64,000 nucleotides of DNA, from positions 7,378,001-7,442,000 of the forward strand of contig NC_014666.1 in NCBI RefSeq assembly GCF_000166135.1, given 5' to 3'. Of this stretch, positions 1 through 64,000 are shown in pieces. A program made the position numbers and the translations under genes. The first letter of the stretch is position 1. Every line of letters starts with the position of its first letter. This stretch comes from Pseudofrankia inefficax. Lineage in GTDB: Bacteria > Actinomycetota > Actinomycetes > Frankiales > Frankiaceae. Below the pieces are notes generated by a model. The model did no database searches. It saw only the letters and a list, made by a program, of their open reading frames with translations, and had not been told where the DNA came from.

Positions 1-515
1 GTGCCCCACTCCCGGGCCGCGGACCGGGTCATCGCAAGAATTCCTGCCTTGGAGGCCCCGTACGCACCGGTGTGCGGCGACGAGACGAGCGCACCGACGG
101 ACGACCAGTTGACCACCGAGCCTCCACCGCTCGCGACCATCGCCGGGATCGCGTATTTCATGCCGAGAAAGACGCTCTTGAGGTTGATGGCCATCAGCTT
201 GTCGAAGTCGTCCGGGTCGACGTCAGGGATCGCGGCCTGGGCCAGCCCCGCCACGCCGACGACGTTGCAGAGCACGTCCAGCCGTCCGAACCTGCTGACC
301 GATTCGACGACAAGCGCCTCCACGTCGGACGCCTGGGTGACATCCGCGTGGAACGGAACAATCGCGTCGTTGTCGGCCGCGGTGTCCTTCTCGGCGCCGC
401 TGACATCGGCAGCCACGACGAACGCGCCGTCGCGGGCCAGCCGCAGTGCCACCGCCCGGCCCTGGCCGATGCCGGCTCCCGTCACGATCGCGACTTTTCC
501 CTCAAGACGTGCCAC
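1..515 (-). CDS. short-chain dehydrogenase/reductase, 3' end cut by the window edge
   Basis: N-terminal ~171 residues of a classical SDR, an NAD(P)-dependent oxidoreductase. Visible landmarks are the Rossmann glycine motif TGAGIGQG near residues 12-19, an acidic residue after beta-2 (AADVS) that favours NAD, NVVG in place of the usual NNAG, the catalytic serine in NWSSVG and the catalytic YGASK (YxxxK). The GTG start at 515 follows GAGGAG by about 8 nt. It is the last visible gene of a minus-strand run regulator - P450 - aldehyde dehydrogenase - SDR, so it probably oxidises an alcohol made by the pathway. The C-terminal substrate lid lies outside the window, so the substrate cannot be guessed. 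Confidence 0.88.
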   Translation of the reverse strand, partial: MARLEGKVAIVTGAGIGQGRAVALRLARDGAFVVAADVSGAEKDTAADNDAIVPFHADVTQASDVEALVVESVSRFGRLDVLCNVVGVAGLAQAAIPDVDPDDFDKLMAINLKSVFLGMKYAIPAMVASGGGSVVNWSSVGALVSSPHTGAYGASKAGILAMTRSAAREWG

Positions 516-594
516 GAATGCTCCTCGGTTCTGGAACTAAGACCAGCGGCTCACGGCGCTGGGTGTCGCGGTCGGGCCCCGCGGCCTCGGGCTC

Positions 595-2058
595 TCAGAC
601 CATCGCGATGGTCTTGATCCGCTGGAACTCGGCGAGACCGTCGGGGCCGCCCTCCTTGCCATAGCCGCTGTAGCCCTGACCGCCGAACGGGCGATTGACC
701 ATGAGATTCGGAGCGCCGTTGATCATTGTCGCGCCGGCTTCGAGCCGCTCGGCGACCCGGTGCGCCCGCCGCACATCCTTGGTCTGGATGTAGGACGACA
801 ATCCGTACCGCGTGCTGTTGGCGATCTCGATCGCCTGCTCCTCGGTCGCGAACGGCATGATCGACAGCACGGGGCCGAACACCTCACTCTGACCGAGTTC
901 GGAGTGCGGATCGACGTCGGCGAAGACCGTCGGCTCGAGGAAGCTGCCGCCCGGGTGGAGACCCAGCGGGCGCCCACCGCCGGCGATGAGCCTGGCCCCG
1001 TCCTGTGTGGCCCGCTCGATCATGCCGAGGATGCGAATGGCCGCGGCTTCGTTGACCACCGGGCCGATGTCGGTGTCGGTGTCCCAGGGGTCACCGACCC
1101 GGATTCCCTTGACCAGGGCGGCGACCCGGTCGAGCGTCTCGTCGTAGATCGATTCCTGGACGAGCATCCGAGTCGGAAACGCGCAGCCCTGTCCGCTGAC
1201 CGTCGCGAGCACCCGCAGGGTGCCCCACGGGATCGCGGTGTCCAGATCGGCGTCATCGAAGACGAGGTTCGCCGACTTGCCGCCGAGTTCGAGAACGGCC
1301 GGCTTCATCTGCTTCGCGCAGGCGTGCAGGATGGCCGTCGCGGTCGCCGGGCCACCGGTGAAGGTGATCTTCTGCACGAGCGGGTGATCCACGAGGGCCG
1401 CGCCCGCCTCGACGGAACCCGGCAGCACGCTGACCACGCCCGACGGGAAACCCGCCTCGTCCACGAGGTCGGCGAACAGCTCGGCGGCGAACGGTGTCAT
1501 CTCCGACGGCTTGACGACCACGGTGTTACCCGCGGCGAGGGCCGGCGGGACCTTCATCGTCAACGAGGTCAGCGGGCCGTTCCAGGTAATGATGGTGCCG
1601 ATGACGCCGTAGGGCTGGGCGAGCGTGTAGCTGAACTCGCCGTCCGGCCCGAACGACGTGTTGACCCGGCCGGAGATCTTGTCGGCGAAGCCGGCGTAGT
1701 AACGGGTCCATTCCGTGGCGCCGCCAACCAGGCCGGACGCCGAGGTCACGGCCATTCCGTTGTCGAGGACCGCTCTGCGGGTGAACTCGTCGGCGTTGGC
1801 CTCGATGAGGTCGGCCAGGCGGAACAGCAGCCGGCGCCGTTCCGCCGGGCGCACGTCCCGCCAGACGAGGAAAGCCTCCTGCGCGAGCCGCACGGCCCGG
1901 TCGATCTCGCTGGGACCGGCCAGCGGGACGACGGCGTCAACTTCTCCGGTGCATGGGTCGATGTGCTCGAAGGTCCCCGCGGAACCGACGGCCAGCCGCT
2001 CGGAGCCGATCCGGAGATGTACCGCTGGCCTCGTCCTGTCGTACCCCGACTCCGCCAT
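595..2058 (-). CDS. aldehyde dehydrogenase family protein
   Basis: NAD(P)-dependent oxidation of an aldehyde to its acid, 487 residues, normal length for the ALDH superfamily. Seen: oxyanion asparagine in TWNGP (N160), cofactor lysine in VVKPSE (K183), FTGGPATA where the family usually has FTGS, general-base E257 in LELGGK and nucleophile C292 in GQGC. The ATG at 2058 is preceded by GGAAGG; the frame is open 18 codons further up but without a better start. It lies 40 bp after the upstream P450, which suggests one transcript in which a P450 or dehydrogenase product is oxidised further. Confidence 0.93.
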   Translation of the reverse strand: MAESGYDRTRPAVHLRIGSERLAVGSAGTFEHIDPCTGEVDAVVPLAGPSEIDRAVRLAQEAFLVWRDVRPAERRRLLFRLADLIEANADEFTRRAVLDNGMAVTSASGLVGGATEWTRYYAGFADKISGRVNTSFGPDGEFSYTLAQPYGVIGTIITWNGPLTSLTMKVPPALAAGNTVVVKPSEMTPFAAELFADLVDEAGFPSGVVSVLPGSVEAGAALVDHPLVQKITFTGGPATATAILHACAKQMKPAVLELGGKSANLVFDDADLDTAIPWGTLRVLATVSGQGCAFPTRMLVQESIYDETLDRVAALVKGIRVGDPWDTDTDIGPVVNEAAAIRILGMIERATQDGARLIAGGGRPLGLHPGGSFLEPTVFADVDPHSELGQSEVFGPVLSIMPFATEEQAIEIANSTRYGLSSYIQTKDVRRAHRVAERLEAGATMINGAPNLMVNRPFGGQGYSGYGKEGGPDGLAEFQRIKTIAMV

Positions 2059-2098
2059 CACGCCACCTTCCAGGCTGTCATTGAAATTGCCCCCGAAT

Positions 2099-3331
2099 TC
2101 ATGAACTCGCACTTCTCGGGCCCGGCGTGAACGTGATCGGAACGGCCACTGGCGCCCGGCTGAAGGTCGAGATGAACTCGATGTCGGCGCCCGGCTGCAG
2201 GCGGACGTCGTGCAGCCGCTGGACGATCGCGTCGAGCGCGACCCGCAGGTTCATCCTCGCCAGGTTGGAGCCCGCGCACCGATGGGGACCCGCGCCGAAG
2301 GCGAGATGCGGGTTCTTGGAGCGATCAAGGTCGAACACATCGGGGTCTTCGAACTCGGCCTCGTCGCGGTTGGCGGAGGCCCAGTACATCAGGACCTGCT
2401 CGCCCTGCCTGATCGCCTTCCCGCCTATCTCGGTGTCGTGGCGAGCGCAGCGGGCGATGCCCACGAAGGAGCCGTCCATCCGGAGGAACTCCTCGACGGC
2501 GTTCGGGATCAGTTCTGGCCGCTCCCGCAGCGCCGCGAGGATCTCGGGGTGCTCGCACATGCGCTGCATCGCCATTCCCAGCACGCCGGCGGTCGTCTCG
2601 AGGCCACCGAGGATCAGCAGGTGAATCGTGCCGATCACCTCCTCGGGGGTGATCGGGCGCCCCTCGATCTCGGCCCCCATCACGGCGTCGACCACATCCC
2701 CGCGTGGCCCTTCCCGCCGCCGCTTCTCGATGAACTCGGCGATCCAGCCGGCCAGCTTCATCAGGCAGTCCATCGCCTCGGGGCGGTGGACCTGTCCCGC
2801 CATCGTGGCGTACCCGTTCACCTCCTCCAGGTCCTCGGCGGGAGCGTGCAGCGCGAGGTCGAAGAACGCCAGCCCTGGGAGCGGGCGCGCGAACGCCTCC
2901 ATGAACTCGCAGGCGCCCTCCTCGATGAAACCGTCGATGAGCCGGTTCACGAGCTGGCGAGTCGGCGCCTCCCACTCACTGACCACGGCCGGCCTGAAGT
3001 AGGGATTGGTCAGCTGCCGGAACGCACGCTGCAGCGGCGGGTCGACCGTGACCGGCAGGATCTTCATCGACGGCCCCGGCGGCGCCGGCACGGTGATTCC
3101 CTCTTCCGAGGTGAAGGTCTGCCAGTCCTGGGCGACGCGCAGAACGTCCTCCTTGCGCGTCACCACCCAGAAGCCGCCGTGCTGGTCGCTGCGCGCCACG
3201 GGACACCGCGAGCGAGCCCGGGCAAGAGTCGGATGTAAGTCGCGGGCGAGCTCGGGCGCGACGGGGTCGAAGTGCTTCTCGACCCACTCGTCGTCGATCA
3301 GAGTCTGAGCTCCGGCTGACTTCTCAATCAT
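2099..3331 (-). CDS. cytochrome P450
   Basis: Soluble bacterial class I P450 of 410 residues. I-helix oxygen-activation motif GGLETT at 242-247, K-helix ExxR at E281-R284, and the heme loop FGAGPHRCAG at 345-354 with the axial cysteine C352. It would need ferredoxin and ferredoxin reductase, and neither is encoded in this window. First structural gene after the GntR regulator, 193 bp downstream of it. The start ATG has only a weak upstream GAAG. Substrate unknown; the neighbours suggest hydroxylation of a hydrophobic carboxylic acid or alcohol, which is inference. Confidence 0.95.
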   Translation of the reverse strand: MIEKSAGAQTLIDDEWVEKHFDPVAPELARDLHPTLARARSRCPVARSDQHGGFWVVTRKEDVLRVAQDWQTFTSEEGITVPAPPGPSMKILPVTVDPPLQRAFRQLTNPYFRPAVVSEWEAPTRQLVNRLIDGFIEEGACEFMEAFARPLPGLAFFDLALHAPAEDLEEVNGYATMAGQVHRPEAMDCLMKLAGWIAEFIEKRRREGPRGDVVDAVMGAEIEGRPITPEEVIGTIHLLILGGLETTAGVLGMAMQRMCEHPEILAALRERPELIPNAVEEFLRMDGSFVGIARCARHDTEIGGKAIRQGEQVLMYWASANRDEAEFEDPDVFDLDRSKNPHLAFGAGPHRCAGSNLARMNLRVALDAIVQRLHDVRLQPGADIEFISTFSRAPVAVPITFTPGPRSASS

Positions 3332-3524
3332 TCTTCACACTTCTAGGAGTCGGCAAAGGGTGCGGACGGCACTCCTTCGGCAGCCAACGGGCCAAGATCT
3401 CCCCTGGAGAAGGGGCCTCTGCCAGGTCGGCGCGCCGAGGGTCCCCACGTCGAGGCGTCACGCGTGTCCGCCACCCGTCGCGACACCCCGGGGTCACTCT
3501 CCCTGCTGGGCGACCGCCCAGCAT

Positions 3525-4241
3525 CTACGACTGTAGTGAACGCTTGCTCTCCTGGCTAGAGGCGGCATTGGTGCCGTCGGCCCGCAGCACACCGCGCCGG
3601 GTCAGCTCGTGGATGACCTGTTCGCCGGCCGCCGCGGCCTCGGCCACCCGCGCCTGCGACGCCCGCCAGGGGTCACCAGCGATGATCGCCTCGATGACCT
3701 GTCGGTGAGCGTCGACGATGTCCTCGTGGCGTCGCCGTTCGCTCTCACCCGCCGCCCAGCCGAGGAACCTGCCCTGGCCACGGAGTTCCTCCAGTAGCCG
3801 AGGGGTCGCCCCAGCCCGGTGCTGCACCCGGAGGATCTCGGTGGCCAGGTCCCTGCGACGACCGGCCAGGCCTCCGCTGTCGGCCAGCGCATCGAGAAGG
3901 CTCGTCAGCTGGTCCAGCACCTCGGGGCCACGATCCTCAGCGACGCGAGCGGCGGCGACTCCGCCGAGGTAGCCGAGGATGTGGTAGTCCGCCCGCAGGG
4001 TGCGCGCGTCGAAGTGCTGCACCAACGTCGCCCGATGCACCTGCGCCGTCACCAGGCCGTCCCGTTCGAGCAGGACGAACGCCTCACGGACGGGTGTGGG
4101 GCTGACGTCGAGGGCCGCGCTGAGCCGCTCGACGTAGATCCGGTCGCCGGACCGCAGCCGGCCCTCGAAGATCTCCCGCTGCACGTGCTCGACAACCAGA
4201 GTGCTCGTCTTCGTCCGCTGCGACCCGGATTTGATCACCAC
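3525..4241 (-). CDS. GntR-family transcriptional regulator, FCD type
   Basis: 238 residues. An N-terminal winged helix-turn-helix (about 13-72, with the recognition segment VSPTPVREAF characteristic of GntR) is followed by an all-helical FCD ligand-binding domain (about 80-215). FCD regulators are usually repressors released by an organic acid of the pathway they control. I chose the GTG at 4241, 7 nt after AGGA; a TTG at 4277 is possible but has no ribosome site. It is divergent from the amidohydrolase gene at 4369 and leads the minus-strand P450-ALDH-SDR run, so it probably controls both arms. Confidence 0.9.
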   Translation of the reverse strand: MVIKSGSQRTKTSTLVVEHVQREIFEGRLRSGDRIYVERLSAALDVSPTPVREAFVLLERDGLVTAQVHRATLVQHFDARTLRADYHILGYLGGVAAARVAEDRGPEVLDQLTSLLDALADSGGLAGRRRDLATEILRVQHRAGATPRLLEELRGQGRFLGWAAGESERRRHEDIVDAHRQVIEAIIAGDPWRASQARVAEAAAAGEQVIHELTRRGVLRADGTNAASSQESKRSLQS

Positions 4242-4368
4242 TTCGCCATCCTGGCTGCTAGGAGCGCTGCCGGTCAATAGAAAATAGAATATTGCGAGAG
4301 CCCTGAAGTGAGCGTACGCTCACCGACGCGCCAGGCAGGCGCGATCGAGCGGACGCAAGGAGGCTCCG
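4242..4368. promoter_or_regulatory. divergent promoter/operator region of the catabolic island
   Basis: 127 bp between the GntR gene and the first plus-strand enzyme. It holds one of the few AT-rich patches of the island, around 4275-4296, with two overlapping copies of ATAGAA/AATAGAAT followed by ATATTGCG. Such a patch between a FCD regulator and its divergent target is where operators and promoters normally sit. I could not define a clean palindrome. The ribosome site AAGGAGG for the downstream gene is at 4357-4363. Confidence 0.5.
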
Positions 4369-5544
4369 GTGGCCAAGCTGGCCGACGGTCTGCGAGTGAT
4401 CGACGCCGACTCGCACATGACCGAGCGTCACGATCTCTTCACGGAACGGGCGCCGAAGGGCTACGAGGATCGCGTGCCGCACGTCGAGCAGGTCGACGGA
4501 AAGCCCATGTGGGTGATCGACGGCAAGACGTTCGGCAAGGCGGGCTCGGGCGGCACTGTCGACCACGACGGGAAGAAGCACGCGTTCCGCGCGTCCCAGG
4601 GCGGGTCCTGGACCATTGACGACGTGCACCCCGCCGCGTGGGACGCGGCGGAGCGCCTGCGCCTCATGGACGAGTTGGGCATCAACGCGCAGGTCCTCTA
4701 CCCGAACGAGATCGGCATCGGCGGTCAGAACCTGCGCAACTCGGTGCGGGACGAGGTGCTGCTGCGGCTCTGCGTCGAGCTCTATAACGACGCGATGGCC
4801 GATGTGCAGGAGCAGTCGGGCAACCGGCTGCTGCCGATGCCGATCATGCCGGCGTGGAGCATCGACGACTGCGTCCGGGAGGCCCAGCGCTGCGCCGCGC
4901 AGGGCGCCCGGGGTGTCAACATGACCGCCGACCCCCAGGACTCCGGGTCGCCGGACCTCGGTGACCACGCGTGGGACCCGTTCTGGGAGGTGTGCGCGGG
5001 GCTCAACCTGCCGGTGCATTTCCACATCGGCGCCAGCCAGACGGCACTCGCCTACTTCGGCACGACCTTCTGGCCGAGCCAGGACCACTACGTCAAGCCC
5101 GCGATCGGCGGCGCCTCGCTGTTCCAGAACAACTCGCGCGTGCTGCTCAACAGCGCCTACTCGGGAATGTTCGACCGGCACCCCACCCTGCAGATGGTGT
5201 CCGTCGAGTCCGGCATCGGCTGGGTTCCGTTCATGCTCGAGGCGATGGACTACGAGTTGTTGGAGAACGCCCCCGCCTGGGCGAAGAAGCTCCAGAAGAC
5301 GCCGTCCGAATACTTCCAGAGCAACTGGTACGCCACGTTCTGGTTCGAGACCGGCCGCGGCGACCTTCAGCACCTCATCGACCAGGTCGGCGAGGACAGG
5401 ATCATGTTCGAGACCGACTTCCCGCACCCGACCTGCCTGCACCCGAGCCCGATCGAGCAGGTCAGCGACACGATCGCCACCCTGCGCCCGCAGACCCAGC
5501 TGAAGGTCATGGGCGGCAACGCGGCCCAGCTCTACCGAGTCTGA
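4369..5544 (+). CDS. amidohydrolase family 2 protein (TIM-barrel decarboxylase/hydrolase)
   Basis: 391 residues, amidohydrolase-2 fold (ACMSD / gamma-resorcylate decarboxylase relatives: metal-dependent C-C or C-N cleavage). Family-like strands seen: IDADSHMTE at the N-terminus, FHIG (metal histidine) mid-protein, VESGIGW, and the late FETDFPHP strand that carries the metal aspartate. The N-terminal motif keeps only one histidine where many relatives have HxH. The GTG at 4369 has AAGGAGG 6 nt upstream. First gene of the plus-strand run and followed by a P450; such pairs are common in actinobacterial catabolic clusters. Reaction unknown. Confidence 0.88.
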   Translation: MAKLADGLRVIDADSHMTERHDLFTERAPKGYEDRVPHVEQVDGKPMWVIDGKTFGKAGSGGTVDHDGKKHAFRASQGGSWTIDDVHPAAWDAAERLRLMDELGINAQVLYPNEIGIGGQNLRNSVRDEVLLRLCVELYNDAMADVQEQSGNRLLPMPIMPAWSIDDCVREAQRCAAQGARGVNMTADPQDSGSPDLGDHAWDPFWEVCAGLNLPVHFHIGASQTALAYFGTTFWPSQDHYVKPAIGGASLFQNNSRVLLNSAYSGMFDRHPTLQMVSVESGIGWVPFMLEAMDYELLENAPAWAKKLQKTPSEYFQSNWYATFWFETGRGDLQHLIDQVGEDRIMFETDFPHPTCLHPSPIEQVSDTIATLRPQTQLKVMGGNAAQLYRV

Positions 5545-5638
5545 CGACACCGCGACGCCGCCAGGTCTCTCCGACCTCGTGGCGTCACGGCCACGAGGCC
5601 GCGGAATGTCCGGCCTTCCGACATAGGAATCGTGATTG

Positions 5639-6835
5639 ATGATGACGACCGTCGATCCGGTCTACTGGGATCCGTACGACCCAGCCCTGGCGGCTGACCC
5701 GTACCCGACCTTCCGCCGGTTACGGGCCGAGGCGCCGCTTTACTACAACGAGAAGCACGACTTCTACGCGGTCACCCGTTTCGCCGACTGCGAGCGGGGA
5801 CTTCCGGACGCGAAGACGTTCAGCTCGGCGCGCGGCGGGATCCTGGAGCTGATCAAGTCCGGCCTGGAGATCCCCCCGGGCACGCTCATCTTCGAGGACC
5901 CGCCCACGCATGACATCCACCGGCGCCTTCTCGTGCGGGTGTTCACGCCGCGCCGGATCAGCGCACTCGAGCCGAAGGTGCGGGAGTACTGCCGGCAGGT
6001 GCTCGACCCACTGGTCGGCGAGACGCGGTTCGACCTGATCCAGGCCGTCGGCGCGGAGATGCCGATGCGGGTGATCGGCATGCTGATGGGCATCCCCGAA
6101 AGCGATCAGGCCGAGCTGCGGGACATGTTCGACAGCAAACTGCGCACCGAGAACGGCGGCCAGATGGACCTCTCCGAGGGCGCCATCCTGTCCGGTGAGA
6201 TCTTCGGCCCCTACATCGACTGGCGGAAAGAGCACCCGTCCGACGACCTGATGACCGACCTGCTCATGACCGAGTTCACCGATGAGCAGGGGGTGCGGCG
6301 GACGCTGACCCGCGACGAGGTCCTCTCCTACGTCACCATCGTGGCGAGCGCCGGCAACGAGACGACCGGTCGGCTCATCGGCTGGATCGGCTCGGCTCTG
6401 GCCCGCCACCCAGAGGCCCGGCGGGAACTGGTCGCCGACCGGTCGCTGATCCCGAACGGCATCGAGGAGATCCTCCGTCTCGAGCCGCCCGCCCCGTTCG
6501 CCGCCCGCTACGTCACCGAGGACGTCGTGTTCCACGACACGACGGTCCCCGCCGGCGCCGCCGTCATCTTCGTCCTCGCGTCGGCGAACCGGGACGAGGA
6601 ACGCTTCGACGATCCTGACCGGCTCGACATCCGCCGGCGGATCAGCCAGCAGTTCACCTTCGGATTCGGCGCCCACTACTGCCTCGGCGCGGCGCTGGCC
6701 CGGCTCGAAGGCCGCGTGGCCCTTGAGGAGATCCTCACTCGCTTCCCCGACTGGGAGGTCGACTGGGAGGTCGCGAAACTCGCGCAGACCTCCACCGTGC
6801 GCGGGTGGGAGACCCTGCCTCTCGTCATCGGGTAG
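5639..6835 (+). CDS. cytochrome P450
   Basis: 398 residues. I-helix AGNETT at 238-243, ExxR at E277-R280, heme loop FGFGAHYCLG with C348. Three start codons follow each other (TTG 5636, ATG 5639, ATG 5642); I use the first ATG, about 10 nt after AGGA. It resembles the P450 at 10591 more than the one at 2099: shared N-terminal WDPYDP/WDPFDP, the TPRR segment and the STVRG C-terminus. The two probably arose by duplication, with diverged substrate or regioselectivity. Redox partners are not in the window. Confidence 0.95.
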   Translation: MMTTVDPVYWDPYDPALAADPYPTFRRLRAEAPLYYNEKHDFYAVTRFADCERGLPDAKTFSSARGGILELIKSGLEIPPGTLIFEDPPTHDIHRRLLVRVFTPRRISALEPKVREYCRQVLDPLVGETRFDLIQAVGAEMPMRVIGMLMGIPESDQAELRDMFDSKLRTENGGQMDLSEGAILSGEIFGPYIDWRKEHPSDDLMTDLLMTEFTDEQGVRRTLTRDEVLSYVTIVASAGNETTGRLIGWIGSALARHPEARRELVADRSLIPNGIEEILRLEPPAPFAARYVTEDVVFHDTTVPAGAAVIFVLASANRDEERFDDPDRLDIRRRISQQFTFGFGAHYCLGAALARLEGRVALEEILTRFPDWEVDWEVAKLAQTSTVRGWETLPLVIG

Positions 6836-6919
6836 GCGTCCTGGCAAGTCGCGCCAGAGCCGCGCGAAGGACTCCGACAGGTCCGACAAGGCGTCGGCGG
6901 TACTAAGGACGAGGTGACA

Positions 6920-7816
6920 ATGCGTTATTTCTTTCACTATCCGGAGACCACCGGAGTCGACGGTGACATGTTCGAGCCGGGGCCAGTCGACGAGGTCGCG
7001 GTCGCGGCCGAGCGAGCCGGCTTCGAGGGCTTCGCGCTCACCGATCACCCAATTCCGGGCGCCAACTGGCTGACCTCCGGCGGCCACCAGAGCCTCGACC
7101 CGTTCGTCGGCCTCGCGTTCGCCGCGGCGGCGACCGAACGGCTGAGGCTGCTCACCCATCTCTCGGTGGCGCCGTATCGCAACCCGTTCGTGCTCGCCAA
7201 GGCCGCGGCGACCGTCGACAAGCTCTCCGGCGGACGGTTCATCCTCGGGCTCGGCGCTGGCTACCAGAAGTCGGAGTTCTTCGCCCTCGGCGTGGACATG
7301 GAAGAGCGCAACCTCCTGTTCGACGAGGCGCTCGACGTCCTTCCGCTGCACTGGAGCGGCGAGCCGTTCACCTACCGGGGCCGGCACTTCGACGCCCGGA
7401 ACGTCATCGCGCGGCCGCGGCCGGTGCAGAACCCGATCCCGATCTGGATCGGCGGCAACTCGAAGCTGAGCCGGCGGCGCGTCGCCGAGCGGGCCCAGGG
7501 CTGGATGCCGATGTCCGGGCCCCCGCAGCTGTCCACCACCGCCCGAACCGTCGCGATCAGCTCGGTGGAACAGCTCGGCAAGATGATCCAAGAGGTGCGT
7601 ACGGCAGCGGAGGAACACGGCCGCACCGAGCCGATCGACTTCCTCTACTCCTACAGCGAGATCGAGGACCCGGCCCGCGAGCCGGACCGGCACCGCGAAG
7701 CGATCGCCGAAATCGAGAAGGCCGGCGTCAACCGCCTGATGATCACCTGTTTCACCCGGGAGACGGCCGCCACGCTCGACTTCATCGAGAGCTTCGGCGC
7801 CGTCCACATCTCGTGA
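6920..7816 (+). CDS. LLM-class (luciferase-like) flavin/F420-dependent oxidoreductase
   Basis: 298 residues, luciferase-like TIM barrel. Supporting segments: early GFALTDHP, TERLRLLT, the central LSGGRFILGLGAGYQ and IPIWIGGNS, typical of actinobacterial F420-dependent members of the class. Expected role is hydride transfer with F420H2 or FMNH2, or a Baeyer-Villiger-type oxidation, on a pathway intermediate. The ATG at 6920 is used because AAGGA lies about 10 nt before it; a GTG at 6914 is too close. It lies 84 bp downstream of the P450 on the same strand. Confidence 0.88.
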   Translation: MRYFFHYPETTGVDGDMFEPGPVDEVAVAAERAGFEGFALTDHPIPGANWLTSGGHQSLDPFVGLAFAAAATERLRLLTHLSVAPYRNPFVLAKAAATVDKLSGGRFILGLGAGYQKSEFFALGVDMEERNLLFDEALDVLPLHWSGEPFTYRGRHFDARNVIARPRPVQNPIPIWIGGNSKLSRRRVAERAQGWMPMSGPPQLSTTARTVAISSVEQLGKMIQEVRTAAEEHGRTEPIDFLYSYSEIEDPAREPDRHREAIAEIEKAGVNRLMITCFTRETAATLDFIESFGAVHIS

Positions 7817-7942
7817 AGGCCCAGGTCAGGTCAAAGGTGAAGGCGCTCGGTCAGCGCAAGGCGGAGCTCCTCTAGGTCCGCGCGGCATCACAGTTTCCAC
7901 TGCCCGCGTCACGCGGGCGGCCCGTCGTCGAGAAGGAGAGGC

Positions 7943-9160
7943 ATGACGTCAGTCATGGAAGGCGTCCGCGTCCTGGAGGTCGCCGAACACACATTCGTGC
8001 CGGCGGCCTCGGCGCTCCTCTCCGATCTCGGCGCGGACGTCATCAAGATCGAACATGTCGAGCGTGGCGACGCCATGCGCGGCCTGGCCTCGACCGGAAC
8101 GGCGTTCGTCCCGAGCGACGTGCACGTCCTGCTCGAACACTCGAACCGGGGTAAGCGCAGCCTCGCGCTCGACATCGCCACGCCCGAGGGCGCCGAGATT
8201 CTTTATCAGCTCGCGGCCACCTCGGACGTGTTCCTGACCAACAAGCTCCCGCACGTCCGCGCGAAGCTGCACATCGAGGTCGACGACATCCGCGCACACA
8301 ACCCGGACATCATCTACGTGCGCGGAACAGGTCAGGGCGAACGCGGCCCGGACGCCGACAAGGGCTCCTACGACGGCCTCGCGTTCTGGGCCCGCGCCGG
8401 CGTCGCCATGGGCATCATGCAGCCCGAGCACGGCCAGGTGCCCTACCCACCGGGACCGGGATTCGGTGACTCGATCGGCGCGATGGCCATCGCCGGCGGC
8501 ATCGCGATGGCGCTCTACCACCGGGAGCGCACCAGCGAGGCCACCGTCGTCGACGTCTCGCTGCTGTCGTCCGCGATGTGGGCGATGGCCCAGGCGATCG
8601 GGCTGTCGGTCAACCTCGGCCGAGGGTGGGCGCCCCCGCCCATCGACGCCCCGCGCGGCAACCCGCTGGTCGGCACCTATCGCACGAAGGACGGCAGGTG
8701 GCTGTCGTTCAGCTGCCTGCAGGCCGCCCGTTACTGGCCGCCGTTCTGCGAGAGCGTCGGACGCGGCGACCTCGCCACCGACCCCAGGTTCGCCGACCAC
8801 TCGTCGCTGATGGCCCACAGCGACGAAGCGGCCCGCGCCGTCGGGGAGGTGATCGCGCAGCGGACCGTCGACGAGTGGCGCGACGCGCTGAAGGACTTCA
8901 TCGGCCAGTGGACCGTCGTCCAGGACACCCTCGAGGCCGCGCGCGATCCGCAGTCCATCGCCAACGGCTACCTGCAGCCGTGCGAGACCGCCGCGGGGGT
9001 GCCCTTCGAGATGGTCGCCGCGCCGGTGCAGTTCGACGAGAAACCCGCCGCCGCGGGCCGTGCGCCCGAGTTCAACGAACACGGCGACGCGATCCTCACC
9101 GATCTCGGGCTCGACTGGGAGAAGATCCTCGACCTGAAGGTGCGAGGAATCATCGCGTGA
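7943..9160 (+). CDS. CoA-transferase family III (CaiB/BaiF) protein
   Basis: 405 residues. Family III CoA-transferases move CoA between carboxylic acids through an aspartyl-CoA thioester. The N-terminal GVRVLEVAEH and LGADVIKIE segments are typical, and the likely nucleophile is D144 in GSYDGLAFW. ATG at 7943 follows GGAGAGG. This is the only CoA-activating enzyme visible in the island, so it may load a carboxylate intermediate for beta-oxidation-like steps encoded elsewhere. Donor and acceptor acids cannot be read from the sequence. Confidence 0.92.
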   Translation: MTSVMEGVRVLEVAEHTFVPAASALLSDLGADVIKIEHVERGDAMRGLASTGTAFVPSDVHVLLEHSNRGKRSLALDIATPEGAEILYQLAATSDVFLTNKLPHVRAKLHIEVDDIRAHNPDIIYVRGTGQGERGPDADKGSYDGLAFWARAGVAMGIMQPEHGQVPYPPGPGFGDSIGAMAIAGGIAMALYHRERTSEATVVDVSLLSSAMWAMAQAIGLSVNLGRGWAPPPIDAPRGNPLVGTYRTKDGRWLSFSCLQAARYWPPFCESVGRGDLATDPRFADHSSLMAHSDEAARAVGEVIAQRTVDEWRDALKDFIGQWTVVQDTLEAARDPQSIANGYLQPCETAAGVPFEMVAAPVQFDEKPAAAGRAPEFNEHGDAILTDLGLDWEKILDLKVRGIIA

Positions 9161-9230
9161 CGCCACCCGCGTTGTTCCTGGCCCGTTCTCGCCCCCATCT
9201 TGTCAGCTCGCAGCGAGAGGACACCGCCCC

Positions 9231-10499
9231 ATGCGCAAGGAAGACCTGATCCTGGTCAGCATCGATGACCACGTCATCGAGCCTCCGGACATGTACAAGA
9301 ACCACGTCCCGGCGAAATGGCTCGACGACGTTCCGAAGGTGGTCCGGAACTCCGCGGGCGTCGACGAGTGGGTCTTCCAGGGCCAGAGCACGTCCACCCC
9401 GTTCGGCATGGCGGCGACGGTCGGCTGGCCGCGCGAGGAATGGGGTTTCAACCCCGGCGCGTTCTCGGAGCTGCGGCCGGGCTGCTTCGACGTGCACGGG
9501 CGAGTCGACGACATGAACGTCAACGGCATTCTCGCGTCGATGTGCTTCCCGACGATGGCGGGTTTCAACGCCCGTACCTTCTCCGAGGCGATCGACAAGG
9601 ACCTGTCCCTCGTCATGCTCCGGGCCTACAACGACTGGCACATCGACGAGTGGTGCGCGGCCTACCCGGGCCGTTTCATCCCGCTCGGCATCGTGCCGAT
9701 GTGGGACGTCGACCTGGCGGTCGCCGAGATCAGGCGGATCGCCCGCAAGGGCTGCCGTTCGATCAGCTTCCTGGAGGCGCCGCACTCGCAGGGCTGGCCG
9801 AGCTTCCTGTCGGGCCACTGGGACCCGATGCTGCAGGCGCTCGTCGACGAGAACATGGTGCTCTCACTGCACATCGGTGGCGCGTGGGACATCGTCAAGC
9901 TGGCTCCCGAGGCGCCGGTCGACCACATGATCGTGGTGCCGTCGCAGCTGACGATGCTCACCGCCCAGGATCTGCTGTTCGGCCCGACCCTGCGCCGGTT
10001 CCCGGACCTGCGGGTCGCTCTCTCCGAGGGCGGGATCGGCTGGATTCCGTTCTACCTGGACAGGGTTGACCGCCACTTCCAGAACCAGCCGTGGATCGGC
10101 AACAGCTTCGGCGCCGGCAAGCTGCCCTCGGACGTGTTCCGCGAGCACTTCCTCGCCTGCTACATCACCGACCCCTCGGGCCTGAAGATGCGCGACACGA
10201 TCGGCGTCGACATGATCGCCTGGGAGTGCGACTACCCGCACACGGACACCACCTGGCCCGACTCCCCCGAGTTCGCCTGGAACGAGTTCCAGCAGGCCGG
10301 CTGCCGCGACGACGAGATCAACAGGATCACCTGGCAGAACGCCTGCCGGTTCTTCGACTGGGATCCGTTCGCGCACAGGTCGCGGGAGGACTCGACGGTG
10401 GGAGCGCTTCGTGCCCTCGCCGCGGGCGTCGACACCACGAGGATGCCGCGCGAGCAGTGGCGTCTACGCAACGAAGCCGCCGGCATCGGCGTTTTCTGA
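9231..10499 (+). CDS. amidohydrolase family 2 protein, second copy
   Basis: 422 residues, same superfamily as the gene at 4369 but only distantly alike. N-terminal strand reads SIDDHVIEPP (DDH instead of DxHxH), then LSLHIGG (metal His), LSEGGIGWIPF and ECDYPH, the late acidic metal-ligand strand. Two amidohydrolases in one run suggest two different hydrolysis or decarboxylation steps rather than redundancy. GAGAGG at 9215-9220 precedes the ATG by 10 nt. A 17-bp tandem repeat follows directly after the stop codon. Confidence 0.87.
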   Translation: MRKEDLILVSIDDHVIEPPDMYKNHVPAKWLDDVPKVVRNSAGVDEWVFQGQSTSTPFGMAATVGWPREEWGFNPGAFSELRPGCFDVHGRVDDMNVNGILASMCFPTMAGFNARTFSEAIDKDLSLVMLRAYNDWHIDEWCAAYPGRFIPLGIVPMWDVDLAVAEIRRIARKGCRSISFLEAPHSQGWPSFLSGHWDPMLQALVDENMVLSLHIGGAWDIVKLAPEAPVDHMIVVPSQLTMLTAQDLLFGPTLRRFPDLRVALSEGGIGWIPFYLDRVDRHFQNQPWIGNSFGAGKLPSDVFREHFLACYITDPSGLKMRDTIGVDMIAWECDYPHTDTTWPDSPEFAWNEFQQAGCRDDEINRITWQNACRFFDWDPFAHRSREDSTVGALRALAAGVDTTRMPREQWRLRNEAAGIGVF

Positions 10500-10500
10500 G

Positions 10501-10568
10501 CTCCACCGACTTCGGAGCCCCACCGACTTCGGAACTGCACCGACTTCGGAGCCCCATCGACGCTCGCC
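10501..10568 (+). repeat. 17-bp tandem repeat in the 10.5 kb intergenic gap
   Basis: Three near-identical units (CTCCACCGACTTCGGAG, CCCCACCGACTTCGGAA, CTGCACCGACTTCGGAG) and a degenerate fourth (CCCCATCGACGCT...) fill the space between the amidohydrolase stop and the P450 ribosome site AGGAAGG at 10576. Each unit carries the core CACCGACTTCGG. It could be a slippage minisatellite or a cluster of protein-binding sites; nothing in the sequence decides. Confidence 0.85.
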
Positions 10569-10590
10569 CCGAGACAGGAAGGTCCGAGAA

Positions 10591-11775
10591 ATGACGGACT
10601 TAAAGTGGGACCCGTTCGACCCGGTCGTCGACGTCGACCCTTACCCGGTCTGGCGCCGTATGCGTGACGAGCAGCCGCTGTACCGCAACGACGAGTACGA
10701 CTTCTTCGCGGTCTCCCGGCACGCCGACGTCGACGACCTGCACCGCGACACGAAGACCTACAGCTCGAAGTACGGGACCCTGCTGGAGATCATGGGCAAG
10801 GACCCGATCCCGCCGGGCTTCCTGATCTTCTCCGACCCACCGGTCCACAACATGTTGCGGACCTTGGTGTCGCGGGCCTACACCCCGCGGCGCGTCGGCG
10901 GGCTGGAGGGCCAGGTCCGTGAGCTGGCCGCGGAGTTGCTGGACCGCCAGATCGGCGGAGGCGGTTTCGACTACGTCCAGGACTTCGCCGCGCAGCTTCC
11001 CTCGCTGGTGATCTCCGCGCTGATCGGGGTGGACCCCGCCGACCGCGAGGAGGTCCGACGGACGATTGACCTCTGCTTCCACATCGAGGAGGGCAAGGGA
11101 ACGCTCAACGAGATCTCCCTCGGCGCCTCGGCCCGGCTGCGCGCGTACTTCGCCGACCAGATCCAGGAACGTCGCGCGAGACCCCGGGACGACATGATGA
11201 CGGCGCTCGTCGAGGCCGAGGTCAAGGACGGCGACACCACCCGCCGCCTCACCACCGCCGAGGCCGCGACGCTCACCAACGAGATGGTCAGCGCCGGGAC
11301 CGAGACCGTCGCCCGGCTGCTCGGCTGGGCCTGCCTGCTGCTCGCGGCCCATCCGGACCAGCGCGCCGCCCTGGCCGCCGATCCGACGCTGCTACCCAGC
11401 GCGGTCGAGGAGACGCTGCGGTTCGAGGCGCCGTCCCCGGTGCAGGGACGCACGGTCATGGCCGATGTCGAGCTCTACGGGACGAAGGTGCCCGCCGGCT
11501 CGCACATCCTGCTGCTCACCGCGTCGGCTGGGCGGGACGAGCGCAAGTACGACGATCCCGACAGTTACGACATACATCGGCGCTTCGACAGTCACGTCTC
11601 ATTCGGCCACGGCGCCCATTTCTGCCTCGGCGCCTCGCTCGCGCGGCTGGAGGGGCGGGTCGCGCTCGAGGAGACCCTGCGCCGGTTCCCGACCTGGGAG
11701 ATCGACCAGGACAGGGCCGTGCGGCTGCACACCAGCACGGTTCGCGGCTACGAAAAGCTGCCGATCCTGTTCTGA
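10591..11775 (+). CDS. cytochrome P450
   Basis: 394 residues. The I-helix reads AGTETV at 235-240, so the second threonine of the usual (A/G)GxxTT is valine. ExxR at E274-R277; heme loop FGHGAHFCLG with C345. ATG at 10591 is 8 nt after AGGAAGG. A longer reading frame starts at 10411 but overlaps the amidohydrolase and is rejected. Paralogue of the P450 at 5639. The altered I-helix may shift oxygen activation or substrate contacts, which is inference. Confidence 0.95.
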   Translation: MTDLKWDPFDPVVDVDPYPVWRRMRDEQPLYRNDEYDFFAVSRHADVDDLHRDTKTYSSKYGTLLEIMGKDPIPPGFLIFSDPPVHNMLRTLVSRAYTPRRVGGLEGQVRELAAELLDRQIGGGGFDYVQDFAAQLPSLVISALIGVDPADREEVRRTIDLCFHIEEGKGTLNEISLGASARLRAYFADQIQERRARPRDDMMTALVEAEVKDGDTTRRLTTAEAATLTNEMVSAGTETVARLLGWACLLLAAHPDQRAALAADPTLLPSAVEETLRFEAPSPVQGRTVMADVELYGTKVPAGSHILLLTASAGRDERKYDDPDSYDIHRRFDSHVSFGHGAHFCLGASLARLEGRVALEETLRRFPTWEIDQDRAVRLHTSTVRGYEKLPILF

Positions 11776-11849
11776 CCCGCCTCGCTGCCCGAGCAATGAC
11801 AGAAGCGACGATTTTTCGGTTTCACAATCGAGGGCAGGGCGGAGAAGCA

Positions 11850-12956
11850 ATGAAAGTGCTGGTGGTAGGAGGCACCGGGCCTACCGGACCGCACGTGCTC
11901 GACGGCCTGCTGCGGCGCGGCGACGAGGTCACGATCTTCCATCGGGGCACCCACGAGCCAGCGGGACTGCCCGATGTCGAGCACCTCCACGGCGATCCCC
12001 ACTTCCGCGCGTCGATCGACGACGCGATCGGCGCGCGGACGTTCGACGTCGTGGTGGCCATGTATGGCCGGCTGAAGCATCTGGCGCCGGCGCTGGCCGG
12101 CAGGTGCGACCAGTTCGTCGCCATCGGTGGGGTGCCCGTGTACCAGGGGTTCTTCCCGGACCCAGGTCAGAGCCCGCTACCGGTTCCAGTCACCGAGGAG
12201 CACCCGGTCGTCGTCGACGGCGCGGGCGGTGCCGAACTGGCCTTCTCCAGGCGCCTCGCCGACGCCGAGACGGCCGTCTTCGCGCATCATCCGCGGGCGA
12301 CCGTCCTGCGCTTCCCGACGCTGTTCGGGCCGAACAACGCGCGGCCGGCCGAGTGGTCGGTCATCAAGCGGGTGCGCGACCGGCGGCCTTTCCTGATCCT
12401 TCCCGACGGCGGCCATCAGATCCACACCCGGTGCGCCGCCGCGAACGCGGCCGCGTTCGTGCTCGCGGCCCTGGACGCGCCCGAAGCGGCCGCCGGCCAG
12501 GTCTACAACGCGGGCGAGGCGACAAGCTGGTCGTTCCGGGACTGGGCCACCACGATCACCCGGCTCCTCGGGCACGACCTGGAGCTGGTCTCCGTCCCCC
12601 GAGCGATCGCCATCGAGGCGACCACCTCGCTGCTCCCTCTGGCCGGCACCACGGCGACGCACGTCGTCGTCAGCACCGAGAAGGCACGCCGCGAGCTGGG
12701 TTACACCCCCGCCGTCGACCCACTCGACGCGATGGCCGAACTCGTCGCCTGGTACGACGACCACCCCGATTTCGACCCGGCCGCCAGCCCGTCCTTCACC
12801 GACCGGTTCGACTACACGACGGAGGACGCCCTGCTCCACCATTACCGGGCGGCCACGCGGCAACTGGCCAAGGTAGTGGAACAAAACGCCGCCCCGCCCA
12901 TTCACAGCATGCCTCATCCACAAAGGCCCGGCGAAGTCGACCACCGCGGCCGCTGA
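11850..12956 (+). CDS. NAD-dependent epimerase/dehydratase-like extended SDR
   Basis: 368 residues. N-terminal Rossmann motif MKVLVVGGTGPTG is that of extended or atypical SDRs, followed by FGPNN and the VYNAGE C-terminal region found in epimerase/reductase relatives. I do not see a clear YxxxK, so it may be an atypical SDR with altered or lost catalysis. ATG at 11850 follows GGCGGAG; the upstream ATG at 11796 lacks a site. Role in the island probably reductive or isomerising. Confidence 0.82.
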   Translation: MKVLVVGGTGPTGPHVLDGLLRRGDEVTIFHRGTHEPAGLPDVEHLHGDPHFRASIDDAIGARTFDVVVAMYGRLKHLAPALAGRCDQFVAIGGVPVYQGFFPDPGQSPLPVPVTEEHPVVVDGAGGAELAFSRRLADAETAVFAHHPRATVLRFPTLFGPNNARPAEWSVIKRVRDRRPFLILPDGGHQIHTRCAAANAAAFVLAALDAPEAAAGQVYNAGEATSWSFRDWATTITRLLGHDLELVSVPRAIAIEATTSLLPLAGTTATHVVVSTEKARRELGYTPAVDPLDAMAELVAWYDDHPDFDPAASPSFTDRFDYTTEDALLHHYRAATRQLAKVVEQNAAPPIHSMPHPQRPGEVDHRGR

Positions 12957-12976
12957 ATTCTGGTCGACCACCGCGG
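12936..12976 (+). repeat. 14-bp direct repeat pair across a gene end
   Basis: GTCGACCACCGCGG occurs at 12936-12949 and again at 12963-12976. The pair brackets the stop codon of the epimerase-like gene, so the last codons look duplicated into the spacer. Probably a small local duplication. Confidence 0.8.
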
Positions 12977-13095
12977 AACAGCGCGCGGCGCATTCGATCC
13001 CGGGCATTCCTTTTCCCCTGCCCTCGTGCCGAGCAGAACGTCCGCTCACAGGCGCCGGCCGTCCGGCATATTTCGCCACCATGAATGGAGATATT

Positions 13096-14346
13096 GTGAT
13101 TCGTCAGCGCAGAATCGTGCTGGGAGCCGCGGCCACCGCCGCGGCGATGCTCTTAGCCGCCGGGTGCGGTTCCTCGAAGTCGGGCGGCACCCCTGGCGGC
13201 GGCGACCAGGCCGCGAAGCAGACCATCACGGTCGGCGTGCTCGCCGACCTCACCGGCGCCGCCGCGTCGGGCAACAAGACCGTCGTCGACGGCGTCAAGG
13301 CCGGGACCGTCTACGCGTCCCGCAACGGCTACACGATCAAGTACATCGTCGCGGACACCGCGACCAATCCCACCACCGCCCTGGCGGCCGCGCAGAAGCT
13401 CGTCACCCAGGACCATGTGTTCGCGGTCATCGGCCAGTCGGCGCTGTTCTTCGCCGCCGCCCCCTACCTCACCGCGCACAACGTCCCGGTGGTCGGGATC
13501 AGCGAGGACGGTCCCGAGTGGGCGACCTCGAAGAACATGTTCTCCGTCATCGGGGCGCTGCAGAACACCAAGGTCGCCGAGACGACGGGCAAGCAGCTCA
13601 AGCTGCTGGGCGTCACCAACTTCGCGACGCTCGGCTACTCGGTCTCCCCCAGCTCGTCCGAGGCCGCCAGCTCCAACGCGGTCTCGGCCGAGACCGCGGG
13701 CATCAAGGTCGGCTACCTGAACGCGAAGTTCCCCTTCGGTAGCACCGACGTGACCACGGAAGTCCTGGCGATGAAGAAGGCCGGGATCAACGGGTTCATG
13801 GCCACGGTCGACCCCAACACGGCCTTCGCGCTGATCCAGGGGCTGCGCACGCAGGGCGTCAACCTGAAGGCCGCGCTGCTTCCCACCGGCTACGGCGGCG
13901 ACCTGTTCCAGGCGGGTCCCGGCGCGCTGCAGGAAGCCCAGGGCGTCTATTTCACTCTCGGCTTCGAGCCGGTCGAGATGCAGACCGCCGCGACCAAGCA
14001 GTTCGTGAGTGACCTGACCAGCGCCGGCATCAAGACCGAGCCCACGTTCGCCAGCTACATCGGGTACACGTCCATCGGGCTGCTCGTCCAGGCGCTCCAG
14101 ACCGCGGGCAAGAGCGCTACCCCAGCCTCGGTGCTCACCGCCCTGTCCGGCATTCACAAGTTCACCGCGATGGGCCTCTTCGGAACCCACTCCCTGGACA
14201 TCAACGACCGGGAGAACATCGTCCAGGGGGCTGACAACTGCTCCTGGCTCGTCCGGCTCGAAGGCAGCGCCTTCAAGCTCGTCGACGGGGGCGAACCGAT
14301 CTGCGGCGCGGTCATCCCGGGCAAGACGGTCAAGCCGGCGACCTGA
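13096..14346 (+). CDS. ABC-transporter solute-binding lipoprotein, Leu/Ile/Val-binding (periplasmic-binding type 6) family
   Basis: 416 residues. A basic start, hydrophobic stretch and lipobox LAAGC put the mature N-terminal cysteine on the outer face of the membrane. The rest (TVGVLADLTG..., AVIGQSALFF, VGISEDGPEW) is the type I binding fold used for amino acids, amides and aromatic acids. I use the GTG at 13096, 6 nt after GGAG, since it gives a normal signal peptide; the ATG at 13081 has no ribosome site. No permease or ATPase genes are adjacent, so it works with a transporter encoded elsewhere or acts as a sensor. Likely captures the island's substrate. Confidence 0.9.
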   Translation: MIRQRRIVLGAAATAAAMLLAAGCGSSKSGGTPGGGDQAAKQTITVGVLADLTGAAASGNKTVVDGVKAGTVYASRNGYTIKYIVADTATNPTTALAAAQKLVTQDHVFAVIGQSALFFAAAPYLTAHNVPVVGISEDGPEWATSKNMFSVIGALQNTKVAETTGKQLKLLGVTNFATLGYSVSPSSSEAASSNAVSAETAGIKVGYLNAKFPFGSTDVTTEVLAMKKAGINGFMATVDPNTAFALIQGLRTQGVNLKAALLPTGYGGDLFQAGPGALQEAQGVYFTLGFEPVEMQTAATKQFVSDLTSAGIKTEPTFASYIGYTSIGLLVQALQTAGKSATPASVLTALSGIHKFTAMGLFGTHSLDINDRENIVQGADNCSWLVRLEGSAFKLVDGGEPICGAVIPGKTVKPAT

Positions 14347-14370
14347 TCGGACCGGCGCTGAGCGACGCGA

Positions 14371-14405
14371 GCCGCGCCCGTTCGCAACATTCGGACGGGC
14401 GCGGC
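14371..14405 (+). terminator. stem-loop terminator after the solute-binding protein gene
   Basis: Perfect 11-bp inverted repeat (GCCGCGCCCGT / ACGGGCGCGGC) around a 13-nt loop, 25 bp past the stop codon. There is no long T run, as usual for actinobacterial hairpins. Confidence 0.7.
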
Positions 14406-14500
14406 TTCCGTGTCGCCCGCGGGTGTGCCCGCAGTCGGCCAGACCGGATCTCGACCCGTGAGTAATCCAGGAGCACGACCAATTCTGAGGAGTACATGCC

Positions 14501-15400
14501 GTGGCGTCGACTTTTGATCTCGGCCTCGTGGGCAAGGCCGCGGTGGTCACGGGAGCGGGTGCCGGCATCGGGCAGGCCATCGCGCGCGGGCTGGCCGCGG
14601 CCGGAGTGCGCGTCGGGCTCGTCGAGATCGATCCGAGCCGGGCAGCGGCGTCCGCCGAGCTGATCGCGAAGGAGGGCGGCACGGCTCTCCCCCTGCAGGC
14701 GGACGTCATGGACACCGCGGCGCTCGGCGCGGCCATCACCGCGGCCCACGCCGAGTTCGGCCGCCTGGACATCCTGGTGAACAATGCCGGCGGCGTGAAG
14801 GGGACCCGGTTCCTCGACCAGAGCGAGCGGAGCTGGCGCCGGCACATCGACATCAACCTCGTCAGCATGCTGGCCGCGACCGCGACGGCGGCCCCGCTGA
14901 TCGCGCGGACCGTCGCCGCGTCCGGCCCGGTCAACGCCTCTCGCCGTAGCGGTGGGTCGATCGTCAACATCACCAGCATCGAGGGCACCCGCGCCGCCCC
15001 GATGTTCGCCGTCTACGCGGCCTGCAAGGCTGGAATGATCAATTTCACCCGCACGATGGCGCTGGAGCTCGCCGAGTCCGGCATCCGCATCAACGCGCTC
15101 GCGCCCGACGTGACCGCGACCGCCGGCCTGCGCGGCATCATGCACGGACCGGTCGACCCCGATGCGCTGCCCGCGCCCGCTCCCGGGCTCTTCCCGGGAC
15201 TCGACCGTTACGTCCCGCTGGGCCGGGAGGGGGTCGCGGCCGAGATCGCGGACGCCGCGGTCTTCCTGTGCTCCGACCAGGCCGCCTACATCACCGGCAC
15301 CACCCTGAGCGTGGACGGCGGAACCGCCGCCTCCGCCGGCTGGCTCCGCTCCGGCGCCGGCTGGACCCTCCAGGGCGAACAGTCCGGCGCCGGAGCGTAG
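14501..15400 (+). CDS. short-chain dehydrogenase/reductase
   Basis: 299 residues, classical SDR: TGAGAGIG cofactor loop, NNAG, catalytic serine in NITSIEG, catalytic YAACK, and a C-terminal TGTTLSVDGG typical of the family. Slightly long, with extra residues before the serine strand and after the TGTTL motif. GTG at 14501 is 8 nt after TGAGGAG. Separated from the preceding gene by a hairpin, so it may have its own promoter. Last enzyme of the plus-strand run. Confidence 0.92.
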   Translation: MASTFDLGLVGKAAVVTGAGAGIGQAIARGLAAAGVRVGLVEIDPSRAAASAELIAKEGGTALPLQADVMDTAALGAAITAAHAEFGRLDILVNNAGGVKGTRFLDQSERSWRRHIDINLVSMLAATATAAPLIARTVAASGPVNASRRSGGSIVNITSIEGTRAAPMFAVYAACKAGMINFTRTMALELAESGIRINALAPDVTATAGLRGIMHGPVDPDALPAPAPGLFPGLDRYVPLGREGVAAEIADAAVFLCSDQAAYITGTTLSVDGGTAASAGWLRSGAGWTLQGEQSGAGA

Positions 15401-15484
15401 CCAGGTCATGGGCAGGTGACGCCGCCGGCACCGGTACGGTTTCGCGCGCCCGTGCCGGCCGGTCAGGACCGCCTCAGGCGGGGG

Positions 15485-15598
15485 TCAGCCACCGATGCCT
15501 GGCAGCACGATGGCCCAGATCTGCGGCTCGGGGTGCTGCGGATCGAGCGCGTTCTCGACGAACCCAGCCGCGACCCGGTCATAGTTGATCGAGATGTG
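15485..15598 (-). pseudogene. possible gene remnant (C-terminal fragment only)
   Basis: About 37 codons of a minus-strand frame ending at a stop at 15485-15487 look coding: YDRVAAGFVENALDP and QIWAIVLPGIGG have ordinary protein composition, unlike the frames around them. The coding look ends where the palindromic element at 15611 begins, and no start codon or domain is visible. I do not recognise the family. It may be the tail of a gene broken by the element, or chance. Confidence 0.3.
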
Positions 15599-15610
15599 GT
15601 TGGACTGGTG

Positions 15611-15687
15611 ATGATCGCCGTTTTCGCCCTCAGGCGGTCGCGAATCGAGTCTTCTCGCAACCATTCGAGGGCCAAAACGGCGATCAT
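15611..15687. repeat. dispersed palindromic element, copy A
   Basis: Arms 15611-15631 and 15667-15687 match at 20 of 21 positions as an inverted repeat (core GATCGCCGTTTT.GCCCTC). The 35-nt centre contains a shorter imperfect stem GGTCGCGA / TCGCAACC. Best-preserved copy in the window. Lies between a SDR and a DMFA-like gene, both plus strand. Confidence 0.85.
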
Positions 15688-15929
15688 GATCAAGGCGCGG
15701 GACGGGCAGACGTTGTCCGAGGCCGCACTGGCCGACAGTGAGGACGAGGTCGGCGACGGGGCTCGCGGCCGTATCGCTGCCAACCCGCCAAGGAGTACCC
15801 ACGTCTGAGGGACATTTGGCTGGGCGCCTGCTCCCACCCGGCGCGGCCACCACGTCCGTGTGACCCTGGCATGGTCCGACAGGCGTCGTCGGCCAGCGGA
15901 TCCGGGCCGTGGGAATGGAGGCGGCGAAA

Positions 15930-17543
15930 ATGGTCGCGTGGCCTCGTCGGGCTGGACCGGCCGCCGCGCTGACCGCCGTCATCCTGGTTGTCCTGATTGT
16001 GGTGGCCTGGCTGGTCTGGCCGACCGGAAGCACCGGGACCCCGTCGGCTGGCGGCTCGTCTCCCCCAACGACCAGCGGCGCGGACGGGGTGGTGAGCCGC
16101 GCGATCGTCGCGGAGAACGCCCGTCCCGGTACAACGGCCTGGCAGATCAGTGCGCCGGACCCGACGGGGATCGAAGGCTTCACCGACCGGGTGTCGGCCG
16201 CGCCGGGCGCGACAGTGCGTCTGTTCGTCTCGACGCAGGAGTCCCGCTTCCACATCGAGGCCTATCGGATGGGCTACTACCGCGGCACGGGGGCTCGGCT
16301 CGTCTGGCGCTCGGCACAGCTGCCGGGGCGCCGCCAGGCCACGTGCCCGGTAGCCGCCCACGTCAACATGGTGTCCTGCGCCGGCTGGACGCCGACCATG
16401 ACGGTGCGGATAAGCCCCGACTTCGTCCCGGGTGACTACCTGCTGAAACTGGTCGGCACCAGCGCCGGGGCGCAGAGCTACGTGCCGCTGACCGTCGTCG
16501 ACCCGGCCAGCCGGGCCGCCTACCTGGTCAAGAACGACGTCTACACATGGCAGGCCTGGAACCCCTACGGCGGCTACGACTTCTACACCGGGATCGGTTC
16601 GTGCCCGGCCGGTGGCTACCCCCTGTGCAGCCGGGCCCGGACCGTCTCCTTCGACCGTCCCTACGGCTACGGCCAGGGAGCAGGCGACTTCCTCAGCAAC
16701 GAGTACCCGCTCATCCGCTTCGCCGAGCAACGCGGCCTGGACGTCACCTACGCCACCGACACCGACGTCGAGCACGACCCGGCCCTGGTCACCCGGCACA
16801 GGGCACTTCTCTCGCTCGGCCATGACGAGTGCTGGTCGCTCGGCGAGCGCGAGGCCGCCATGAACGCCGCGCGGCAAGGCGTGAACATCGCCTTCTTCGC
16901 GGCCAGCCCCGTCCTGCGCCACGTCCGGCTGGAGCCGTCCGCGCTCGGCCCGTCACGCCAGGAGGTCGACTACCGCAACAGCTCGGACGACCCGCTCGAC
17001 GGACACGGCGACCCTCGGCAGGTCACCGGCAACACCTGGAGCTCGCCGCCGGCCAACTGGTCCGAGGTGCCGTTCGTCGGCGAGGCCTACGCCGGCTACA
17101 TCGAACCCGGCCAGCCCGCCGCACCGCTGATCATCGGCCCGTCCAGCACGTGGATCTACCGCGGCCTGCGCCTACCGCCCGGCACGGCGGTGCCGAACGC
17201 GCTCGGCAGCGACTTCGACCAGTTCGACCCCGGCTCCCACCCAGCCAACCTCGAGATCCTGGCTCACTCGCCTATCCCCCGGAACGGCACCCAGACCTCC
17301 CGCGCGGCGCCCTACTCCGACATGACCTACTACACCGATCCCGCCAGCGACGCCGGCGTCTTCGACAGCGGTATCAACAGCTGGATTCCCGACCTCACGC
17401 CCTGCCCGCCGGGCACCCAGGCCGCCGCCTGCCCCGCCACCACGGTCTCTACCATGACCGCGAACCTTTTCGCCCTGTTCGGCCGGGGCCCCGCCGGCCA
17501 TTACCAACCCTCACAAGCCAACTGGTCCCAGTACTATCCCTGA
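15930..17543 (+). CDS. membrane-anchored protein with N,N-dimethylformamidase beta-like C-terminal region
   Basis: 537 residues. One N-terminal transmembrane segment (about 13-30, VILVVLIVVAWLVW) followed by a Ser/Thr/Pro/Gly spacer; the bulk should be extracytoplasmic. The body (YRMGYYRGTGARL, the AWNPYGGYDFY region, LSLGHDECWS) looks like the large-subunit C-terminal domain of dimethylformamidase, also found in many secreted proteins of unknown activity. No small (alpha) subunit gene is adjacent. ATG at 15930 chosen because GGAGG is 8 nt upstream. The substrate assignment should not be taken from the family name. Confidence 0.78.
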   Translation: MVAWPRRAGPAAALTAVILVVLIVVAWLVWPTGSTGTPSAGGSSPPTTSGADGVVSRAIVAENARPGTTAWQISAPDPTGIEGFTDRVSAAPGATVRLFVSTQESRFHIEAYRMGYYRGTGARLVWRSAQLPGRRQATCPVAAHVNMVSCAGWTPTMTVRISPDFVPGDYLLKLVGTSAGAQSYVPLTVVDPASRAAYLVKNDVYTWQAWNPYGGYDFYTGIGSCPAGGYPLCSRARTVSFDRPYGYGQGAGDFLSNEYPLIRFAEQRGLDVTYATDTDVEHDPALVTRHRALLSLGHDECWSLGEREAAMNAARQGVNIAFFAASPVLRHVRLEPSALGPSRQEVDYRNSSDDPLDGHGDPRQVTGNTWSSPPANWSEVPFVGEAYAGYIEPGQPAAPLIIGPSSTWIYRGLRLPPGTAVPNALGSDFDQFDPGSHPANLEILAHSPIPRNGTQTSRAAPYSDMTYYTDPASDAGVFDSGINSWIPDLTPCPPGTQAAACPATTVSTMTANLFALFGRGPAGHYQPSQANWSQYYP

Positions 17544-17582
17544 CCGCCGCCGGTCAGGCCGGCCGTTAACGTGCACCGGCGC

Positions 17583-18089
17583 TTAACCCTTCGGGGCGGT
17601 TCCGGGTTCTACGTCGGGGCTGCCAGGCGACCGTTGATGGACCTCGGTCGGGTCAAACAGGGTCAGCGCTGGGTTGGTGGAGCCGAACCGCGTCACCAGA
17701 TCGTCCCACCCAGACCCGGCCAGCATTGGCATCAGCTTCTGGAGCGCCACGGCGTGTAACGCGCAGCGCTTGCTGATGCTACGGCTGCCGCCACCGGTGA
17801 CGTCTCGCGCAGGACCCAGCTTCGCCCCGACGTAGAGGCGTTCCAGCTCGCCACAGCGATGCTCTCCAGCGGCGTCGGCGGGCACCTCGGCGATATCCGT
17901 CTCGAAGCCGAAGTCGTTGCGCCAGGTCCAGAACCACACGCCAATGCGAAGATCAGCACGATCGAAGATCACGGTCTGGTCCGGGCGGACGAACGGCTCG
18001 GCAAACCCCCAGTCGGTCACCAGGAACGAGAAATCCCGCGCAACCTGGTCTATGAAGCTGAGCTGGCCCGGACGGGGGCGATTACTCAC
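17583..18089 (-). CDS. hypothetical protein
   Basis: 168 residues from a GTG at 18089. The translation has ordinary globular composition (FIDQVARDFSFLVTDWGF near the N-terminus, then a Trp/Phe-rich stretch VWFWTWRNDFGFETD), unlike the arginine/proline-rich shadow frames, so I accept it as a gene. The frame stays open further upstream but that part reads as noise and crosses the repeat at 18387. No domain recognised. Convergent with the DMFA-like gene, 39 bp apart. The ribosome site is weak and the start uncertain. Confidence 0.6.
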   Translation of the reverse strand: MSNRPRPGQLSFIDQVARDFSFLVTDWGFAEPFVRPDQTVIFDRADLRIGVWFWTWRNDFGFETDIAEVPADAAGEHRCGELERLYVGAKLGPARDVTGGGSRSISKRCALHAVALQKLMPMLAGSGWDDLVTRFGSTNPALTLFDPTEVHQRSPGSPDVEPGTAPKG

Positions 18090-18180
18090 CTCAACAGTGT
18101 CGCCGACCCGGCCTAGGCCTTCCAGCCCCTGGCCGCACCCGGTCGTTCGCGGTCGCCCCTCGGGTAGACATGACAAAGGC

Positions 18181-18213
18181 GACCCGTATTCGCGGTTTCC
18201 ACGAACACGGGTC
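18181..18213. repeat. inverted repeat / hairpin
   Basis: GACCCGTATTCG (18181-18192) pairs with CGAACACGGGTC (18202-18213) over 11 of 12 positions with a 9-nt loop. It lies upstream of the hypothetical gene on the opposite side of any promoter I can place. May be a terminator remnant. Confidence 0.6.
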
Positions 18214-18246
18214 GCCGGAGTCGAGTGGAGATCAAGCGGTGGACTT

Positions 18247-18648
18247 GAACCCTGATCTTGAGCGCTACCTGCGGGAACGCGATCGGTCCGGCTCGGCCTT
18301 TGGCGCCATGTAGTCGTCCAACTCCGTGTCGTCGAGAGGCCCGCCGAGTGGCGTTCCGGCGGGCCTCTCGACGCTCCGCGGCCTGGCATGATCGCGGTTT
18401 GCGCCCTCTGGTGGTTGTATCCATGGCCTGCCCGCGACCAGGAGAGGGCACAAACGGAGATCATGGTCAGAGGTTGGGTAGGTGATTCGCCTCGCTCCAC
18501 GGCTACGCTCATTCTCCACGCAGCGTAATCCGTTCAGACCGAAGTGGAGACCGAAGGCCGCCAATAACGACGACGGCGCCGCACCACTCAGGCTCTGCCC
18601 GAGCGGCACGGCGCCGATCAATGCCACCAGCAACCAAGATCAGGGTTC
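18247..18648. repeat. 14-bp inverted repeat pair flanking the region downstream of ssrA
   Basis: GAACCCTGATCTTG at 18247-18260 recurs as its reverse complement at 18635-18648, 374 bp apart. The right copy sits only 14 bp beyond the tmRNA 3' end and reads CAGGGTTCGAAC, which resembles a T-arm. The interval holds palindromic copy B and no gene. tmRNA 3' ends are known integration sites, so this may be an old attachment scar; that is inference. Confidence 0.55.
18387..18465. repeat. dispersed palindromic element, copy B
   Basis: Arms 18387-18409 and 18443-18465 match at 20 of 23 positions (left arm ATGATCGCGGTTTGCGCCCTC). The centre GGTGGTTGTATCC is not shared with the other copies as far as I can see. 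Located in the gene-free stretch between ssrA and the hypothetical gene. Confidence 0.8.
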
Positions 18649-18662
18649 GAACTTGGCAACTC

Positions 18663-19035
18663 TGGTGGAGGTGGCGGGAATCGAACCCGCGTCCTCCGGC
18701 GGCGCATCAGGGCTTCTCCGGGCGCAGCCTGCTCTTGATTTCTCGGCCCCACCGGTCCCGCAGGCAGGCCGGTGTGGGCCCAGTCACTGTTTGATGTTCC
18801 GCGCTACCCCGTGACCGGGTTGCGAGGTGATCCTCCTAGCGATGCCAGATCCTGGGCCGGAGGCTCTCCCAGGCTGACAGCTACTTATATCCGTCAGGCC
18901 GCGAGGGCGTAAGCGGAAGTAGCAGACTGCTCAGAGTTGGCAGTTATTTTTTTGAACGGATCGTTAACGAGATAACCGTTCATCCTCGGCCCGCTTCCCC
19001 TGACGTGGCGTCCGAAGTCGAAACCGGTCACCCCC
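18663..19035 (-). ncRNA. ssrA: transfer-messenger RNA (tmRNA)
   Basis: Rescues stalled ribosomes together with SmpB (gene at 22207). The 5' end GGGGGTGACCGGTTTCGAC pairs with the 3' acceptor CACCTCC, giving a 7-bp stem with one G-U, and the transcript ends in an encoded ACCA. The T-arm GGTTCGATTCCCGCC is next to it. The tag reading frame resumes at the alanine codon at 18941 and reads ANSEQSATSAYALAA, then TGA at 18894; the ALAA end is the protease degron. The length of 373 nt is normal. Confidence 0.96.
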
Positions 19036-19173
19036 AGGGTGAAACATTTTTGTACAAGATATGAAATTAGCTGAGGTGCGACGACCCCTGAGGGCCAGTC
19101 TCCGAACATACTCCCCGGACCAGCGCCCGGCAAGTTTGTTCACCACCGCCCGGAACCGCCCCGACCGGCCGGC

Positions 19174-19641
19174 CTACAGGCGCAGCGGCCGGATGGGCGC
19201 GGCGAACAGGGACGGGTCGTTGCGCCAGTCGACCTCGGGCACGTCGACGTACAGCTCGATCTCGTTGCCGTCCGGGTCGTAGATGTACAGGCTGTGCGTC
19301 ACCGTGTGATCGGAGGCACCGGCGATCTGGACACCGGCGGCGACGATGTGGTCGAGCACGGCGCGCAGTTCGTCATCGGTGTCGCCGACCTTCAGCCCGA
19401 AGTGGTACAGACCGAGCCGCCGGCCCTGCGGCTGGCTGGCCGCGTCCTCGCCGACCTCGATGAGCAGCAGCTCGTGATGGGTGCGCCCCGACGAGAAGGC
19501 CGCCGCCGGGAACCGCAACGGGTTGTCACCGCTCGGGTCCGGCATGATCTGCCGGAACCCGAGGACGTCCCGGTAGAACGCCGCTGACCGCTCGACGTTG
19601 CGTACATAGAGCACCAAGTGCCCGAGTTCCTTGATCTCCAT
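19174..19641 (-). CDS. VOC (glyoxalase/bleomycin-resistance/dioxygenase) family protein
   Basis: 155 residues, two beta-alpha-beta-beta-beta modules. Likely metal ligands are H8 (GHLVLYV), H80 (LYHFGL) and the late glutamate in GNEIELY. ATG at 19641 has GGGAGG 8 nt upstream. The motif YIYDPDGNEIELY is usual for extradiol-dioxygenase-like or glyoxalase-like members, but the length fits a single-subunit lyase or resistance protein as well. Isolated gene, so the substrate is open. Confidence 0.88.
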   Translation of the reverse strand: MEIKELGHLVLYVRNVERSAAFYRDVLGFRQIMPDPSGDNPLRFPAAAFSSGRTHHELLLIEVGEDAASQPQGRRLGLYHFGLKVGDTDDELRAVLDHIVAAGVQIAGASDHTVTHSLYIYDPDGNEIELYVDVPEVDWRNDPSLFAAPIRPLRL

Positions 19642-20668
19642 GCCCGAGGCCTCCCGGCTCGTCGGCGCTGGCGTCGTCACCACCGCCGGCCACATCCGAC
19701 CACTATTGTTGCCTGTGCAACGACGCCTGGGCCTGATCTGTTTCCAAAGTCTCGCCCCAGGCGGCAGCACCGCCGCCGATCCCGACCGTCGGCCCTCTCT
19801 CGCCCCATGATCGAGGAGCCCTCGACGGGTCGCAGACCGGGCCCGGCCGCAACCGACTGGAGCGTGCCGGCTGGCTCGGGCCCTGAGCCGGCGCTCGGTC
19901 ATCCGTCCTGGTCGAGGATCCCACCTGCCGTCGACCGTCAGGCGTGACTGGGCCTGGTCCGGCGTACGCCAGCGATCAGACGGCCCGCCCAGGCCTCCCA
20001 TTTGCCGAGCCGTTTCGCCCAACCGTAACCGCGGGCGACCACTACCGGGTCCGGCAAGGCCAGCCGGCTGGCTTGATCGTCGTTTTGGCCCTGAACGGGT
20101 CGCAAAACCACTGCGGTTACAGCCACACGAGGGCGAAAACAGCAATCTTGCTGGTCTCGGGACCGGGTCGACCGCCAGGGGCGGCAACCGGGGACCGTCG
20201 GCGGCGATCATGGGGACGCCCGGCTCGAGTGAACCTCGGTGCGAGCAACGCCGCGCACCCGGAAGGCCGGCCGAAGACGCGCCACACCACCGCCAGTGGA
20301 TCTTCAGCTCGGCGGTGGCGCGACGATTTCCATACCCGATCGCGGATCTTCGGCCGCGCCTGGCTGACCGGGACGTCAAGATCGCGAACCTGGTATGGAT
20401 AAAAGGCGCATATCGGGTGCGAGACGACGACTTCGATACCAGGCTGACGATCATCACACCTGAGTACGCCGCCGACCGTCGATGATCGCCAGTTTGGTAT
20501 GCGAAACCGGCGTGGAGCCGATCCGCGCCAAGCACCGCTCGCGCCCGTACCGCGGAACCGACAGCCCGTCACCGATCTTGCGCCACCCCACGCCCTCACG
20601 GCGGCCCCACCAGGCTGTTGACCGGCATGTCAGCGTCCACGCGGACCCGGCGGGCCCGGCGGGCCGGC
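19642..20668. other. gene-poor stretch with palindromic copy C
   Basis: About 1 kb without a convincing complete gene. Besides copy C at 20074 there is a short plus-strand coding-like run at about 20340-20487 (IADLRPRLADRDVKIANLVW ... ending at a TGA) with lower third-position GC than its neighbours; I cannot assign it. The right end is GC-rich with repeated CGGCGGGCC, just before the stop of the methyltransferase gene. Confidence 0.5.
20074..20148. repeat. dispersed palindromic element, copy C
   Basis: Left arm TGATCGTCGTTTTGGCCCT (20074-20092); right arm AGGGCGAAAACAGCAATC (20130-20147), more decayed than copy A. The centre contains GCGGTTACAGCCACACG, whose reverse complement matches the centre of copy D, so copy C is the same element in the opposite orientation. 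Confidence 0.75.
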
Positions 20669-22027
20669 TTACCGGCTTGTGCAGACGAAGGCCCAGGGCT
20701 GGTCGTGATGGCGTGTCATGACGACCGTGACGGCCGGCCCGCCGGGTACCAGCTCTCGGCGGCCCGGGAGCAGCCGGCGACGCAGGGTGTCGACGTCGCC
20801 CGCCAGGCCGCGGCGGCGCAGGTCCAGCGCGCTGATCCCCATGGTGCGCAGCAGCGCGGCGAGCCGGCGGACGTCGAAGGGCAGGCTCGTCTCGATGCGC
20901 AGCAACCGGGCGAACGGCGTCTCGACGGGGTGGTCGGAGGTCAGGAAGGCGATCATCGGGTCGATCTGCCAGGCCGCAAGCTGGCGGCCCAGGGTGCCCA
21001 CCAGCCCGGCGCGGGTGACGGCGGGGCTGGGGTCGTAGAGGAACGCCCCGGGGTCACTGACCCTGTGGGCCTCGGCGTCCGCCGTGTCGGGCTCGCCCGC
21101 CAGGGTCGCGGTCCGCCACCCCGTCGCCACCTCCCGCGCCGGGACGCCCCGGCCATTGTCCGCGCCGCGAACCTGGCCCGGTTCCGCCTCGCGAACCTGG
21201 CCAGGCTCCGCCCCGCCGGGCAGGCCGGCGCCCGGCCCCACCAGTTCGGCGGCCTGCGCCGCCAGCTCAAGGGCCCGCGCCGAGGCCGGTTCCGCGCCGC
21301 CGGCGAGCAGGACGGTGGCGCGGCGGGAGGCGCCAGAGGTCAGCGCCGGTGAGTAGAGCGCCGCCTCCTTGAGGTCGCGGCCGTCGGCGACGAACTCGAT
21401 CTCCCAACCCGGGGGTACGAGTTCGGTGGGCAGCCCGGGAGCGGCCTTGACCGCCACGGCCGGCACCCGTTCGGCCAGCGCGAGACACCAGTTCAACGGC
21501 GGTTCGCTGGCACCGGGACTGAACCGGCGGGCGCCGGACCGGCGCGCCGGATCGACGAACACCGCCCGCACGCCGGTCAGGTCGGCCGCCCGGACGTCCT
21601 CGCACCGGGCGTCGATCTCCGCCGCGGGCGCATACACGTGCGCGTTGTGCACGGCTATCCGCAGGTGGCCCGGATCGCGGTCGACAGCCACAAGTGGCTG
21701 CCCAGTCTCCGTCAGCGCCAGAAGATCCCCGCCGATCCCGGTGCAGAGGTCGGCGACCCGGCCGACGCCCACGAACCGGGCGGCGCGGTGGCGAGCGAGC
21801 GCTTCGGAGGTCGACTGCTCCAGTCCGGCCCGGGTGAACAGCATCTCCGCCGCCCGGGTGAAGGCCCCGGCCGCGCGACGGCGCAGTTCCGCCTGGCCGA
21901 ACGCGGCGGCGACCAGGTCGGCCGGGTGCCCGGCCGCGCGCAGCCGGCTCCCGGCGCCGAACTCGTCGCCTGCCGCGAGCGCCGCGTCGGCGGCGGCGAG
22001 AAGCCGCTGACCCGTCGGGGTATCCAA
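20669..22027 (-). CDS. class I SAM-dependent methyltransferase with THUMP-like C-terminal region
   Basis: About 452 residues. SAM-binding motif VADLCTGIGGDLLAL near 90-104, then an acidic motif (VAVDRD) and FVDPARR, the pattern of the THUMP-like methyltransferase family of actinobacteria, whose target is probably an RNA. The middle carries a low-complexity insertion with a duplicated AEPGQVR/GAEPGQVR. The first usual start is a TTG at 22027 without a clear ribosome site; the frame is open back into the end of smpB, so the real start may lie further upstream. Same strand as smpB and ftsEX. Confidence 0.82.
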   Translation of the reverse strand: MDTPTGQRLLAAADAALAAGDEFGAGSRLRAAGHPADLVAAAFGQAELRRRAAGAFTRAAEMLFTRAGLEQSTSEALARHRAARFVGVGRVADLCTGIGGDLLALTETGQPLVAVDRDPGHLRIAVHNAHVYAPAAEIDARCEDVRAADLTGVRAVFVDPARRSGARRFSPGASEPPLNWCLALAERVPAVAVKAAPGLPTELVPPGWEIEFVADGRDLKEAALYSPALTSGASRRATVLLAGGAEPASARALELAAQAAELVGPGAGLPGGAEPGQVREAEPGQVRGADNGRGVPAREVATGWRTATLAGEPDTADAEAHRVSDPGAFLYDPSPAVTRAGLVGTLGRQLAAWQIDPMIAFLTSDHPVETPFARLLRIETSLPFDVRRLAALLRTMGISALDLRRRGLAGDVDTLRRRLLPGRRELVPGGPAVTVVMTRHHDQPWAFVCTSR

Positions 22028-22206
22028 CGCATCGAGCTGCCGGGGCAGCTCCGACAGGCCACTGCCCCCTGCCTTCGCGTCACGGGCGTCCGGGCCGCCT
22101 GCCGCACGGTCGCCGCCGGCCGGGTCGCCGGGCGTCCGCCCACCGCTGGACGCCCAGGCACCGGCCGCACCGACTGGACCGGACGCACGGGCCGACGGTC
22201 GCTGGC

Positions 22207-22686
22207 TCAGCTGAAGCGGCCCTTCGCCTGACGGCCCATGATCCGGGACATCTCCCGCTTCGCGTCCTTCTCGGCCAGGGCGTGCCGCTTGTCGTAGGAC
22301 TTGCGGCCGCGGGCCAACGCGATCTCGATCTTGGCCCGGCCGTCCTTCCAGTAGAGGGCGAGCGGCACGAGCGTCAGGCCGCCTTCCTTCGTCTTGCCGA
22401 CCAGCTTCTCGATCTCGTCGCGGTGCAGCAGCAGCTTGCGCTTGCGCCGCGGAGCGTGGTTCGTCCAGGTTCCCTCGGTGTACTCCGGGATGTGGACGGC
22501 GTGCAGCCAGACCTCGCCGTTCTCAATCTGCGCGAACCCGTCGACCAGGGAAGCCCGGCCCATCCGCAGCGACTTGACCTCGGTGCCCGTGAGCACGACC
22601 CCGGCCTCGTAGGTGTCGAGGATGTCGTACTCATGCCGCGCCCGCCGGTTCTGCGCGATGTTCTTGCGCCCGGTCTCCTTCGCCAC
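22207..22686 (-). CDS. smpB: SsrA-binding protein SmpB
   Basis: 159 residues, normal length. It binds the tRNA-like end of tmRNA and delivers it to the stalled ribosome. Conserved stretches: NRRARHEY near the N-terminus, [20 protein letters not shown], and the basic C-terminal tail [17 protein letters not shown] that follows the mRNA path. GTG at 22686 is 7 nt after GAGAGGGA. Its partner ssrA is 3.2 kb away on the same strand. Confidence 0.97.
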
Positions 22687-22881
22687 CGTCTTTCCCTCTC
22701 CCACCTGGCGCCCCGGGCACGCGCCGCCCCTCGGCCGGCCACGCGCCGGAAACACCTCAAGGTCACGAGATTACGCCCCCGGGACACCCCCGGCGCGAGC
22801 CGCGACGCCAGGCCTCGCGCGTAGGACCGCCCCCGGTCCAGGTGCCCGAGGCGGGGCGGTGGCCACACCGGTGCCCGGGTC

Positions 22882-23753
22882 TCAGGCGTGCAGGTGACGG
22901 CGCAGGGCAAGGCTGCCCATCGCGGCCGCGGCGAGGGCGCCGACCGCCATGACCGCGGCCACCGCGACCCAGACCGCGTCCCAGCCGAACAGCGGGAACA
23001 TCGTCTGATGGGCGAACCGCCCGTCGACCAGGAACGCCTTGGCCGCGACGAGCGCGCCAGCCGCCACGGCACCCCCGATCAGCCCCGACAGCGCGCATTC
23101 CAGCACGAACGGCGCCCGGACCGTCGCGTTCGTCGCCCCGACCAGGCGCATGATGGCCGTCTCCCGGCGCCGGGAGTGCGCGGAGACACGGATCATCGTG
23201 TAGATCAGCAGGCCCGACGCGGCCGCCTGCACGGCGGCGAGCACGAACGCGGCGACGCTGAACCCGTCGAGCATCCGGTACAGCGGGCTGAGCAGCGCGT
23301 GCTGGTCGCGGACCGCCTCGACCCCGTCGCGGCCGGTGTACCCCAGCACGATCTGGTCGCCGTCCCGCGGATCGACCAGGCGCAGGCGCAGCGCGGCGGG
23401 CAGGTCGGCGGCCGTCACCCCGGACACGACATCGGGGGACGCCCGGAAGTCCCGCTCGAACCGGTCGTACACCTGCTGCTTGTTCTCATACCGGACGTCG
23501 ACCACGGTCGGGTCGGCCTTCAGGTCGGAGATCAGGGCGGCGCGCTGGGCAGGGGTGATGCCGTCGGAGAGGTCGATGACGACCTCCAGCTGGTCGAGCA
23601 GGTAGCCGTCGATCGTGTGGACCTCGGCGCGCAGCAGCAGGCCGGCGCCGAGCATCGCCAGGCAGACCGCGGCCGTGATGACCACCGCCGAGGTCACCGC
23701 CAGGTTGCGCCGCAGCCCCGCGCCGAGAATCGCGAGCAGCGGCCCGATCCGCA

Positions 23754-23754
<1 letters not shown>
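22882..23754 (-). CDS. ftsX: cell-division protein FtsX (permease-like subunit)
   Basis: 290 residues. One N-terminal transmembrane helix, an extracytoplasmic domain (about 50-165) and three C-terminal helices with the FtsX/MacB-type permease segment (RRRETAIMRLVGATN). With FtsE it regulates peptidoglycan hydrolases at the septum. The GTG start at 23754 overlaps the ftsE stop by one base (TAGTG), so translation is coupled. Confidence 0.96.
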
Positions 23755-24488
<734 letters not shown>

Positions 24489-24725
24489 TCCGAGCTCCCT
24501 CCGCCCAGCCAGGCGGGCGGCGCACCGGCGCCGTCCGCCTCGGCTACCCCGTTCGTCACTGTCCGAGCCACTTCCACAACTGTAGGTGACGGGATGGTCG
24601 TAGCCGGTAAGCGGGCGTACGGTGAACAGACGGCGTCCAACGGTGTGGCCCCGCCCGAGATCCGGGCCGGTTCATGATCAGCAGGGGCCCGGCGTCCTGG
24701 TGAGCGTGTGAGAGGGGACGACAGC

Positions 24726-24917
24726 ATGTGCTGTGAGGACCTGGTCTGCGCACACTGCGCCCGGCCTGTGGCCGAGGGCCATTGCGCGACGTGTCGTGCC
24801 GCCCGCGCCGAGCTCCATCACGAGTCCGGCGGCTTCACGCTTACCCCGCAGATGGTCGCGCTCATTCTGCTGGTGCTGACCGTCGTGGCGCTCCTCGCCG
24901 CCCACCAGGTTCCGTAA
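24726..24917 (+). CDS. small membrane protein with two CxxC pairs
   Basis: 63 residues. Cysteines C8-x-x-C11 and C20-x-x-C23 form a likely zinc ribbon, with two more at C2-C3; a single transmembrane helix (about 45-60, ALILLVLTVVALL) ends the protein. ATG at 24726 follows GAGAGGGG by 8-9 nt; a GTG at 24708 would overlap that site. Divergent from ftsE, 237 bp apart. Function unknown. The ribosome site and the clean zinc-ribbon-plus-helix layout argue for a real gene. Confidence 0.75.
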   Translation: MCCEDLVCAHCARPVAEGHCATCRAARAELHHESGGFTLTPQMVALILLVLTVVALLAAHQVP

Positions 24918-24982
24918 AGGGTCCCGTAAAGGTTTCGCGGCGTTCGGCGCACCTCGGACGGTCGCGGGCCAATCATGGACTC

Positions 24983-26239
24983 ATGACGCGGAGTTGCGAG
25001 CCAGGGCGAGCGACCATCTCGGGTGCACGGCGGGCCGCAGGAGCCGTCGCGGCGGGCATCCTCGCCGCCGTCCTGGCCGCCTGCTCCGGTGGGGGATCGT
25101 CCAACCCGCCTGCCGCGTCGCCGAGCACCGGTACTGCCGCCGCCACGACGCCACACCCGCCGGCGACCGGGTCGCAAGCGGCGGACGTCGTGATCGCCAC
25201 CGGGCTGCGGTCCCCGTGGGGCCTGGCCTTCCTGCCGAACCGGGACGTACTGGTCGGAGAACGCGACAGCGGCCAGATCATGCTCCTGCCCACCGATCCG
25301 GCGGTGTCCTCCGGCTACGGGAAGCCACGCCTGCTCGGCACGGTGCCCGACGTCCATCACGCCGGTGAGGGCGGCCTGCTGGGCCTCGCCGTCTCGCCCA
25401 CCTTCGCCGCCGACCAGCTCGTCTACGCCTACCTGACGACGAACACGGACAACCGGATCGTCCGTTTCACCCTCGACGGAGGCGACGCGGGCACGCTGCC
25501 GCGGCTCGGCGCGCCGCACCCGATCCTCACCGGGCTCGCCGCGGGGACCTTCCATGACGGAGGCCGGATCGCGTTCGGCCCGGACGGAATGCTCTACGCC
25601 GGAGTCGGCGACGCCACCGAGCCGTCACGCTCGCAGAACCTCGCAAGCCTGAACGGCAAGATCCTGCGGATGCGCCCGGACGGCTCCGTCCCGCCCGGCA
25701 ATCCCTTCCCGAACTCGCTGGTCTACAGCTACGGCCACCGCAACGTGCAGGGCCTGGCCTGGGACAGCGCCGGGCGGTTGTGGGAGACCGAGTTCGGCCA
25801 GAACCGCTGGGACGAGATCAACCTGATCCGCCCGGGCGCGAACTACGGCTGGCCGCTCGTCGAGGGCATCGGCGACACCCAGGGCGGGAGGTTCGCGAAC
25901 CCGGTGGTGACCTGGCCGGTCGACCAGGCGTCACCCAGCGGGGCGGCGATCATCGACGACACGCTCTACGCGGCGGCGCTGCGCGGCCAGCGGATCTGGT
26001 CGGTCGACCTGCGGCCCAGCCTCGACGCCGCCCCGGCACTCACCACCGCGTCCTCCGGGAGTGGCTCCGCCGGCGCCGCCCTGCAGGTCGGCACGCCGCA
26101 GGCACTGCGCGCCACCGCCTACGGCCGGTTGCGCACCCTGGCCGTCGCTCCCGACGGCACGCTGTGGGTCACCACGAGCAACACCGACAGCCGTGGCAAG
26201 CCCGCACCGGACGACGACCGCGTCATCTCCCTGCGCTGA
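24983..26239 (+). CDS. PQQ-type glucose/sorbosone dehydrogenase family lipoprotein
   Basis: 418 residues. Signal peptide with lipobox LAAC, then a Thr/Pro spacer and a six-bladed beta-propeller of the GSDH family: LGLAVSPTF, FHDGGRIAFGPDGMLY, YSYGHRNVQGLAW, WETEFGQNRWDEIN, GANYGWP. The conserved histidine in FHDGG and the RNVQGL motif fit the family. Anchored on the cell surface. Whether it binds PQQ is not settled by sequence, since many actinobacterial members have unknown cofactors. ATG at 24983. Confidence 0.9.
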   Translation: MTRSCEPGRATISGARRAAGAVAAGILAAVLAACSGGGSSNPPAASPSTGTAAATTPHPPATGSQAADVVIATGLRSPWGLAFLPNRDVLVGERDSGQIMLLPTDPAVSSGYGKPRLLGTVPDVHHAGEGGLLGLAVSPTFAADQLVYAYLTTNTDNRIVRFTLDGGDAGTLPRLGAPHPILTGLAAGTFHDGGRIAFGPDGMLYAGVGDATEPSRSQNLASLNGKILRMRPDGSVPPGNPFPNSLVYSYGHRNVQGLAWDSAGRLWETEFGQNRWDEINLIRPGANYGWPLVEGIGDTQGGRFANPVVTWPVDQASPSGAAIIDDTLYAAALRGQRIWSVDLRPSLDAAPALTTASSGSGSAGAALQVGTPQALRATAYGRLRTLAVAPDGTLWVTTSNTDSRGKPAPDDDRVISLR

Positions 26240-26261
26240 TCGACCGGCTCACCGCTGAGCC

Positions 26262-26289
26262 CCCGGCAGACCGGACCACCGCTGCCGGG
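26262..26289. terminator. bidirectional hairpin between convergent genes
   Basis: CCCGGCAG (26262-26269) and CTGCCGGG (26282-26289), 8-bp stem with 12-nt loop, in the 67-bp gap between the lipoprotein gene and cobA stops. Confidence 0.65.
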
Positions 26290-26306
26290 CGCCGGGGTGG
26301 AACGGC

Positions 26307-27089
26307 TCAGTCGGGAATCCGGTAGGTCTCCAGCTCCTCGCGCAGGGCGACGACCTCACCGATCACGATGACGGCGGGTGAGGTGACGCCGGCCGCCTCC
26401 GCGGCCACGGCGATGTCGGCGAGGGTGCCGGTCACGACACGCTGCTGGGAGCTGGCGCCGTCCTGGATGACCGCCACCGGCGTCGTCGCCGGACGGCCTC
26501 GCTTGACCAGCTCGCGGCTGATCTCGGGCAGGGCGGCCACGCCCATCAGGACGACGACGGTTCCCGGGCCAGCCGCCAGCGCGTCCCAGTTCGACGTCGA
26601 TCCCGGATGCGACGGGTCGACATGGCCGGAGACGACAGCCAGGTCCTGGGTGATGCCTCGATGGGTCACCGGGATGCCGGCCAGCGCAGGAACGGCGACC
26701 GCGCTGGTGACACCGGGGACGACCTCGCAGGGCACCCCGACGGCGGCGCAGGCGAGTGCCTCCTCGCCACCGCGGCCGAACAGGAACGGATCTCCGCCCT
26801 TGAGCCGGACCACCCGCAGGCCGCGCAGCGCGCGCTCGACGAGCAGACTGTTGATCTCGTCCTGCGAGAGGTTGTGGCCGTGCGGCCCCTTGGCGGCGTC
26901 GACGATCTCGACCTCTGGCCCGAGGTCGGCGAGCAGCTCGCGGGGCGCGAGCCGGTCGACCACGACGACGTCCGCCCGGCGCAGCAGGTCGCGGCCACGC
27001 ACGGTGATCAGATCCGCCGCGCCCGGGCCGCCGCCGACCAGCGCCACCCAGCCGACGCCACCCGGCCGGGCCACGTCGTGACCCGTCAC
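26307..27089 (-). CDS. cobA: uroporphyrinogen-III C-methyltransferase
   Basis: 260 residues, SUMT. It methylates uroporphyrinogen III at C2 and C7 to precorrin-2, feeding siroheme and cobalamin. Seen: GGGPGAADLIT near the N-terminus, RLKGGDPFLFGRGGEE, and IPVTHRGI. Single-domain form without the siroheme synthase N-terminal part. The GTG start overlaps the stop of a small upstream frame by 4 nt (GTGA). Confidence 0.95.
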   Translation of the reverse strand: MTGHDVARPGGVGWVALVGGGPGAADLITVRGRDLLRRADVVVVDRLAPRELLADLGPEVEIVDAAKGPHGHNLSQDEINSLLVERALRGLRVVRLKGGDPFLFGRGGEEALACAAVGVPCEVVPGVTSAVAVPALAGIPVTHRGITQDLAVVSGHVDPSHPGSTSNWDALAAGPGTVVVLMGVAALPEISRELVKRGRPATTPVAVIQDGASSQQRVVTGTLADIAVAAEAAGVTSPAVIVIGEVVALREELETYRIPD

Positions 27090-27388
27090 TCGGCCAGCTC
27101 CGTGATCTCGTCCAGGTCGGCTGCGTCAGCCGGCCCGTCCGCCGCCGGGGCGTCCGGCGGCTCGCCGACCGCGAAAAGCTCGTCCAACAGACGCACCTGG
27201 GCTTCCTTGAGATCAACGATCCGCCGGCCGGTCGAACGGCGCGCCGCCGGCCAGGTCCACGTCCACGACCCGTGCCAGCGCCCGGACGGCGGACGGCGAT
27301 GTCCGGGCGAGCCGGGCGGGCGGGTGCGCATCGTGGTTGTCGGTTCCGCGGCTGCTAGTGCGAGCCCGACTCGGCCGACCGCCGCCAA
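27086..27388 (-). CDS. doubtful small reading frame between prfB and cobA
   Basis: Only the C-terminal half is convincing ([19 protein letters not shown], then an Ala/Asp/Pro tail). Its stop overlaps the cobA start as GTGA, as in coupled operons. The N-terminal half reads as arginine-rich noise, whereas the neighbouring frame over about 27228-27340 has protein-like composition ([20 protein letters not shown], then a stop). Either a frameshifted gene or a shorter gene whose start I cannot place. The upstream end overlaps the prfB stop. Confidence 0.35.
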
Positions 27389-28458
27389 CGCACCTCGGCG
27401 TCGATGAAGTCGTCTATCTCGCCGTCCAGCACACCGCCGGTGTTGGACGTCTCGACCTCGGTCCGCAGGTCCTTCACCATCTGGTACGGGTGCAGGACGT
27501 AGTTGCGGATCTGGGAGCCGAACGAGACGTCCTGCGGGCCGCCGGTCAGCCGCTGTTTCTCGGCCGCCTCCTCGGCGCGCCGGCGTTCCAGCAGCTTGGC
27601 CTGCAGCACGACCATCGCCGCGGCCTTGTTCTGCAGCTGGCTGCGCTCGTTCTGGCAGGTCACGACGATGCCGGTCGGCAGGTGCGTGATGCGCACGGCC
27701 GAGTCGGTCGTGTTCACTCCCTGGCCGCCAGGGCCGGACGACCGGAAAATGTCGACCCGAAGGTCCTTGTCGTCGATGTCGACATGATCGGACAGTTCCA
27801 CGACCGGGGTGATCTCGACACCGGCGAACGACGTCTGCCGACGGTTCTGGTTATCGAACGGGCTGATACGCACCAGTCGGTGGACGCCGTGCTCACTGCG
27901 CAACGTTCCGTACGCATACGGAGCCTTGACCAGGAAGGTGGCCGACTTGAGCCCGGCCTCCTCGGCCTCCGACGAGTCATAGACCTCGGTGGAGTAACCG
28001 TGCCGCTCGGCCCAGCGGAGGTACATGCGCAGCAGCATCGCGGTCCAGTCGGCGGCGTCGACGCCGCCGGCACCGGCGGACAGCTGGACGATCGCGTCCC
28101 GCTCGTCGTACTCACCGGACAGCAGGGTGCGGACCTCGAGGGTCGAGATGTCCCTGGCCAACGTGGGCAGTTGCCCGGTCGCCTCGGAGATCAGGTCGTC
28201 GTCCTCGAGCTCGAACGCGGTCATGATGTTGTCGAGCCGGTCGCGCAGGCCCTCGACGCGGCTGATGTCGCCTCGCACCGAGGACAGCTTGCGGGTCACC
28301 ACCTGCGCTCGGTCCTGGTCGCTCCACAGGTCCGGGTCCGAGGCCTCCTGCTCGAGGTCAGCGGCTCGCCGACGCAGCCCCTCGACGTCCAACACGGTCT
28401 CGATACCGGTCAGGGTCGAGTCGAGGTTCTTGAGCTCCTCGGCGATGTCGGCGGCCAT
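27355..28458 (-). CDS. prfB: peptide chain release factor 2
   Basis: 367 residues. Recognises UGA and UAA stop codons and triggers peptidyl-tRNA hydrolysis. Stop-codon recognition motif S199-P200-F201, which distinguishes RF2 from RF1, and the catalytic GGQ at 244-246. ATG at 28458 follows AAGGTGGA. The frame is continuous: there is no in-frame UGA near codon 25, so the autoregulatory frameshift seen in some bacteria is absent. Confidence 0.97.
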
Positions 28459-29082
28459 AGCGTCCACCTTACCGAGATCGCGGGCTCCCTGGCCGCGACC
28501 GTGATCGCGAGCCGTCCCCGCCGCCAGCCGCGAGGCCCGGCCACGAGGCCCGGCCCGCCGCCCGCCAGGCCCGGTTCGGTGTCGTGCGGCCCGGCGCGTA
28601 CTCCGGTCTGTGCGTCCGGAGTGACCACGACGCCTATTGTTAACATGCAATTGCATCGCGATACATTTCGGAAACATTAACGGCGCACCGCCGGCCGGCA
28701 GGTAACACAATACGAACTACCCCACCGGACGACAAAGTCCGAAGGGGGCCTCGCATCGAGGTCCCACGACGTCGACCAGCGAAAAGTCGCACCCGGAGAC
28801 GCAGCCCACACGGATTCCCGACAGCCCGGGCGTCAGCCGGCGGTGTTGAACGCTATCTTCAAATGAAGGTTCCCGCTACGCCGTGAGGTAGTTCTAGATG
28901 CGATCACATCGCGGTCCGTCGGCCGCTTCGACCGCCCTGGCACCCGGGTTCCCTGCCTTCGATCCGCCGGCTGGCGGCAGCGGTACCGACCTCCCCGGGG
29001 CTGGCGCCGCAACGGCGACGTCCCGCGTGGCCAGCAGGCCGTCGGCTGGCGCGGCCGAAAGCGGAACACGGAGGCCATCGCC
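28459..29082. other. intergenic region between divergent prfB and the helical-repeat gene
   Basis: 624 bp without a credible gene. Contains a relatively AT-rich patch (about 28633-28680) with a perfect 12-bp palindrome ATGCAATTGCAT at 28645-28656, and a shorter palindrome CTTCAAATGAAG near 28856-28867. These are candidate operators for the divergent genes. GGAGG at 29070-29074 is the ribosome site of the next gene. Confidence 0.5.
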
Positions 29083-30078
29083 GTGTCGGATGCCGTCGAC
29101 AGGCGTTTCCTGCTTCGTACCTTCGGGGCCTCGGCGGTCGCGGTGAGCCTCGAACACCCCAATCTCGAGAACCTGCGCAGCACGACCGACCTGCATCAGG
29201 CCTGCTCGGCGGCACTCGCCGCGGCGATCAGCGGTTACGAGACCTCCGACCTGACCAGCACGGCGAGCTCGATGCGGCCGCTGGAGAACACCACCCGCAC
29301 GATCCCGCGCCAGCGCCGGCTGCGCGGCCGGGACGCCATCGACTGGATGCGGCTGCACGCCGCGGTCACCGTCGTCTCCGCGGGCACCGACTACGACCGC
29401 GGTCTGCACACCGACGCCGCGACCCGCTCGGACCGGGCCGCGAGCCTCGCCCGCGCGGCCGGCGACGGCCCGCTCGCGGCCCGGGCGCTGGCGCTGCGCG
29501 CGCGGATGGTCCGTCAGTACAGCCCGGCCGTCTCGCTGCAGATCGCCGGCGCGGCCGCCCGGATCGCCGGTCACAGCCCGTCTCGCGCGATGATCGCCGG
29601 CAAGGTCGTCGCGGGCGCCTACGCCGCGACAGGTGACACCGCTGGTGTGCGCGACGCGGTGGCTCGCGCCTGGCGCACGATGGAGGCGCTGGACGCGGAA
29701 GCCCACGGCCGGCCCGGCTTCGCGATCGAGACCTACTCCCCCGCCGATCTCGCGCTCGCCTCGGCCGAGGCACTCACGACCGTCGGCGCGCCGGAGGAGG
29801 CCCGGCCGTACCTCGTGAAGGCCTACAGCCTGATCAAGGACAGCGGGCAGACCGGAATGATCGTGTCGGTACGGATGGCGCAGGCGCGAGCCGCCGTCAG
29901 CGGCGAGCGGCCGGACCACTACGAGGCGGCCGAGCACGCCGCGGCCGCGGTCGCGCTGGCCGCCGACCGGCCGGCCGAGTGGGTGGCCCGCCTGGTCCGG
30001 GACGTCTCGAACCTGGCCGAGGAACGGACCGGCCACGCCCTCGACGACCTGGTCGCGGCCACCGCCAGCTGGGTCTGA
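29083..30078 (+). CDS. helical-repeat (TPR-like) protein of regulator type, no DNA-binding domain
   Basis: 331 residues, almost entirely alpha-helical with alternating Ala/Leu/Arg repeats (DRAASLARAAGDGPLAARAL, AAAVALAADRPAEWVARLV), like the C-terminal helical part of actinobacterial XRE/TPR regulators. The usual N-terminal helix-turn-helix is missing: the protein starts with DRRFLLRTFGASAVAVSLEH, which looks a little like a twin-arginine or lipoprotein-like leader but is weak. GTG at 29083 is 8 nt after GGAGG. Unknown function; could be a stand-alone peptide- or partner-sensing protein. Confidence 0.75.
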   Translation: MSDAVDRRFLLRTFGASAVAVSLEHPNLENLRSTTDLHQACSAALAAAISGYETSDLTSTASSMRPLENTTRTIPRQRRLRGRDAIDWMRLHAAVTVVSAGTDYDRGLHTDAATRSDRAASLARAAGDGPLAARALALRARMVRQYSPAVSLQIAGAAARIAGHSPSRAMIAGKVVAGAYAATGDTAGVRDAVARAWRTMEALDAEAHGRPGFAIETYSPADLALASAEALTTVGAPEEARPYLVKAYSLIKDSGQTGMIVSVRMAQARAAVSGERPDHYEAAEHAAAAVALAADRPAEWVARLVRDVSNLAEERTGHALDDLVAATASWV

Positions 30079-30089
30079 TCTGGCATCCG

Positions 30090-30144
30090 GGCCGTGCGGC
30101 TACCGGCCGGGCCGGCTACCGGGCCGGCCGGTAGCCGCACGGCC
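30090..30144. terminator. strong bidirectional hairpin
   Basis: Perfect 19-bp inverted repeat (30090-30108 / 30126-30144; arm GGCCGTGCGGCTACCGGCC) with a 17-nt loop that itself repeats GGCTACCGG. Sits exactly between convergent genes. Confidence 0.85.
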
Positions 30145-30167
30145 GGGACCGCCTCCGGGCGCCGGCC

Positions 30168-30656
30168 TCAGGGCTGGCCGCGCACGACCGTCTGGGCGTC
30201 CGCCGTGGCGTGGACAGTGACCGGGCCGACCCCCAGGAAGCCGATGAGCGGCAGGTCGACGACCCGGCTGCCCCGCACCTCGACCGTGTCCGCGTCGACC
30301 AGCGTCGCGGACAGCTGGGTCGAGCCACTCGGGTCGGCGCTCTCCTGGTAGTCCGCGACGGTGGTCATGACGTCGGCGAGCGGCAGCTCGTCGAGCGGGC
30401 CGGTCGCGGTGTAGACGGCCTGTTCGTCGACCCGCTGCGCGGCCGCGAGCGCCGCGCCGTCGGCCGCGGCGGCGACCGAACGGCGGGCCAGGAAGACCGC
30501 GGAGACGTCGGTCACGACGACGGCGAGCATCGCCGTGACCAGCAGGAAGCCAAGCGTCAGCATCAGGATCGTGCCGTCGTCGCGCGCCGGCCGCGGCCCG
30601 GGGCCAGCGCGGCGCCCCCGAACCACCGAGCGCACAACGAGCCAAACCGGGATCAC
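30168..30656 (-). CDS. TadG-like / Flp pilus assembly-associated membrane protein
   Basis: About 162 residues. Short basic N-terminus, one transmembrane helix (about 28-52, ILMLTLGFLLVTAMLAVVV) and the LARRSVAAAADGAALAAAQ segment typical of the TadG-like family, the pseudopilin-like proteins of Tad secretion systems. The C-terminal half is an exported beta-rich domain. The start is uncertain: GTG at 30656 has no good ribosome site, and an ATG at 30707 would add 17 residues. Separated from the main Tad genes by the paralogue pair. Confidence 0.75.
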   Translation of the reverse strand: MIPVWLVVRSVVRGRRAGPGPRPARDDGTILMLTLGFLLVTAMLAVVVTDVSAVFLARRSVAAAADGAALAAAQRVDEQAVYTATGPLDELPLADVMTTVADYQESADPSGSTQLSATLVDADTVEVRGSRVVDLPLIGFLGVGPVTVHATADAQTVVRGQP

Positions 30657-31133
30657 CGGCCCATTGTCGCGCACCGCGCTCGAACCCGCACGGGCCGCCC
30701 ACCGCATGCGCCACATTTGCCGGCGACCACCGGCCGAACATTGTTTCTGACGGTCAACCCCGACGGTTCGCCGGCAAGCGGCCCACGTCACCCGAAGCCC
30801 GGCTGGAACACCGTCAAAGGCGCAAGGAACCGAAACCTTACGGCGTGACCGCACGCCGCGGGCCGCCTGACCGCGGGCATTCGAGACGCCACGACCGACA
30901 TCCCGGCGCCCAGCCTGTGACCGAGGTAAATCTTCCGTTACGTAAGCGTGGGTCTCCGACGGCACGTGGTTTGATCGACACGTTAGTGGCACCTCAGCGG
31001 AGGACCGCCAGCAACCGGGCAGCAGCCAGCTGGACATTCCGGGCCTGAACACTCCGGAGAACGCGTACTCGGCCGCCGCCCCCGACAACCGCGCCGGAGC
31101 CCGCTTTCGGGACGGCGTATGGAAAGGGGCAGC
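30657..31133. other. intergenic region upstream of the paralogue pair
   Basis: 477 bp between divergent genes. I see no gene. Contains a TTACGTAA palindrome at 30938-30945 and GGAAAGGGG just before the next start; otherwise nothing recognisable. Confidence 0.45.
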
Positions 31134-31931
31134 GTGCTCCCGCGCGAAGCCGCAATGCTGCTGCGCTTCGTCCAGGCTGGCCAGCCGGTGGCCGCCACGG
31201 CCGTCGCCGCCGCCCTGACGGCCGGCGGCGACCGGGCGGACCAGGCCGACCACGTGGTGCGGCACTGGCGCAATGAGCTGGTCGCGCTCGCCGCGAGTCC
31301 CGCACTCGACGGCCGGTCGGCCCGGCCGGTCCGCGCGTCGCTCGGCGGCGCCCTGCAGGGCCTGCTGGTGCTGTCCCTGGCCGATTTGCGGGACGTGACA
31401 GACGAGACCGAGCTGGTCCGGCTCGTCGCTCGCCTGGTGGTGCGGCGCGACCTGCCGGCCGGCTGGCACGCGGCTCGGACGCGGGACGCGGACGACGACG
31501 CCGGGCCGGACCTGCTGGACGCCGCGGCGTCGCCGGGCGAGGTCAAAGCCTGGATCATGGTCGCCGGGCGCGTCCCGGCGTCGGTGTTGAGTCCCGCGCG
31601 CGAGCTGTGGTCCACCGACCGGGTCGGCGGCCAGCGGACCGGGGGCCGGCCACTGCCACGCGCCCTCGGCGAGTTGCCCGCGGTCGGCCTCGGCCTCACC
31701 CTCCTGCGCGAGTACCGCGCGCTCGCCGGCGTCGCCACGGCCGCCTACGCCGAGTTCGGCCTGAATCCGGCCGTACCCACCGCGACCAGGGCAGCGACCG
31801 CCGCCCGCACCGCCGGCCGGGGCGTCGCCACGTACCTTCCGCCGCTTCTCGCCGACACCCGGCCACTCGTCCCCGTTCCGCGCGGCCACCAGATGGCCAG
31901 GCCGGCGCCGCGGCCTGACGGCGTTCGCTGA
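31134..31931 (+). CDS. uncharacterised protein, tandem paralogue 1
   Basis: 265 residues. Helical N-terminal half (LLRFVQAGQPVAATAVAA, VRHWRNELVAL, LQGLLVLSLADL, LVRLVARLVVRRDLPAGW), then a short linker and a second conserved part (ARELWSTDRVGGQR, ALGELPAVGLGLTL, VATAAYAEFGLNP). The same order of blocks is found in the next gene, so both are homologues. GTG at 31134 chosen by alignment with the paralogue start. No domain, signal peptide or membrane helix recognised. Runs toward the Tad pilus genes on the other strand. Confidence 0.72.
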   Translation: MLPREAAMLLRFVQAGQPVAATAVAAALTAGGDRADQADHVVRHWRNELVALAASPALDGRSARPVRASLGGALQGLLVLSLADLRDVTDETELVRLVARLVVRRDLPAGWHAARTRDADDDAGPDLLDAAASPGEVKAWIMVAGRVPASVLSPARELWSTDRVGGQRTGGRPLPRALGELPAVGLGLTLLREYRALAGVATAAYAEFGLNPAVPTATRAATAARTAGRGVATYLPPLLADTRPLVPVPRGHQMARPAPRPDGVR

Positions 31932-32061
31932 CCCGGCATTACCGTCTCGCTACCGGATGGGTGCAAGCTCGCACTGAAAGCTACGTAAAGCCGGTTATCG
32001 TTCCCTTGACGCCATTGCCGGAGCTCAGGCTCCTGGCCGAGGGCAACTGAGGGGAGAGCCG

Positions 32062-33054
32062 GTGCGCCAGCGGGAGGCCGACACGCTGCTGCGGTTCGTC
32101 CGGGCGGCTCGGCCGGTCGCGGCCACGGCTGTCGCCGTCACCGAGGGACCGGACGGCGACCCGCGGGCCCAGGCCGACCGCCTCGTGCGGCACTGGCGCA
32201 ACGAGTTGGTCCCGCTGGCGGCCCTTCCCGGCGTCGGCGGCCGATTCGCGCAGCCGATCCGCGAGGTGCTCGCCGGGACCGTCCAGGGCCTCCTGGTGCT
32301 GTCACTCGCGCAGGTGTGCGGGGTGATGGACGAGGACGAGCAGGTCCGCCTGGTCGCCCGCCTCGTGCTGCGGGACGACCTGCCACCCGGATGGTCGCCG
32401 TCCGGGGCGGCCGAGCCGCCGCCCGGCGAGGCGTGGCCGGACCCGTTCGCCAAGCGGGACCCGGCGGCCAAGCGCGATATCTTCGCCACCCCCGTCGCGT
32501 CGGCGGCTCCCGTGACGTCGGCGGCCCCGACGACGTCAGCCATCCCTGTGCCGTCGGCGGTTCCGGTCGAGTCGGCCGCCGACTATGAAGGCGACCAGGA
32601 CAACGCGGGCCCGGCCGCGATCAGCCTCGCGGATGCGGTGCCCGGTCAGGGAGGCGAGGCCGACCCGGCCGACTCGCCCGAGGAGACCGAGACCTGGAAG
32701 CTGGTCGCGCAGCGCATTCCGGTGACGATCCTGCGCGCGGCTCGGGAGCTGTGGACGATCCACCGGCTGGCCGGACAGCGCGCCGAGGGCCGGCTCTGGC
32801 ACCGCGCGCTCGGCAGCCTCCCCGCGGTCGGCATCGTCGGCGCGACCCTCGGCGAGCGCCACGCCCTGTCCGATATCGCCACGGCCGCCTACGCCGAGCT
32901 GGGCCTCGCCCCAGCCGAGCCGGGCACCGCGCCATCCGTCGCGGCGCGGGCCACGGCCGCCGCGAAATCGGTCAAAACTACCGCGAAGGGCGTGGCTTCC
33001 TACCTACCGTCGCTACCCGACGTCAGACGACGCCCACCCTTCGGCCGGTCCTAG
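32062..33054 (+). CDS. uncharacterised protein, tandem paralogue 2
   Basis: 330 residues, homologous to the preceding gene over both halves (LLRFVRAARPVAATAVAV, VRHWRNELVPL, VQGLLVLSLAQV; later ARELWTIHRLAGQR, ALGSLPAVGIVGATL, ATAAYAELGLAP). The two halves are joined by a longer linker with a six-residue repeat (VTSAAP type) that the first copy lacks. GTG at 32062 follows GAGGGGAGAG. Function unknown. The last residues are basic (KSVKTTAKGVASYLP). Confidence 0.74.
   Translation: MRQREADTLLRFVRAARPVAATAVAVTEGPDGDPRAQADRLVRHWRNELVPLAALPGVGGRFAQPIREVLAGTVQGLLVLSLAQVCGVMDEDEQVRLVARLVLRDDLPPGWSPSGAAEPPPGEAWPDPFAKRDPAAKRDIFATPVASAAPVTSAAPTTSAIPVPSAVPVESAADYEGDQDNAGPAAISLADAVPGQGGEADPADSPEETETWKLVAQRIPVTILRAARELWTIHRLAGQRAEGRLWHRALGSLPAVGIVGATLGERHALSDIATAAYAELGLAPAEPGTAPSVAARATAAAKSVKTTAKGVASYLPSLPDVRRRPPFGRS
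32494..32577 (+). repeat. 18-bp in-frame tandem repeat in paralogue 2 linker
   Basis: Four 18-bp units plus a partial fifth encode VASAAP, VTSAAP, TTSAIP, VPSAVP, VESA. Explains most of the length difference between the two paralogues and looks like recent slippage within a flexible linker. Confidence 0.85.
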
Positions 33055-33444
33055 CTCTTCCCGCGCTCTGCCGCCCGGCCGGCACACCACCACCTTCAGG
33101 CCTAAAATCGCCATCTTGACCAGCTGGCCTTTGGGGTCCGGGCCTTGTGACCCCCCGGACCCTGTACGCGAATTGCCTGCAGTTACGGCTCAAGTCGACC
33201 CACCCGGTGACCGGGAGGCCCGTACCCGCCGGCTGATCGCCGATGCCCGGTGAATCAGACATCAGTCATACCTGGCGGTCGACCGCGGGCGAGATTCACC
33301 GCCATCACGTAGGACTTGCACGGACTCAAGGCCCGCAACAAGCCGGCAGCGGCCGCCGGAGGGCAGAATCGACGACCCTTACATCCCGCGACAGATCCGC
33401 AGGAACGGCCATTGTTTCGCGCATCTCTGCCGCGCCGATTCCGG
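33055..33444. other. intergenic region between convergent genes, with half palindromic element
   Basis: 390 bp. GGCCTAAAATCGCCATCTTGA at about 33100-33119 resembles one arm of the dispersed palindrome without its partner. A hairpin follows at 33134. No gene seen. Confidence 0.45.
33134..33162. terminator. hairpin between convergent genes
   Basis: GGGTCCGGG (33134-33142) and CCCGGACCC (33154-33162), perfect 9-bp stem with 11-nt loop, 80 bp after the stop of paralogue 2. Confidence 0.65.
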
Positions 33445-34026
33445 CTAGGCCACGGGAGCCGCCCGGTCGGCTCGATACTGGTCAATGACCACGACGAACT
33501 GACCATTCACCGTCACGTTCGCCAAATGGCTGCCGAGAATGCCGGCGCCGGGCAGCGGAATGGTCGTGCGGACGCAGACGACGAACTGGGCGCCGGGCTC
33601 CAGGGTCTCGGCGCCGTCGCCGGGGTCGGCCGCGCCGCAGCTGGCACCCTGAGGCGCGAAGCGCAGCTGTGGAGCGCCCGGGAGGCCCTGATCCTGGAAG
33701 GCGAGCTGGGCGGCCAGTTGGGCGCGGGTCAGGCCGTCGTCCTCGTCATCCGCCGTCGCGTAGGCGCGGCCGGCCTCCCGCGCCGCCTGCGTCACCGCGA
33801 ACGCCGAGCGCTGCACGTCGAACAGCGCCAGGAAGAAATAGACGAACGGGATCAGCAGCACCACCGACAGCCCGATGAACTCGATCATCGCCGAGCCGGC
33901 GTCCGGCCGCCGACCACGGTCCCGCCGGCCTCGTGCCGCGTCTGACCGGGTTGGCCTCGTCCCGAGACCACCAAGATCGCCGCCTTGGCCCTCGCGTGGC
34001 TGTAACCGACGCGGATCCGTGACCAC
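33445..34026 (-). CDS. TadE-like pilus assembly protein 1
   Basis: TadE family: the conserved GSAMIEFIGLSVVLLIPF signature (around the ATG at 33888) is a minor-pseudopilin-like helix, followed by FDVQRSAFAVTQAAREAGRA and an exported domain with two cysteines. No ATG, GTG or TTG lies between that internal methionine and a GTG at 34026, which falls inside palindromic copy D, so the first ~46 codons would be read through the repeat. If translation starts at 33888 instead, the protein has 147 residues and an unusually short N-terminus. No ribosome site is visible at either. Minus-strand Tad run. Confidence 0.78.
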   Translation of the reverse strand: MVTDPRRLQPREGQGGDLGGLGTRPTRSDAARGRRDRGRRPDAGSAMIEFIGLSVVLLIPFVYFFLALFDVQRSAFAVTQAAREAGRAYATADDEDDGLTRAQLAAQLAFQDQGLPGAPQLRFAPQGASCGAADPGDGAETLEPGAQFVVCVRTTIPLPGAGILGSHLANVTVNGQFVVVIDQYRADRAAPVA

Positions 34027-34047
34027 GTGAGGGCCAAAACGGCGATC
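33975..34047. repeat. dispersed palindromic element, copy D
   Basis: Arms 33975-33993 and 34029-34047 match at 17 of 19 (right arm GAGGGCCAAAACGGCGATC). The centre GCGTGGCTGTAACCG is the reverse complement of the centre of copy C. Overlaps the 5' end of TadE-like gene 1. Confidence 0.85.
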
Positions 34048-34138
34048 AAGCCAGCGGGCCGACCTCGCCGGACCAGGCACTGGTTCGCGCACGCCTCGCA
34101 GCCGCTGGTCTCGTTCCGGCTGGAGTCGTTCCAGCCAG

Positions 34139-34198
34139 CCACGTTCCCGCAGGCCACGTTTCCGCACGCCATGTTTCCGCACGCCACCTGTCCGCGGG
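34139..34198. repeat. 15-bp minisatellite
   Basis: Four consecutive 15-bp units (CCACGTTCCCGCAGG, CCACGTTTCCGCACG, CCATGTTTCCGCACG, CCACCTGTCCGCGGG). Lies between the two TadE-like genes. Being a multiple of 3 it is open in several frames but does not look like part of a protein. Confidence 0.85.
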
Positions 34199-34241
34199 CC
34201 TCGCTGCCGCTTTGCCGGTGCCGGCACCGGGGATCGGATCG

Positions 34242-34631
34242 TCACCGGGTCTCCTTGACGGCGTGGCCGGTCACGTGGATCGTCACGCCGCCGCCGAACG
34301 GGAGCAGGCTGAGCGGGACGCGGACCTCGCAGGTCACCTGGACCAGCGGGATGTCGTCCGGGCCGCCGACCTGGCTGCCCACACAGGTGGCATCGGCGCG
34401 GCCGGGGATCGACTCGGCGATCAGCCGCTGCGCGTACGGCCCACCGTCGGCCGGGTCGACGTTCAGGTTCGCGCCGTGCCGGGCGCCCTCGGCCGCGTTC
34501 GCGACGAGGGTGTTACGGACGTGCAGGACCAGGCCGAGCTGGATGATCCCGAGGAACAGGAACAGCAGCAGGGTGCTGACCAGCACGAACTCGACGATCG
34601 CCGAGCCCGCGTCCGACCGCCGACCCGGCAC
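34242..34631 (-). CDS. TadE-like pilus assembly protein 2
   Basis: 129 residues from the GTG at 34631. Charged leader PGRRSD, then AGSAIVEFVLVSTLLLFLFLG, the TadE signature helix, followed by VLHVRNTLVANAAEGARHGA and an exported domain with two cysteines. Usual TadE length. The frame continues upstream through palindromic copy E, where an ATG (34796) and a GTG (34790) could also serve; I prefer 34631 because the intervening residues are proline/arginine-rich noise. No clear ribosome site. Confidence 0.8.
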   Translation of the reverse strand: MPGRRSDAGSAIVEFVLVSTLLLFLFLGIIQLGLVLHVRNTLVANAAEGARHGANLNVDPADGGPYAQRLIAESIPGRADATCVGSQVGGPDDIPLVQVTCEVRVPLSLLPFGGGVTIHVTGHAVKETR

Positions 34632-34743
34632 CGCCGGCCGACCCGGCGCCGCCGGCCGACCTGCCAACGCGGGCCGGGACCGTCGGCGAGCTCGAACGTC
34701 CGCGCGCCCCGGTCCCGGGGCCGCCGAAGCGAGACCGTTCGTC

Positions 34744-34818
34744 TGATCGCCGCTTTCGCCCTCACCTGGTCGTTGGACGGCCGCTGTCACAGCCATCCGA
34801 GGGCGGAAACCGCGATCA
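34744..34818. repeat. dispersed palindromic element, copy E
   Basis: Arms TGATCGCCGCTTTCGCCCTC (34744-34763) and 34799-34818, 17 of 20 matching. The centre CTGTCACAGCCATC resembles the centres of C and D (GTTACAGCCAC). Located between TadE-like gene 2 and the Flp-like gene. Confidence 0.82.
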
Positions 34819-34890
34819 TGAACGCGACAGGCCGGAACCGGGACCAGCACGGCCAGGTGCGGCGCTGGTGATCGGCCGCGCCGCGATGGC

Positions 34891-35157
34891 TCAGCCGCCA
34901 CCACCGCTGCCGCCGATGCCGGTGACCTTGTTGATCGCGGTCGTGAACATGTTCTGCAGCGCAGGGGTGGCGATCGTGGCGATCGCGACCACCAGCGCGG
35001 CGGTCATCACCGTCACCATCACCCAGCCGGGCACGTCGCCGCGGTCGCCGCGCCCACGCGCCGAGCCCGTGCCGGACGAAGGCCGCCGGTCCCACCAATG
35101 CCCACGGTCCCACCATGCGAGGTACCCGACGACCAGTGCCGTCGTGATGCGTGCCAT
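34891..35157 (-). CDS. small Flp-pilin-like membrane protein
   Basis: 88 residues. Basic/tryptophan N-terminal part, then RGDVPGWVMVTVMTAALVVA: a charged stretch followed at once by a hydrophobic helix (about 43-64), the layout of Tad pilins and related small proteins in actinobacterial Tad loci. Ends in a glycine-rich GIGGSGGGG tail. ATG at 35157 follows GGGAGGA by 7 nt. Candidate major pilus subunit, but a prepilin peptidase is not encoded in the window. Confidence 0.75.
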   Translation of the reverse strand: MARITTALVVGYLAWWDRGHWWDRRPSSGTGSARGRGDRGDVPGWVMVTVMTAALVVAIATIATPALQNMFTTAINKVTGIGGSGGGG

Positions 35158-35339
35158 CTCGTCCTCCCAGTTCGGCGAAACCTCCGGTCGTGGACGGCGG
35201 ACGCCGCCCGCGACCAAGGGCCGCCAGCCGATCCCGAACCCCCTGGCCCCCCTCGAACCCGCGGGTCCCCACCCGCGGCGGCGCCCCCTCGGCACCGCTC
35301 ACCCCGACCGCGCCGCGCACCGGCGCGATCAGGGAGTCC

Positions 35340-36311
35340 TTACTGCGCGAAGAACGTGAAGCTCACCAGCGCCGGGTAGAAGGCGAAGATCACCGTCGTC
35401 GGCAGTACCAGGAAGACGACGGGCACCATCATCGCGATCTCCTTGCGGCCGCCGGACTCCAGAAGCTGGCGCCGGCCGGCCTCCCGGACGTCGACGGCCT
35501 GCGCGCGCAACACGTCGGCCAGCGGTGTGCCGCGCTCGATCGCGACGGCCATGCCGTCGACGAACCGGGCCAGCGAGCCGAGCGTGGTCCGCGTCGCGAT
35601 CCCCTCCAGGGCCTGCACGAGCGTGGCGCCGGCGCGGGCGTCGGCGAGCGCGAGCCGCAGCTCGTAGCCAAGCTCGCCGTGGGTCAGCCGGGCGACCCGC
35701 TCCAGCGCGCCGACCGGCGACTCCCCGGCCGTGACGGCGAGCGCGAGCAGCTCGGCGATCGTCGGGAACTCCATCAGCATCCGGTCCTCGCGGGCCCGGA
35801 TCGCCCTGGTCAGCCACCATTCCCGGCCGACGACGCCACCGGCGACACCCGCGACGATCAGCGCGACCCCGACGACCGGCGGCGGACCGACCCCGATGAC
35901 CGCTCGCGGCACCAGCAGCACCGCGCCGACCAGCCCACCGGCGACGGCGAGGATCACCTGCTGGGTACGGAACTCCTCGACCGAGGTCCGCCCGCCGGCC
36001 TGGGTCAGCCGCCGGACCAGGCCGGCGCGCCCGCCCAGGAACCGGTCGAGGCGACGGGCCGCGTCCTCCAGGAACGGCCGGGCGAGCGCCTCGACCGCCG
36101 CCAGCGGTGTCGGCGCGACCCGGGCCGACCGGCGGGCCGCGTGGGCCGCGCTGTCGTCGAGCAGCCGGGACGGCGCCGGGGTGTCCCGCAGGTAGGGCTC
36201 GATCCGGTCCGCGTACCGAATCCGGCGGGCACGTGGCGACCGGATCGCGACGATCACCAGCCCGATGCCGGCCACCAGCCCGAGCAGCGCCCCGGTGGCG
36301 GCGAGGCTCAT
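35340..36311 (-). CDS. type II secretion F-family protein, TadC-like
   Basis: 323 residues. Inner-membrane platform protein of the Tad system: N-terminal helix, a pair of central helices, the GspF-type cytoplasmic part (PTIAELLALAVTAGESPVGALERV) and a C-terminal helix pair. ATG at 36311 lies 7 bp after the stop of the tadB-like gene, indicating one operon. Normal length for TadC. Confidence 0.9.
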   Translation of the reverse strand: MSLAATGALLGLVAGIGLVIVAIRSPRARRIRYADRIEPYLRDTPAPSRLLDDSAAHAARRSARVAPTPLAAVEALARPFLEDAARRLDRFLGGRAGLVRRLTQAGGRTSVEEFRTQQVILAVAGGLVGAVLLVPRAVIGVGPPPVVGVALIVAGVAGGVVGREWWLTRAIRAREDRMLMEFPTIAELLALAVTAGESPVGALERVARLTHGELGYELRLALADARAGATLVQALEGIATRTTLGSLARFVDGMAVAIERGTPLADVLRAQAVDVREAGRRQLLESGGRKEIAMMVPVVFLVLPTTVIFAFYPALVSFTFFAQ

Positions 36312-36318
36312 CGAACTC

Positions 36319-37176
36319 TCATGGGCGCAGCACCCGCCCTTCTTCAGGAAGTCGGCCAATGCGCTTCATCACGACGTAGGCGAACACTGACACGGCACCG
36401 CCTCCGACGAGCACCGCGACGCCGGTAGGGCTGTCGTAGGCGGACACGTTCTGGCCGCGGGTGGCCAGCAGGAGCAGCACCACCCAGGGCGCGGCGAGGG
36501 CGAGGCGCGCGGCGTTGACGGTCCAGCTCTGCCGGGTCTCCAGCTCGGCCCGGGTGCGGGCGTCCTCGCGCAGGAACGTCGACAGGGTGCGCAGCAGCCG
36601 GCCGAGGTCGGTGCCACCGACCTCCCTGGCCAGCCGCAGCGACTCGATGATCCGGTCGGCCACCGGATCGGCGAGCTCGTCCGCGAGCTTGTCCAGGCAG
36701 GAGCTGAACGAGCCGCTGGCCCGGTACTCCTCGCCGAACCGGGTGAACGCCCCGCGCAGCGGCGCCGGGCCACGCTGGCCGACGGCGGCGAGGCCTTCGG
36801 GCAGCGACATGCCCGCACGCACGGCACTCGCCAGGTTGTCGACGACGTCGGGCCACATCCCGCGCAGGTCCGCCATCCGGGCCCTACGACGGCGGGCGAC
36901 CAGGGTTCGCGGCAGGAACGCGGCGAACACGAAGAACGCGAACCCGAGCGACCACGTCGCCGTGACGGCGAAGATGACGAACCCGACGACGACGCCGATG
37001 GCGACGCTCACCGCGACGAACTGGCCCGGGCCCAGGCCCCGCACCCCCGCCTGCGCGAGCAGCTCGGTGGTGGACCGCCGCCAGCCGGGCTCCGCGGCGC
37101 TCCGTCGCCGCGGCGCCCTCGGCCCGACGATCAGAAACATCCCGAGCCCGAACAGCAGCCCCACGAAGATCCCCAT
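36319..37176 (-). CDS. type II secretion F-family protein, TadB-like
   Basis: 285 residues, second platform protein paired with TadC. N-terminal helix (MGIFVGLLFGLGMFLIVG), two more near 55-90, GspF-like domain (PDVVDNLASAVRAGMSLPEGL; REVGGTDLGRLLRTLSTFLRED) and two C-terminal helices. ATG at 37176, 31 bp after the ATPase gene. Confidence 0.9.
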   Translation of the reverse strand: MGIFVGLLFGLGMFLIVGPRAPRRRSAAEPGWRRSTTELLAQAGVRGLGPGQFVAVSVAIGVVVGFVIFAVTATWSLGFAFFVFAAFLPRTLVARRRRARMADLRGMWPDVVDNLASAVRAGMSLPEGLAAVGQRGPAPLRGAFTRFGEEYRASGSFSSCLDKLADELADPVADRIIESLRLAREVGGTDLGRLLRTLSTFLREDARTRAELETRQSWTVNAARLALAAPWVVLLLLATRGQNVSAYDSPTGVAVLVGGGAVSVFAYVVMKRIGRLPEEGRVLRP

Positions 37177-37207
37177 CAGGCCTCCCCCACGGCCGGGGCG
37201 GCGCGCC

Positions 37208-38587
37208 TCATCGCTCCACCGCGATCTCCGGCCAGCCCCGGTCCGGCGGGGCCAGCAGCGCGGCGAGGTCGTAGCCGGCCCGGGCGAACCGGTCCGGGTG
37301 CGGCGGATAGCCCTCGGCGCGGACCAGCGTGTCGCCGTAGGACCGGAAGATCTGCGCGACCTCGACGACGTCGCCCTCGGCCCGGCCGGGCAGCGCGACG
37401 ATCTCCGTCACCCGTCGGCGGCCGTGCGCGTCCTTGATCAGGTGAACGACGAGGTCCACGCTCGCGGCGACGGTCGGGACGACGAAGTTGTGACTGACGT
37501 TCTCGCCGGCGAGCAGCGGCAGTGTGCACAGCTTGGTGACGGCCTCCCGCGCCGAGTTGGCGTGCAGGCTGCACATCCCCGGCAGGCCCGAGTTCAGCGC
37601 GATCAGCAGGTCCAGGGCCTCCTCCTGGCGGACCTCGCCGACGAGCAGCCGGTCCGGGCGCATCCGCAACGCCTCCTTGATCAGGCGGCGGAGCCGGATC
37701 TCCCCGGTGCCCTCGAGGTTCGCCTGCCTGGTCTGCATGGCGACCCAGTCGGGTGCGCGCAGCCGCAGCTCGAAGACCTCCTCGCAGCTGATCACCCGTT
37801 CGCGGGCGGGGATCGCCGAGCCGAGGCAGTTGAGCATCGTGGTCTTCCCGGCCTGGGTGCCGCCGGCGATGATGATGTTCAGACCGGCGATGACCGACGC
37901 CTCCAGGAAGGCCGCGGCCGATGGCGGGAGCGTTCCCTTGGCCACCAGCTCGTCAAGGCTGGACGCCGAGAGGATGAACTTGCGGATGTTGACGGACCAG
38001 TGCAGGCGGGTCACGTCCGGGATGACGACGTGCAGCCGCGAGCCGTCCGGGAGCATCGCGTCCACGAACGGGGTCGAGAGGTCCACCCGGCGCCCGGAGG
38101 TCTTCAGCATCCGCTCGACCAGGTCCTGCACCTGGTCGCCGGTGAGGATCGTGGTGGTGAGCTCGCTGCGGCCATGACGGGCGATGAACACCCGGCCCGG
38201 CTCGTTGATCCAGATCTCCTCGACGGCCGGGTCGTCGAGGTGGCGCTGCAGCGGCCCGAAGCCGGCGACCGCGTCGTAGACCAGCCGGGCGACCAGCTCA
38301 CGATCGACGATGGGCGGCAGGTCGCTGGTGAGCACGCGCTCCTCGTAGTCGCCGAGCACGTCGTCGACCAGCCGGCGCACCACGACCGGCTCCCGCGCCG
38401 GGTCGAGCGCCCGGCGCCGGACCAGCTCCCGGACCTCGTTCTCCACCAGAGACGCCGCGTCCGGCCAGCCGGCCGGCGCGCCGGCACCCAGGCCGCCTGC
38501 CGGGCCTGGGCCGGCGCCCAGCCCAGCCGGGTAAGGGCCACCCCGTACCGCCGCCACGAGAGTCCGCCGCTCCTCGTCCAGGCGCAC
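37208..38587 (-). CDS. Tad/CpaF-type secretion ATPase
   Basis: 459 residues. Powers pilus assembly. Walker A GGTQAGKT at 242-249, the Asp-box ISCEEVFEL, RPDRLLVGEVRQEEALDLL (Walker B region) and the histidine box SLHANSAREAV, all of CpaF/TadA type. GTG at 38587 with GGGGGTGG just upstream; the open frame extends to 38710 without a better start. First gene of the minus-strand Tad run (ATPase, TadB, TadC, Flp-like, TadE, TadE). The CpaE- and CpaB-like partners are 9 kb away. Confidence 0.94.
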   Translation of the reverse strand: MRLDEERRTLVAAVRGGPYPAGLGAGPGPAGGLGAGAPAGWPDAASLVENEVRELVRRRALDPAREPVVVRRLVDDVLGDYEERVLTSDLPPIVDRELVARLVYDAVAGFGPLQRHLDDPAVEEIWINEPGRVFIARHGRSELTTTILTGDQVQDLVERMLKTSGRRVDLSTPFVDAMLPDGSRLHVVIPDVTRLHWSVNIRKFILSASSLDELVAKGTLPPSAAAFLEASVIAGLNIIIAGGTQAGKTTMLNCLGSAIPARERVISCEEVFELRLRAPDWVAMQTRQANLEGTGEIRLRRLIKEALRMRPDRLLVGEVRQEEALDLLIALNSGLPGMCSLHANSAREAVTKLCTLPLLAGENVSHNFVVPTVAASVDLVVHLIKDAHGRRRVTEIVALPGRAEGDVVEVAQIFRSYGDTLVRAEGYPPHPDRFARAGYDLAALLAPPDRGWPEIAVER

Positions 38588-39282
38588 GCAGCCACCCCCC
38601 GCACGACCGTGGCCGGAACCTGCCAACCCGGTATCGACACGAAGGGTAGAAAGCACGCCACATTCCGGCAACCCCGAAGGAAGGGGATGCACCGAACAAC
38701 GTTCGCACAACCCCTCCGAGGGCTTGGTGGCGGGGTACGGTTATCCGGACACCCAGAGTGATTCGTGCATCGCTCCAGCAGTCAGAACGATGGCCTCCCG
38801 TGGCATAAAGCGGACACGGCGATCAAGCCGCAGGCCGGACCACCCGGAACGACAGGCTCAAACGTCCAGGTCCACCGGCCCGCACGGGGCGATTCCCGGG
38901 CCTTGTGCGCCCTTGCGGCCTGCCGGCACATCCCGCCCCGCAGGTGGGCAAGGCGGCCGGGCCCACGAAAGGGACCGACGGCGCCTTACCGGCGCAGAAA
39001 CACCAGGTGCGGGCCGGCGCGCCCGCGCCACATCCACGCGCCTCACGAGTCCGCCACTCGGTCCGCGCTAATCTGCTGACGCTTCGCAACCTTCCACGTT
39101 CGGTCAGTCACGATCCGGTTCGGCGACGGACCTTCCCCCCACGTCCCCGCCCTGTCCGGGCCGCCGTGGCGTGCCTCCCGGGGGTCTCGAGTGTCTTCCC
39201 ATGTCCATCCGCTGTCGGCTGCCGACCGCGTGCCGGCGAGCCTGGTCTCGACGGCTGTCCACGGCGTCCTGGCGGTCTCCGC
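38588..39282. other. intergenic region between divergent Tad ATPase and PAS genes
   Basis: About 695 bp. No credible gene. ACGGCGATCAAGCC near 38816-38829, followed by GCAGGCCGG, matches the outer flank of palindromic copy D but has no second arm. Promoters for both divergent transcripts are expected here; I cannot place them. Confidence 0.4.
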
Positions 39283-41262
39283 GTGAACGGCGCGTCGGAC
39301 GGCCATCCCGGCGACGAGGGCGGCGACCTCGCCCGCGGCACCGAGCCGGCCCGCGAGGCGAGTCTCGGCGAGGCGGTTCTCGGCGCGACGTCGGCCGCCG
39401 ACGAGGCCGACAGGGCCGAAGAAGCCGACGGTCCAGGCTGGGCCGCCGGCGACCGGCCGGCCGAGGTCGCCGAGTCGGCCGTCGCCGACGCCGCGGCGGC
39501 GGCTGGCTGGGAGATCTTTCGCCGAGTGGCGATGAGCTGCCCGGTGCCGGTCTTCGCGACGGACGCCGTCGGCCGGCATGTCTTCGTCAATCCGCGCTGG
39601 AGTGAGCTGACCGGCGTCGATCCGGACGAGGCGCTCGGCTGGGGCTGGGAACGAGCGATCCACCCACACGACCTGCTGACCGTCACCAACCAGTGGGGAC
39701 GGGCCCGGGCCGGTGGCGACGGGGTGTGGGTCCGGCTGCGGCTGCTGCGGCCCGACGGGCTGCACCGCGCCGCCATCCTGCAGGCCGTGGCGACCGCCGC
39801 GGGTGCCGGGGGTGCCCGGTTCATCGGGACCCTGACGCCGCTGCCGCCCGTGCCGGCCTGGCCGCCGCTGGGCCCGTCGGTCCGCGCGAGCCGGCTCGGG
39901 GTCGAGCCTGGCGGCCCTGGCGTCCCGACGTGGGGGGCCGAGTGGACGGACCTGCCGACCCGAGCCGGGGGCCCAGAGCGGTCCGCCCTCCAGCACCAGT
40001 CGAGGGAGCCGGCCGACGAGCAGGGGCCGACTGTCCCCGTGGCGTTGCCGCGGCCGCGCACCGGCCAGGAGCCGTCGCTGCCGCCGGCCGACCGCCTCGG
40101 CGGGGCCGACCGCGACGACACGCACGGCTGGGGCGCGGGGCCGGCCTGGGACGCCGTACGCGCCTGGCCCGGCCCGCGCGGCCGGAATCACGCCGACTCC
40201 ACCGACCCGCGCCACGGCGACGAACGAGACGACGGCGGCCCGGACTGGTGGGACGGCGCCACCGCCCCCGACGGGCCGCCGGACCGACACCGATCCGGCG
40301 GGGTTCCCGGCGACGACGAACCGGACGCCGATGACCCGCACGACCTGGGTGACCTAGGTGACCTGGGCCCGGCGGACTTCCCACTCGGGCTGGGCGAACG
40401 CGACCGGCCCCGTGAACGGCCAAGACGCGACCACCTCACCTGGGATGGTGACCGCCGACGGGCGACCGCGCCCGACGGCGGCGACAGCTGGCCCGGCAGG
40501 GCCGACCCGCAGTCACCGCCGACGCTGGGCGGCGAATGGCGCTCGGCGATCGCGCTGCACGGCCGCGCCGTCGACGGCCACCGCGCGGACGGTCAGGACC
40601 CGCGCCGGGGGCCCCTCGGCGGTAGTCACGAAAGCCGGCATGCGGACCACGCCAGGTGGGCCCACGGCGGAGGCCAGGGCGCAGGCCGCGGCCACGGCGC
40701 GGGCGGCACCGGCGGCGGGAGGGGCACCGGTGGCGAGGGGCAGGCGGGCGGCCACGGTTCCGGCGACGGCGGCCACGGCCGGTTCGACCGGATGCCGCCC
40801 GCCGAGTGCGGCTGCCTCTACGGCGAGCTGGCCCGCGCCGAGGCCGCGTGTCGTGACCGGGAGCGCTGGCTGACCAGCCTGCTTGCCGAGCTGCCCGCCG
40901 CGGTACTGCTCGCCGACGCGCACAGCCAGGTGGTGGGCGTCAACCAGGCGTACTGCGACCTGTTCGACCTGGCCGAGGCCCCGGTCGACCTGGTCGGCAC
41001 CGACTGCCGGCTGTTGCTGCGGCCGCGGGCCGGGCTGGTGGACGACCCGGCCGGCTTCGCCGACCGCCTCGACACCCTGTTGCGCCGCCGCAGGACGCTG
41101 CGCCGGGAGGCCGTGATGTTCGCCGACGGCCGCGTCTTCGAGCGCAGCCATCTGCCGCTGGTCAGCCCTGACGGCTACCGCGGCCACCTCTGGCTCTACA
41201 TCGACGTCACCGACCGGCGGATCCTCGACGCCGAGATCGAAGGCCTGATCTCGGAGCTCTGA
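39283..41262 (+). CDS. two-PAS-domain protein with long disordered linker
   Basis: About 659 residues from GTG 39283. PAS 1 at about 75-185 (PVPVFATDAVGRHVFVNPRW, TGVDPDEALGWGWERAIHPHD); a ~340-residue linker rich in Gly, Asp, Pro, Arg and His with no hydrophobic core (for example HGGGQGAGRGHGAGGTGGG); PAS 2 at about 525-650 (AAVLLADAHSQVVGVNQAYC, ending WLYIDVTDRR). There is no kinase, GGDEF, phosphatase or HTH output domain, so it would signal only by partner binding. The start is uncertain (GGCGG is the only nearby purine run), and the frame is open further upstream. Confidence 0.8.
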   Translation: MNGASDGHPGDEGGDLARGTEPAREASLGEAVLGATSAADEADRAEEADGPGWAAGDRPAEVAESAVADAAAAAGWEIFRRVAMSCPVPVFATDAVGRHVFVNPRWSELTGVDPDEALGWGWERAIHPHDLLTVTNQWGRARAGGDGVWVRLRLLRPDGLHRAAILQAVATAAGAGGARFIGTLTPLPPVPAWPPLGPSVRASRLGVEPGGPGVPTWGAEWTDLPTRAGGPERSALQHQSREPADEQGPTVPVALPRPRTGQEPSLPPADRLGGADRDDTHGWGAGPAWDAVRAWPGPRGRNHADSTDPRHGDERDDGGPDWWDGATAPDGPPDRHRSGGVPGDDEPDADDPHDLGDLGDLGPADFPLGLGERDRPRERPRRDHLTWDGDRRRATAPDGGDSWPGRADPQSPPTLGGEWRSAIALHGRAVDGHRADGQDPRRGPLGGSHESRHADHARWAHGGGQGAGRGHGAGGTGGGRGTGGEGQAGGHGSGDGGHGRFDRMPPAECGCLYGELARAEAACRDRERWLTSLLAELPAAVLLADAHSQVVGVNQAYCDLFDLAEAPVDLVGTDCRLLLRPRAGLVDDPAGFADRLDTLLRRRRTLRREAVMFADGRVFERSHLPLVSPDGYRGHLWLYIDVTDRRILDAEIEGLISEL

Positions 41263-41300
41263 CCCCGGCACGCAGCCTGTATCGCGAGCCCCCACCCGCC

Positions 41301-41371
41301 ATCGCTGTTTGAGCCCCGGGGTGGTCGTGGAAACGTCTCCACCACGACCATCCCAGGGCCGAAACGGCGAG
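41301..41371. repeat. dispersed palindromic element, copy F
   Basis: Outer arms ATCGCTGTTTGAGCCCC and GGGCCGAAACGGCGA with an inner perfect stem TGGTCGTGG / CCACGACCA. The whole unit folds as a nested hairpin. Sits between two convergent genes (PAS protein and coiled-coil protein), so it may also act as terminator. Together with copy G it forms a subtype with a GGTCGTG inner stem. Confidence 0.8.
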
Positions 41372-41471
41372 CAACGTCCGGCGGGCAGCGGTTCGGGGGA
41401 CGCCGATCTTGAGGGATTTCGGAGTCAGGTCGACCTTCGTCTGGTTGACCGACGATCCACGGGGCGTGGCG

Positions 41472-43130
41472 TCAGTAGCTCAGGTCTTCAAGACCGCGGG
41501 ACTGGAGCTCGCGGGCCTGGCCGACCCAGTCGTCGGAGAGGATGCGGCTGCCGAACCCGTCAAGCCTGGCCGAGAGCCGGTCGACGTCGGTGTCTCCCAT
41601 CGCCGCCAACTGGCTGAACGAGGTGATGCCGAGTGTGCGCAGCCGCGCCTCGATCACCGGGCCGATGCCGACAATCTCCTTGAGGTTGTCGGTCGAGGGC
41701 ACCGGCTCGGCGGGCCCACCCCAGGACGGCGGCACCGGCTCGTCAACGTCGTCGGCGACAGGCTCAGCCACGACGGCCTCAGGCACGACGACCTCGGGCT
41801 CGGCCGCCTCCGGCTCGAAAACGACGGCCTCAGGCACAGGCTCGGGCTCGACGTCGTCAGACACGACGACCTGAGAGACGACCGGCTCGGACACGACGGG
41901 CTCGGGCACGACGGGCTCGGGGCCAAGCTCGTCGGGCTTGGACGCGCCGGCCTCGGCAGGCACCGGCTCGGGCACGAGCACCGGCTCGGCGGCAGGCGTA
42001 GGCGCGAGCACCTCCCGGTCAGGCCCGGGAACCGTGCGGGCGTCGGCGTCCAGGATCTCCTGGACGACCGCGTCCAGCGCCGCGGTGTCGACGGCGGGCG
42101 GCTCGGTCCCGTTCGGGCCACCGTCGGCCGGGCCCGCGGCACTGCCGGCCGGCACCAGGGCGGCCAGGGCGGTGCGCTGCCGGGCGGGCACCGTGCGCGC
42201 CGCGCCCGTCGAGCGGCCCGGGACCCGGGTGCCACCGAGGGCCACCACCCGACCGGTGGTCGGGGCGAACAGATCAGCGCCATCCACCAGGTCGGTACGG
42301 TCCGCGACATCGACGCTGTCCACCGCGGCGACCTCGGCGACGTCGGTCCGGCCGGCAGCCCCGTCGACCGTCCTGGCCACGGGCTCGTCGGCCGGAGCGG
42401 AACCCGCTGGGGCATCGACGGACGCGGCGTCGAGGTCACCGTGCGCACGGCTCGCGGCCCACGCCTCGGCGATCGACTCGGCCTCGGCGATCCGGACCAG
42501 CAGGCCGGCACGCTCGGCGGCCCATTCCGCCTGCCGGCGATCCAGCCGCTCCGTGACGGCCGCGGCCTGGTGCGCGGCTTCCTCCACCTCGGTGCGCACG
42601 ATCGCCAGCCGAGCCGAGAACCGGGCGGCCCGCGCCTCCGCCTCGGCCAGCGCGGTCTGCAGCCGGCGGGTCTCCCGGCTCTGCTCGTCGGCGGCCTCGC
42701 CGCGCAGCTCGGCCTCGATCTGGGCCATCCGCGCCTGCGCCGCGTCGACCTGCTCGACCGCCGTCGCGACCTGGCGCTCGGCCGCGCTCACTCGGCTCTC
42801 CGACTCCCCGACCTGCTGCTCGGCCGCGGCGAGCCGGGTCACCAGCTCCGCGTTCTCCACCGCGCTGCGCTCCTCCTGCCGGCGCAGCCAGTCCGTCAGC
42901 GCGGCAAGGCGGTCCTCATCCAGTTCCGCGAGCCCGCTCCGGGCCCGCCCGTCCGCCCGATCACCGTCGGAGGCAGCCGCGGCCGGGCCAGGTCGGTCCT
43001 CGGCGCCCGCCGTGGCGGACGACGCGCGCTGCCGGCGCAGCGGGCGGATCAGGAAGATCCAGGCGAGTGCGGCGCCCAGCACGAGCGCGATCAGCACGAA
43101 CACCAGGACCTGCCCGAAGAGGTACAGCAC
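41472..43130 (-). CDS. membrane-anchored coiled-coil protein with C-terminal helix-hairpin-helix
   Basis: 552 residues. N-terminal transmembrane helix (about 5-27), then a long Ala/Glu/Arg/Gln heptad region (about 70-230) that should form a coiled coil, a Pro/Glu/Val-rich stretch of repeated EPVV units, and at the C-terminus NLKEIVGIGPVIEARLRTLG, a helix-hairpin-helix as in DUF4332-like or nucleic-acid-binding modules. GTG at 43130 is 10 nt after GGGAGGGAGG. Topology suggests a cytoplasmic body tethered to the membrane. Function unknown. Confidence 0.78.
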   Translation of the reverse strand: MLYLFGQVLVFVLIALVLGAALAWIFLIRPLRRQRASSATAGAEDRPGPAAAASDGDRADGRARSGLAELDEDRLAALTDWLRRQEERSAVENAELVTRLAAAEQQVGESESRVSAAERQVATAVEQVDAAQARMAQIEAELRGEAADEQSRETRRLQTALAEAEARAARFSARLAIVRTEVEEAAHQAAAVTERLDRRQAEWAAERAGLLVRIAEAESIAEAWAASRAHGDLDAASVDAPAGSAPADEPVARTVDGAAGRTDVAEVAAVDSVDVADRTDLVDGADLFAPTTGRVVALGGTRVPGRSTGAARTVPARQRTALAALVPAGSAAGPADGGPNGTEPPAVDTAALDAVVQEILDADARTVPGPDREVLAPTPAAEPVLVPEPVPAEAGASKPDELGPEPVVPEPVVSEPVVSQVVVSDDVEPEPVPEAVVFEPEAAEPEVVVPEAVVAEPVADDVDEPVPPSWGGPAEPVPSTDNLKEIVGIGPVIEARLRTLGITSFSQLAAMGDTDVDRLSARLDGFGSRILSDDWVGQARELQSRGLEDLSY

Positions 43131-43572
43131 GGGAAACCAGCCTCCCTCCCGCGCCGGGCTCCGGGCGTGGGCGGTCGAACGCGGACAGCAGTCAGATCGA
43201 GCACAAGACGGTCGAGCGGCGGGAACGGCAGCACACCGCCGGGCGCCACGGTTGGAGTGCCGTAGCGACCTGCTGGTGATTGGAGGTTGGCGACGCGCGT
43301 CAGCCGCGACCACGCGGGTCCTCGTTGTCCGGCTAGATGCCCATCTGACACGGGACAATAGCGCGCCGCACCAGACACAGCGGACAGCGACTCGCCGAAC
43401 GACACACACCGGACACCGCTGTCCCGCACCGGCCGTCAGCGGCGCACCGGGCGGGTCGGCGCGCCCCTGTCCGGGCAGGTCACAGGCACCTTCGGGCGCG
43501 ACCGAACTCCGCCCCGGGATCAAGGCCAATAAAGCCAAAACTACGAATCACTCAGGGCGCGAGGCACCCGGG
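43131..43572. other. intergenic region upstream of the coiled-coil gene
   Basis: 442 bp. GGACAGCG (43382-43389) and CGCTGTCC (43417-43424) form an 8-bp inverted repeat; GCCAAAACTACGAATCA at about 43534-43550 resembles a decayed single arm of the dispersed palindrome. Nothing else seen. Confidence 0.4.
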
Positions 43573-44055
43573 TCAGACGAGGTCGGGCAGTTCCTGGGTC
43601 GCGAACCAGAGCAGCTCGTAGCCCTCGGCGCCGTCGACAACGAACGACGCGTCCTCGCCACCGAGGTCCGACTCGATCACCGCGTCCGCGGCGGCCGCCA
43701 CCGCGGCCTCGGCGGCGGTGTCGTCGACGTGGATCGCCTGCACCGCCGTCAGCGGCACCGGGACTGTCACCTCGACCACGCCACGGTCCAGGTCGTCGCG
43801 GACCCGGATGGCCGCGTCGTCGACGTCGGCGGCGAAGACCACCCGGCGCCTGGGCGCGGTGGCGTCGGCGTCCAGCAGCCGGAGACAGGCCCGCGCGGCG
43901 GCGAGCAGCGCGGCGTACTCCATCTCCTCGGTGTCCGACTGGGCGTACCACTCCCGGACCGCCGGGGTCACCCCGAACGCGAGTCCGGCGGGTACCGAGC
44001 GGTCGGCGAGCACCGTCCGCGCGGCCGTCAACGTTGACGGAAGGTAGACGCGCAC
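43573..44055 (-). CDS. DUF6912 family protein
   Basis: 160 residues. Conserved actinobacterial protein of unknown function: begins MRVYLPSTL, contains FGVTPAVREWYAQSDTEEME and ends DGAEGYELLWFATQELPDLV, all recognisable family blocks. GTG at 44055; the ribosome site is weak (AGGGGCAC 13 nt upstream). Cytosolic, no membrane segment. It is often found near housekeeping genes, and its proximity to bldD here is not informative by itself. Confidence 0.85.
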   Translation of the reverse strand: MRVYLPSTLTAARTVLADRSVPAGLAFGVTPAVREWYAQSDTEEMEYAALLAAARACLRLLDADATAPRRRVVFAADVDDAAIRVRDDLDRGVVEVTVPVPLTAVQAIHVDDTAAEAAVAAAADAVIESDLGGEDASFVVDGAEGYELLWFATQELPDLV

Positions 44056-44468
44056 GTAGCCAGTGTGCCCCTGACACCGGCCGTCGCCGCGCGGCACCCC
44101 CTCGATTGATAGCTCACTGTGACGGACTTGGTTACGCGGAGCGATTCGCGGGCATCGACACCACCAGTGACGGCGGCAGGTCTGGTCGCCAGCCCGATCG
44201 CACATCGCGGAGGGGGGTCAGCGCGATGACAGTACGTAGCGAACGACGCCTCTCCTTGGACGGCAGGCCCGGCGTCGGGCGAACCTTCGGTGTCGGGCGC
44301 ACGTCACCACACATAGTTCGGTAAACGGACTCTTTCTACGGTGTTAATCCGTTGTCACGGGTGGCGGTCCAAAGCTGGGTCGCCAGGCCGTCACGGCGGG
44401 GCGCCACCGCGGGCCCGGACGTCGAGACCTGTCGTTCGGGAGCTCGTTCGAGGCTGGGGGTGAGTCGG
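44056..44468. promoter_or_regulatory. bldD upstream region
   Basis: 413 bp between divergent genes. AT-richer segment at about 44312-44358 (CATAGTTCGGTAAACGG, TTTCTACGGTGTTAATCCG) is the best promoter candidate. BldD proteins usually repress their own genes, so an operator is expected here, but I cannot pick a site confidently. No gene seen. Confidence 0.4.
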
Positions 44469-44972
44469 GTGAGCCGGGAGTACGCGAAGGCCGTGGGGTC
44501 TCGCCTACGGGCGATCCGGATTCAGCAAGGACTTTCGCTGCAGGGTGTCGAGCAGAAGTCCCGCGGTCGGTGGAAGACCGCCGCGGTTGGCTCGTACGAG
44601 CGCGGCGACCGCATGATCAGTGTTCATCAGCTCTCCGAGCTGGCCGGCTTCTACGGTGTCCCCGTCTCGGCACTGCTGCCGAACGAGGACCAGATGCCGC
44701 CGCGTGAGCGCCGCCCGCGCACGGTGTTGAACCTTGAGAAGCTCGCCCAGGCTCCGCCCGACACCTCGGCGCTGGTTCGCCGGTGGGTGGCGCAGATCCA
44801 GCGGCAGCGCGACGACTACGCCGGCCATGTGCTCTCGATCCGAGACGGTGACCTGCGGGCGCTCGCCCTGCTCCACGACACGACACCTCAGGAGTTCGCC
44901 GACCGGCTGCGGGCCTGGGGCGTGCTGGAGACCAGCCTGCCGGAGCCGGAGGAGCCCGAGGACCTCGACTAG
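44469..44972 (+). CDS. bldD: developmental transcriptional regulator BldD
   Basis: 167 residues. N-terminal XRE-type helix-turn-helix (about 8-70; SYERGDRMISVHQLSELAGF) and the C-terminal domain that binds cyclic di-GMP. The bipartite signature is present: R114-x-D116 (QRDDY) and R125-x-x-D128 (IRDGD), at the same numbering as Streptomyces BldD, so tetrameric c-di-GMP sensing is expected. BldD with c-di-GMP holds sporulation genes silent during vegetative growth. GTG at 44469 follows GGGGGTGAG. Confidence 0.96.
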   Translation: MSREYAKAVGSRLRAIRIQQGLSLQGVEQKSRGRWKTAAVGSYERGDRMISVHQLSELAGFYGVPVSALLPNEDQMPPRERRPRTVLNLEKLAQAPPDTSALVRRWVAQIQRQRDDYAGHVLSIRDGDLRALALLHDTTPQEFADRLRAWGVLETSLPEPEEPEDLD

Positions 44973-45002
44973 CTCCGCCCAGGCGACGCGGAACCCAGGC
45001 CG

Positions 45003-45041
45003 CCGGGTGCGCTCGACGCCAGTCGCGTCGAGCGCACCCGG
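45003..45041 (+). terminator. strong terminator after bldD
   Basis: Perfect 17-bp inverted repeat (CCGGGTGCGCTCGACGC / GCGTCGAGCGCACCCGG) with a 5-nt loop, 30 bp downstream of the stop codon. Confidence 0.88.
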
Positions 45042-45143
45042 CCGCCGACGGCTCGACGGCGGTCAGTGCGGACCGTGACCGGACCCGCGTGGCCACCGCG
45101 CCCAGGAAGGCGCGGCCGGCCGCGCTGGGAGGTGGTGGCGACG

Positions 45144-46364
45144 ATGACACGTAAACAAACCCTGGCCCGCCGACGGACGCCGCGCCGGGGCCTGGTCCTC
45201 GGCGCCGGCGGGATCCTCGGCTCAGCCTGGATGATCGGCGCGTTGCGGACGTATCAGGAGCGGACCGGCGACGACGTCCGGTCGTTCGACCTGATCGTCG
45301 GCACGTCGGCGGGCTCGGTGGTCTCGGCGTTGCTCAGTGTGGACGTCGAGATCGACACCATGGCCGACTCGGAACGGGGCCAGTACGCCCCGGGCGCGCC
45401 GGTGCTGGACTACCGCGAGCTGGGGCCGTCGCTGCCGCCGCCCCCTCGGATGCGGATGGGCTCGCCGCGGCTGTTGACCACCGGGGTGCTGCACCCGCAC
45501 CGGCTGACGCCGATGGTGGCGCTCGCGGCCCTGCTGCCGCAGGGCCGCGGCACGCTCGCCGCCGTCGGCGACCTCGTCGGCCAGGCCGCGGCCGCGCGGC
45601 CGGTCGACCCGGACCGCTGGCCGGCCCGGCTGCGCATCGTCGCGATGGACTTCGACTCCGGCCACCGGGTGCTCTTCGGCGCGGACGACGCACCGACGGC
45701 GCCGCTCGCGCAGGCGGTGATGGCCTCCTGCGCGATCCCGGGCTGGTACGCCCCGGTCCTGGTGGACGGGCGCCGGTTCGTGGACGGCGGCACCCGCTCG
45801 CCGACGTCGCTCGACCTCTGCGTGGACGCCGGCCTCGACGAGATCCTCGTGCTGGCGCCGGCCTGCGCCTTCGACTACGACCGCCCGCACCGCCCGGTCG
45901 CCGTGCTCGAACGGCAGCTGCGCCGGGCGGCGACCCGTCGGCTGGCCGCGGAGATCACGCTGGCGGAGGCGACCGGCGCCCGGGTCCGCGTGTTGTGCCC
46001 CGGGCCGGCCGACCTGGTCGCGATGGGCGGCAACGTGATGGATCTGGCCCGGCGGACCGCCGTCTTCGAGACGTCGCTGCGCACCTCGGCGGCGGCCCTC
46101 GCCGACCTGCCCAGCCGGCCGAGGCCGCAGGCCAGGACGACCGTGCCGGCGACGACGCGGACGCCAGCCCCGACGCGGACGCCAGCCCCGACGCTGCCGC
46201 GGACGGCCCGGCCGGTCTCGGGCGCCGGCGCCGCGACGCCGCAGACCGGGACCCGGCCCATGCCGACGCCCTCGACCATCCCGACCAGGCCGATCACCCG
46301 GCCAAGTGGGGTGTCGCCGGCTCACGGCCCGGTCGTCCGGGAGGAGCCAGATCTCGCCGGCTAG
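45144..46364 (+). CDS. patatin-like phospholipase family protein
   Basis: 406 residues. Catalytic dyad features: oxyanion loop GAGGILGS near residue 20, nucleophile S55 in GTSAG, and D214 in VDGGTRSP. Hydrolyses acyl ester bonds of membrane lipids or related substrates. The last ~60 residues are a Thr/Pro/Arg-rich tail with an 18-bp DNA duplication (46155-46190) and no predicted fold. ATG at 45144, 8 nt after GGGAGGTGG. No signal peptide, so cytoplasmic or peripheral. Confidence 0.9.
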   Translation: MTRKQTLARRRTPRRGLVLGAGGILGSAWMIGALRTYQERTGDDVRSFDLIVGTSAGSVVSALLSVDVEIDTMADSERGQYAPGAPVLDYRELGPSLPPPPRMRMGSPRLLTTGVLHPHRLTPMVALAALLPQGRGTLAAVGDLVGQAAAARPVDPDRWPARLRIVAMDFDSGHRVLFGADDAPTAPLAQAVMASCAIPGWYAPVLVDGRRFVDGGTRSPTSLDLCVDAGLDEILVLAPACAFDYDRPHRPVAVLERQLRRAATRRLAAEITLAEATGARVRVLCPGPADLVAMGGNVMDLARRTAVFETSLRTSAAALADLPSRPRPQARTTVPATTRTPAPTRTPAPTLPRTARPVSGAGAATPQTGTRPMPTPSTIPTRPITRPSGVSPAHGPVVREEPDLAG

Positions 46365-46440
46365 CCAGGCGTCGACTCGCCGGCCGGGCCGGACCAGCCT
46401 CGCCGTCACCAGCGCCCGGCCCGTGGCGCCGCGTGCCGTC

Positions 46441-47790
46441 TCAGCGGCGGGCGTTGAGGCGGCGGCGCTGGCCGCGTGGGACGCGGCCGGCGAGCCGCGA
46501 CGCCAGGTCACGGATCGCCACCCGCGCGGGTGAGGTCGGGGCGATGTCGCGCAGCAGCTGGCCGGCGGCCTGGGCGGAATCGAAGGCGGCCAGGTCGTAG
46601 GGCACCAGCGCGATCGGCTCGGTGCCGGTGTGCCGGTTCAACGCCCGGCTGATCTCGCGGCGCGGATCGCCGCCCGCGACCGAGGCACGCAGCCGGTTGA
46701 CGACGACCAGCGGCTCGACCCCCGGCACCAGCTCGCGCAGGTCGGCGAGCCCGCGCACAAAGCGCACGAGCGCGACCGGTTCGGCGGAGCTGACGGCGAT
46801 CACGGTGTCGGCCGCGGCCAGCACGGCGTGGGTCGCGCCGTTGCGCCGGGGCGCCGAGCTGTCGTAGCTCAGCTCCTCGTCGGCCTCCAGGCAGAAGCCG
46901 CAGTCGACGATGACGAACTGGGCCAGCCGCCTGGCGAGGTCGAGCACGTTCTCCAGCGCGCTCGGCCGCAGCTCGGGCCAGCGCGACGGCCGGGCGATCC
47001 CCGGCAGCACCCGCAGCCCGCCGCCCAGGTCCCGGCACAGCACGGCCAGCCGCGGCACGTCGAGCATCCCCTGGTTGGCGGCACGGGTGGCGGCGGCGAG
47101 CCCCGGCGCCTCCTCCAACAGGCCGACGAGCTGGCCGATCGAGCCTCCATAGGAGTCGGCGTCGACCAACAGGGTGGCGGCGCCGAGGTCCGCGAGCTCG
47201 GCGGCCAGACCCAGCGCCAGGGTCGTCCGCCCGGGCGCGCCGGTCGGACCCCAGACCGCGACGACCCGGCCCGCTTCGAAAGGGGCCGGGTCGGTCTCGT
47301 CGAGGCGGGCCTGCGCGTCGCCGAGCGCGGGGTCGCCGAGCAGCGGCGGCTGCCTGGTGCCGTAGCCGGCGATCGGATCGCTGTACCCGCGGCTGATCGA
47401 GACCGGGCCGATCGCCGGCCGGCCCGTCAGCGCCTTCGCCGCCTCGACGACCGCGCCGGCGACCTCGTCGGCGGTGGCGTCCGTCGTGATCACCGCGACG
47501 ACCCCGAGCTGGCGCAGCCGGCGGTCACCGTCCTCGTCTCCCGGCGCGATCAGCCCGACGACCGCGACGTTCGCCAACGCGAGCCGGGTCAGCGCCTCTC
47601 GGTCGAGCCGGCGCAGGTCGGCGGACAGCAGCGCCGCCCGGGCCGCGCCGGTCGTCGCGGCCGCGAGCAGGTCCGGCAGGTCGACGCAGCGGCGCACGAC
47701 GGTGACGCCGAGATCGGTGCGGTCGAACGCCGAGACCAGCCCGGCCTCGACGACGGCGTCGGTGACGGCGGTCAGGATCGGCAGGCTCAC
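46441..47790 (-). CDS. CpaE/TadZ-like MinD-type ATPase
   Basis: 449 residues. N-terminal receiver-like domain (about 1-120) and a C-terminal deviant P-loop ATPase: VVAVWGPTGAPGRTTLALGL at about 176-195, then LLVDADSYGG and FVIVDCGF. In Tad systems this protein positions the pilus machinery at a pole or site. The P-loop has arginine (R188) where lysine is canonical, as in several actinobacterial relatives. GTG overlaps the stop of the SAF gene as GTGA, so the pair is coupled. Confidence 0.85.
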   Translation of the reverse strand: MSLPILTAVTDAVVEAGLVSAFDRTDLGVTVVRRCVDLPDLLAAATTGAARAALLSADLRRLDREALTRLALANVAVVGLIAPGDEDGDRRLRQLGVVAVITTDATADEVAGAVVEAAKALTGRPAIGPVSISRGYSDPIAGYGTRQPPLLGDPALGDAQARLDETDPAPFEAGRVVAVWGPTGAPGRTTLALGLAAELADLGAATLLVDADSYGGSIGQLVGLLEEAPGLAAATRAANQGMLDVPRLAVLCRDLGGGLRVLPGIARPSRWPELRPSALENVLDLARRLAQFVIVDCGFCLEADEELSYDSSAPRRNGATHAVLAAADTVIAVSSAEPVALVRFVRGLADLRELVPGVEPLVVVNRLRASVAGGDPRREISRALNRHTGTEPIALVPYDLAAFDSAQAAGQLLRDIAPTSPARVAIRDLASRLAGRVPRGQRRRLNARR

Positions 47791-48650
47791 CGGCCGTACC
47801 CCGGCGCGGCCGTCGGTCCGGTGGCACCTACCTGGCCCTGCCCGTCACGGACCAGCTTCACGACGTCGACCCGGCCGCTCTGCGACGCGGCGACCGCGCG
47901 GATCGCCGCGTCGACCGGCACCCGCAGCGTCAGCGACCGATCGCCGCTGGCGATCCGCTGCTGGCCGAGGAACTCAACGTCGTGAAGAACCAGTACCTCG
48001 GCGCCGGCACCGCCGACCGCCGGAGTACCCACGCCGGTCGACTGGCCCGTCGCGGTCGACTGGCCCGTCGCGTTGCCCGTGCCACCGGAACCGCCGGTCC
48101 CGCTGCTCGCGTCGCCGGCACCGACGGCCCCGGAGGCCTGGAAGACGTAGACGTCGACGTGGTCGCCCGGGGCCAGGTCGGGCAGGCGGCCGGCCTGGAC
48201 GACGATCGGGACGAGCCGGGTGGCCGCGGTGTCGGGCCCCGCGAAGTCGGACCCGCTGATCAGGTCGCCGGCGCCGACCGGGCGCGCGAGCGTGCCGCCG
48301 ACGACCTCCTTCAGCCGCCGGCCCGGGTAGTAGCGCCCCGCGGTCGCGTCGGACAGCTGGGCACGCACGGTGACCAGATCGCCGGCGCTGACAACGTGCC
48401 CGGCGGGCAGGTCGGCCTTCGCCGCCACCCAGGCGGACGTCCGGTCCGCGGTCGCGAACAGCCGGGCTCCCAGCACCACCGAGACCAGCACGATCAGAAT
48501 GCCGAAGATCAGCCGACCGTCCCGCCAGCCGCGGCGGCCGAGCCGGCGAGCTGGCGGGGACGGCGGGACGATCGGGTCCGCTGACCTTCCGGAGGGACCG
48601 CGCCCACCCGGCAGGGACCCTGGGCCAAGCGCGGGCGCCAGGTCGGTCAC
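47787..48650 (-). CDS. SAF-domain, CpaB/RcpC-like Flp pilus assembly protein
   Basis: 287 residues. Proline-rich cytoplasmic start, one transmembrane helix (about 48-66, IFGILIVLVSVVLGARLF), a SAF domain (about 72-140, VAAKADLPAGHVVSAGDL) and a Gly/Ser/Thr loop followed by an RcpC-like C-terminal domain. I chose the GTG at 48650 because GAGGAG lies 8 nt upstream; the ATG at 48680 has none. Operon with the CpaE-like ATPase, 9 kb from the rest of the Tad genes. Confidence 0.82.
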   Translation of the reverse strand: MTDLAPALGPGSLPGGRGPSGRSADPIVPPSPPARRLGRRGWRDGRLIFGILIVLVSVVLGARLFATADRTSAWVAAKADLPAGHVVSAGDLVTVRAQLSDATAGRYYPGRRLKEVVGGTLARPVGAGDLISGSDFAGPDTAATRLVPIVVQAGRLPDLAPGDHVDVYVFQASGAVGAGDASSGTGGSGGTGNATGQSTATGQSTGVGTPAVGGAGAEVLVLHDVEFLGQQRIASGDRSLTLRVPVDAAIRAVAASQSGRVDVVKLVRDGQGQVGATGPTAAPGYGR

Positions 48651-49132
48651 CGGTGATCTCCTCATCCTTGCGATGTTCACGCTGTGCGCTCAGCAAACGA
48701 CACAGACACGAACACACCGTCGCACAACGTACGTGACCCGAGACCACATCGTGCCACCGCGTCAATCGCTGCCAAAGGCGATCCATCGGATCCCGGGCCG
48801 GATGCCTGGTTGGACGCTTGACGCGCCCTGGACGTTGGCTCGCCCGGCCCAGCGGCTTCTCGTTCGTCAGCTCACGTGGTGACGAAGGGACCAAGCCGAT
48901 AGACGCTCCGCGGCCAAGCCGACGTCTTCACACCACGATCGACAGCCAGCAGAGTCAGTTATCCACAACCGAAAGCATCCGAACGCGTTCTCCGGCGAGA
49001 AACTGGTACACAGTTCCTAGGCCATCCGCCCACCTCCGACCTCCGAGGAGCAGCACAGCCGGTCGCGGGAACACCCCGAGCTGAGCCGCGACCGGACGCC
49101 CCGGAGGCCGACCGGCGCCAGGGGGCAGCCAG
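48651..49132. other. intergenic region between divergent CpaB-like and HTH genes
   Basis: 482 bp, the least GC-rich stretch nearby (about 48681-48990), so probably promoters for both directions. AACTGGTACACAGTT at 49000-49014 is an imperfect palindrome. The purine run AGGGGGC before 49133 is the ribosome site of the HTH gene. No gene seen. Confidence 0.45.
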
Positions 49133-49369
49133 ATGAACGACCGATTTCTGCAGCTCAGCGACGTGGCGGAGATTCTGAACATCTCGGCGTCGCAGACGTA
49201 CGCCCTGGTCCGCAGCGGCGAGCTGCCGGCGATCAAGATCGGCGGACGAGGCCAGTGGCGGGTCGAGCGGACCGAGCTGGAGGCCTACATCCAGCGCGCC
49301 TACGAGCAGACGCGGGCGTTCGTCCTGGCCAACCCGCTCAGCCGCCACGAGGCCGTCCCCGAGGACTAG
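49133..49369 (+). CDS. excisionase/MerR-type helix-turn-helix DNA-binding protein
   Basis: 78 residues. HTH_17-type winged helix: LQLSDVAEILNISASQTYAL is the helix-turn-helix, ELPAIKIGGRGQWRVERTEL the wing, and AYIQRAYEQTRAF a C-terminal helix. Although small and excisionase-like, it lies in a conserved actinobacterial neighbourhood with the next hypothetical gene and the LysM gene, so it is probably a chromosomal regulator rather than a phage remnant. It lacks the sequence of BldC, which has the same fold. Divergent from the CpaB-like gene. Confidence 0.88.
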   Translation: MNDRFLQLSDVAEILNISASQTYALVRSGELPAIKIGGRGQWRVERTELEAYIQRAYEQTRAFVLANPLSRHEAVPED

Positions 49370-49396
49370 GACTGGGTCGGTGCTCTCGTGTGGTCT

Positions 49397-49470
49397 TGAT
49401 CGTGGTTTTGGCCCTGGGACGGTCGTGATGGGGGGTTTCCGCGACCGCCCCAGGGCTCAAACGGCGATCA
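49397..49470. repeat. dispersed palindromic element, copy G
   Basis: Left arm TGATCGTGGTTTTGGCCCTG from 49397; right arm 49449-49470 (CCCAGGGCTCAAACGGCGAT and CA), 18 of 22 matching. Inner stem ACGGTCGTG / CGCGACCGC. Lies between the convergent HTH and hypothetical genes, so terminator activity is plausible. Confidence 0.82.
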
Positions 49471-49516
49471 CGACCGGCGCGGTGGACCGCGATCCAGACG
49501 GCGGGGCTGGGTGGCC

Positions 49517-50086
49517 TCAGGCGATGCGGCGCAGGAAGGCGATCGCGGCGAGCGGGATCACGCAGGCCTCGACGTCCCGTGGCCGGCGGAACTCGCCGGG
49601 CGTGTGTTCGGCGACGTCAAGGAAGTCGGCGCCGACGCGGTCCACGGTGCCGTTGACGATCCGGCCGTCGGCGAGCGCGATCCGGCACTCCGACCGGTCC
49701 CGCGCGACCTGGCGGAGCACATAGCGCAGGTCCAGTCGGGCACCCACCCGGCCCTCGTGGCCAGGATGCGCCGCGTCCCCGCTCAGCCCGCGAACCACCA
49801 GCACCGACCGCAGCGGGACCAGCGTCTCGGCCCTCCGCTGGTCCTCGACGAGTAGCCAGTCGACCCCGAGCGCCGTCAGCCGGCCGACGAGAACGCCGCG
49901 CTCGGCCGACGGAAGGCCACCGACCTCGACCCGCACCTGGTGGCCGACCGCCGGGCGCAGCCGGTCGATCAGCCGGAGGAACCCAGCCTCCCGCCGGCCA
50001 CGGTCCGCGACCTCGACGGCAAGCTCCGCGGCCTCCAGCGCCTCCCACTGCGCGTCAAGATCCGCGAACAACGCCTCCCAGCGCAC
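49517..50086 (-). CDS. conserved actinobacterial hypothetical protein
   Basis: 189 residues. Recognisable conserved features: the start MRWEALFADLDAQWEALEAA, a central Sm-like beta segment (RVEVGGLPSAERGVLVGRL ... GVDWLLVEDQ) and a second repeat of the same kind (LADGRIVNGTVDRVGADF). Suggests a duplicated small beta-barrel fold. GTG at 50086, GGGAGG 5 nt upstream. Conserved next to the HTH gene in actinobacteria as far as I know; function unknown. Confidence 0.75.
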   Translation of the reverse strand: MRWEALFADLDAQWEALEAAELAVEVADRGRREAGFLRLIDRLRPAVGHQVRVEVGGLPSAERGVLVGRLTALGVDWLLVEDQRRAETLVPLRSVLVVRGLSGDAAHPGHEGRVGARLDLRYVLRQVARDRSECRIALADGRIVNGTVDRVGADFLDVAEHTPGEFRRPRDVEACVIPLAAIAFLRRIA

Positions 50087-50639
50087 GCTGCCTCCCGTTT
50101 CCTCCGTCAGGGGGTGGTTGCCGCGCGGCCGTCCCGGCTCGCCCGGGTATCGCCAGGCGCGCAACCTCCCGGTCCGCTCGGCCGTCCCGACTCTGCGACC
50201 CGTCGCGTACCAAGGGTTCCGCCAGTACGAGAGCCGCCGGCGCCGCGGTCACCCGGCCGGGCGCCGACGCCCGACCATCCGAGCGGCCCGACCATCCGAG
50301 CGGCCCGGAGGCCGCACCACCATGCCACCCCACCCGGCCCGAGCGGAAGCACCGGTCCGATACCAGTGCAGACGACCAGGATTGACACATAGCCGCCGGG
50401 GAGTTACACAAGCAAACCGAGGCAAACGCACGCTCTCGGAAGATTCGATCGCGGGGGACGGCGGTGACGACGCGACAGCCCGGCCATCGTGGCCAGCCGT
50501 CGTCCCCGCGGTCGCCGAGACCGGGCGGCGGGCGGGCACCCTCGGCGTCACCCGCGCCGACGGCGGCGTGCGGGTGGCCGCGGCGCCGGCTGGCCGCACC
50601 CCAGGCCCGGTCGAGCTCCTGAGCAGGAAGCGAGGCGAG
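50087..50639. other. intergenic region upstream of the LysM gene
   Basis: 553 bp between divergent genes. Nothing coding-like on either strand: the open frames here are Arg/Pro-rich shadows. Promoters for the hypothetical and LysM genes must lie here; AGGCGAG before 50640 is the LysM ribosome site. Confidence 0.4.
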
Positions 50640-52397
50640 ATGAGATCGATCCAGCGCGCGCTGCGGCCAGTCCTCGGGATCGCGGTGGCCGGCGGCGTCG
50701 CGGCCGTGCTGCTCCTCGCCGGGCCCGGACTCGCGGACCTGCCGGCGAGCGTGTCCGACGTCCCGGACTGGTTTCTCTCGGCCCCCGAGAACGCGCTGGT
50801 CACGGTCGTGGCGGCCGCCGCCTGGGGCTGCCTGCTGTGGCTGTGCCTGGGCGTCGTGGTCGGCTCGTTCGCCGCGCTGCCCGGGGCCGTCGGTCGCACG
50901 GCCGGCCGGCTGGCCGGCTGGATGCTGCCGCGCGCGCTGCGGCGGGCGCTGGAGCTCAGCCTCGGCCTCACGCTCGTCGCGGGCAGCGCGAGCGGACTGA
51001 TCGCGGCCACTCCCGCCCTGGCCAGCGTGCCCGATGGTGGCACCGTCGCCGCCGCGAACGCCTGGCCCAACCTGTCCGCGCCCGGCACCGGATCGGGTGG
51101 GGCCTGGCCGAACCTGGCACCGCCGCCAGGCAGCTCCGCCCCGGCCGCCGCGTGGCCCGACCTTTCGGTGCCGACGGGCACGGCCGCCACCAGGCCACCG
51201 CCGGCCCCAGCACCTCCCCCCGCCAGCCAGGCGCCCCGCGCACAGCCGCCCGCCCGCACCCAGCCCGCCGCCCCGCCACCGCCGCCGGCACCTGCCCAGC
51301 CAGCCCCGGCCGCCCAGACCGCACCTCCCATCCAGACAGCGCCCCCGGCCCAGACAGCGCCCCCCACCCAGACCGCACCCCCGAGCCAGACGGCAGCACC
51401 CACACAGGTCGCAGCTCCCACGCCGTCGGCCTCTCCGGCCGAGACCGCACCCCCGAGCCAGTCGGCGTCTCCGGCACAGACGGACGCTTCGAGCCAGACG
51501 GCAGCACCCACGCCGTCGGCCTCTCGCACCCAGGCGCCGCCTCCGACTCAGACAGCGCCCCCTGCCCAAACAGCGCCCCCGGCGCAGACGGCGGCGCCAG
51601 TCACGTCCGTGCCGGCGGTCACCGCGGTACCGACGCCGGCTGTCAGCGCCTCGGCCGACGCCGCGGCCACGACAGCGCCGGCGGGCGACGCGGCGGGCAC
51701 GGGCGCCCCCTCGGCCGACGGGCGGGACGAGATCCCCACCGTCGTGTTCACCCTCACCAGCCAGGCCTCGCCGGGCCCGGCCGCTTCGACCACCCTCCAG
51801 ACGGGCGCCCCTGACCCCGGCGTCCCGTCGCCCACCTCGGCCAGCTCCGCGACGGCCGAGGGCTCGTCACCGACGGCCACGTCCTCGACGGCCGAGCCGT
51901 CGCCGACGGCGCCGCCGAGCTCGACCACGATCTCGCCGACCACCCCCGCGAGCCCGACGCCCTGGACACCCACCGTCACGGCGTCGACCACCATCGACTG
52001 GCCGTCCGCCGCCCCCGCTCCGCCCTCCGCCAGCACGCCCGCCACCAGCACGCCCGCGACGACAGCGCCGGCCACGGCGGAACCGGTGTCCGGTCCGGCC
52101 GCTGGCTGGCCAGACCTGTCGGCGCCGGTGGGCACGCCCGCGGCGGAGCCGACCGTCCCCTCGGCACCGCGCGGCATCGGCGCCCCGGCCGGCGGCGACA
52201 CGGCCGCGGCCGAGGTCGTCGTCCTGCGCGGCGACTCGCTGTGGGAGATCGCGGCCCGCCGTCTCGGCCCGGCCGCCACCGACGCCCAGATCGCCGCCGA
52301 ATGGCCGCGATGGTGGGCGGCAAATCGGGACGTGATCGGCCCTGACCCCAACCTGATCCGTCCCGGTCAGCGGCTTCGGCCGCCCGCCGGGCCCTGA
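50640..52397 (+). CDS. LysM-domain membrane protein with long Pro/Thr/Ala-rich region
   Basis: 585 residues. Three hydrophobic segments (about 10-30, 53-75, 105-127) place the rest outside the membrane; then ~370 residues of low-complexity Pro/Thr/Ala, and a C-terminal LysM-like peptidoglycan-binding domain (VVVLRGDSLWEIAARRL ... PNLIRPGQRLRPP). A WP(N/D)L motif recurs four times: AWPNLSAPG, AWPNLAPPP, AWPDLSVPT, and GWPDLSAPV just before the LysM. ATG at 50640. Next gene is the Rv3235-like protein 29 bp downstream. Probably a wall-spanning protein. Confidence 0.85.
   Translation: MRSIQRALRPVLGIAVAGGVAAVLLLAGPGLADLPASVSDVPDWFLSAPENALVTVVAAAAWGCLLWLCLGVVVGSFAALPGAVGRTAGRLAGWMLPRALRRALELSLGLTLVAGSASGLIAATPALASVPDGGTVAAANAWPNLSAPGTGSGGAWPNLAPPPGSSAPAAAWPDLSVPTGTAATRPPPAPAPPPASQAPRAQPPARTQPAAPPPPPAPAQPAPAAQTAPPIQTAPPAQTAPPTQTAPPSQTAAPTQVAAPTPSASPAETAPPSQSASPAQTDASSQTAAPTPSASRTQAPPPTQTAPPAQTAPPAQTAAPVTSVPAVTAVPTPAVSASADAAATTAPAGDAAGTGAPSADGRDEIPTVVFTLTSQASPGPAASTTLQTGAPDPGVPSPTSASSATAEGSSPTATSSTAEPSPTAPPSSTTISPTTPASPTPWTPTVTASTTIDWPSAAPAPPSASTPATSTPATTAPATAEPVSGPAAGWPDLSAPVGTPAAEPTVPSAPRGIGAPAGGDTAAAEVVVLRGDSLWEIAARRLGPAATDAQIAAEWPRWWAANRDVIGPDPNLIRPGQRLRPPAGP
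51315..51602 (+). repeat. 18-bp coding minisatellite, 16 units
   Basis: Sixteen consecutive 18-bp units encoding six-residue repeats of the type QTAPPA/QTAAPT/QSASPA inside the LysM gene. The first four and last three units are nearly identical, implying recent expansion; the central ones are degenerate. Confidence 0.9.
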
Positions 52398-52426
52398 CCC
52401 CGCCCAGCCGAGGAGATCCACACGCG

Positions 52427-53212
52427 ATGACGACGCCCCCCGGCTCCGGCTGGCCGGCCAGGTCGACCGAGCCTCGCCGCGCGCTGCGGGGCCTGCCGGC
52501 GTTCGCCACCGACCCGCCCTACGACGACGAACTGTCCGACACCGCGCGGCCCCGCGATCAGACGGCGGGCCCGGACCGGACCTTGATCGAGGACCCTCCC
52601 CGCGCCGCCGGCCAGGCAGGAAGGCGCACGGTCGTGCCAGGGGCCCGTCGTGGCACCGGCACCGCGAGCTCGTCGCGCGGCCGCGGTGGGCGGCACGGCA
52701 CTGGGCCGAGCCATGGCCTCGCCGACAGCAGTCGGGGGCCCGGCGACAGCCGGCCGCCGACACCGACGGCAGCCGCCGACGCCGGCTCTGCGCGCGACCA
52801 TCCCCGAACGACGGACGATGCCCCGTTCCTCGCGTCTTCCGGACGCACGATGACGACGACCCGGCGCGCACCGACGCGCATCCCGCAGCAGGCTCGCGAC
52901 AGCCGATTCCGCGAGAGCCCCGGGCCGGCGGCGACGATCGTCGTCCGGGCGATCGTCGAGGTGCTCGCCGGCGTACGGCCGGTCGCCCACCTGGCTGGCT
53001 GGGCGACGCCGCAGCTCCAGACCGCACTGGAACGGTTCGGCGGTCAGTACCCCGGGCGAAGCATGGTCCGCAGCATCCGGATCAGCGAACCCAGGGCCGG
53101 AGTCGCCGAGGTCGTCGCGGTGATCAGCCGGACCGACCGGGTCGCGGCGCTCGCCCTGCGCATGGAGACGACCGACGGCCGTTGGCAGGTCACCGCCCTC
53201 CAGATCGGCTGA
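52427..53212 (+). CDS. Rv3235-family (DUF6459-like) protein
   Basis: 261 residues. The first ~165 residues are disordered and basic; the conserved C-terminal domain (IVVRAIVEVLAGVRPVAHLAGWATPQLQTAL ... VAVISRTDRVAALALRMETTDGRWQVTALQIG, shown here in two parts) is the family signature. Typically the gene just before secA in actinobacteria. Convergent with secA here. Function unknown; no signal peptide or membrane segment. ATG at 52427. Confidence 0.82.
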   Translation: MTTPPGSGWPARSTEPRRALRGLPAFATDPPYDDELSDTARPRDQTAGPDRTLIEDPPRAAGQAGRRTVVPGARRGTGTASSSRGRGGRHGTGPSHGLADSSRGPGDSRPPTPTAAADAGSARDHPRTTDDAPFLASSGRTMTTTRRAPTRIPQQARDSRFRESPGPAATIVVRAIVEVLAGVRPVAHLAGWATPQLQTALERFGGQYPGRSMVRSIRISEPRAGVAEVVAVISRTDRVAALALRMETTDGRWQVTALQIG

Positions 53213-53242
53213 GACCCCCGCGAGGCGTCCCGCGGGGGTCTC
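53211..53242. terminator. bidirectional terminator between Rv3235-like gene and secA
   Basis: Perfect 12-bp inverted repeat GAGACCCCCGCG / CGCGGGGGTCTC with an 8-nt loop, beginning at the stop codon of the Rv3235-like gene. Confidence 0.85.
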
Positions 53243-53263
53243 ACGCCGGTGTCGGGCAGGCGG

Positions 53264-56203
<2,940 letters not shown>

Positions 56204-56428
56204 GAGCGGGGCTCCTCCGGCTGGCATGTCGGCGAACTGGCCAACACCACGATGCTAGCCCTTCTCAGTAGTCCAGCTTGGACCTGCGCGCCGACCTGAC
56301 GCGACCGCGCGGACACAGCGCGGCCAGACGGCGCCTTCGGCCCGTCACCACCACCCGGGACCACCCCCGGCGCACGGCGGTCGGCACCTGACACCATCAG
56401 GGGTAACCGTCGTCGGATCGGAGGCGTC

Positions 56429-56995
56429 ATGCCCGCGCTGGAGCCGGTCGAGATCACCGCGGGCTCACTGCATCTACGGCCGTGGCGGCCCCAGGACGCG
56501 GCCGACGTGTTCGCGGCCTGCCAGGACCCGGACATCCAGCGCTGGACGATGGTGCCGTCGCCCTACACCCAGGCCGACGCGGTCACGTTCGTCGAGCGGG
56601 TCGCGCCGATCGGCTGGGCCACCGGCACCGCCGCGCAGCTGGCCGTCGTGGACGCCACCACCGGCGGCCTGCTCGGCTCCATCAGCCTGCAGGACATGCG
56701 GGATGCCGACGGGATCCTCGGCGTCGCGCCCGGCGGGACCGCCGAGGTCGGCTACTGGTGCGCGGCCGAGGCACGCGGTCGCGGTGTCACCACCAACGCG
56801 GTCCGGGCGCTGTGCCGGTGGGGATTCGGGGCGCTGGAGCTGACCACGATCCGATGGCTGGCGCTGGTTGGGAACGAGCCCTCGCGGACGGTCGCGCACC
56901 GGGCCGGGTTCACCGTCGCGGCCGAGCCGCGCCCGCTGCTGAACCCCCGCGCCGGCGAGATCGCCGAGTTCTGGACCGGCACCCTGCGGCGCTGA
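56429..56995 (+). CDS. GNAT-family N-acetyltransferase
   Basis: 188 residues, RimJ/RimL-like. HLRPWRPQDAADVF start, EVGYWCAAEARGRGVTTNAV with the acetyl-CoA loop (Q/RxxGxG/A as RGRGVT), and RTVAHRAGF at the end. Acetylates an amino group of unknown identity, usually a protein N-terminus or small molecule. ATG at 56429 follows GGAGG. Divergent from secA, 225 bp apart. Confidence 0.9.
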   Translation: MPALEPVEITAGSLHLRPWRPQDAADVFAACQDPDIQRWTMVPSPYTQADAVTFVERVAPIGWATGTAAQLAVVDATTGGLLGSISLQDMRDADGILGVAPGGTAEVGYWCAAEARGRGVTTNAVRALCRWGFGALELTTIRWLALVGNEPSRTVAHRAGFTVAAEPRPLLNPRAGEIAEFWTGTLRR

Positions 56996-57025
56996 CCGCC
57001 CGCGCGGGCCCGCGCCCGCAAGGCC

Positions 57026-57739
57026 TCAGGTGATTTCGAGCAGCTTCTCGCGGACCGCGTAGACGACGGCTTCCATCCGGGAGTGCAGCTGGAGCTTCTC
57101 CAGGATGTTGCGGATGTGGTTCTTGACCGTGTTCTCGCTGATGAAAAGCTGCTTGGCGATGTCGCGGTTGTTCAGCCCCTTCGCGACGAGCCGGAGCACC
57201 TCCATCTCCCGGTCGGTCAGGCGTGGCGTGGGGAGCTGGGGGCGGTCGTCCTTGTTCTTGATCATCGACGCGAACTCGCTGAGCAGCTTGGACGCCATCG
57301 ACGGGCTGATCAGGCTCTGGCCGTTGTAGACCGCCCGGATGTCGGCGGCGACCTCGTCGATCGAGATCTCCTTGAGCAGGTAGCCCATCGCGCCGGCCTT
57401 GATGGCGTCGTAGAGGTCGGCCTCCTCGTCGCTGATCGTCAACATGACGATCTTCGCGCTCGGGACCGCCTCCTTGATGGCGCTCGTCGCGTCGATCCCC
57501 CCGCGCCGCGGCATCCGCACGTCCATCAGAACGATGTCCGGCGCCATCTCACCGGCCATCGTCACCGCCTCCGAACCGTCCGCGGCCTCCCCGACGACCT
57601 CGATGTCCGGCTCCTGCGCGAGAACCATCTCGAGCCCGCGGCGGAACAGCGCGTGGTCGTCGACGATCAGCACTCGGATCGGGTTCTCCTCCGATGGCGC
57701 GCGCGGCGCCTCGGGCGAGCGCTGCTCGTCCACCGTCAT
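57026..57739 (-). CDS. NarL/LuxR-type response regulator
   Basis: 237 residues. Receiver domain with acidic pair D27-D28, phospho-acceptor D73 (VLMDVRMPR) and lysine near 124; C-terminal LuxR helix-turn-helix (about 174-218, LTDREMEVLRLVAKGLNNR). No cognate histidine kinase is adjacent, so it is an orphan, as is its syntenic counterpart between secA and hpf in other actinomycetes. ATG at 57739 with GGGAGG. The first 20 residues are a disordered extension before the receiver. Confidence 0.93.
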   Translation of the reverse strand: MTVDEQRSPEAPRAPSEENPIRVLIVDDHALFRRGLEMVLAQEPDIEVVGEAADGSEAVTMAGEMAPDIVLMDVRMPRRGGIDATSAIKEAVPSAKIVMLTISDEEADLYDAIKAGAMGYLLKEISIDEVAADIRAVYNGQSLISPSMASKLLSEFASMIKNKDDRPQLPTPRLTDREMEVLRLVAKGLNNRDIAKQLFISENTVKNHIRNILEKLQLHSRMEAVVYAVREKLLEIT

Positions 57740-58212
57740 CTGGCCTCCCTAGGACCCCTGCCGGCAAGGCGGGCGGTGGCACGGACAGCGGATCCGCCCC
57801 GGAATCGTCCGGGCCCCACGGAATCCCCAGCGCATGGACGCAGTTCGCCCATGAGCCGGCACGACGGTCAGAGCCGGATCCATCCGGCCGGACCACCGAT
57901 GCCGCCAGCAGCATCACCCAACGCAGATGATCCCACGTCGACCGGGCGAACCGGTCGTCAGACGGTGGAAAACCCTATCGGCGCCTCCGCGCCCATCGCC
58001 CGGCTTCGCCGCGGTCATCGGAGACACGCCCGACCTGGGCCAGACCAGCAGGTTCGCGACGACCGCCGGACGCACCGGCCGGCCGACCCGTGGCGCGACT
58101 CACCAGAGCCCCGCCCGCGCCGGCCGGCCAGCCCGGTCCTACCAAGATCGCCGAACATCAGGCCCATCAGCGGCAGACCAGACCGCCCAAGGCCGGGAGA
58201 CCCCTGACGAGG
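57740..58212. other. intergenic region upstream of the response regulator
   Basis: 473 bp. No gene. AAGATCGCCGAACATCAGGCCC near 58144-58165 recalls one arm of the dispersed palindrome but is too diverged to count. Downstream end of hpf is at 58213. Confidence 0.4.
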
Positions 58213-59064
58213 TCAGCTCGGGACGGCCGCCGGTTCACGGTCCTCATCGGAGGCCCGCGCCGGATCGTCGGCGTCGATCAGGTGGATGACGCCGTAGTCG
58301 TAACCGCGGCGGCGGTAGACGACGCTGGCGCGCCCGGAGGCGGCGTCCTGGAACAAGTAGAAGTCGTGGCCGACCAGCTCCATGTTCGACAGCGCGTCGT
58401 CCAGCGTCATCGGCTCGGCCCGGTGGGTCTTCGTCCGCACCAGCATGGGCGAGCGGTCCGGCAGGTCGTAGCGGTCCTCGAACCCGTCGGGCGTGGGGTC
58501 GTCCTCGTCCCACGCGTCCGCGCGGCCCGCGCCGTTCTCCTTCACGCCGGGCTGCCTGTGCGCCTTGCCGGCGGGACTCGGTACGCCGTTGCCGGCCGGG
58601 CGGGTCCCGTCGCCGGACGGCAGGGATTCGGCGGTCCGGGCGGGCGACGGTAGCCCGCCGCCGGCGTCGACCCGCCCGTTGGAGGGGATGGCGACGAGAT
58701 CGTCGTGCGGGATCGGCGGTGGCCCGACGTAGGCGCGCCCGTGGCCGTTGTTGCCGTGCTTGTGGTCGGTGCGACGCTCGGACGCCCGGCGTAGCCGTTC
58801 GGCCAGCTTGCCGGCAGCGCCGTCGAGCGCCGAGTAGGGGTCGGCCGCGGCCGCCTCGGCGCGGATCACCGGCCCCCGCGTGTAGACCGTGAGCTCGACG
58901 CGCTCCCGGACATCCGCCATGCGCTTGTTGGGCTCCCGGGACAGTTCCACATCGACCCGGATGACCTTGCCGTCGTAGCGCTCAAGCTTCGCGAGCTTGG
59001 TCTCGACGTGACTGCGGAACCGTTCCGGAACCGCCGTGTGCCGGCCCTTGACCACAATGTCCAC
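58213..59064 (-). CDS. hpf: ribosome hibernation-promoting factor, long form
   Basis: 283 residues. N-terminal S30AE ribosome-binding domain (about 1-100, IVVKGRHTAVPERFRSHVE; KLERYDGKVIRVDVELSRE), a ~120-residue disordered linker and the C-terminal dimerisation domain of long HPFs (LDDALSNMELVGHDFYLFQD, VVYRRRGYDYGVIHLIDAD). Pairs 70S ribosomes into 100S dimers in stationary phase or stress. GTG at 59064 follows GGAGGTGG. Confidence 0.96.
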   Translation of the reverse strand: MDIVVKGRHTAVPERFRSHVETKLAKLERYDGKVIRVDVELSREPNKRMADVRERVELTVYTRGPVIRAEAAAADPYSALDGAAGKLAERLRRASERRTDHKHGNNGHGRAYVGPPPIPHDDLVAIPSNGRVDAGGGLPSPARTAESLPSGDGTRPAGNGVPSPAGKAHRQPGVKENGAGRADAWDEDDPTPDGFEDRYDLPDRSPMLVRTKTHRAEPMTLDDALSNMELVGHDFYLFQDAASGRASVVYRRRGYDYGVIHLIDADDPARASDEDREPAAVPS

Positions 59065-59463
59065 GCGATCCACCTCCCGTTCACCGACCGGGTGATTGGC
59101 GCGCGGCGCGGGCGCTCGCCCGCGCCGGGCCGACACCCGGCAGCCCGGTGCTGGCACGGGCCCGGGGCGGGCCCGTCCGAGCCGGGTCACCTGTACGTAC
59201 TGGCTGTCCCCCACTTCGTGGCTCGTCCGGGGCGGTGGGTAGCCCACCTCGGACAAGCGTTCTCCCTGGTTGGCCGTATGGCCAGCCTGCTGCCGCGCCG
59301 AGACCGGGAGAAGGCGTTCGCCCGTCGTCCCGCGTGGTCTCGGCCCCTACTACCCCGACTTTCACTCCCGTATGTCGCGATGTGTCCCTTCCGCCGCATT
59401 GCCCGGTCAGGAGCGCCTCGACGGCCGTTTGGTCCACCCCGGACCCCGGTAGGCCATCTAGTG
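59065..59463. other. intergenic region between hpf and comF
   Basis: 399 bp. Contains the hairpin at 59297-59344 and a T-containing stretch (about 59355-59400); no gene. Both flanking genes run on the minus strand, so the hpf promoter should lie within the left ~150 bp. Confidence 0.45.
59297..59344 (-). terminator. probable comF terminator hairpin
   Basis: GCCGAGACC (59297-59305) and GGTCTCGGC (59336-59344), perfect 9-bp arms, with GGGA...TCCC extending the pairing inside. About 120 bp past the comF stop, so some distance away for a terminator. Confidence 0.5.
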
Positions 59464-60276
59464 TCACCCTTCCGGTACCCCCTTGGTGGGCAATCGGACA
59501 CGTGGGCGTGCCGCAGATGCGCCGGCCGGTCCGAGCACCGCGGCGACCGTGGCCACCGCGCCTACCCGCACCCGCGCCAGGCGTAGCGCCCGCACGGCGT
59601 CCGCGGCCGTCGCGCCGGTCGTCAGCACGTCGTCCACGACGACGATCTCAAGGTCGCCGAAGGCCGGATCGCCGACGCGGGCGGCCGCCGGCCGGGCCGC
59701 GAACGCGCCGGCGACGTTCGCGGCCCGCTCGAGCGCGCCGAGGCCGGCCTGGTCGGCCGTCCGGCGGGCCGGCCGCAGCAGTGGCGCGACCCAGGTCGGC
59801 GTGCCCGCCGCGCGGGTCAGACCGGCCGCGATCGTGGCGAGCCGGCCTACATGGTCGAAGCCGCGTCGCCGTCGTGCCGCCGCGCTCGCCGGCACCGGTA
59901 CCAGCAGGAGCGCCCGAGAACGCGGCGCGGCGCGCACGGCGAGCACGGCCCGCGCCAGGGCGGCGCCGAGCGTGCGGGCGACGTCAAGCCGGCCGCGCTC
60001 CTTGTAGGCGATCACGAGCGAACCGGCCGGCCCGGCGTAGCGGGCCGCCGCCGCGCAGGGCGGCAGACCTCGCCGCCCCGGGGTGGCCTCGGGGCCCGGG
60101 GCGACGAGGATCGGGGGACCGGACAGCGCCGCGCCGCACTGCGCGCACACCGCGACAGCACCGCGCCCGCAGGCCGCGCAGGCCCGCGGCAGCACCAGGT
60201 CACCCAGCGCCGCCAACGCGCCACGGATCTGCCGGCCCAGCGGCGAGGGCGGGCGGCCCTGAGCCTCGGCCGGCAC
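59464..60276 (-). CDS. ComF family phosphoribosyltransferase-like protein
   Basis: 270 residues from GTG 60276. N-terminal zinc ribbon C33-x-x-C36 ... C44-x-x-C47 (PRACAACGRGAVAVCAQC) and a C-terminal PRTase fold with the PRPP loop IVVVDDVLTTGAT. ComF proteins are linked to DNA uptake and repair in other bacteria; the reaction is unknown. The open frame reaches 60510; 60276 is preferred because GGGGGG lies 9 nt upstream and the family normally starts shortly before the zinc ribbon. Confidence 0.88.
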   Translation of the reverse strand: MPAEAQGRPPSPLGRQIRGALAALGDLVLPRACAACGRGAVAVCAQCGAALSGPPILVAPGPEATPGRRGLPPCAAAARYAGPAGSLVIAYKERGRLDVARTLGAALARAVLAVRAAPRSRALLLVPVPASAAARRRRGFDHVGRLATIAAGLTRAAGTPTWVAPLLRPARRTADQAGLGALERAANVAGAFAARPAAARVGDPAFGDLEIVVVDDVLTTGATAADAVRALRLARVRVGAVATVAAVLGPAGASAARPRVRLPTKGVPEG

Positions 60277-60561
60277 CGGGCGAGGCCCCCCGGCTACCAG
60301 CTGGGCCGGCAGTGGGCCTGGCCCGGGCTGACGGGGTGCGCGAGGCGCCCGCGCGGTGAAGGATCCGGTCACTCGGGCAGGATGAGCCCGAACCAGACGG
60401 CGAGGCCAGCGGGAGCGACGGCCTGTGGACAGTCGCGGGCCTGTGGACAACAGACCCGTAGACAAAGGCCGCGAGCCGGACGTCGGCCATCCGACGGCCG
60501 CCGGTCCCATCGACGCCGGCTCTGCGAGGATGTACCGGATCTTCCGGACGAAGGAGTGCGC

Positions 60562-61695
60562 ATGGCCGTTGGAGGGCCGGTCACCGACCCGTCTCCATGG
60601 CCGTACGCACCCCCGCCCGCGGTGGCGACACCCGGGGCGGGCCCGGGGCCGGCCAGCTGGGCGGCACCAGGGTCCGACGAGGCCCCGGCGCGAGTCGCGG
60701 ATCTCCCGTCACCGTCCACCCGGCTGGCCCCACCGACCGCCGCCGTGCCGTTGCGCCCCCTGAGCGTGAGCGAGATCCTCGACGGCGCGTTCGTGACACT
60801 GCGGACCAACCCGGGCGCGACGCTTGGTCTCGCGTTCGCGACCAGCGCGGTCCTCCAGCTCGTCTTCTCGCTCGTCGGGCTGGCCGCGCGGGACCGGCCC
60901 TTCTGGTTCTACGCGCTGCTGCAGGCCGTGCTCGGCGGCCTGCGGCTGATGCTGGTCGTGCTGCTGGCCGGGGTACTCGCGATCGTCGTCGCCGAGGCCA
61001 GCCTGGGACGGCGGATCACGGTCGGCGCCGCGGCCCGGCAGGTCGCGCCCCGAGTCCCCGGACTCCTCGTGATCACGATGGTGATGGCCGCCGTGACGCT
61101 GGGTGGCCTGGTCACGCTGGGTGCGCTGTCCCTCTGGCTCGGGGTCACGTACTGCCTGGCCACGCCGGTCTACGCGCTGGAGGGCGGAACCGTCCTGCAG
61201 GCACTGCGCCGCTCGCGGTCGCTGATGCGCGGGGCCTGGTGGCGCACGCTCGGCGTCCTCGGTCTCGGCGCGCTGGTCGCCGGGACGCTGGTATTGGTCA
61301 TCTCGGTGCCCGTCAGCCTGTTCACGTCGTTCGGCTCGCTGACGAACTCGGACGGGGTGCCGACCACCGGCGGCCTGGTGGTCCAGGCCTTCGCCGGCTT
61401 GTTGATCACCATGGTGGTCACTCCGGTGCTGTCCGGTGTGATCGCGATCCTTTATCTGGACCGTCGAATCCGGCGCGAAGCCCTCGACGTCACCCTGGCC
61501 AGGGCCGCGGCGACGGGTAACGGAGGGCCCGCGGGCGCGCCGGTGACGGTGCTGCTGGCGACCCCCGCGTTCGCCCTGACGCCCGCCACCCCGTCGCCCG
61601 GCCCACGCCCACCCGCCGGCCCGACCGGCCCGCCCGGACCACCTGGCCCGCCCGCGGGCTGGGCGCCAGACCCGCCGCCTGGACGGTGGTCCTGA
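60562..61695 (+). CDS. multi-pass membrane protein (glycerophosphodiester phosphodiesterase membrane-domain-like)
   Basis: 377 residues. Proline-rich cytoplasmic start, then about six transmembrane helices (for example LMLVVLLAGVLAIVV; GLLVITMVMAAVTLGGLVTL) and a Pro/Gly tail ending PDPPPGRWS. The conserved segment PLRPLSVSEILDGAFVTLR at the start of the membrane part is typical of actinobacterial proteins placed before DUF4129/DUF4350 genes. ATG at 60562 with AAGGAG. Its stop overlaps the next ATG by one base. Confidence 0.82.
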   Translation: MAVGGPVTDPSPWPYAPPPAVATPGAGPGPASWAAPGSDEAPARVADLPSPSTRLAPPTAAVPLRPLSVSEILDGAFVTLRTNPGATLGLAFATSAVLQLVFSLVGLAARDRPFWFYALLQAVLGGLRLMLVVLLAGVLAIVVAEASLGRRITVGAAARQVAPRVPGLLVITMVMAAVTLGGLVTLGALSLWLGVTYCLATPVYALEGGTVLQALRRSRSLMRGAWWRTLGVLGLGALVAGTLVLVISVPVSLFTSFGSLTNSDGVPTTGGLVVQAFAGLLITMVVTPVLSGVIAILYLDRRIRREALDVTLARAAATGNGGPAGAPVTVLLATPAFALTPATPSPGPRPPAGPTGPPGPPGPPAGWAPDPPPGRWS

Positions 61696-62357
61696 TGCCC
61701 GCGCCGTACGGCGGCCCGGTCACCCGACCGGGCGCCCAGGACGAGGCCCGCCGGGAACTGTCCCGCGGCATCTACGGACGCCAGCACCCGCACCAGCCTG
61801 GCTGGCTGCACCGGGTGGTCGACTGGATCGACCACCTGCTCAGCAAGATCTTCATTCACACGCAGGGCTCCGGCGACTACACCGGACTCGGCCTGCTCGC
61901 CGGTGTGCTCGTCGTGGTCGCGCTCCTGGTGGTGCTGCGGCTGTGGCTCGGCCCGATCCGCCGGTCGGCCCGCTCGAAGGCGCCGGACACCGACCTCGCG
62001 AGCCTGCTGTCGGCCAAGGCGTTGCGCGCCGAGGCGGAACGCCTGGCCCAGGCGGGCCGGTACGCCGAGGCGGTGCGGTCCCGGCTGCGCGCGATCGTGC
62101 GGATGCTCGAGGAGAAGGGCGTGCTCGACCCGAGGCCCAGCCGGACCGCCGGCGAGCTCGTCACCGAGGTGGCCGCCGTCGGCGTGACCGGGCAGGACGA
62201 GCTGCGCCTCGCCGTCACGGTGTTCAACGACGTCTGGTACGGCGGCAGGCCGGCCGACGCCACCGGCTACCAGGCCGTGGTCCGCGCCGACGAGGCGCTC
62301 ACGTCACTGCGCGGCGGCGACCGGCAGCCGGATCCGACCCAGGCGGTGCCGGCGTGA
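61695..62357 (+). CDS. DUF4129 domain protein
   Basis: 220 residues. One central transmembrane helix (about 60-80, GVLVVVALLVVLRLWLGP) and a C-terminal DUF4129 domain (AERLAQAGRYAEAVRSRLRA, RTAGELVTEVAA). DUF4129 is found in wall- or membrane-linked operons with MoxR ATPases and may handle envelope processing; exact function unknown. ATG at 61695 overlaps the previous stop (TGATG). Confidence 0.87.
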   Translation: MPAPYGGPVTRPGAQDEARRELSRGIYGRQHPHQPGWLHRVVDWIDHLLSKIFIHTQGSGDYTGLGLLAGVLVVVALLVVLRLWLGPIRRSARSKAPDTDLASLLSAKALRAEAERLAQAGRYAEAVRSRLRAIVRMLEEKGVLDPRPSRTAGELVTEVAAVGVTGQDELRLAVTVFNDVWYGGRPADATGYQAVVRADEALTSLRGGDRQPDPTQAVPA

Positions 62358-63763
62358 CCGCCCCGGCCGATCTCGCGCCGGAGCCCGGCCTGGCGACCCC
62401 CGCGGGCTCGACCTTCCAGCCCACCGCGCCGCGGCCGGCGTCGCGCCGACGGCTGGTCCGCGTGCTGGCGGTGTTCGCCGCGCTGGCCGTCGTCTACGGC
62501 GTGATCGCGGCCTTCATCGGCGGCTCGTCCGACGGGGACACGTCGCTGGACACCACGTCGCCGAGGCCCAACGGGACGATGGCGCTGGCCCAGATCCTCG
62601 GCCATCGAGGCGTCACGGTCCGCGCCGGCGACGACGTCGCGACCGCGCTGGACCAGTCGACCGGCCCGGTCGGGACGAGCCCCGAGCGGACCTTCGTGAT
62701 CGTTCACCCCGGCCGGCTCAGCGGCCCGACCCTCAGCCGGCTGTCCGACTGGGTCGCCGGCGGGGCCGATGTGGTCCTCGTCGAGCCGGACACGACCGTT
62801 CTGGACGCGCTGCGGCTGCCGGTACGCACCGTCGACGCGGGCGCCACGATCGGCCCGCTGCCCCCCGGCTGCCCGCTGGCCGAGGCGACCGCCGCCGGTA
62901 CCGCGACCATCTCGCCGTCGACCTTCTACGGCCGGCTGACCGGCGACACGGCGGCGACGGCCACCTTCTGTTACCGGCCGACCGAGCGGGCCGCGGCCCT
63001 GGTGGTGGCGCGGCCGGCGGGGGGCCAGGGCCGCTTCGTCCTGCTGGGTGGCTCGGCGTTTCTCACCAACCGCCACCTCGACCAGGACGGCAACGCGGCG
63101 CTCGCGCTCGGCCTGCTCGTCCGCCACCCGGACCTGGAATGGGTGATCCAGCGGCGGGCCAGCTCGGACCCGGTCGACGGCAAGGGCGCGGTGCACCTGC
63201 TGGGGCCCGGGTTCTGGCTGACCTGCCTACAGTTGCTGATCGGGCTGGTCCTGCTGGCGCTGTGGCGCGGGCGACGGCTCGGGCCACCGGTCCCGGAGCC
63301 GCTGCCGGTGGTGGTCCGGGCCGCCGAGACGACCGAGGGCCGCGGCCGGCTGTACGCGGCGGCCCGTGCCCGTGACCTGGCCGCCGAGGCACTGCGCGCC
63401 GGCCTGCGGGCCCGGCTGGCCGACCGGATGGGTGTGGCGCCGCACGGCGAGCGCGGCGCGGTCGGCACCGTGCGGGCCGGCGGTGTGGTCACCGAGATCA
63501 CCGGACCGGACCCGGGCACGCTCGTCGCCTCTGTCGCCGAACGGACCGGCCGACCGGCGATGACTGTCTGGACGCTCCTGTACGGTTCGGGCGGCCCAGC
63601 CGCCCCGCTCCTGGGCCCCGGTGGCTCGGCCCCATTTCCGGGCCCCGGAGTCTCGGGCGGGCCGCTGGCTGTGGCCCCCGAGCCGCCGGAGCTGGACGAC
63701 GCCGCGTTGCTTCGGCTCGCGGAGGCACTCGACGACCTCGAACGACAGGTTGGTGGAAGGTGA
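62354..63763 (+). CDS. DUF4350 domain-containing membrane protein
   Basis: 469 residues. N-terminal transmembrane helix (about 30-52), an extracytoplasmic alpha/beta domain (SPRPNGTMALAQILGHRG; FVIVHPGRLSG; VVLVEPDT) and a second helix near 290 (LLIGLVLLALWRG), with a cytoplasmic C-terminal helical tail. Arrangement of DUF4350 proteins. GTG at 62354 overlaps the previous stop as GTGA, so it is translationally coupled. Confidence 0.85.
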   Translation: MTAPADLAPEPGLATPAGSTFQPTAPRPASRRRLVRVLAVFAALAVVYGVIAAFIGGSSDGDTSLDTTSPRPNGTMALAQILGHRGVTVRAGDDVATALDQSTGPVGTSPERTFVIVHPGRLSGPTLSRLSDWVAGGADVVLVEPDTTVLDALRLPVRTVDAGATIGPLPPGCPLAEATAAGTATISPSTFYGRLTGDTAATATFCYRPTERAAALVVARPAGGQGRFVLLGGSAFLTNRHLDQDGNAALALGLLVRHPDLEWVIQRRASSDPVDGKGAVHLLGPGFWLTCLQLLIGLVLLALWRGRRLGPPVPEPLPVVVRAAETTEGRGRLYAAARARDLAAEALRAGLRARLADRMGVAPHGERGAVGTVRAGGVVTEITGPDPGTLVASVAERTGRPAMTVWTLLYGSGGPAAPLLGPGGSAPFPGPGVSGGPLAVAPEPPELDDAALLRLAEALDDLERQVGGR

Positions 63764-64000
63764 CAACTCCGTACCCCGGTGCCCCCGTTCCCGGCGCTCT
63801 CCCCTCTTCCGAGGACGCCGGATCGGAGACGCTGCGCGCGCCGCTCAGCCCGGTCGCGCCGCCCGTCGCGTCGCACCCGACCGGTCCGCAGGCCGTCGCT
63901 CCCGCGCAGTGGGGACCGACGCCCACCCCGCCGGTCGCGCCACCGCCGCCCGCGGCCGCGCCACCGCCGGCCTACCAGGCCCCCGCGTACTACCCGCCAC
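63760..64000 (+). CDS. N-terminal part of the next operon gene (probably MoxR-type AAA ATPase)
   Basis: The GTG at 63760 overlaps the DUF4350 stop as GTGA, and 80 codons run to the window edge. The visible part is a Pro/Ala-rich leader (PVPGALPSSEDAGSET, APPPPAAAPPPAYQ) without domain. In actinobacteria the gene after DUF4129-DUF4350 is usually a MoxR ATPase, sometimes with a proline-rich leader; that identity is inferred only from position. Confidence 0.5.
   Translation, partial: MTTPYPGAPVPGALPSSEDAGSETLRAPLSPVAPPVASHPTGPQAVAPAQWGPTPTPPVAPPPPAAAPPPAYQAPAYYPP

Follow-up and report, generated by a model that had tools for sequence, protein, structure and literature searches.

We analyzed a 64,000-nucleotide stretch of the Pseudofrankia inefficax genome (contig NC_014666.1, positions 7,378,001 to 7,442,000; the window) and found at its left end a set of genes that we consider, with slightly better than even confidence, to be a GntR-controlled catabolic island in which heme and non-heme enzymes hydroxylate a hydrophobic acid carried as its CoA thioester. 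The non-heme component centers on AhyB, one of two PF04909 proteins of the island, which from its sequence is a predicted C–H hydroxylase of dinuclear monooxygenase type rather than a C–C or C–N hydrolase. The second, AhyA, belongs by its metal-site residues to a distinct subtype that retains the same six ligands and has Thr in place of the acid.

Gene Content and Layout of the Island

We scanned the reading frames of window positions 1–15400 against Pfam (E up to 0.001). All genes named in a preliminary description of this DNA were present where it had placed them, and its picture of two divergent arms flanking one FCD regulator was borne out by the gene map. From left to right, the Pfam matches of the minus-strand arm are SDR (running past the left edge), ALDH, P450, and GntR/FCD, and those of the plus-strand arm are Amidohydro_2, P450, luciferase-like, CoA-transferase III, Amidohydro_2, P450, NAD-epimerase-like, Peripla_BP_6, and SDR. 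The left arm continues beyond the window to maoC. The features are as follows.

L009:17197-17691, left of the window: maoC, MaoC-like/FAS1_DH gene
1..515 (full gene L009:17763-18515), minus: sdrA, short-chain dehydrogenase (PF13561/PF00106)
595..2112, minus: aldh, aldehyde dehydrogenase (PF00171, E 9e-150)
2099..3331, minus: cypA, cytochrome P450 (PF00067)
3525..4277, minus: gntR, GntR/FCD regulator (PF00392 and PF07729)
4275..4294, unstranded: interrupted inverted repeat, AT-rich (CAAT...ATTG), a possible regulatory element
4308..4323, unstranded: 16-bp palindrome without mismatches, a possible operator for the divergent promoter
4369..5544, plus: ahyA, PF04909 protein, ARO-like
5636..6835, plus: cypB, cytochrome P450 (PF00067)
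6914..7816, plus: llm, F420-dependent-type luciferase-like oxidoreductase (PF00296, TIGR03619)
7943..9160, plus: caiB, class III CoA-transferase (PF02515, E 3.4e-86)
9231..10499, plus: ahyB, PF04909 protein, DitZ-type predicted dinuclear monooxygenase (PF04909, E 5.7e-29)
10591..11775 (inferred start; the frame opens at 10411), plus: cypC, cytochrome P450 (PF00067)
11796..12956, plus: epi, NAD-dependent epimerase-like protein (PF01370, E 7.5e-9)
13081..14346, plus: sbp, Peripla_BP_6 solute-binding lipoprotein (PF13458, E 2.1e-62)
14501..15400, plus: sdrB, short-chain dehydrogenase (PF13561, E 1.5e-54)
15909-17543, 3' of the island: DMFA2_C protein (Pfam scan)

The products of cypA, cypB, and cypC all contain the heme-Cys motif F..G.H.C.G and the motif [AG]G.ET. 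Among solved structures, CypA matched an ancestral CYP125 reconstruction best, followed by CYP101 and, lower, P450cin; CypB and CypC are 46% identical to each other. Llm scored 273.1 bits against a curated cut-off of 166.9 for TIGR03619, an F420-dependent model. The sbp translation has a lipobox-like LAAGC, and the island holds no permease gene.

As the preliminary description had stated, the scanned frames of 1–15400 gave no match to a thiolase, acyl-CoA dehydrogenase, or ring-cleavage dioxygenase; genes for a ligase or a ferredoxin are likewise absent from the island. The search for missing steps elsewhere in the genome that it had suggested found the absent families to be frequent there, with 94 match rows for acyl-CoA dehydrogenase and 53 for thiolase (18 strong, with many weak ones inside giant frames); Rieske matches gave 32 rows. 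The island was not found in the open-licence literature, as judged from titles and the beginnings of abstracts of the best matches listed. Integration at a tmRNA gene was not supported: the tmRNA gene at 18663-19035 flanks a low-GC tract, a search for long copies of its 3' end gave none toward the island, and the best match (24 nt, 92%) lies on the other side, at about 41 kb of the window.

Metal-Site Residues of AhyB and AhyA

Among solved structures, the best match of AhyB was DitZ (PDB 8uyr, E 1e-139), followed by PtmU3. AhyB has all seven AibH2/PtmU3 residues given in PMC7782822 (D12, H14, H214, E266, D334, H337, and D339); the first six are the metal ligands of the amidohydrolase-related dinuclear oxygenases (AROs; defined in PMC10811679). 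The acidic residue two positions after the last His, described in PMC7782822 for binuclear members only, is D339 in AhyB and falls in the same column as E313 of PtmU3. In the phylogenetic tree, DitZ and the 21 D-type proteins of the genome, AhyB within them, form one branch with support 100/100. According to PMC10401708, a small Rieske protein adjoins AibH2-like enzymes in 90% of cases; such a neighbor is not described for PtmU3. The island has no Rieske match, which speaks against the monooxygenase reading of AhyB. A structure model of AhyB was poor (pLDDT 56.7, four rows) and was left out of the evidence. We predict AhyB to be a C–H hydroxylase because it groups with DitZ and carries the metal-site residues of PtmU3, AibH2, and SfbO.

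Among 80 homologues of AhyA, every one of its six ligands (D14, H16, H219, E280, D350, and H353) is conserved in 78 to 80, and the remaining positions could not be read. The position of the acidic residue is taken by T355, and Thr was found in all 78 readable homologues (2 of the 80 were unreadable). Since Thr here replaces the acidic second-shell residue, AhyA may be mononuclear or perform other chemistry. The predicted AhyA model resembled DitZ (Z 40.0) and PtmU3 (35.6) more than decarboxylases (at most 30.3). In sequence comparisons, too, DitZ and PtmU3 were the top matches, for AhyB as well as AhyA. The preliminary description had given both amidohydrolase-2 proteins a role in C–C or C–N cleavage; ligand residues, sequence, tree, and the AhyA fold place them instead among relatives of dinuclear monooxygenases.

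Conservation in Relatives

In Frankia sp. AgB1.9, 13 genes, including maoC, are collinear at 91–98% identity, and sdrA was not found between maoC and aldh. Frankia nepalensis CN7 has seven genes at 79–90% identity, up to the contig end, and is without ahyB, cypA, and aldh, with a Peripla_BP_6 gene at the cypA/aldh place; a Parafrankia-type genome has nine genes at 62–86% identity and is without aldh and ahyB. These two versions without AhyB count against the reaction chain proposed below. An Acidimicrobiaceae metagenome-assembled genome carries relatives of ahyA, LLM, GntR, PF04909, ahyB, P450, and CaiB in this order on one strand. The preliminary description would have been contradicted by orthologues never found together in relatives, and we saw collinear co-occurrence instead; its term catabolic island holds in part, with partly kept sets in F. 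nepalensis and the Parafrankia-type genome and the near-whole set in AgB1.9 only.

We compared the surroundings of 80 AhyA loci, close relatives included, with 53 control loci, all from one genome and unmatched by taxon, in 13 uncorrected comparisons. Homologues of cypA (50% or more) were found at 14/80 AhyA loci vs. 1/53 control loci and those of gntR (50% or more) at 12/80 AhyA loci; only these two were enriched, while the other partners were no commoner than near other PF04909 genes of this genome and sbp was rarer (2/80 vs. 8/53). The durable core is the divergent gntR–ahyA pair, often joined by cypA, and because the enrichment is limited to these genes, the remainder of the island is modular and forms no fixed pathway. 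An obligate partnership of AhyA with AhyB, in the manner of AibH1–AibH2, was rejected as a general rule, because neither F. nepalensis nor the Parafrankia-type genome has AhyB in its island and 63 of the 80 AhyA loci, some of them cut by contig ends, had no AhyB-like match.

The gntR–ahyA Spacer

One operator-like site was found, the palindrome at 4308..4323 in the spacer. Its 14-bp core occurs, at up to one mismatch, in two places of the 8.8-Mb genome, both before gntR–ahyA pairs, and the 16-bp palindrome is present within two mismatches in 10 of 13 aligned spacers; in the window alone, at three mismatches, it is at chance level (43 of 100 shuffles have one). The AT-rich repeat at 4275..4294 has no other match in the window at up to three mismatches, and the CAAT...ATTG element recurs in 11 of the 13 spacers. 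A sigma-70 scan found no promoter. The rare palindrome would be the operator of the divergent promoter.

PF04909 Genes across the Genome

The genome contains 73 PF04909, about 64 P450, and about 60 CaiB genes, and the full dinuclear signature is present in 52 of the 73 (21 D-type, that is, of the AhyB type, and 31 E-type). We counted neighbors within 5 kb and contrasted them with local shifts in 16 uncorrected comparisons. Rows that were a further fragment of a gene already counted (7 of the 71 P450 rows and 3 of the 63 CaiB rows) were dropped. CaiB genes were near 12 of the 21 D-type genes, against a local-shift mean of 2.8 and with 0 of 2000 shifts as high, and near 7 of the 31 E-type genes (149/2000). 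P450 genes were near 4/21 D-type (440/2000, nonsignificant), 5/31 E-type (510/2000), and three of the six T-type genes (24/2000). Acyl-CoA dehydrogenases were near 6/21 D-type genes (138/2000) and 15/52 of D- and E-type together (6/2000); a Rieske match lay within 5 kb of 2/21 D-type and 1/31 E-type genes.

We tentatively suggest, as a possibility we rate well below even, that these bacteria have, besides the P450s, another oxygenase arsenal of about equal size in their PF04909 "amidohydrolases," which would hydroxylate CoA thioesters, with AhyA as founder of a subtype that has an invariant Thr in the second metal site and would carry out a new reaction in island pathways needing no ring-cleavage dioxygenase. 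The label amidohydrolase is frequent in the actinobacterial catabolic regions examined, and if most of these were acyl-CoA dinuclear monooxygenases, many "incomplete" islands without ring-cleavage enzymes would become readable. The fixed Thr-for-acid subtype would offer a clean test of the role of the acidic residue in metal count and O2 chemistry.

Proposed Mechanism and Alternatives

In the proposed mechanism, one GntR/FCD-controlled divergent promoter would drive the island. The acid would be taken up via the binding lipoprotein Sbp, after which CaiB, the class III transferase, would attach it to CoA. The three P450s and AhyB would hydroxylate unactivated C–H bonds, with AhyB, as a DitZ/PtmU3-type dinuclear non-heme monooxygenase, acting on the CoA thioester. 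AhyA, the most widely kept enzyme, falls in the same oxygenase family and in its Thr subtype. ALDH, the SDRs, the epimerase-like enzyme, the F420-type LLM, and the MaoC-like hydratase would oxidize, reduce, or hydrate the oxygenated skeleton, leaving C–C cleavage and beta-oxidation to enzymes encoded elsewhere. The sequence itself shows the gene content, the synteny, the ligand residues, the clade membership, and the rare palindrome; we infer the step order, the CoA-thioester substrate, the operator role, and the catabolic direction. The P450 matches, PtmU3, and the name of DitZ lead us to guess at a terpenoid- or alicyclic-type acid as substrate.

A reading that we regard as unlikely makes both PF04909 proteins conventional mononuclear enzymes that decarboxylate or hydrolyze, comparable to those of the gamma-resorcylate or ACMSD type. 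The Pfam family is the same, and solved decarboxylases are among the lower-ranked matches; for AhyA they lie about 1–2 Z below the SfbO/AibH2 group. According to PMC7782822, mononuclear AibH1 likewise has no acidic residue at the position where AhyA has none. Against this, DitZ and PtmU3 rank first. AhyB (E266) and AhyA (E280) have Glu in a column in which three HxH-type paralogues of the genome have His; His there would be typical of PF04909 decarboxylases such as ACMSD.

A biosynthetic island for terpenoid or polyketide tailoring seems improbable to us, even though natural-product clusters also hold P450s and a PtmU3 relative and a complete degradation sequence is absent here. No polyketide synthase or terpene cyclase was present in the scanned island frames or in ten scanned frames to about 14 kb on the left (the right-hand scan ended at 18.5 kb), and uptake and catabolism are what the binding lipoprotein and the GntR/FCD regulator would suit. 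Relatives of AhyA and AhyB also stand among CoA-degradation genes: of six annotated plasmid regions with 15-kb flanks, five (Massilia, Sphingopyxis, Rhodococcus DK180, Sphingobium RAC03, and R. opacus PD630) hold CoA ligases, CoA-transferases, acyl-CoA dehydrogenases, or thiolases, and the sixth (Sphingobium WTD-1) has ring-hydroxylating oxygenases instead. Least probable in our assessment is a loose collection of frequent families, brought together by chance and drift in a paralogue-rich genome; the enrichment of gntR and cypA alone and the varying order and content among relatives would fit it, but the thirteen collinear genes of AgB1.9, the nine of the Parafrankia-type genome at 62–86% identity, and the one-strand run of relatives in the Acidimicrobiaceae genome argue against it.

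Comparison with Known Systems

Mycobacterial plasmid P450–CoA regions combine P450, amidohydrolase, CaiB, ALDH, SDR, and thiolase in varying ways; one is without CaiB or thiolase, and a further region with a CypB relative has no annotated amidohydrolase. AibH1H2 of Rhodococcus wratislaviensis and SfbO share the six ligands with AhyA and AhyB, and the acidic seventh with AhyB. Unlike them, AhyB and AhyA have no Rieske ferredoxin gene nearby. AhyA resembles AibH1 in having no acidic residue but is usually without an AhyB-like gene, which is present at 17 of the 80 loci, some of them cut by contig ends.

PtmU3 (PDB 6omp), the diiron monooxygenase of platensimycin biosynthesis, has a PF04909-type TIM barrel and ligands as in AhyB; it is biosynthetic and in the tree falls with E-type proteins, apart from AhyB. 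It is reported to take CoA-ligated substrates (PMC7782822). The link to the diterpenoid (dit) catabolic cluster is the resemblance of AhyB to DitZ. No paper on DitZ was among the best matches listed from the open-licence literature, and to our knowledge it has no described activity; the PDB title describes the structure as manganese-substituted. AhyB aligns with this Rhodococcus rhodochrous protein over residues 1–415, and the two have the same seven metal-site residues and a C-terminal extension and share one tree branch.

Metal-site residues of AhyA and AhyB

The preliminary description had taken AhyA and AhyB, the two PF04909 (amidohydrolase-2) proteins of the island, for hydrolases. That label has to be replaced: AhyB is predicted from its sequence to be a dinuclear monooxygenase, and AhyA is a distinct Thr sub-type within the same family. 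Among solved structures, AhyB matched DitZ of Rhodococcus rhodochrous best (E 1e-139) and PtmU3 second (1.6e-32), and the same two were the top matches of AhyA (4e-29 and 7e-24). The available text of PMC10811679 groups PtmU3, AibH2, and SfbO together as dinuclear oxygenases within PF04909. According to the part of PMC7782822 available, the ligands of AibH2 are Asp25, His27, His211, Glu265, Asp337, and His340, and only the members with two metals conserve an acidic residue two places past the last His (Asp342 in AibH2; Glu313 in PtmU3).

All seven residues of this AibH2/PtmU3 type are present in AhyB, and the register of the structure-match alignment was checked by PtmU3 Glu313 falling on AhyB Asp339. 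AhyA has the six ligands and carries Thr355 at the seventh place. The structure model of AhyA (pLDDT 76, pTM 0.83) matched the folds of DitZ (Z 40.0), PtmU3 (35.6), and an unassigned Mycobacterium avium protein (35.1); the SfbO, AibH2, and TruffO enzymes reached 31.2 to 32.5 and the decarboxylases were lower, at most 30.3.

PF04909 paralogs and the Thr-type branch

The genome has 73 PF04909 matches, and we translated and aligned every one of them. The six ligands were accompanied at the seventh place by Glu in 31 proteins, Asp in 21, Thr in six, and Ala and Val in one each, while 13 matches, one of them aligned only partly, were missing the ligand set. The full signature (six ligands plus Glu or Asp) is found in 52 of the 73; P450 genes in the same genome number approximately 64 (71 match rows).

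A maximum-likelihood tree was inferred for the 60 ligand-bearing proteins, DitZ, and PtmU3. DitZ and all 21 Asp-type proteins form a single branch (support 100/100), the six Thr-type proteins another (97/93), and PtmU3 joins two Glu-type proteins (97/92). AhyA probably derives from oxygenase-type ancestors, since the Thr-type branch shares its side of the midpoint root, placed for drawing only, with DitZ and PtmU3 (91/92; branch not starred). Across 80 AhyA loci of other genomes, every one found by similarity to AhyA, the seventh residue is Thr in 78 of 78 readable homologs, from Frankiaceae to Acidimicrobiia and one deltaproteobacterial metagenome-assembled genome (MAG).

Three further observations concern individual genes. 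A DitZ-type PF04909 gene (L134; genome 3850782-3851702, minus strand) contains one in-frame TAG in an otherwise conserved frame. Two Glu-type genes (5631501-5632358 and 4053709-4054566) are nearly identical, with branch lengths of 0.004 and 0.015, and are probably a recent copy. A contig titled, probably wrongly, as a Bifidobacterium breve MAG (L183) carries AhyA (57%) along with an AhyB-like gene (33%).

Layout of the island and a candidate operator

The genes of the island had been described correctly, and our gene map agrees with the earlier one. The catabolic reading given to them is still the most probable one, except for the hydrolase role of the two PF04909 proteins, against which the ligand residues, the DitZ and PtmU3 matches, and the tree all argue. 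The window (7378001-7442000) lies on a single contig of 8,815,781 bp. The island has the following features:

Left arm, minus strand, diverging from the gntR-ahyA spacer: gntR, cypA, aldh, and sdrA, followed beyond the window edge by a MaoC-like gene
Right arm, plus strand, diverging from the same spacer: ahyA, cypB, llm, caiB, ahyB, cypC, epi, sbp, sdrB
4275-4294: AT-rich CAAT...ATTG element, the only match within the window
4308-4323: perfect palindrome of 16 bp within the gntR-ahyA spacer; candidate operator

The right arm can be a single transcript, as its intergenic gaps are at most 154 bp; in the left arm, 193 bp separate gntR from cypA. The tract around the island (7362-7398 kb) has approximately 66-72% G+C and the flanking stretches mostly 72-77%. 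A tmRNA gene (18663-19035, minus strand) marks the right edge of this low-GC tract; a clear repeat of its 3' end was sought on the island side and none was found. A DMFA2_C protein (N,N-dimethylformamidase beta-like domain; 15909-17543, plus strand) with a hydrophobic stretch at its N-terminus is encoded 508 bp past sdrB, probably outside the island.

The 14-bp core of the palindrome recurs within two mismatches in 10 of 13 gntR-ahyA spacers (loci L164, L166, and L169 lack it), and an element comparable to CAAT...ATTG in 11 of the 13. With at most one mismatch, the core has exactly two sites in its own genome, before the island pair and before a paralogous pair at 6.18 Mb; the reversed pattern had zero matches. 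The rest of the window holds no further copy with up to three mismatches, and therefore none before cypA, sbp, or sdrB. This distribution fits a putative dedicated local operator. The paralogous gntR-ahyA pair (L041; 6183726-6184646) is 69% and 81% identical and shares the palindrome; no other island gene was matched within the 20 kb fetched.

Conservation in relatives

The gene order is the same in Frankia sp. AgB1.9, which has maoC, aldh, cypA, gntR, ahyA, cypB, llm, caiB, ahyB, cypC, epi, sbp, and sdrB (91-98%) and lacks sdrA. Up to its contig end, F. nepalensis CN7 has maoC, gntR, ahyA, cypB, llm, caiB, and cypC (79-90%), with no ahyB between caiB and cypC and a Peripla_BP_6 gene replacing cypA and aldh between maoC and gntR. 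A genome of the Parafrankia soli genus (G008, locus L046) has cypA, gntR, ahyA, cypB, llm, caiB, cypC, epi, and sdrB (62-86%; sdrB cut by the end of the fetched stretch), and lacks ahyB and aldh at the locus. The genes added there encode a Rieske ring-hydroxylating oxygenase, an aldo/keto reductase, and SDR and MaoC proteins. An Acidimicrobiaceae MAG (L170) encodes on one strand AhyA (64%), LLM and GntR proteins, an additional PF04909 protein, and relatives of AhyB (78%), CypB (59%), and CaiB (47%). The AhyA locus of Thermomonospora echinospora (L197) combines cypA- and aldh-like genes, a ketoacyl-synthase gene, and a Rieske ring-hydroxylating oxygenase.

We compared the 80 AhyA loci, at 50% identity, with 53 loci where the genome of the window carries other PF04909 genes (13 comparisons, nominal p). 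Enrichment was found for cypA (14/80 versus 1/53, p 0.004) and gntR (12/80 versus 0/53, p 0.002); cypB gave 10/80 versus 2/53 (p 0.08), and the remaining ten island genes showed none. The gntR-ahyA pair, often joined by cypA, thus makes up the stable core, and the other island genes are exchangeable.

CoA and Rieske neighbors of PF04909 genes

Neighbors within 5 kb were evaluated against a null model shifting each gene by 15-150 kb in 2,000 trials. A CoA-transferase III gene adjoins 12 of the 21 Asp-type genes (shifted mean 2.8; 12 reached in 0/2,000) and 7 of the 31 Glu-type genes (mean 4.0; as high in 149/2,000). CoA-metabolism genes occur in five of six annotated plasmid regions carrying AhyA or AhyB relatives and are absent from one. 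Among four mycobacterial plasmid regions, CaiB and thiolase genes adjoin the amidohydrolases in two, the amidohydrolase adjoins a P450 and a ferredoxin without CaiB or thiolase in another, and the fourth has no annotated amidohydrolase. For AibH2-like enzymes, the available text of PMC10401708 gives an adjoining gene for a small Rieske protein in 90% of cases; here, in contrast, a Rieske gene is no usual neighbor, being found within 5 kb of 2 of the 21 Asp-type and 1 of the 31 Glu-type genes.
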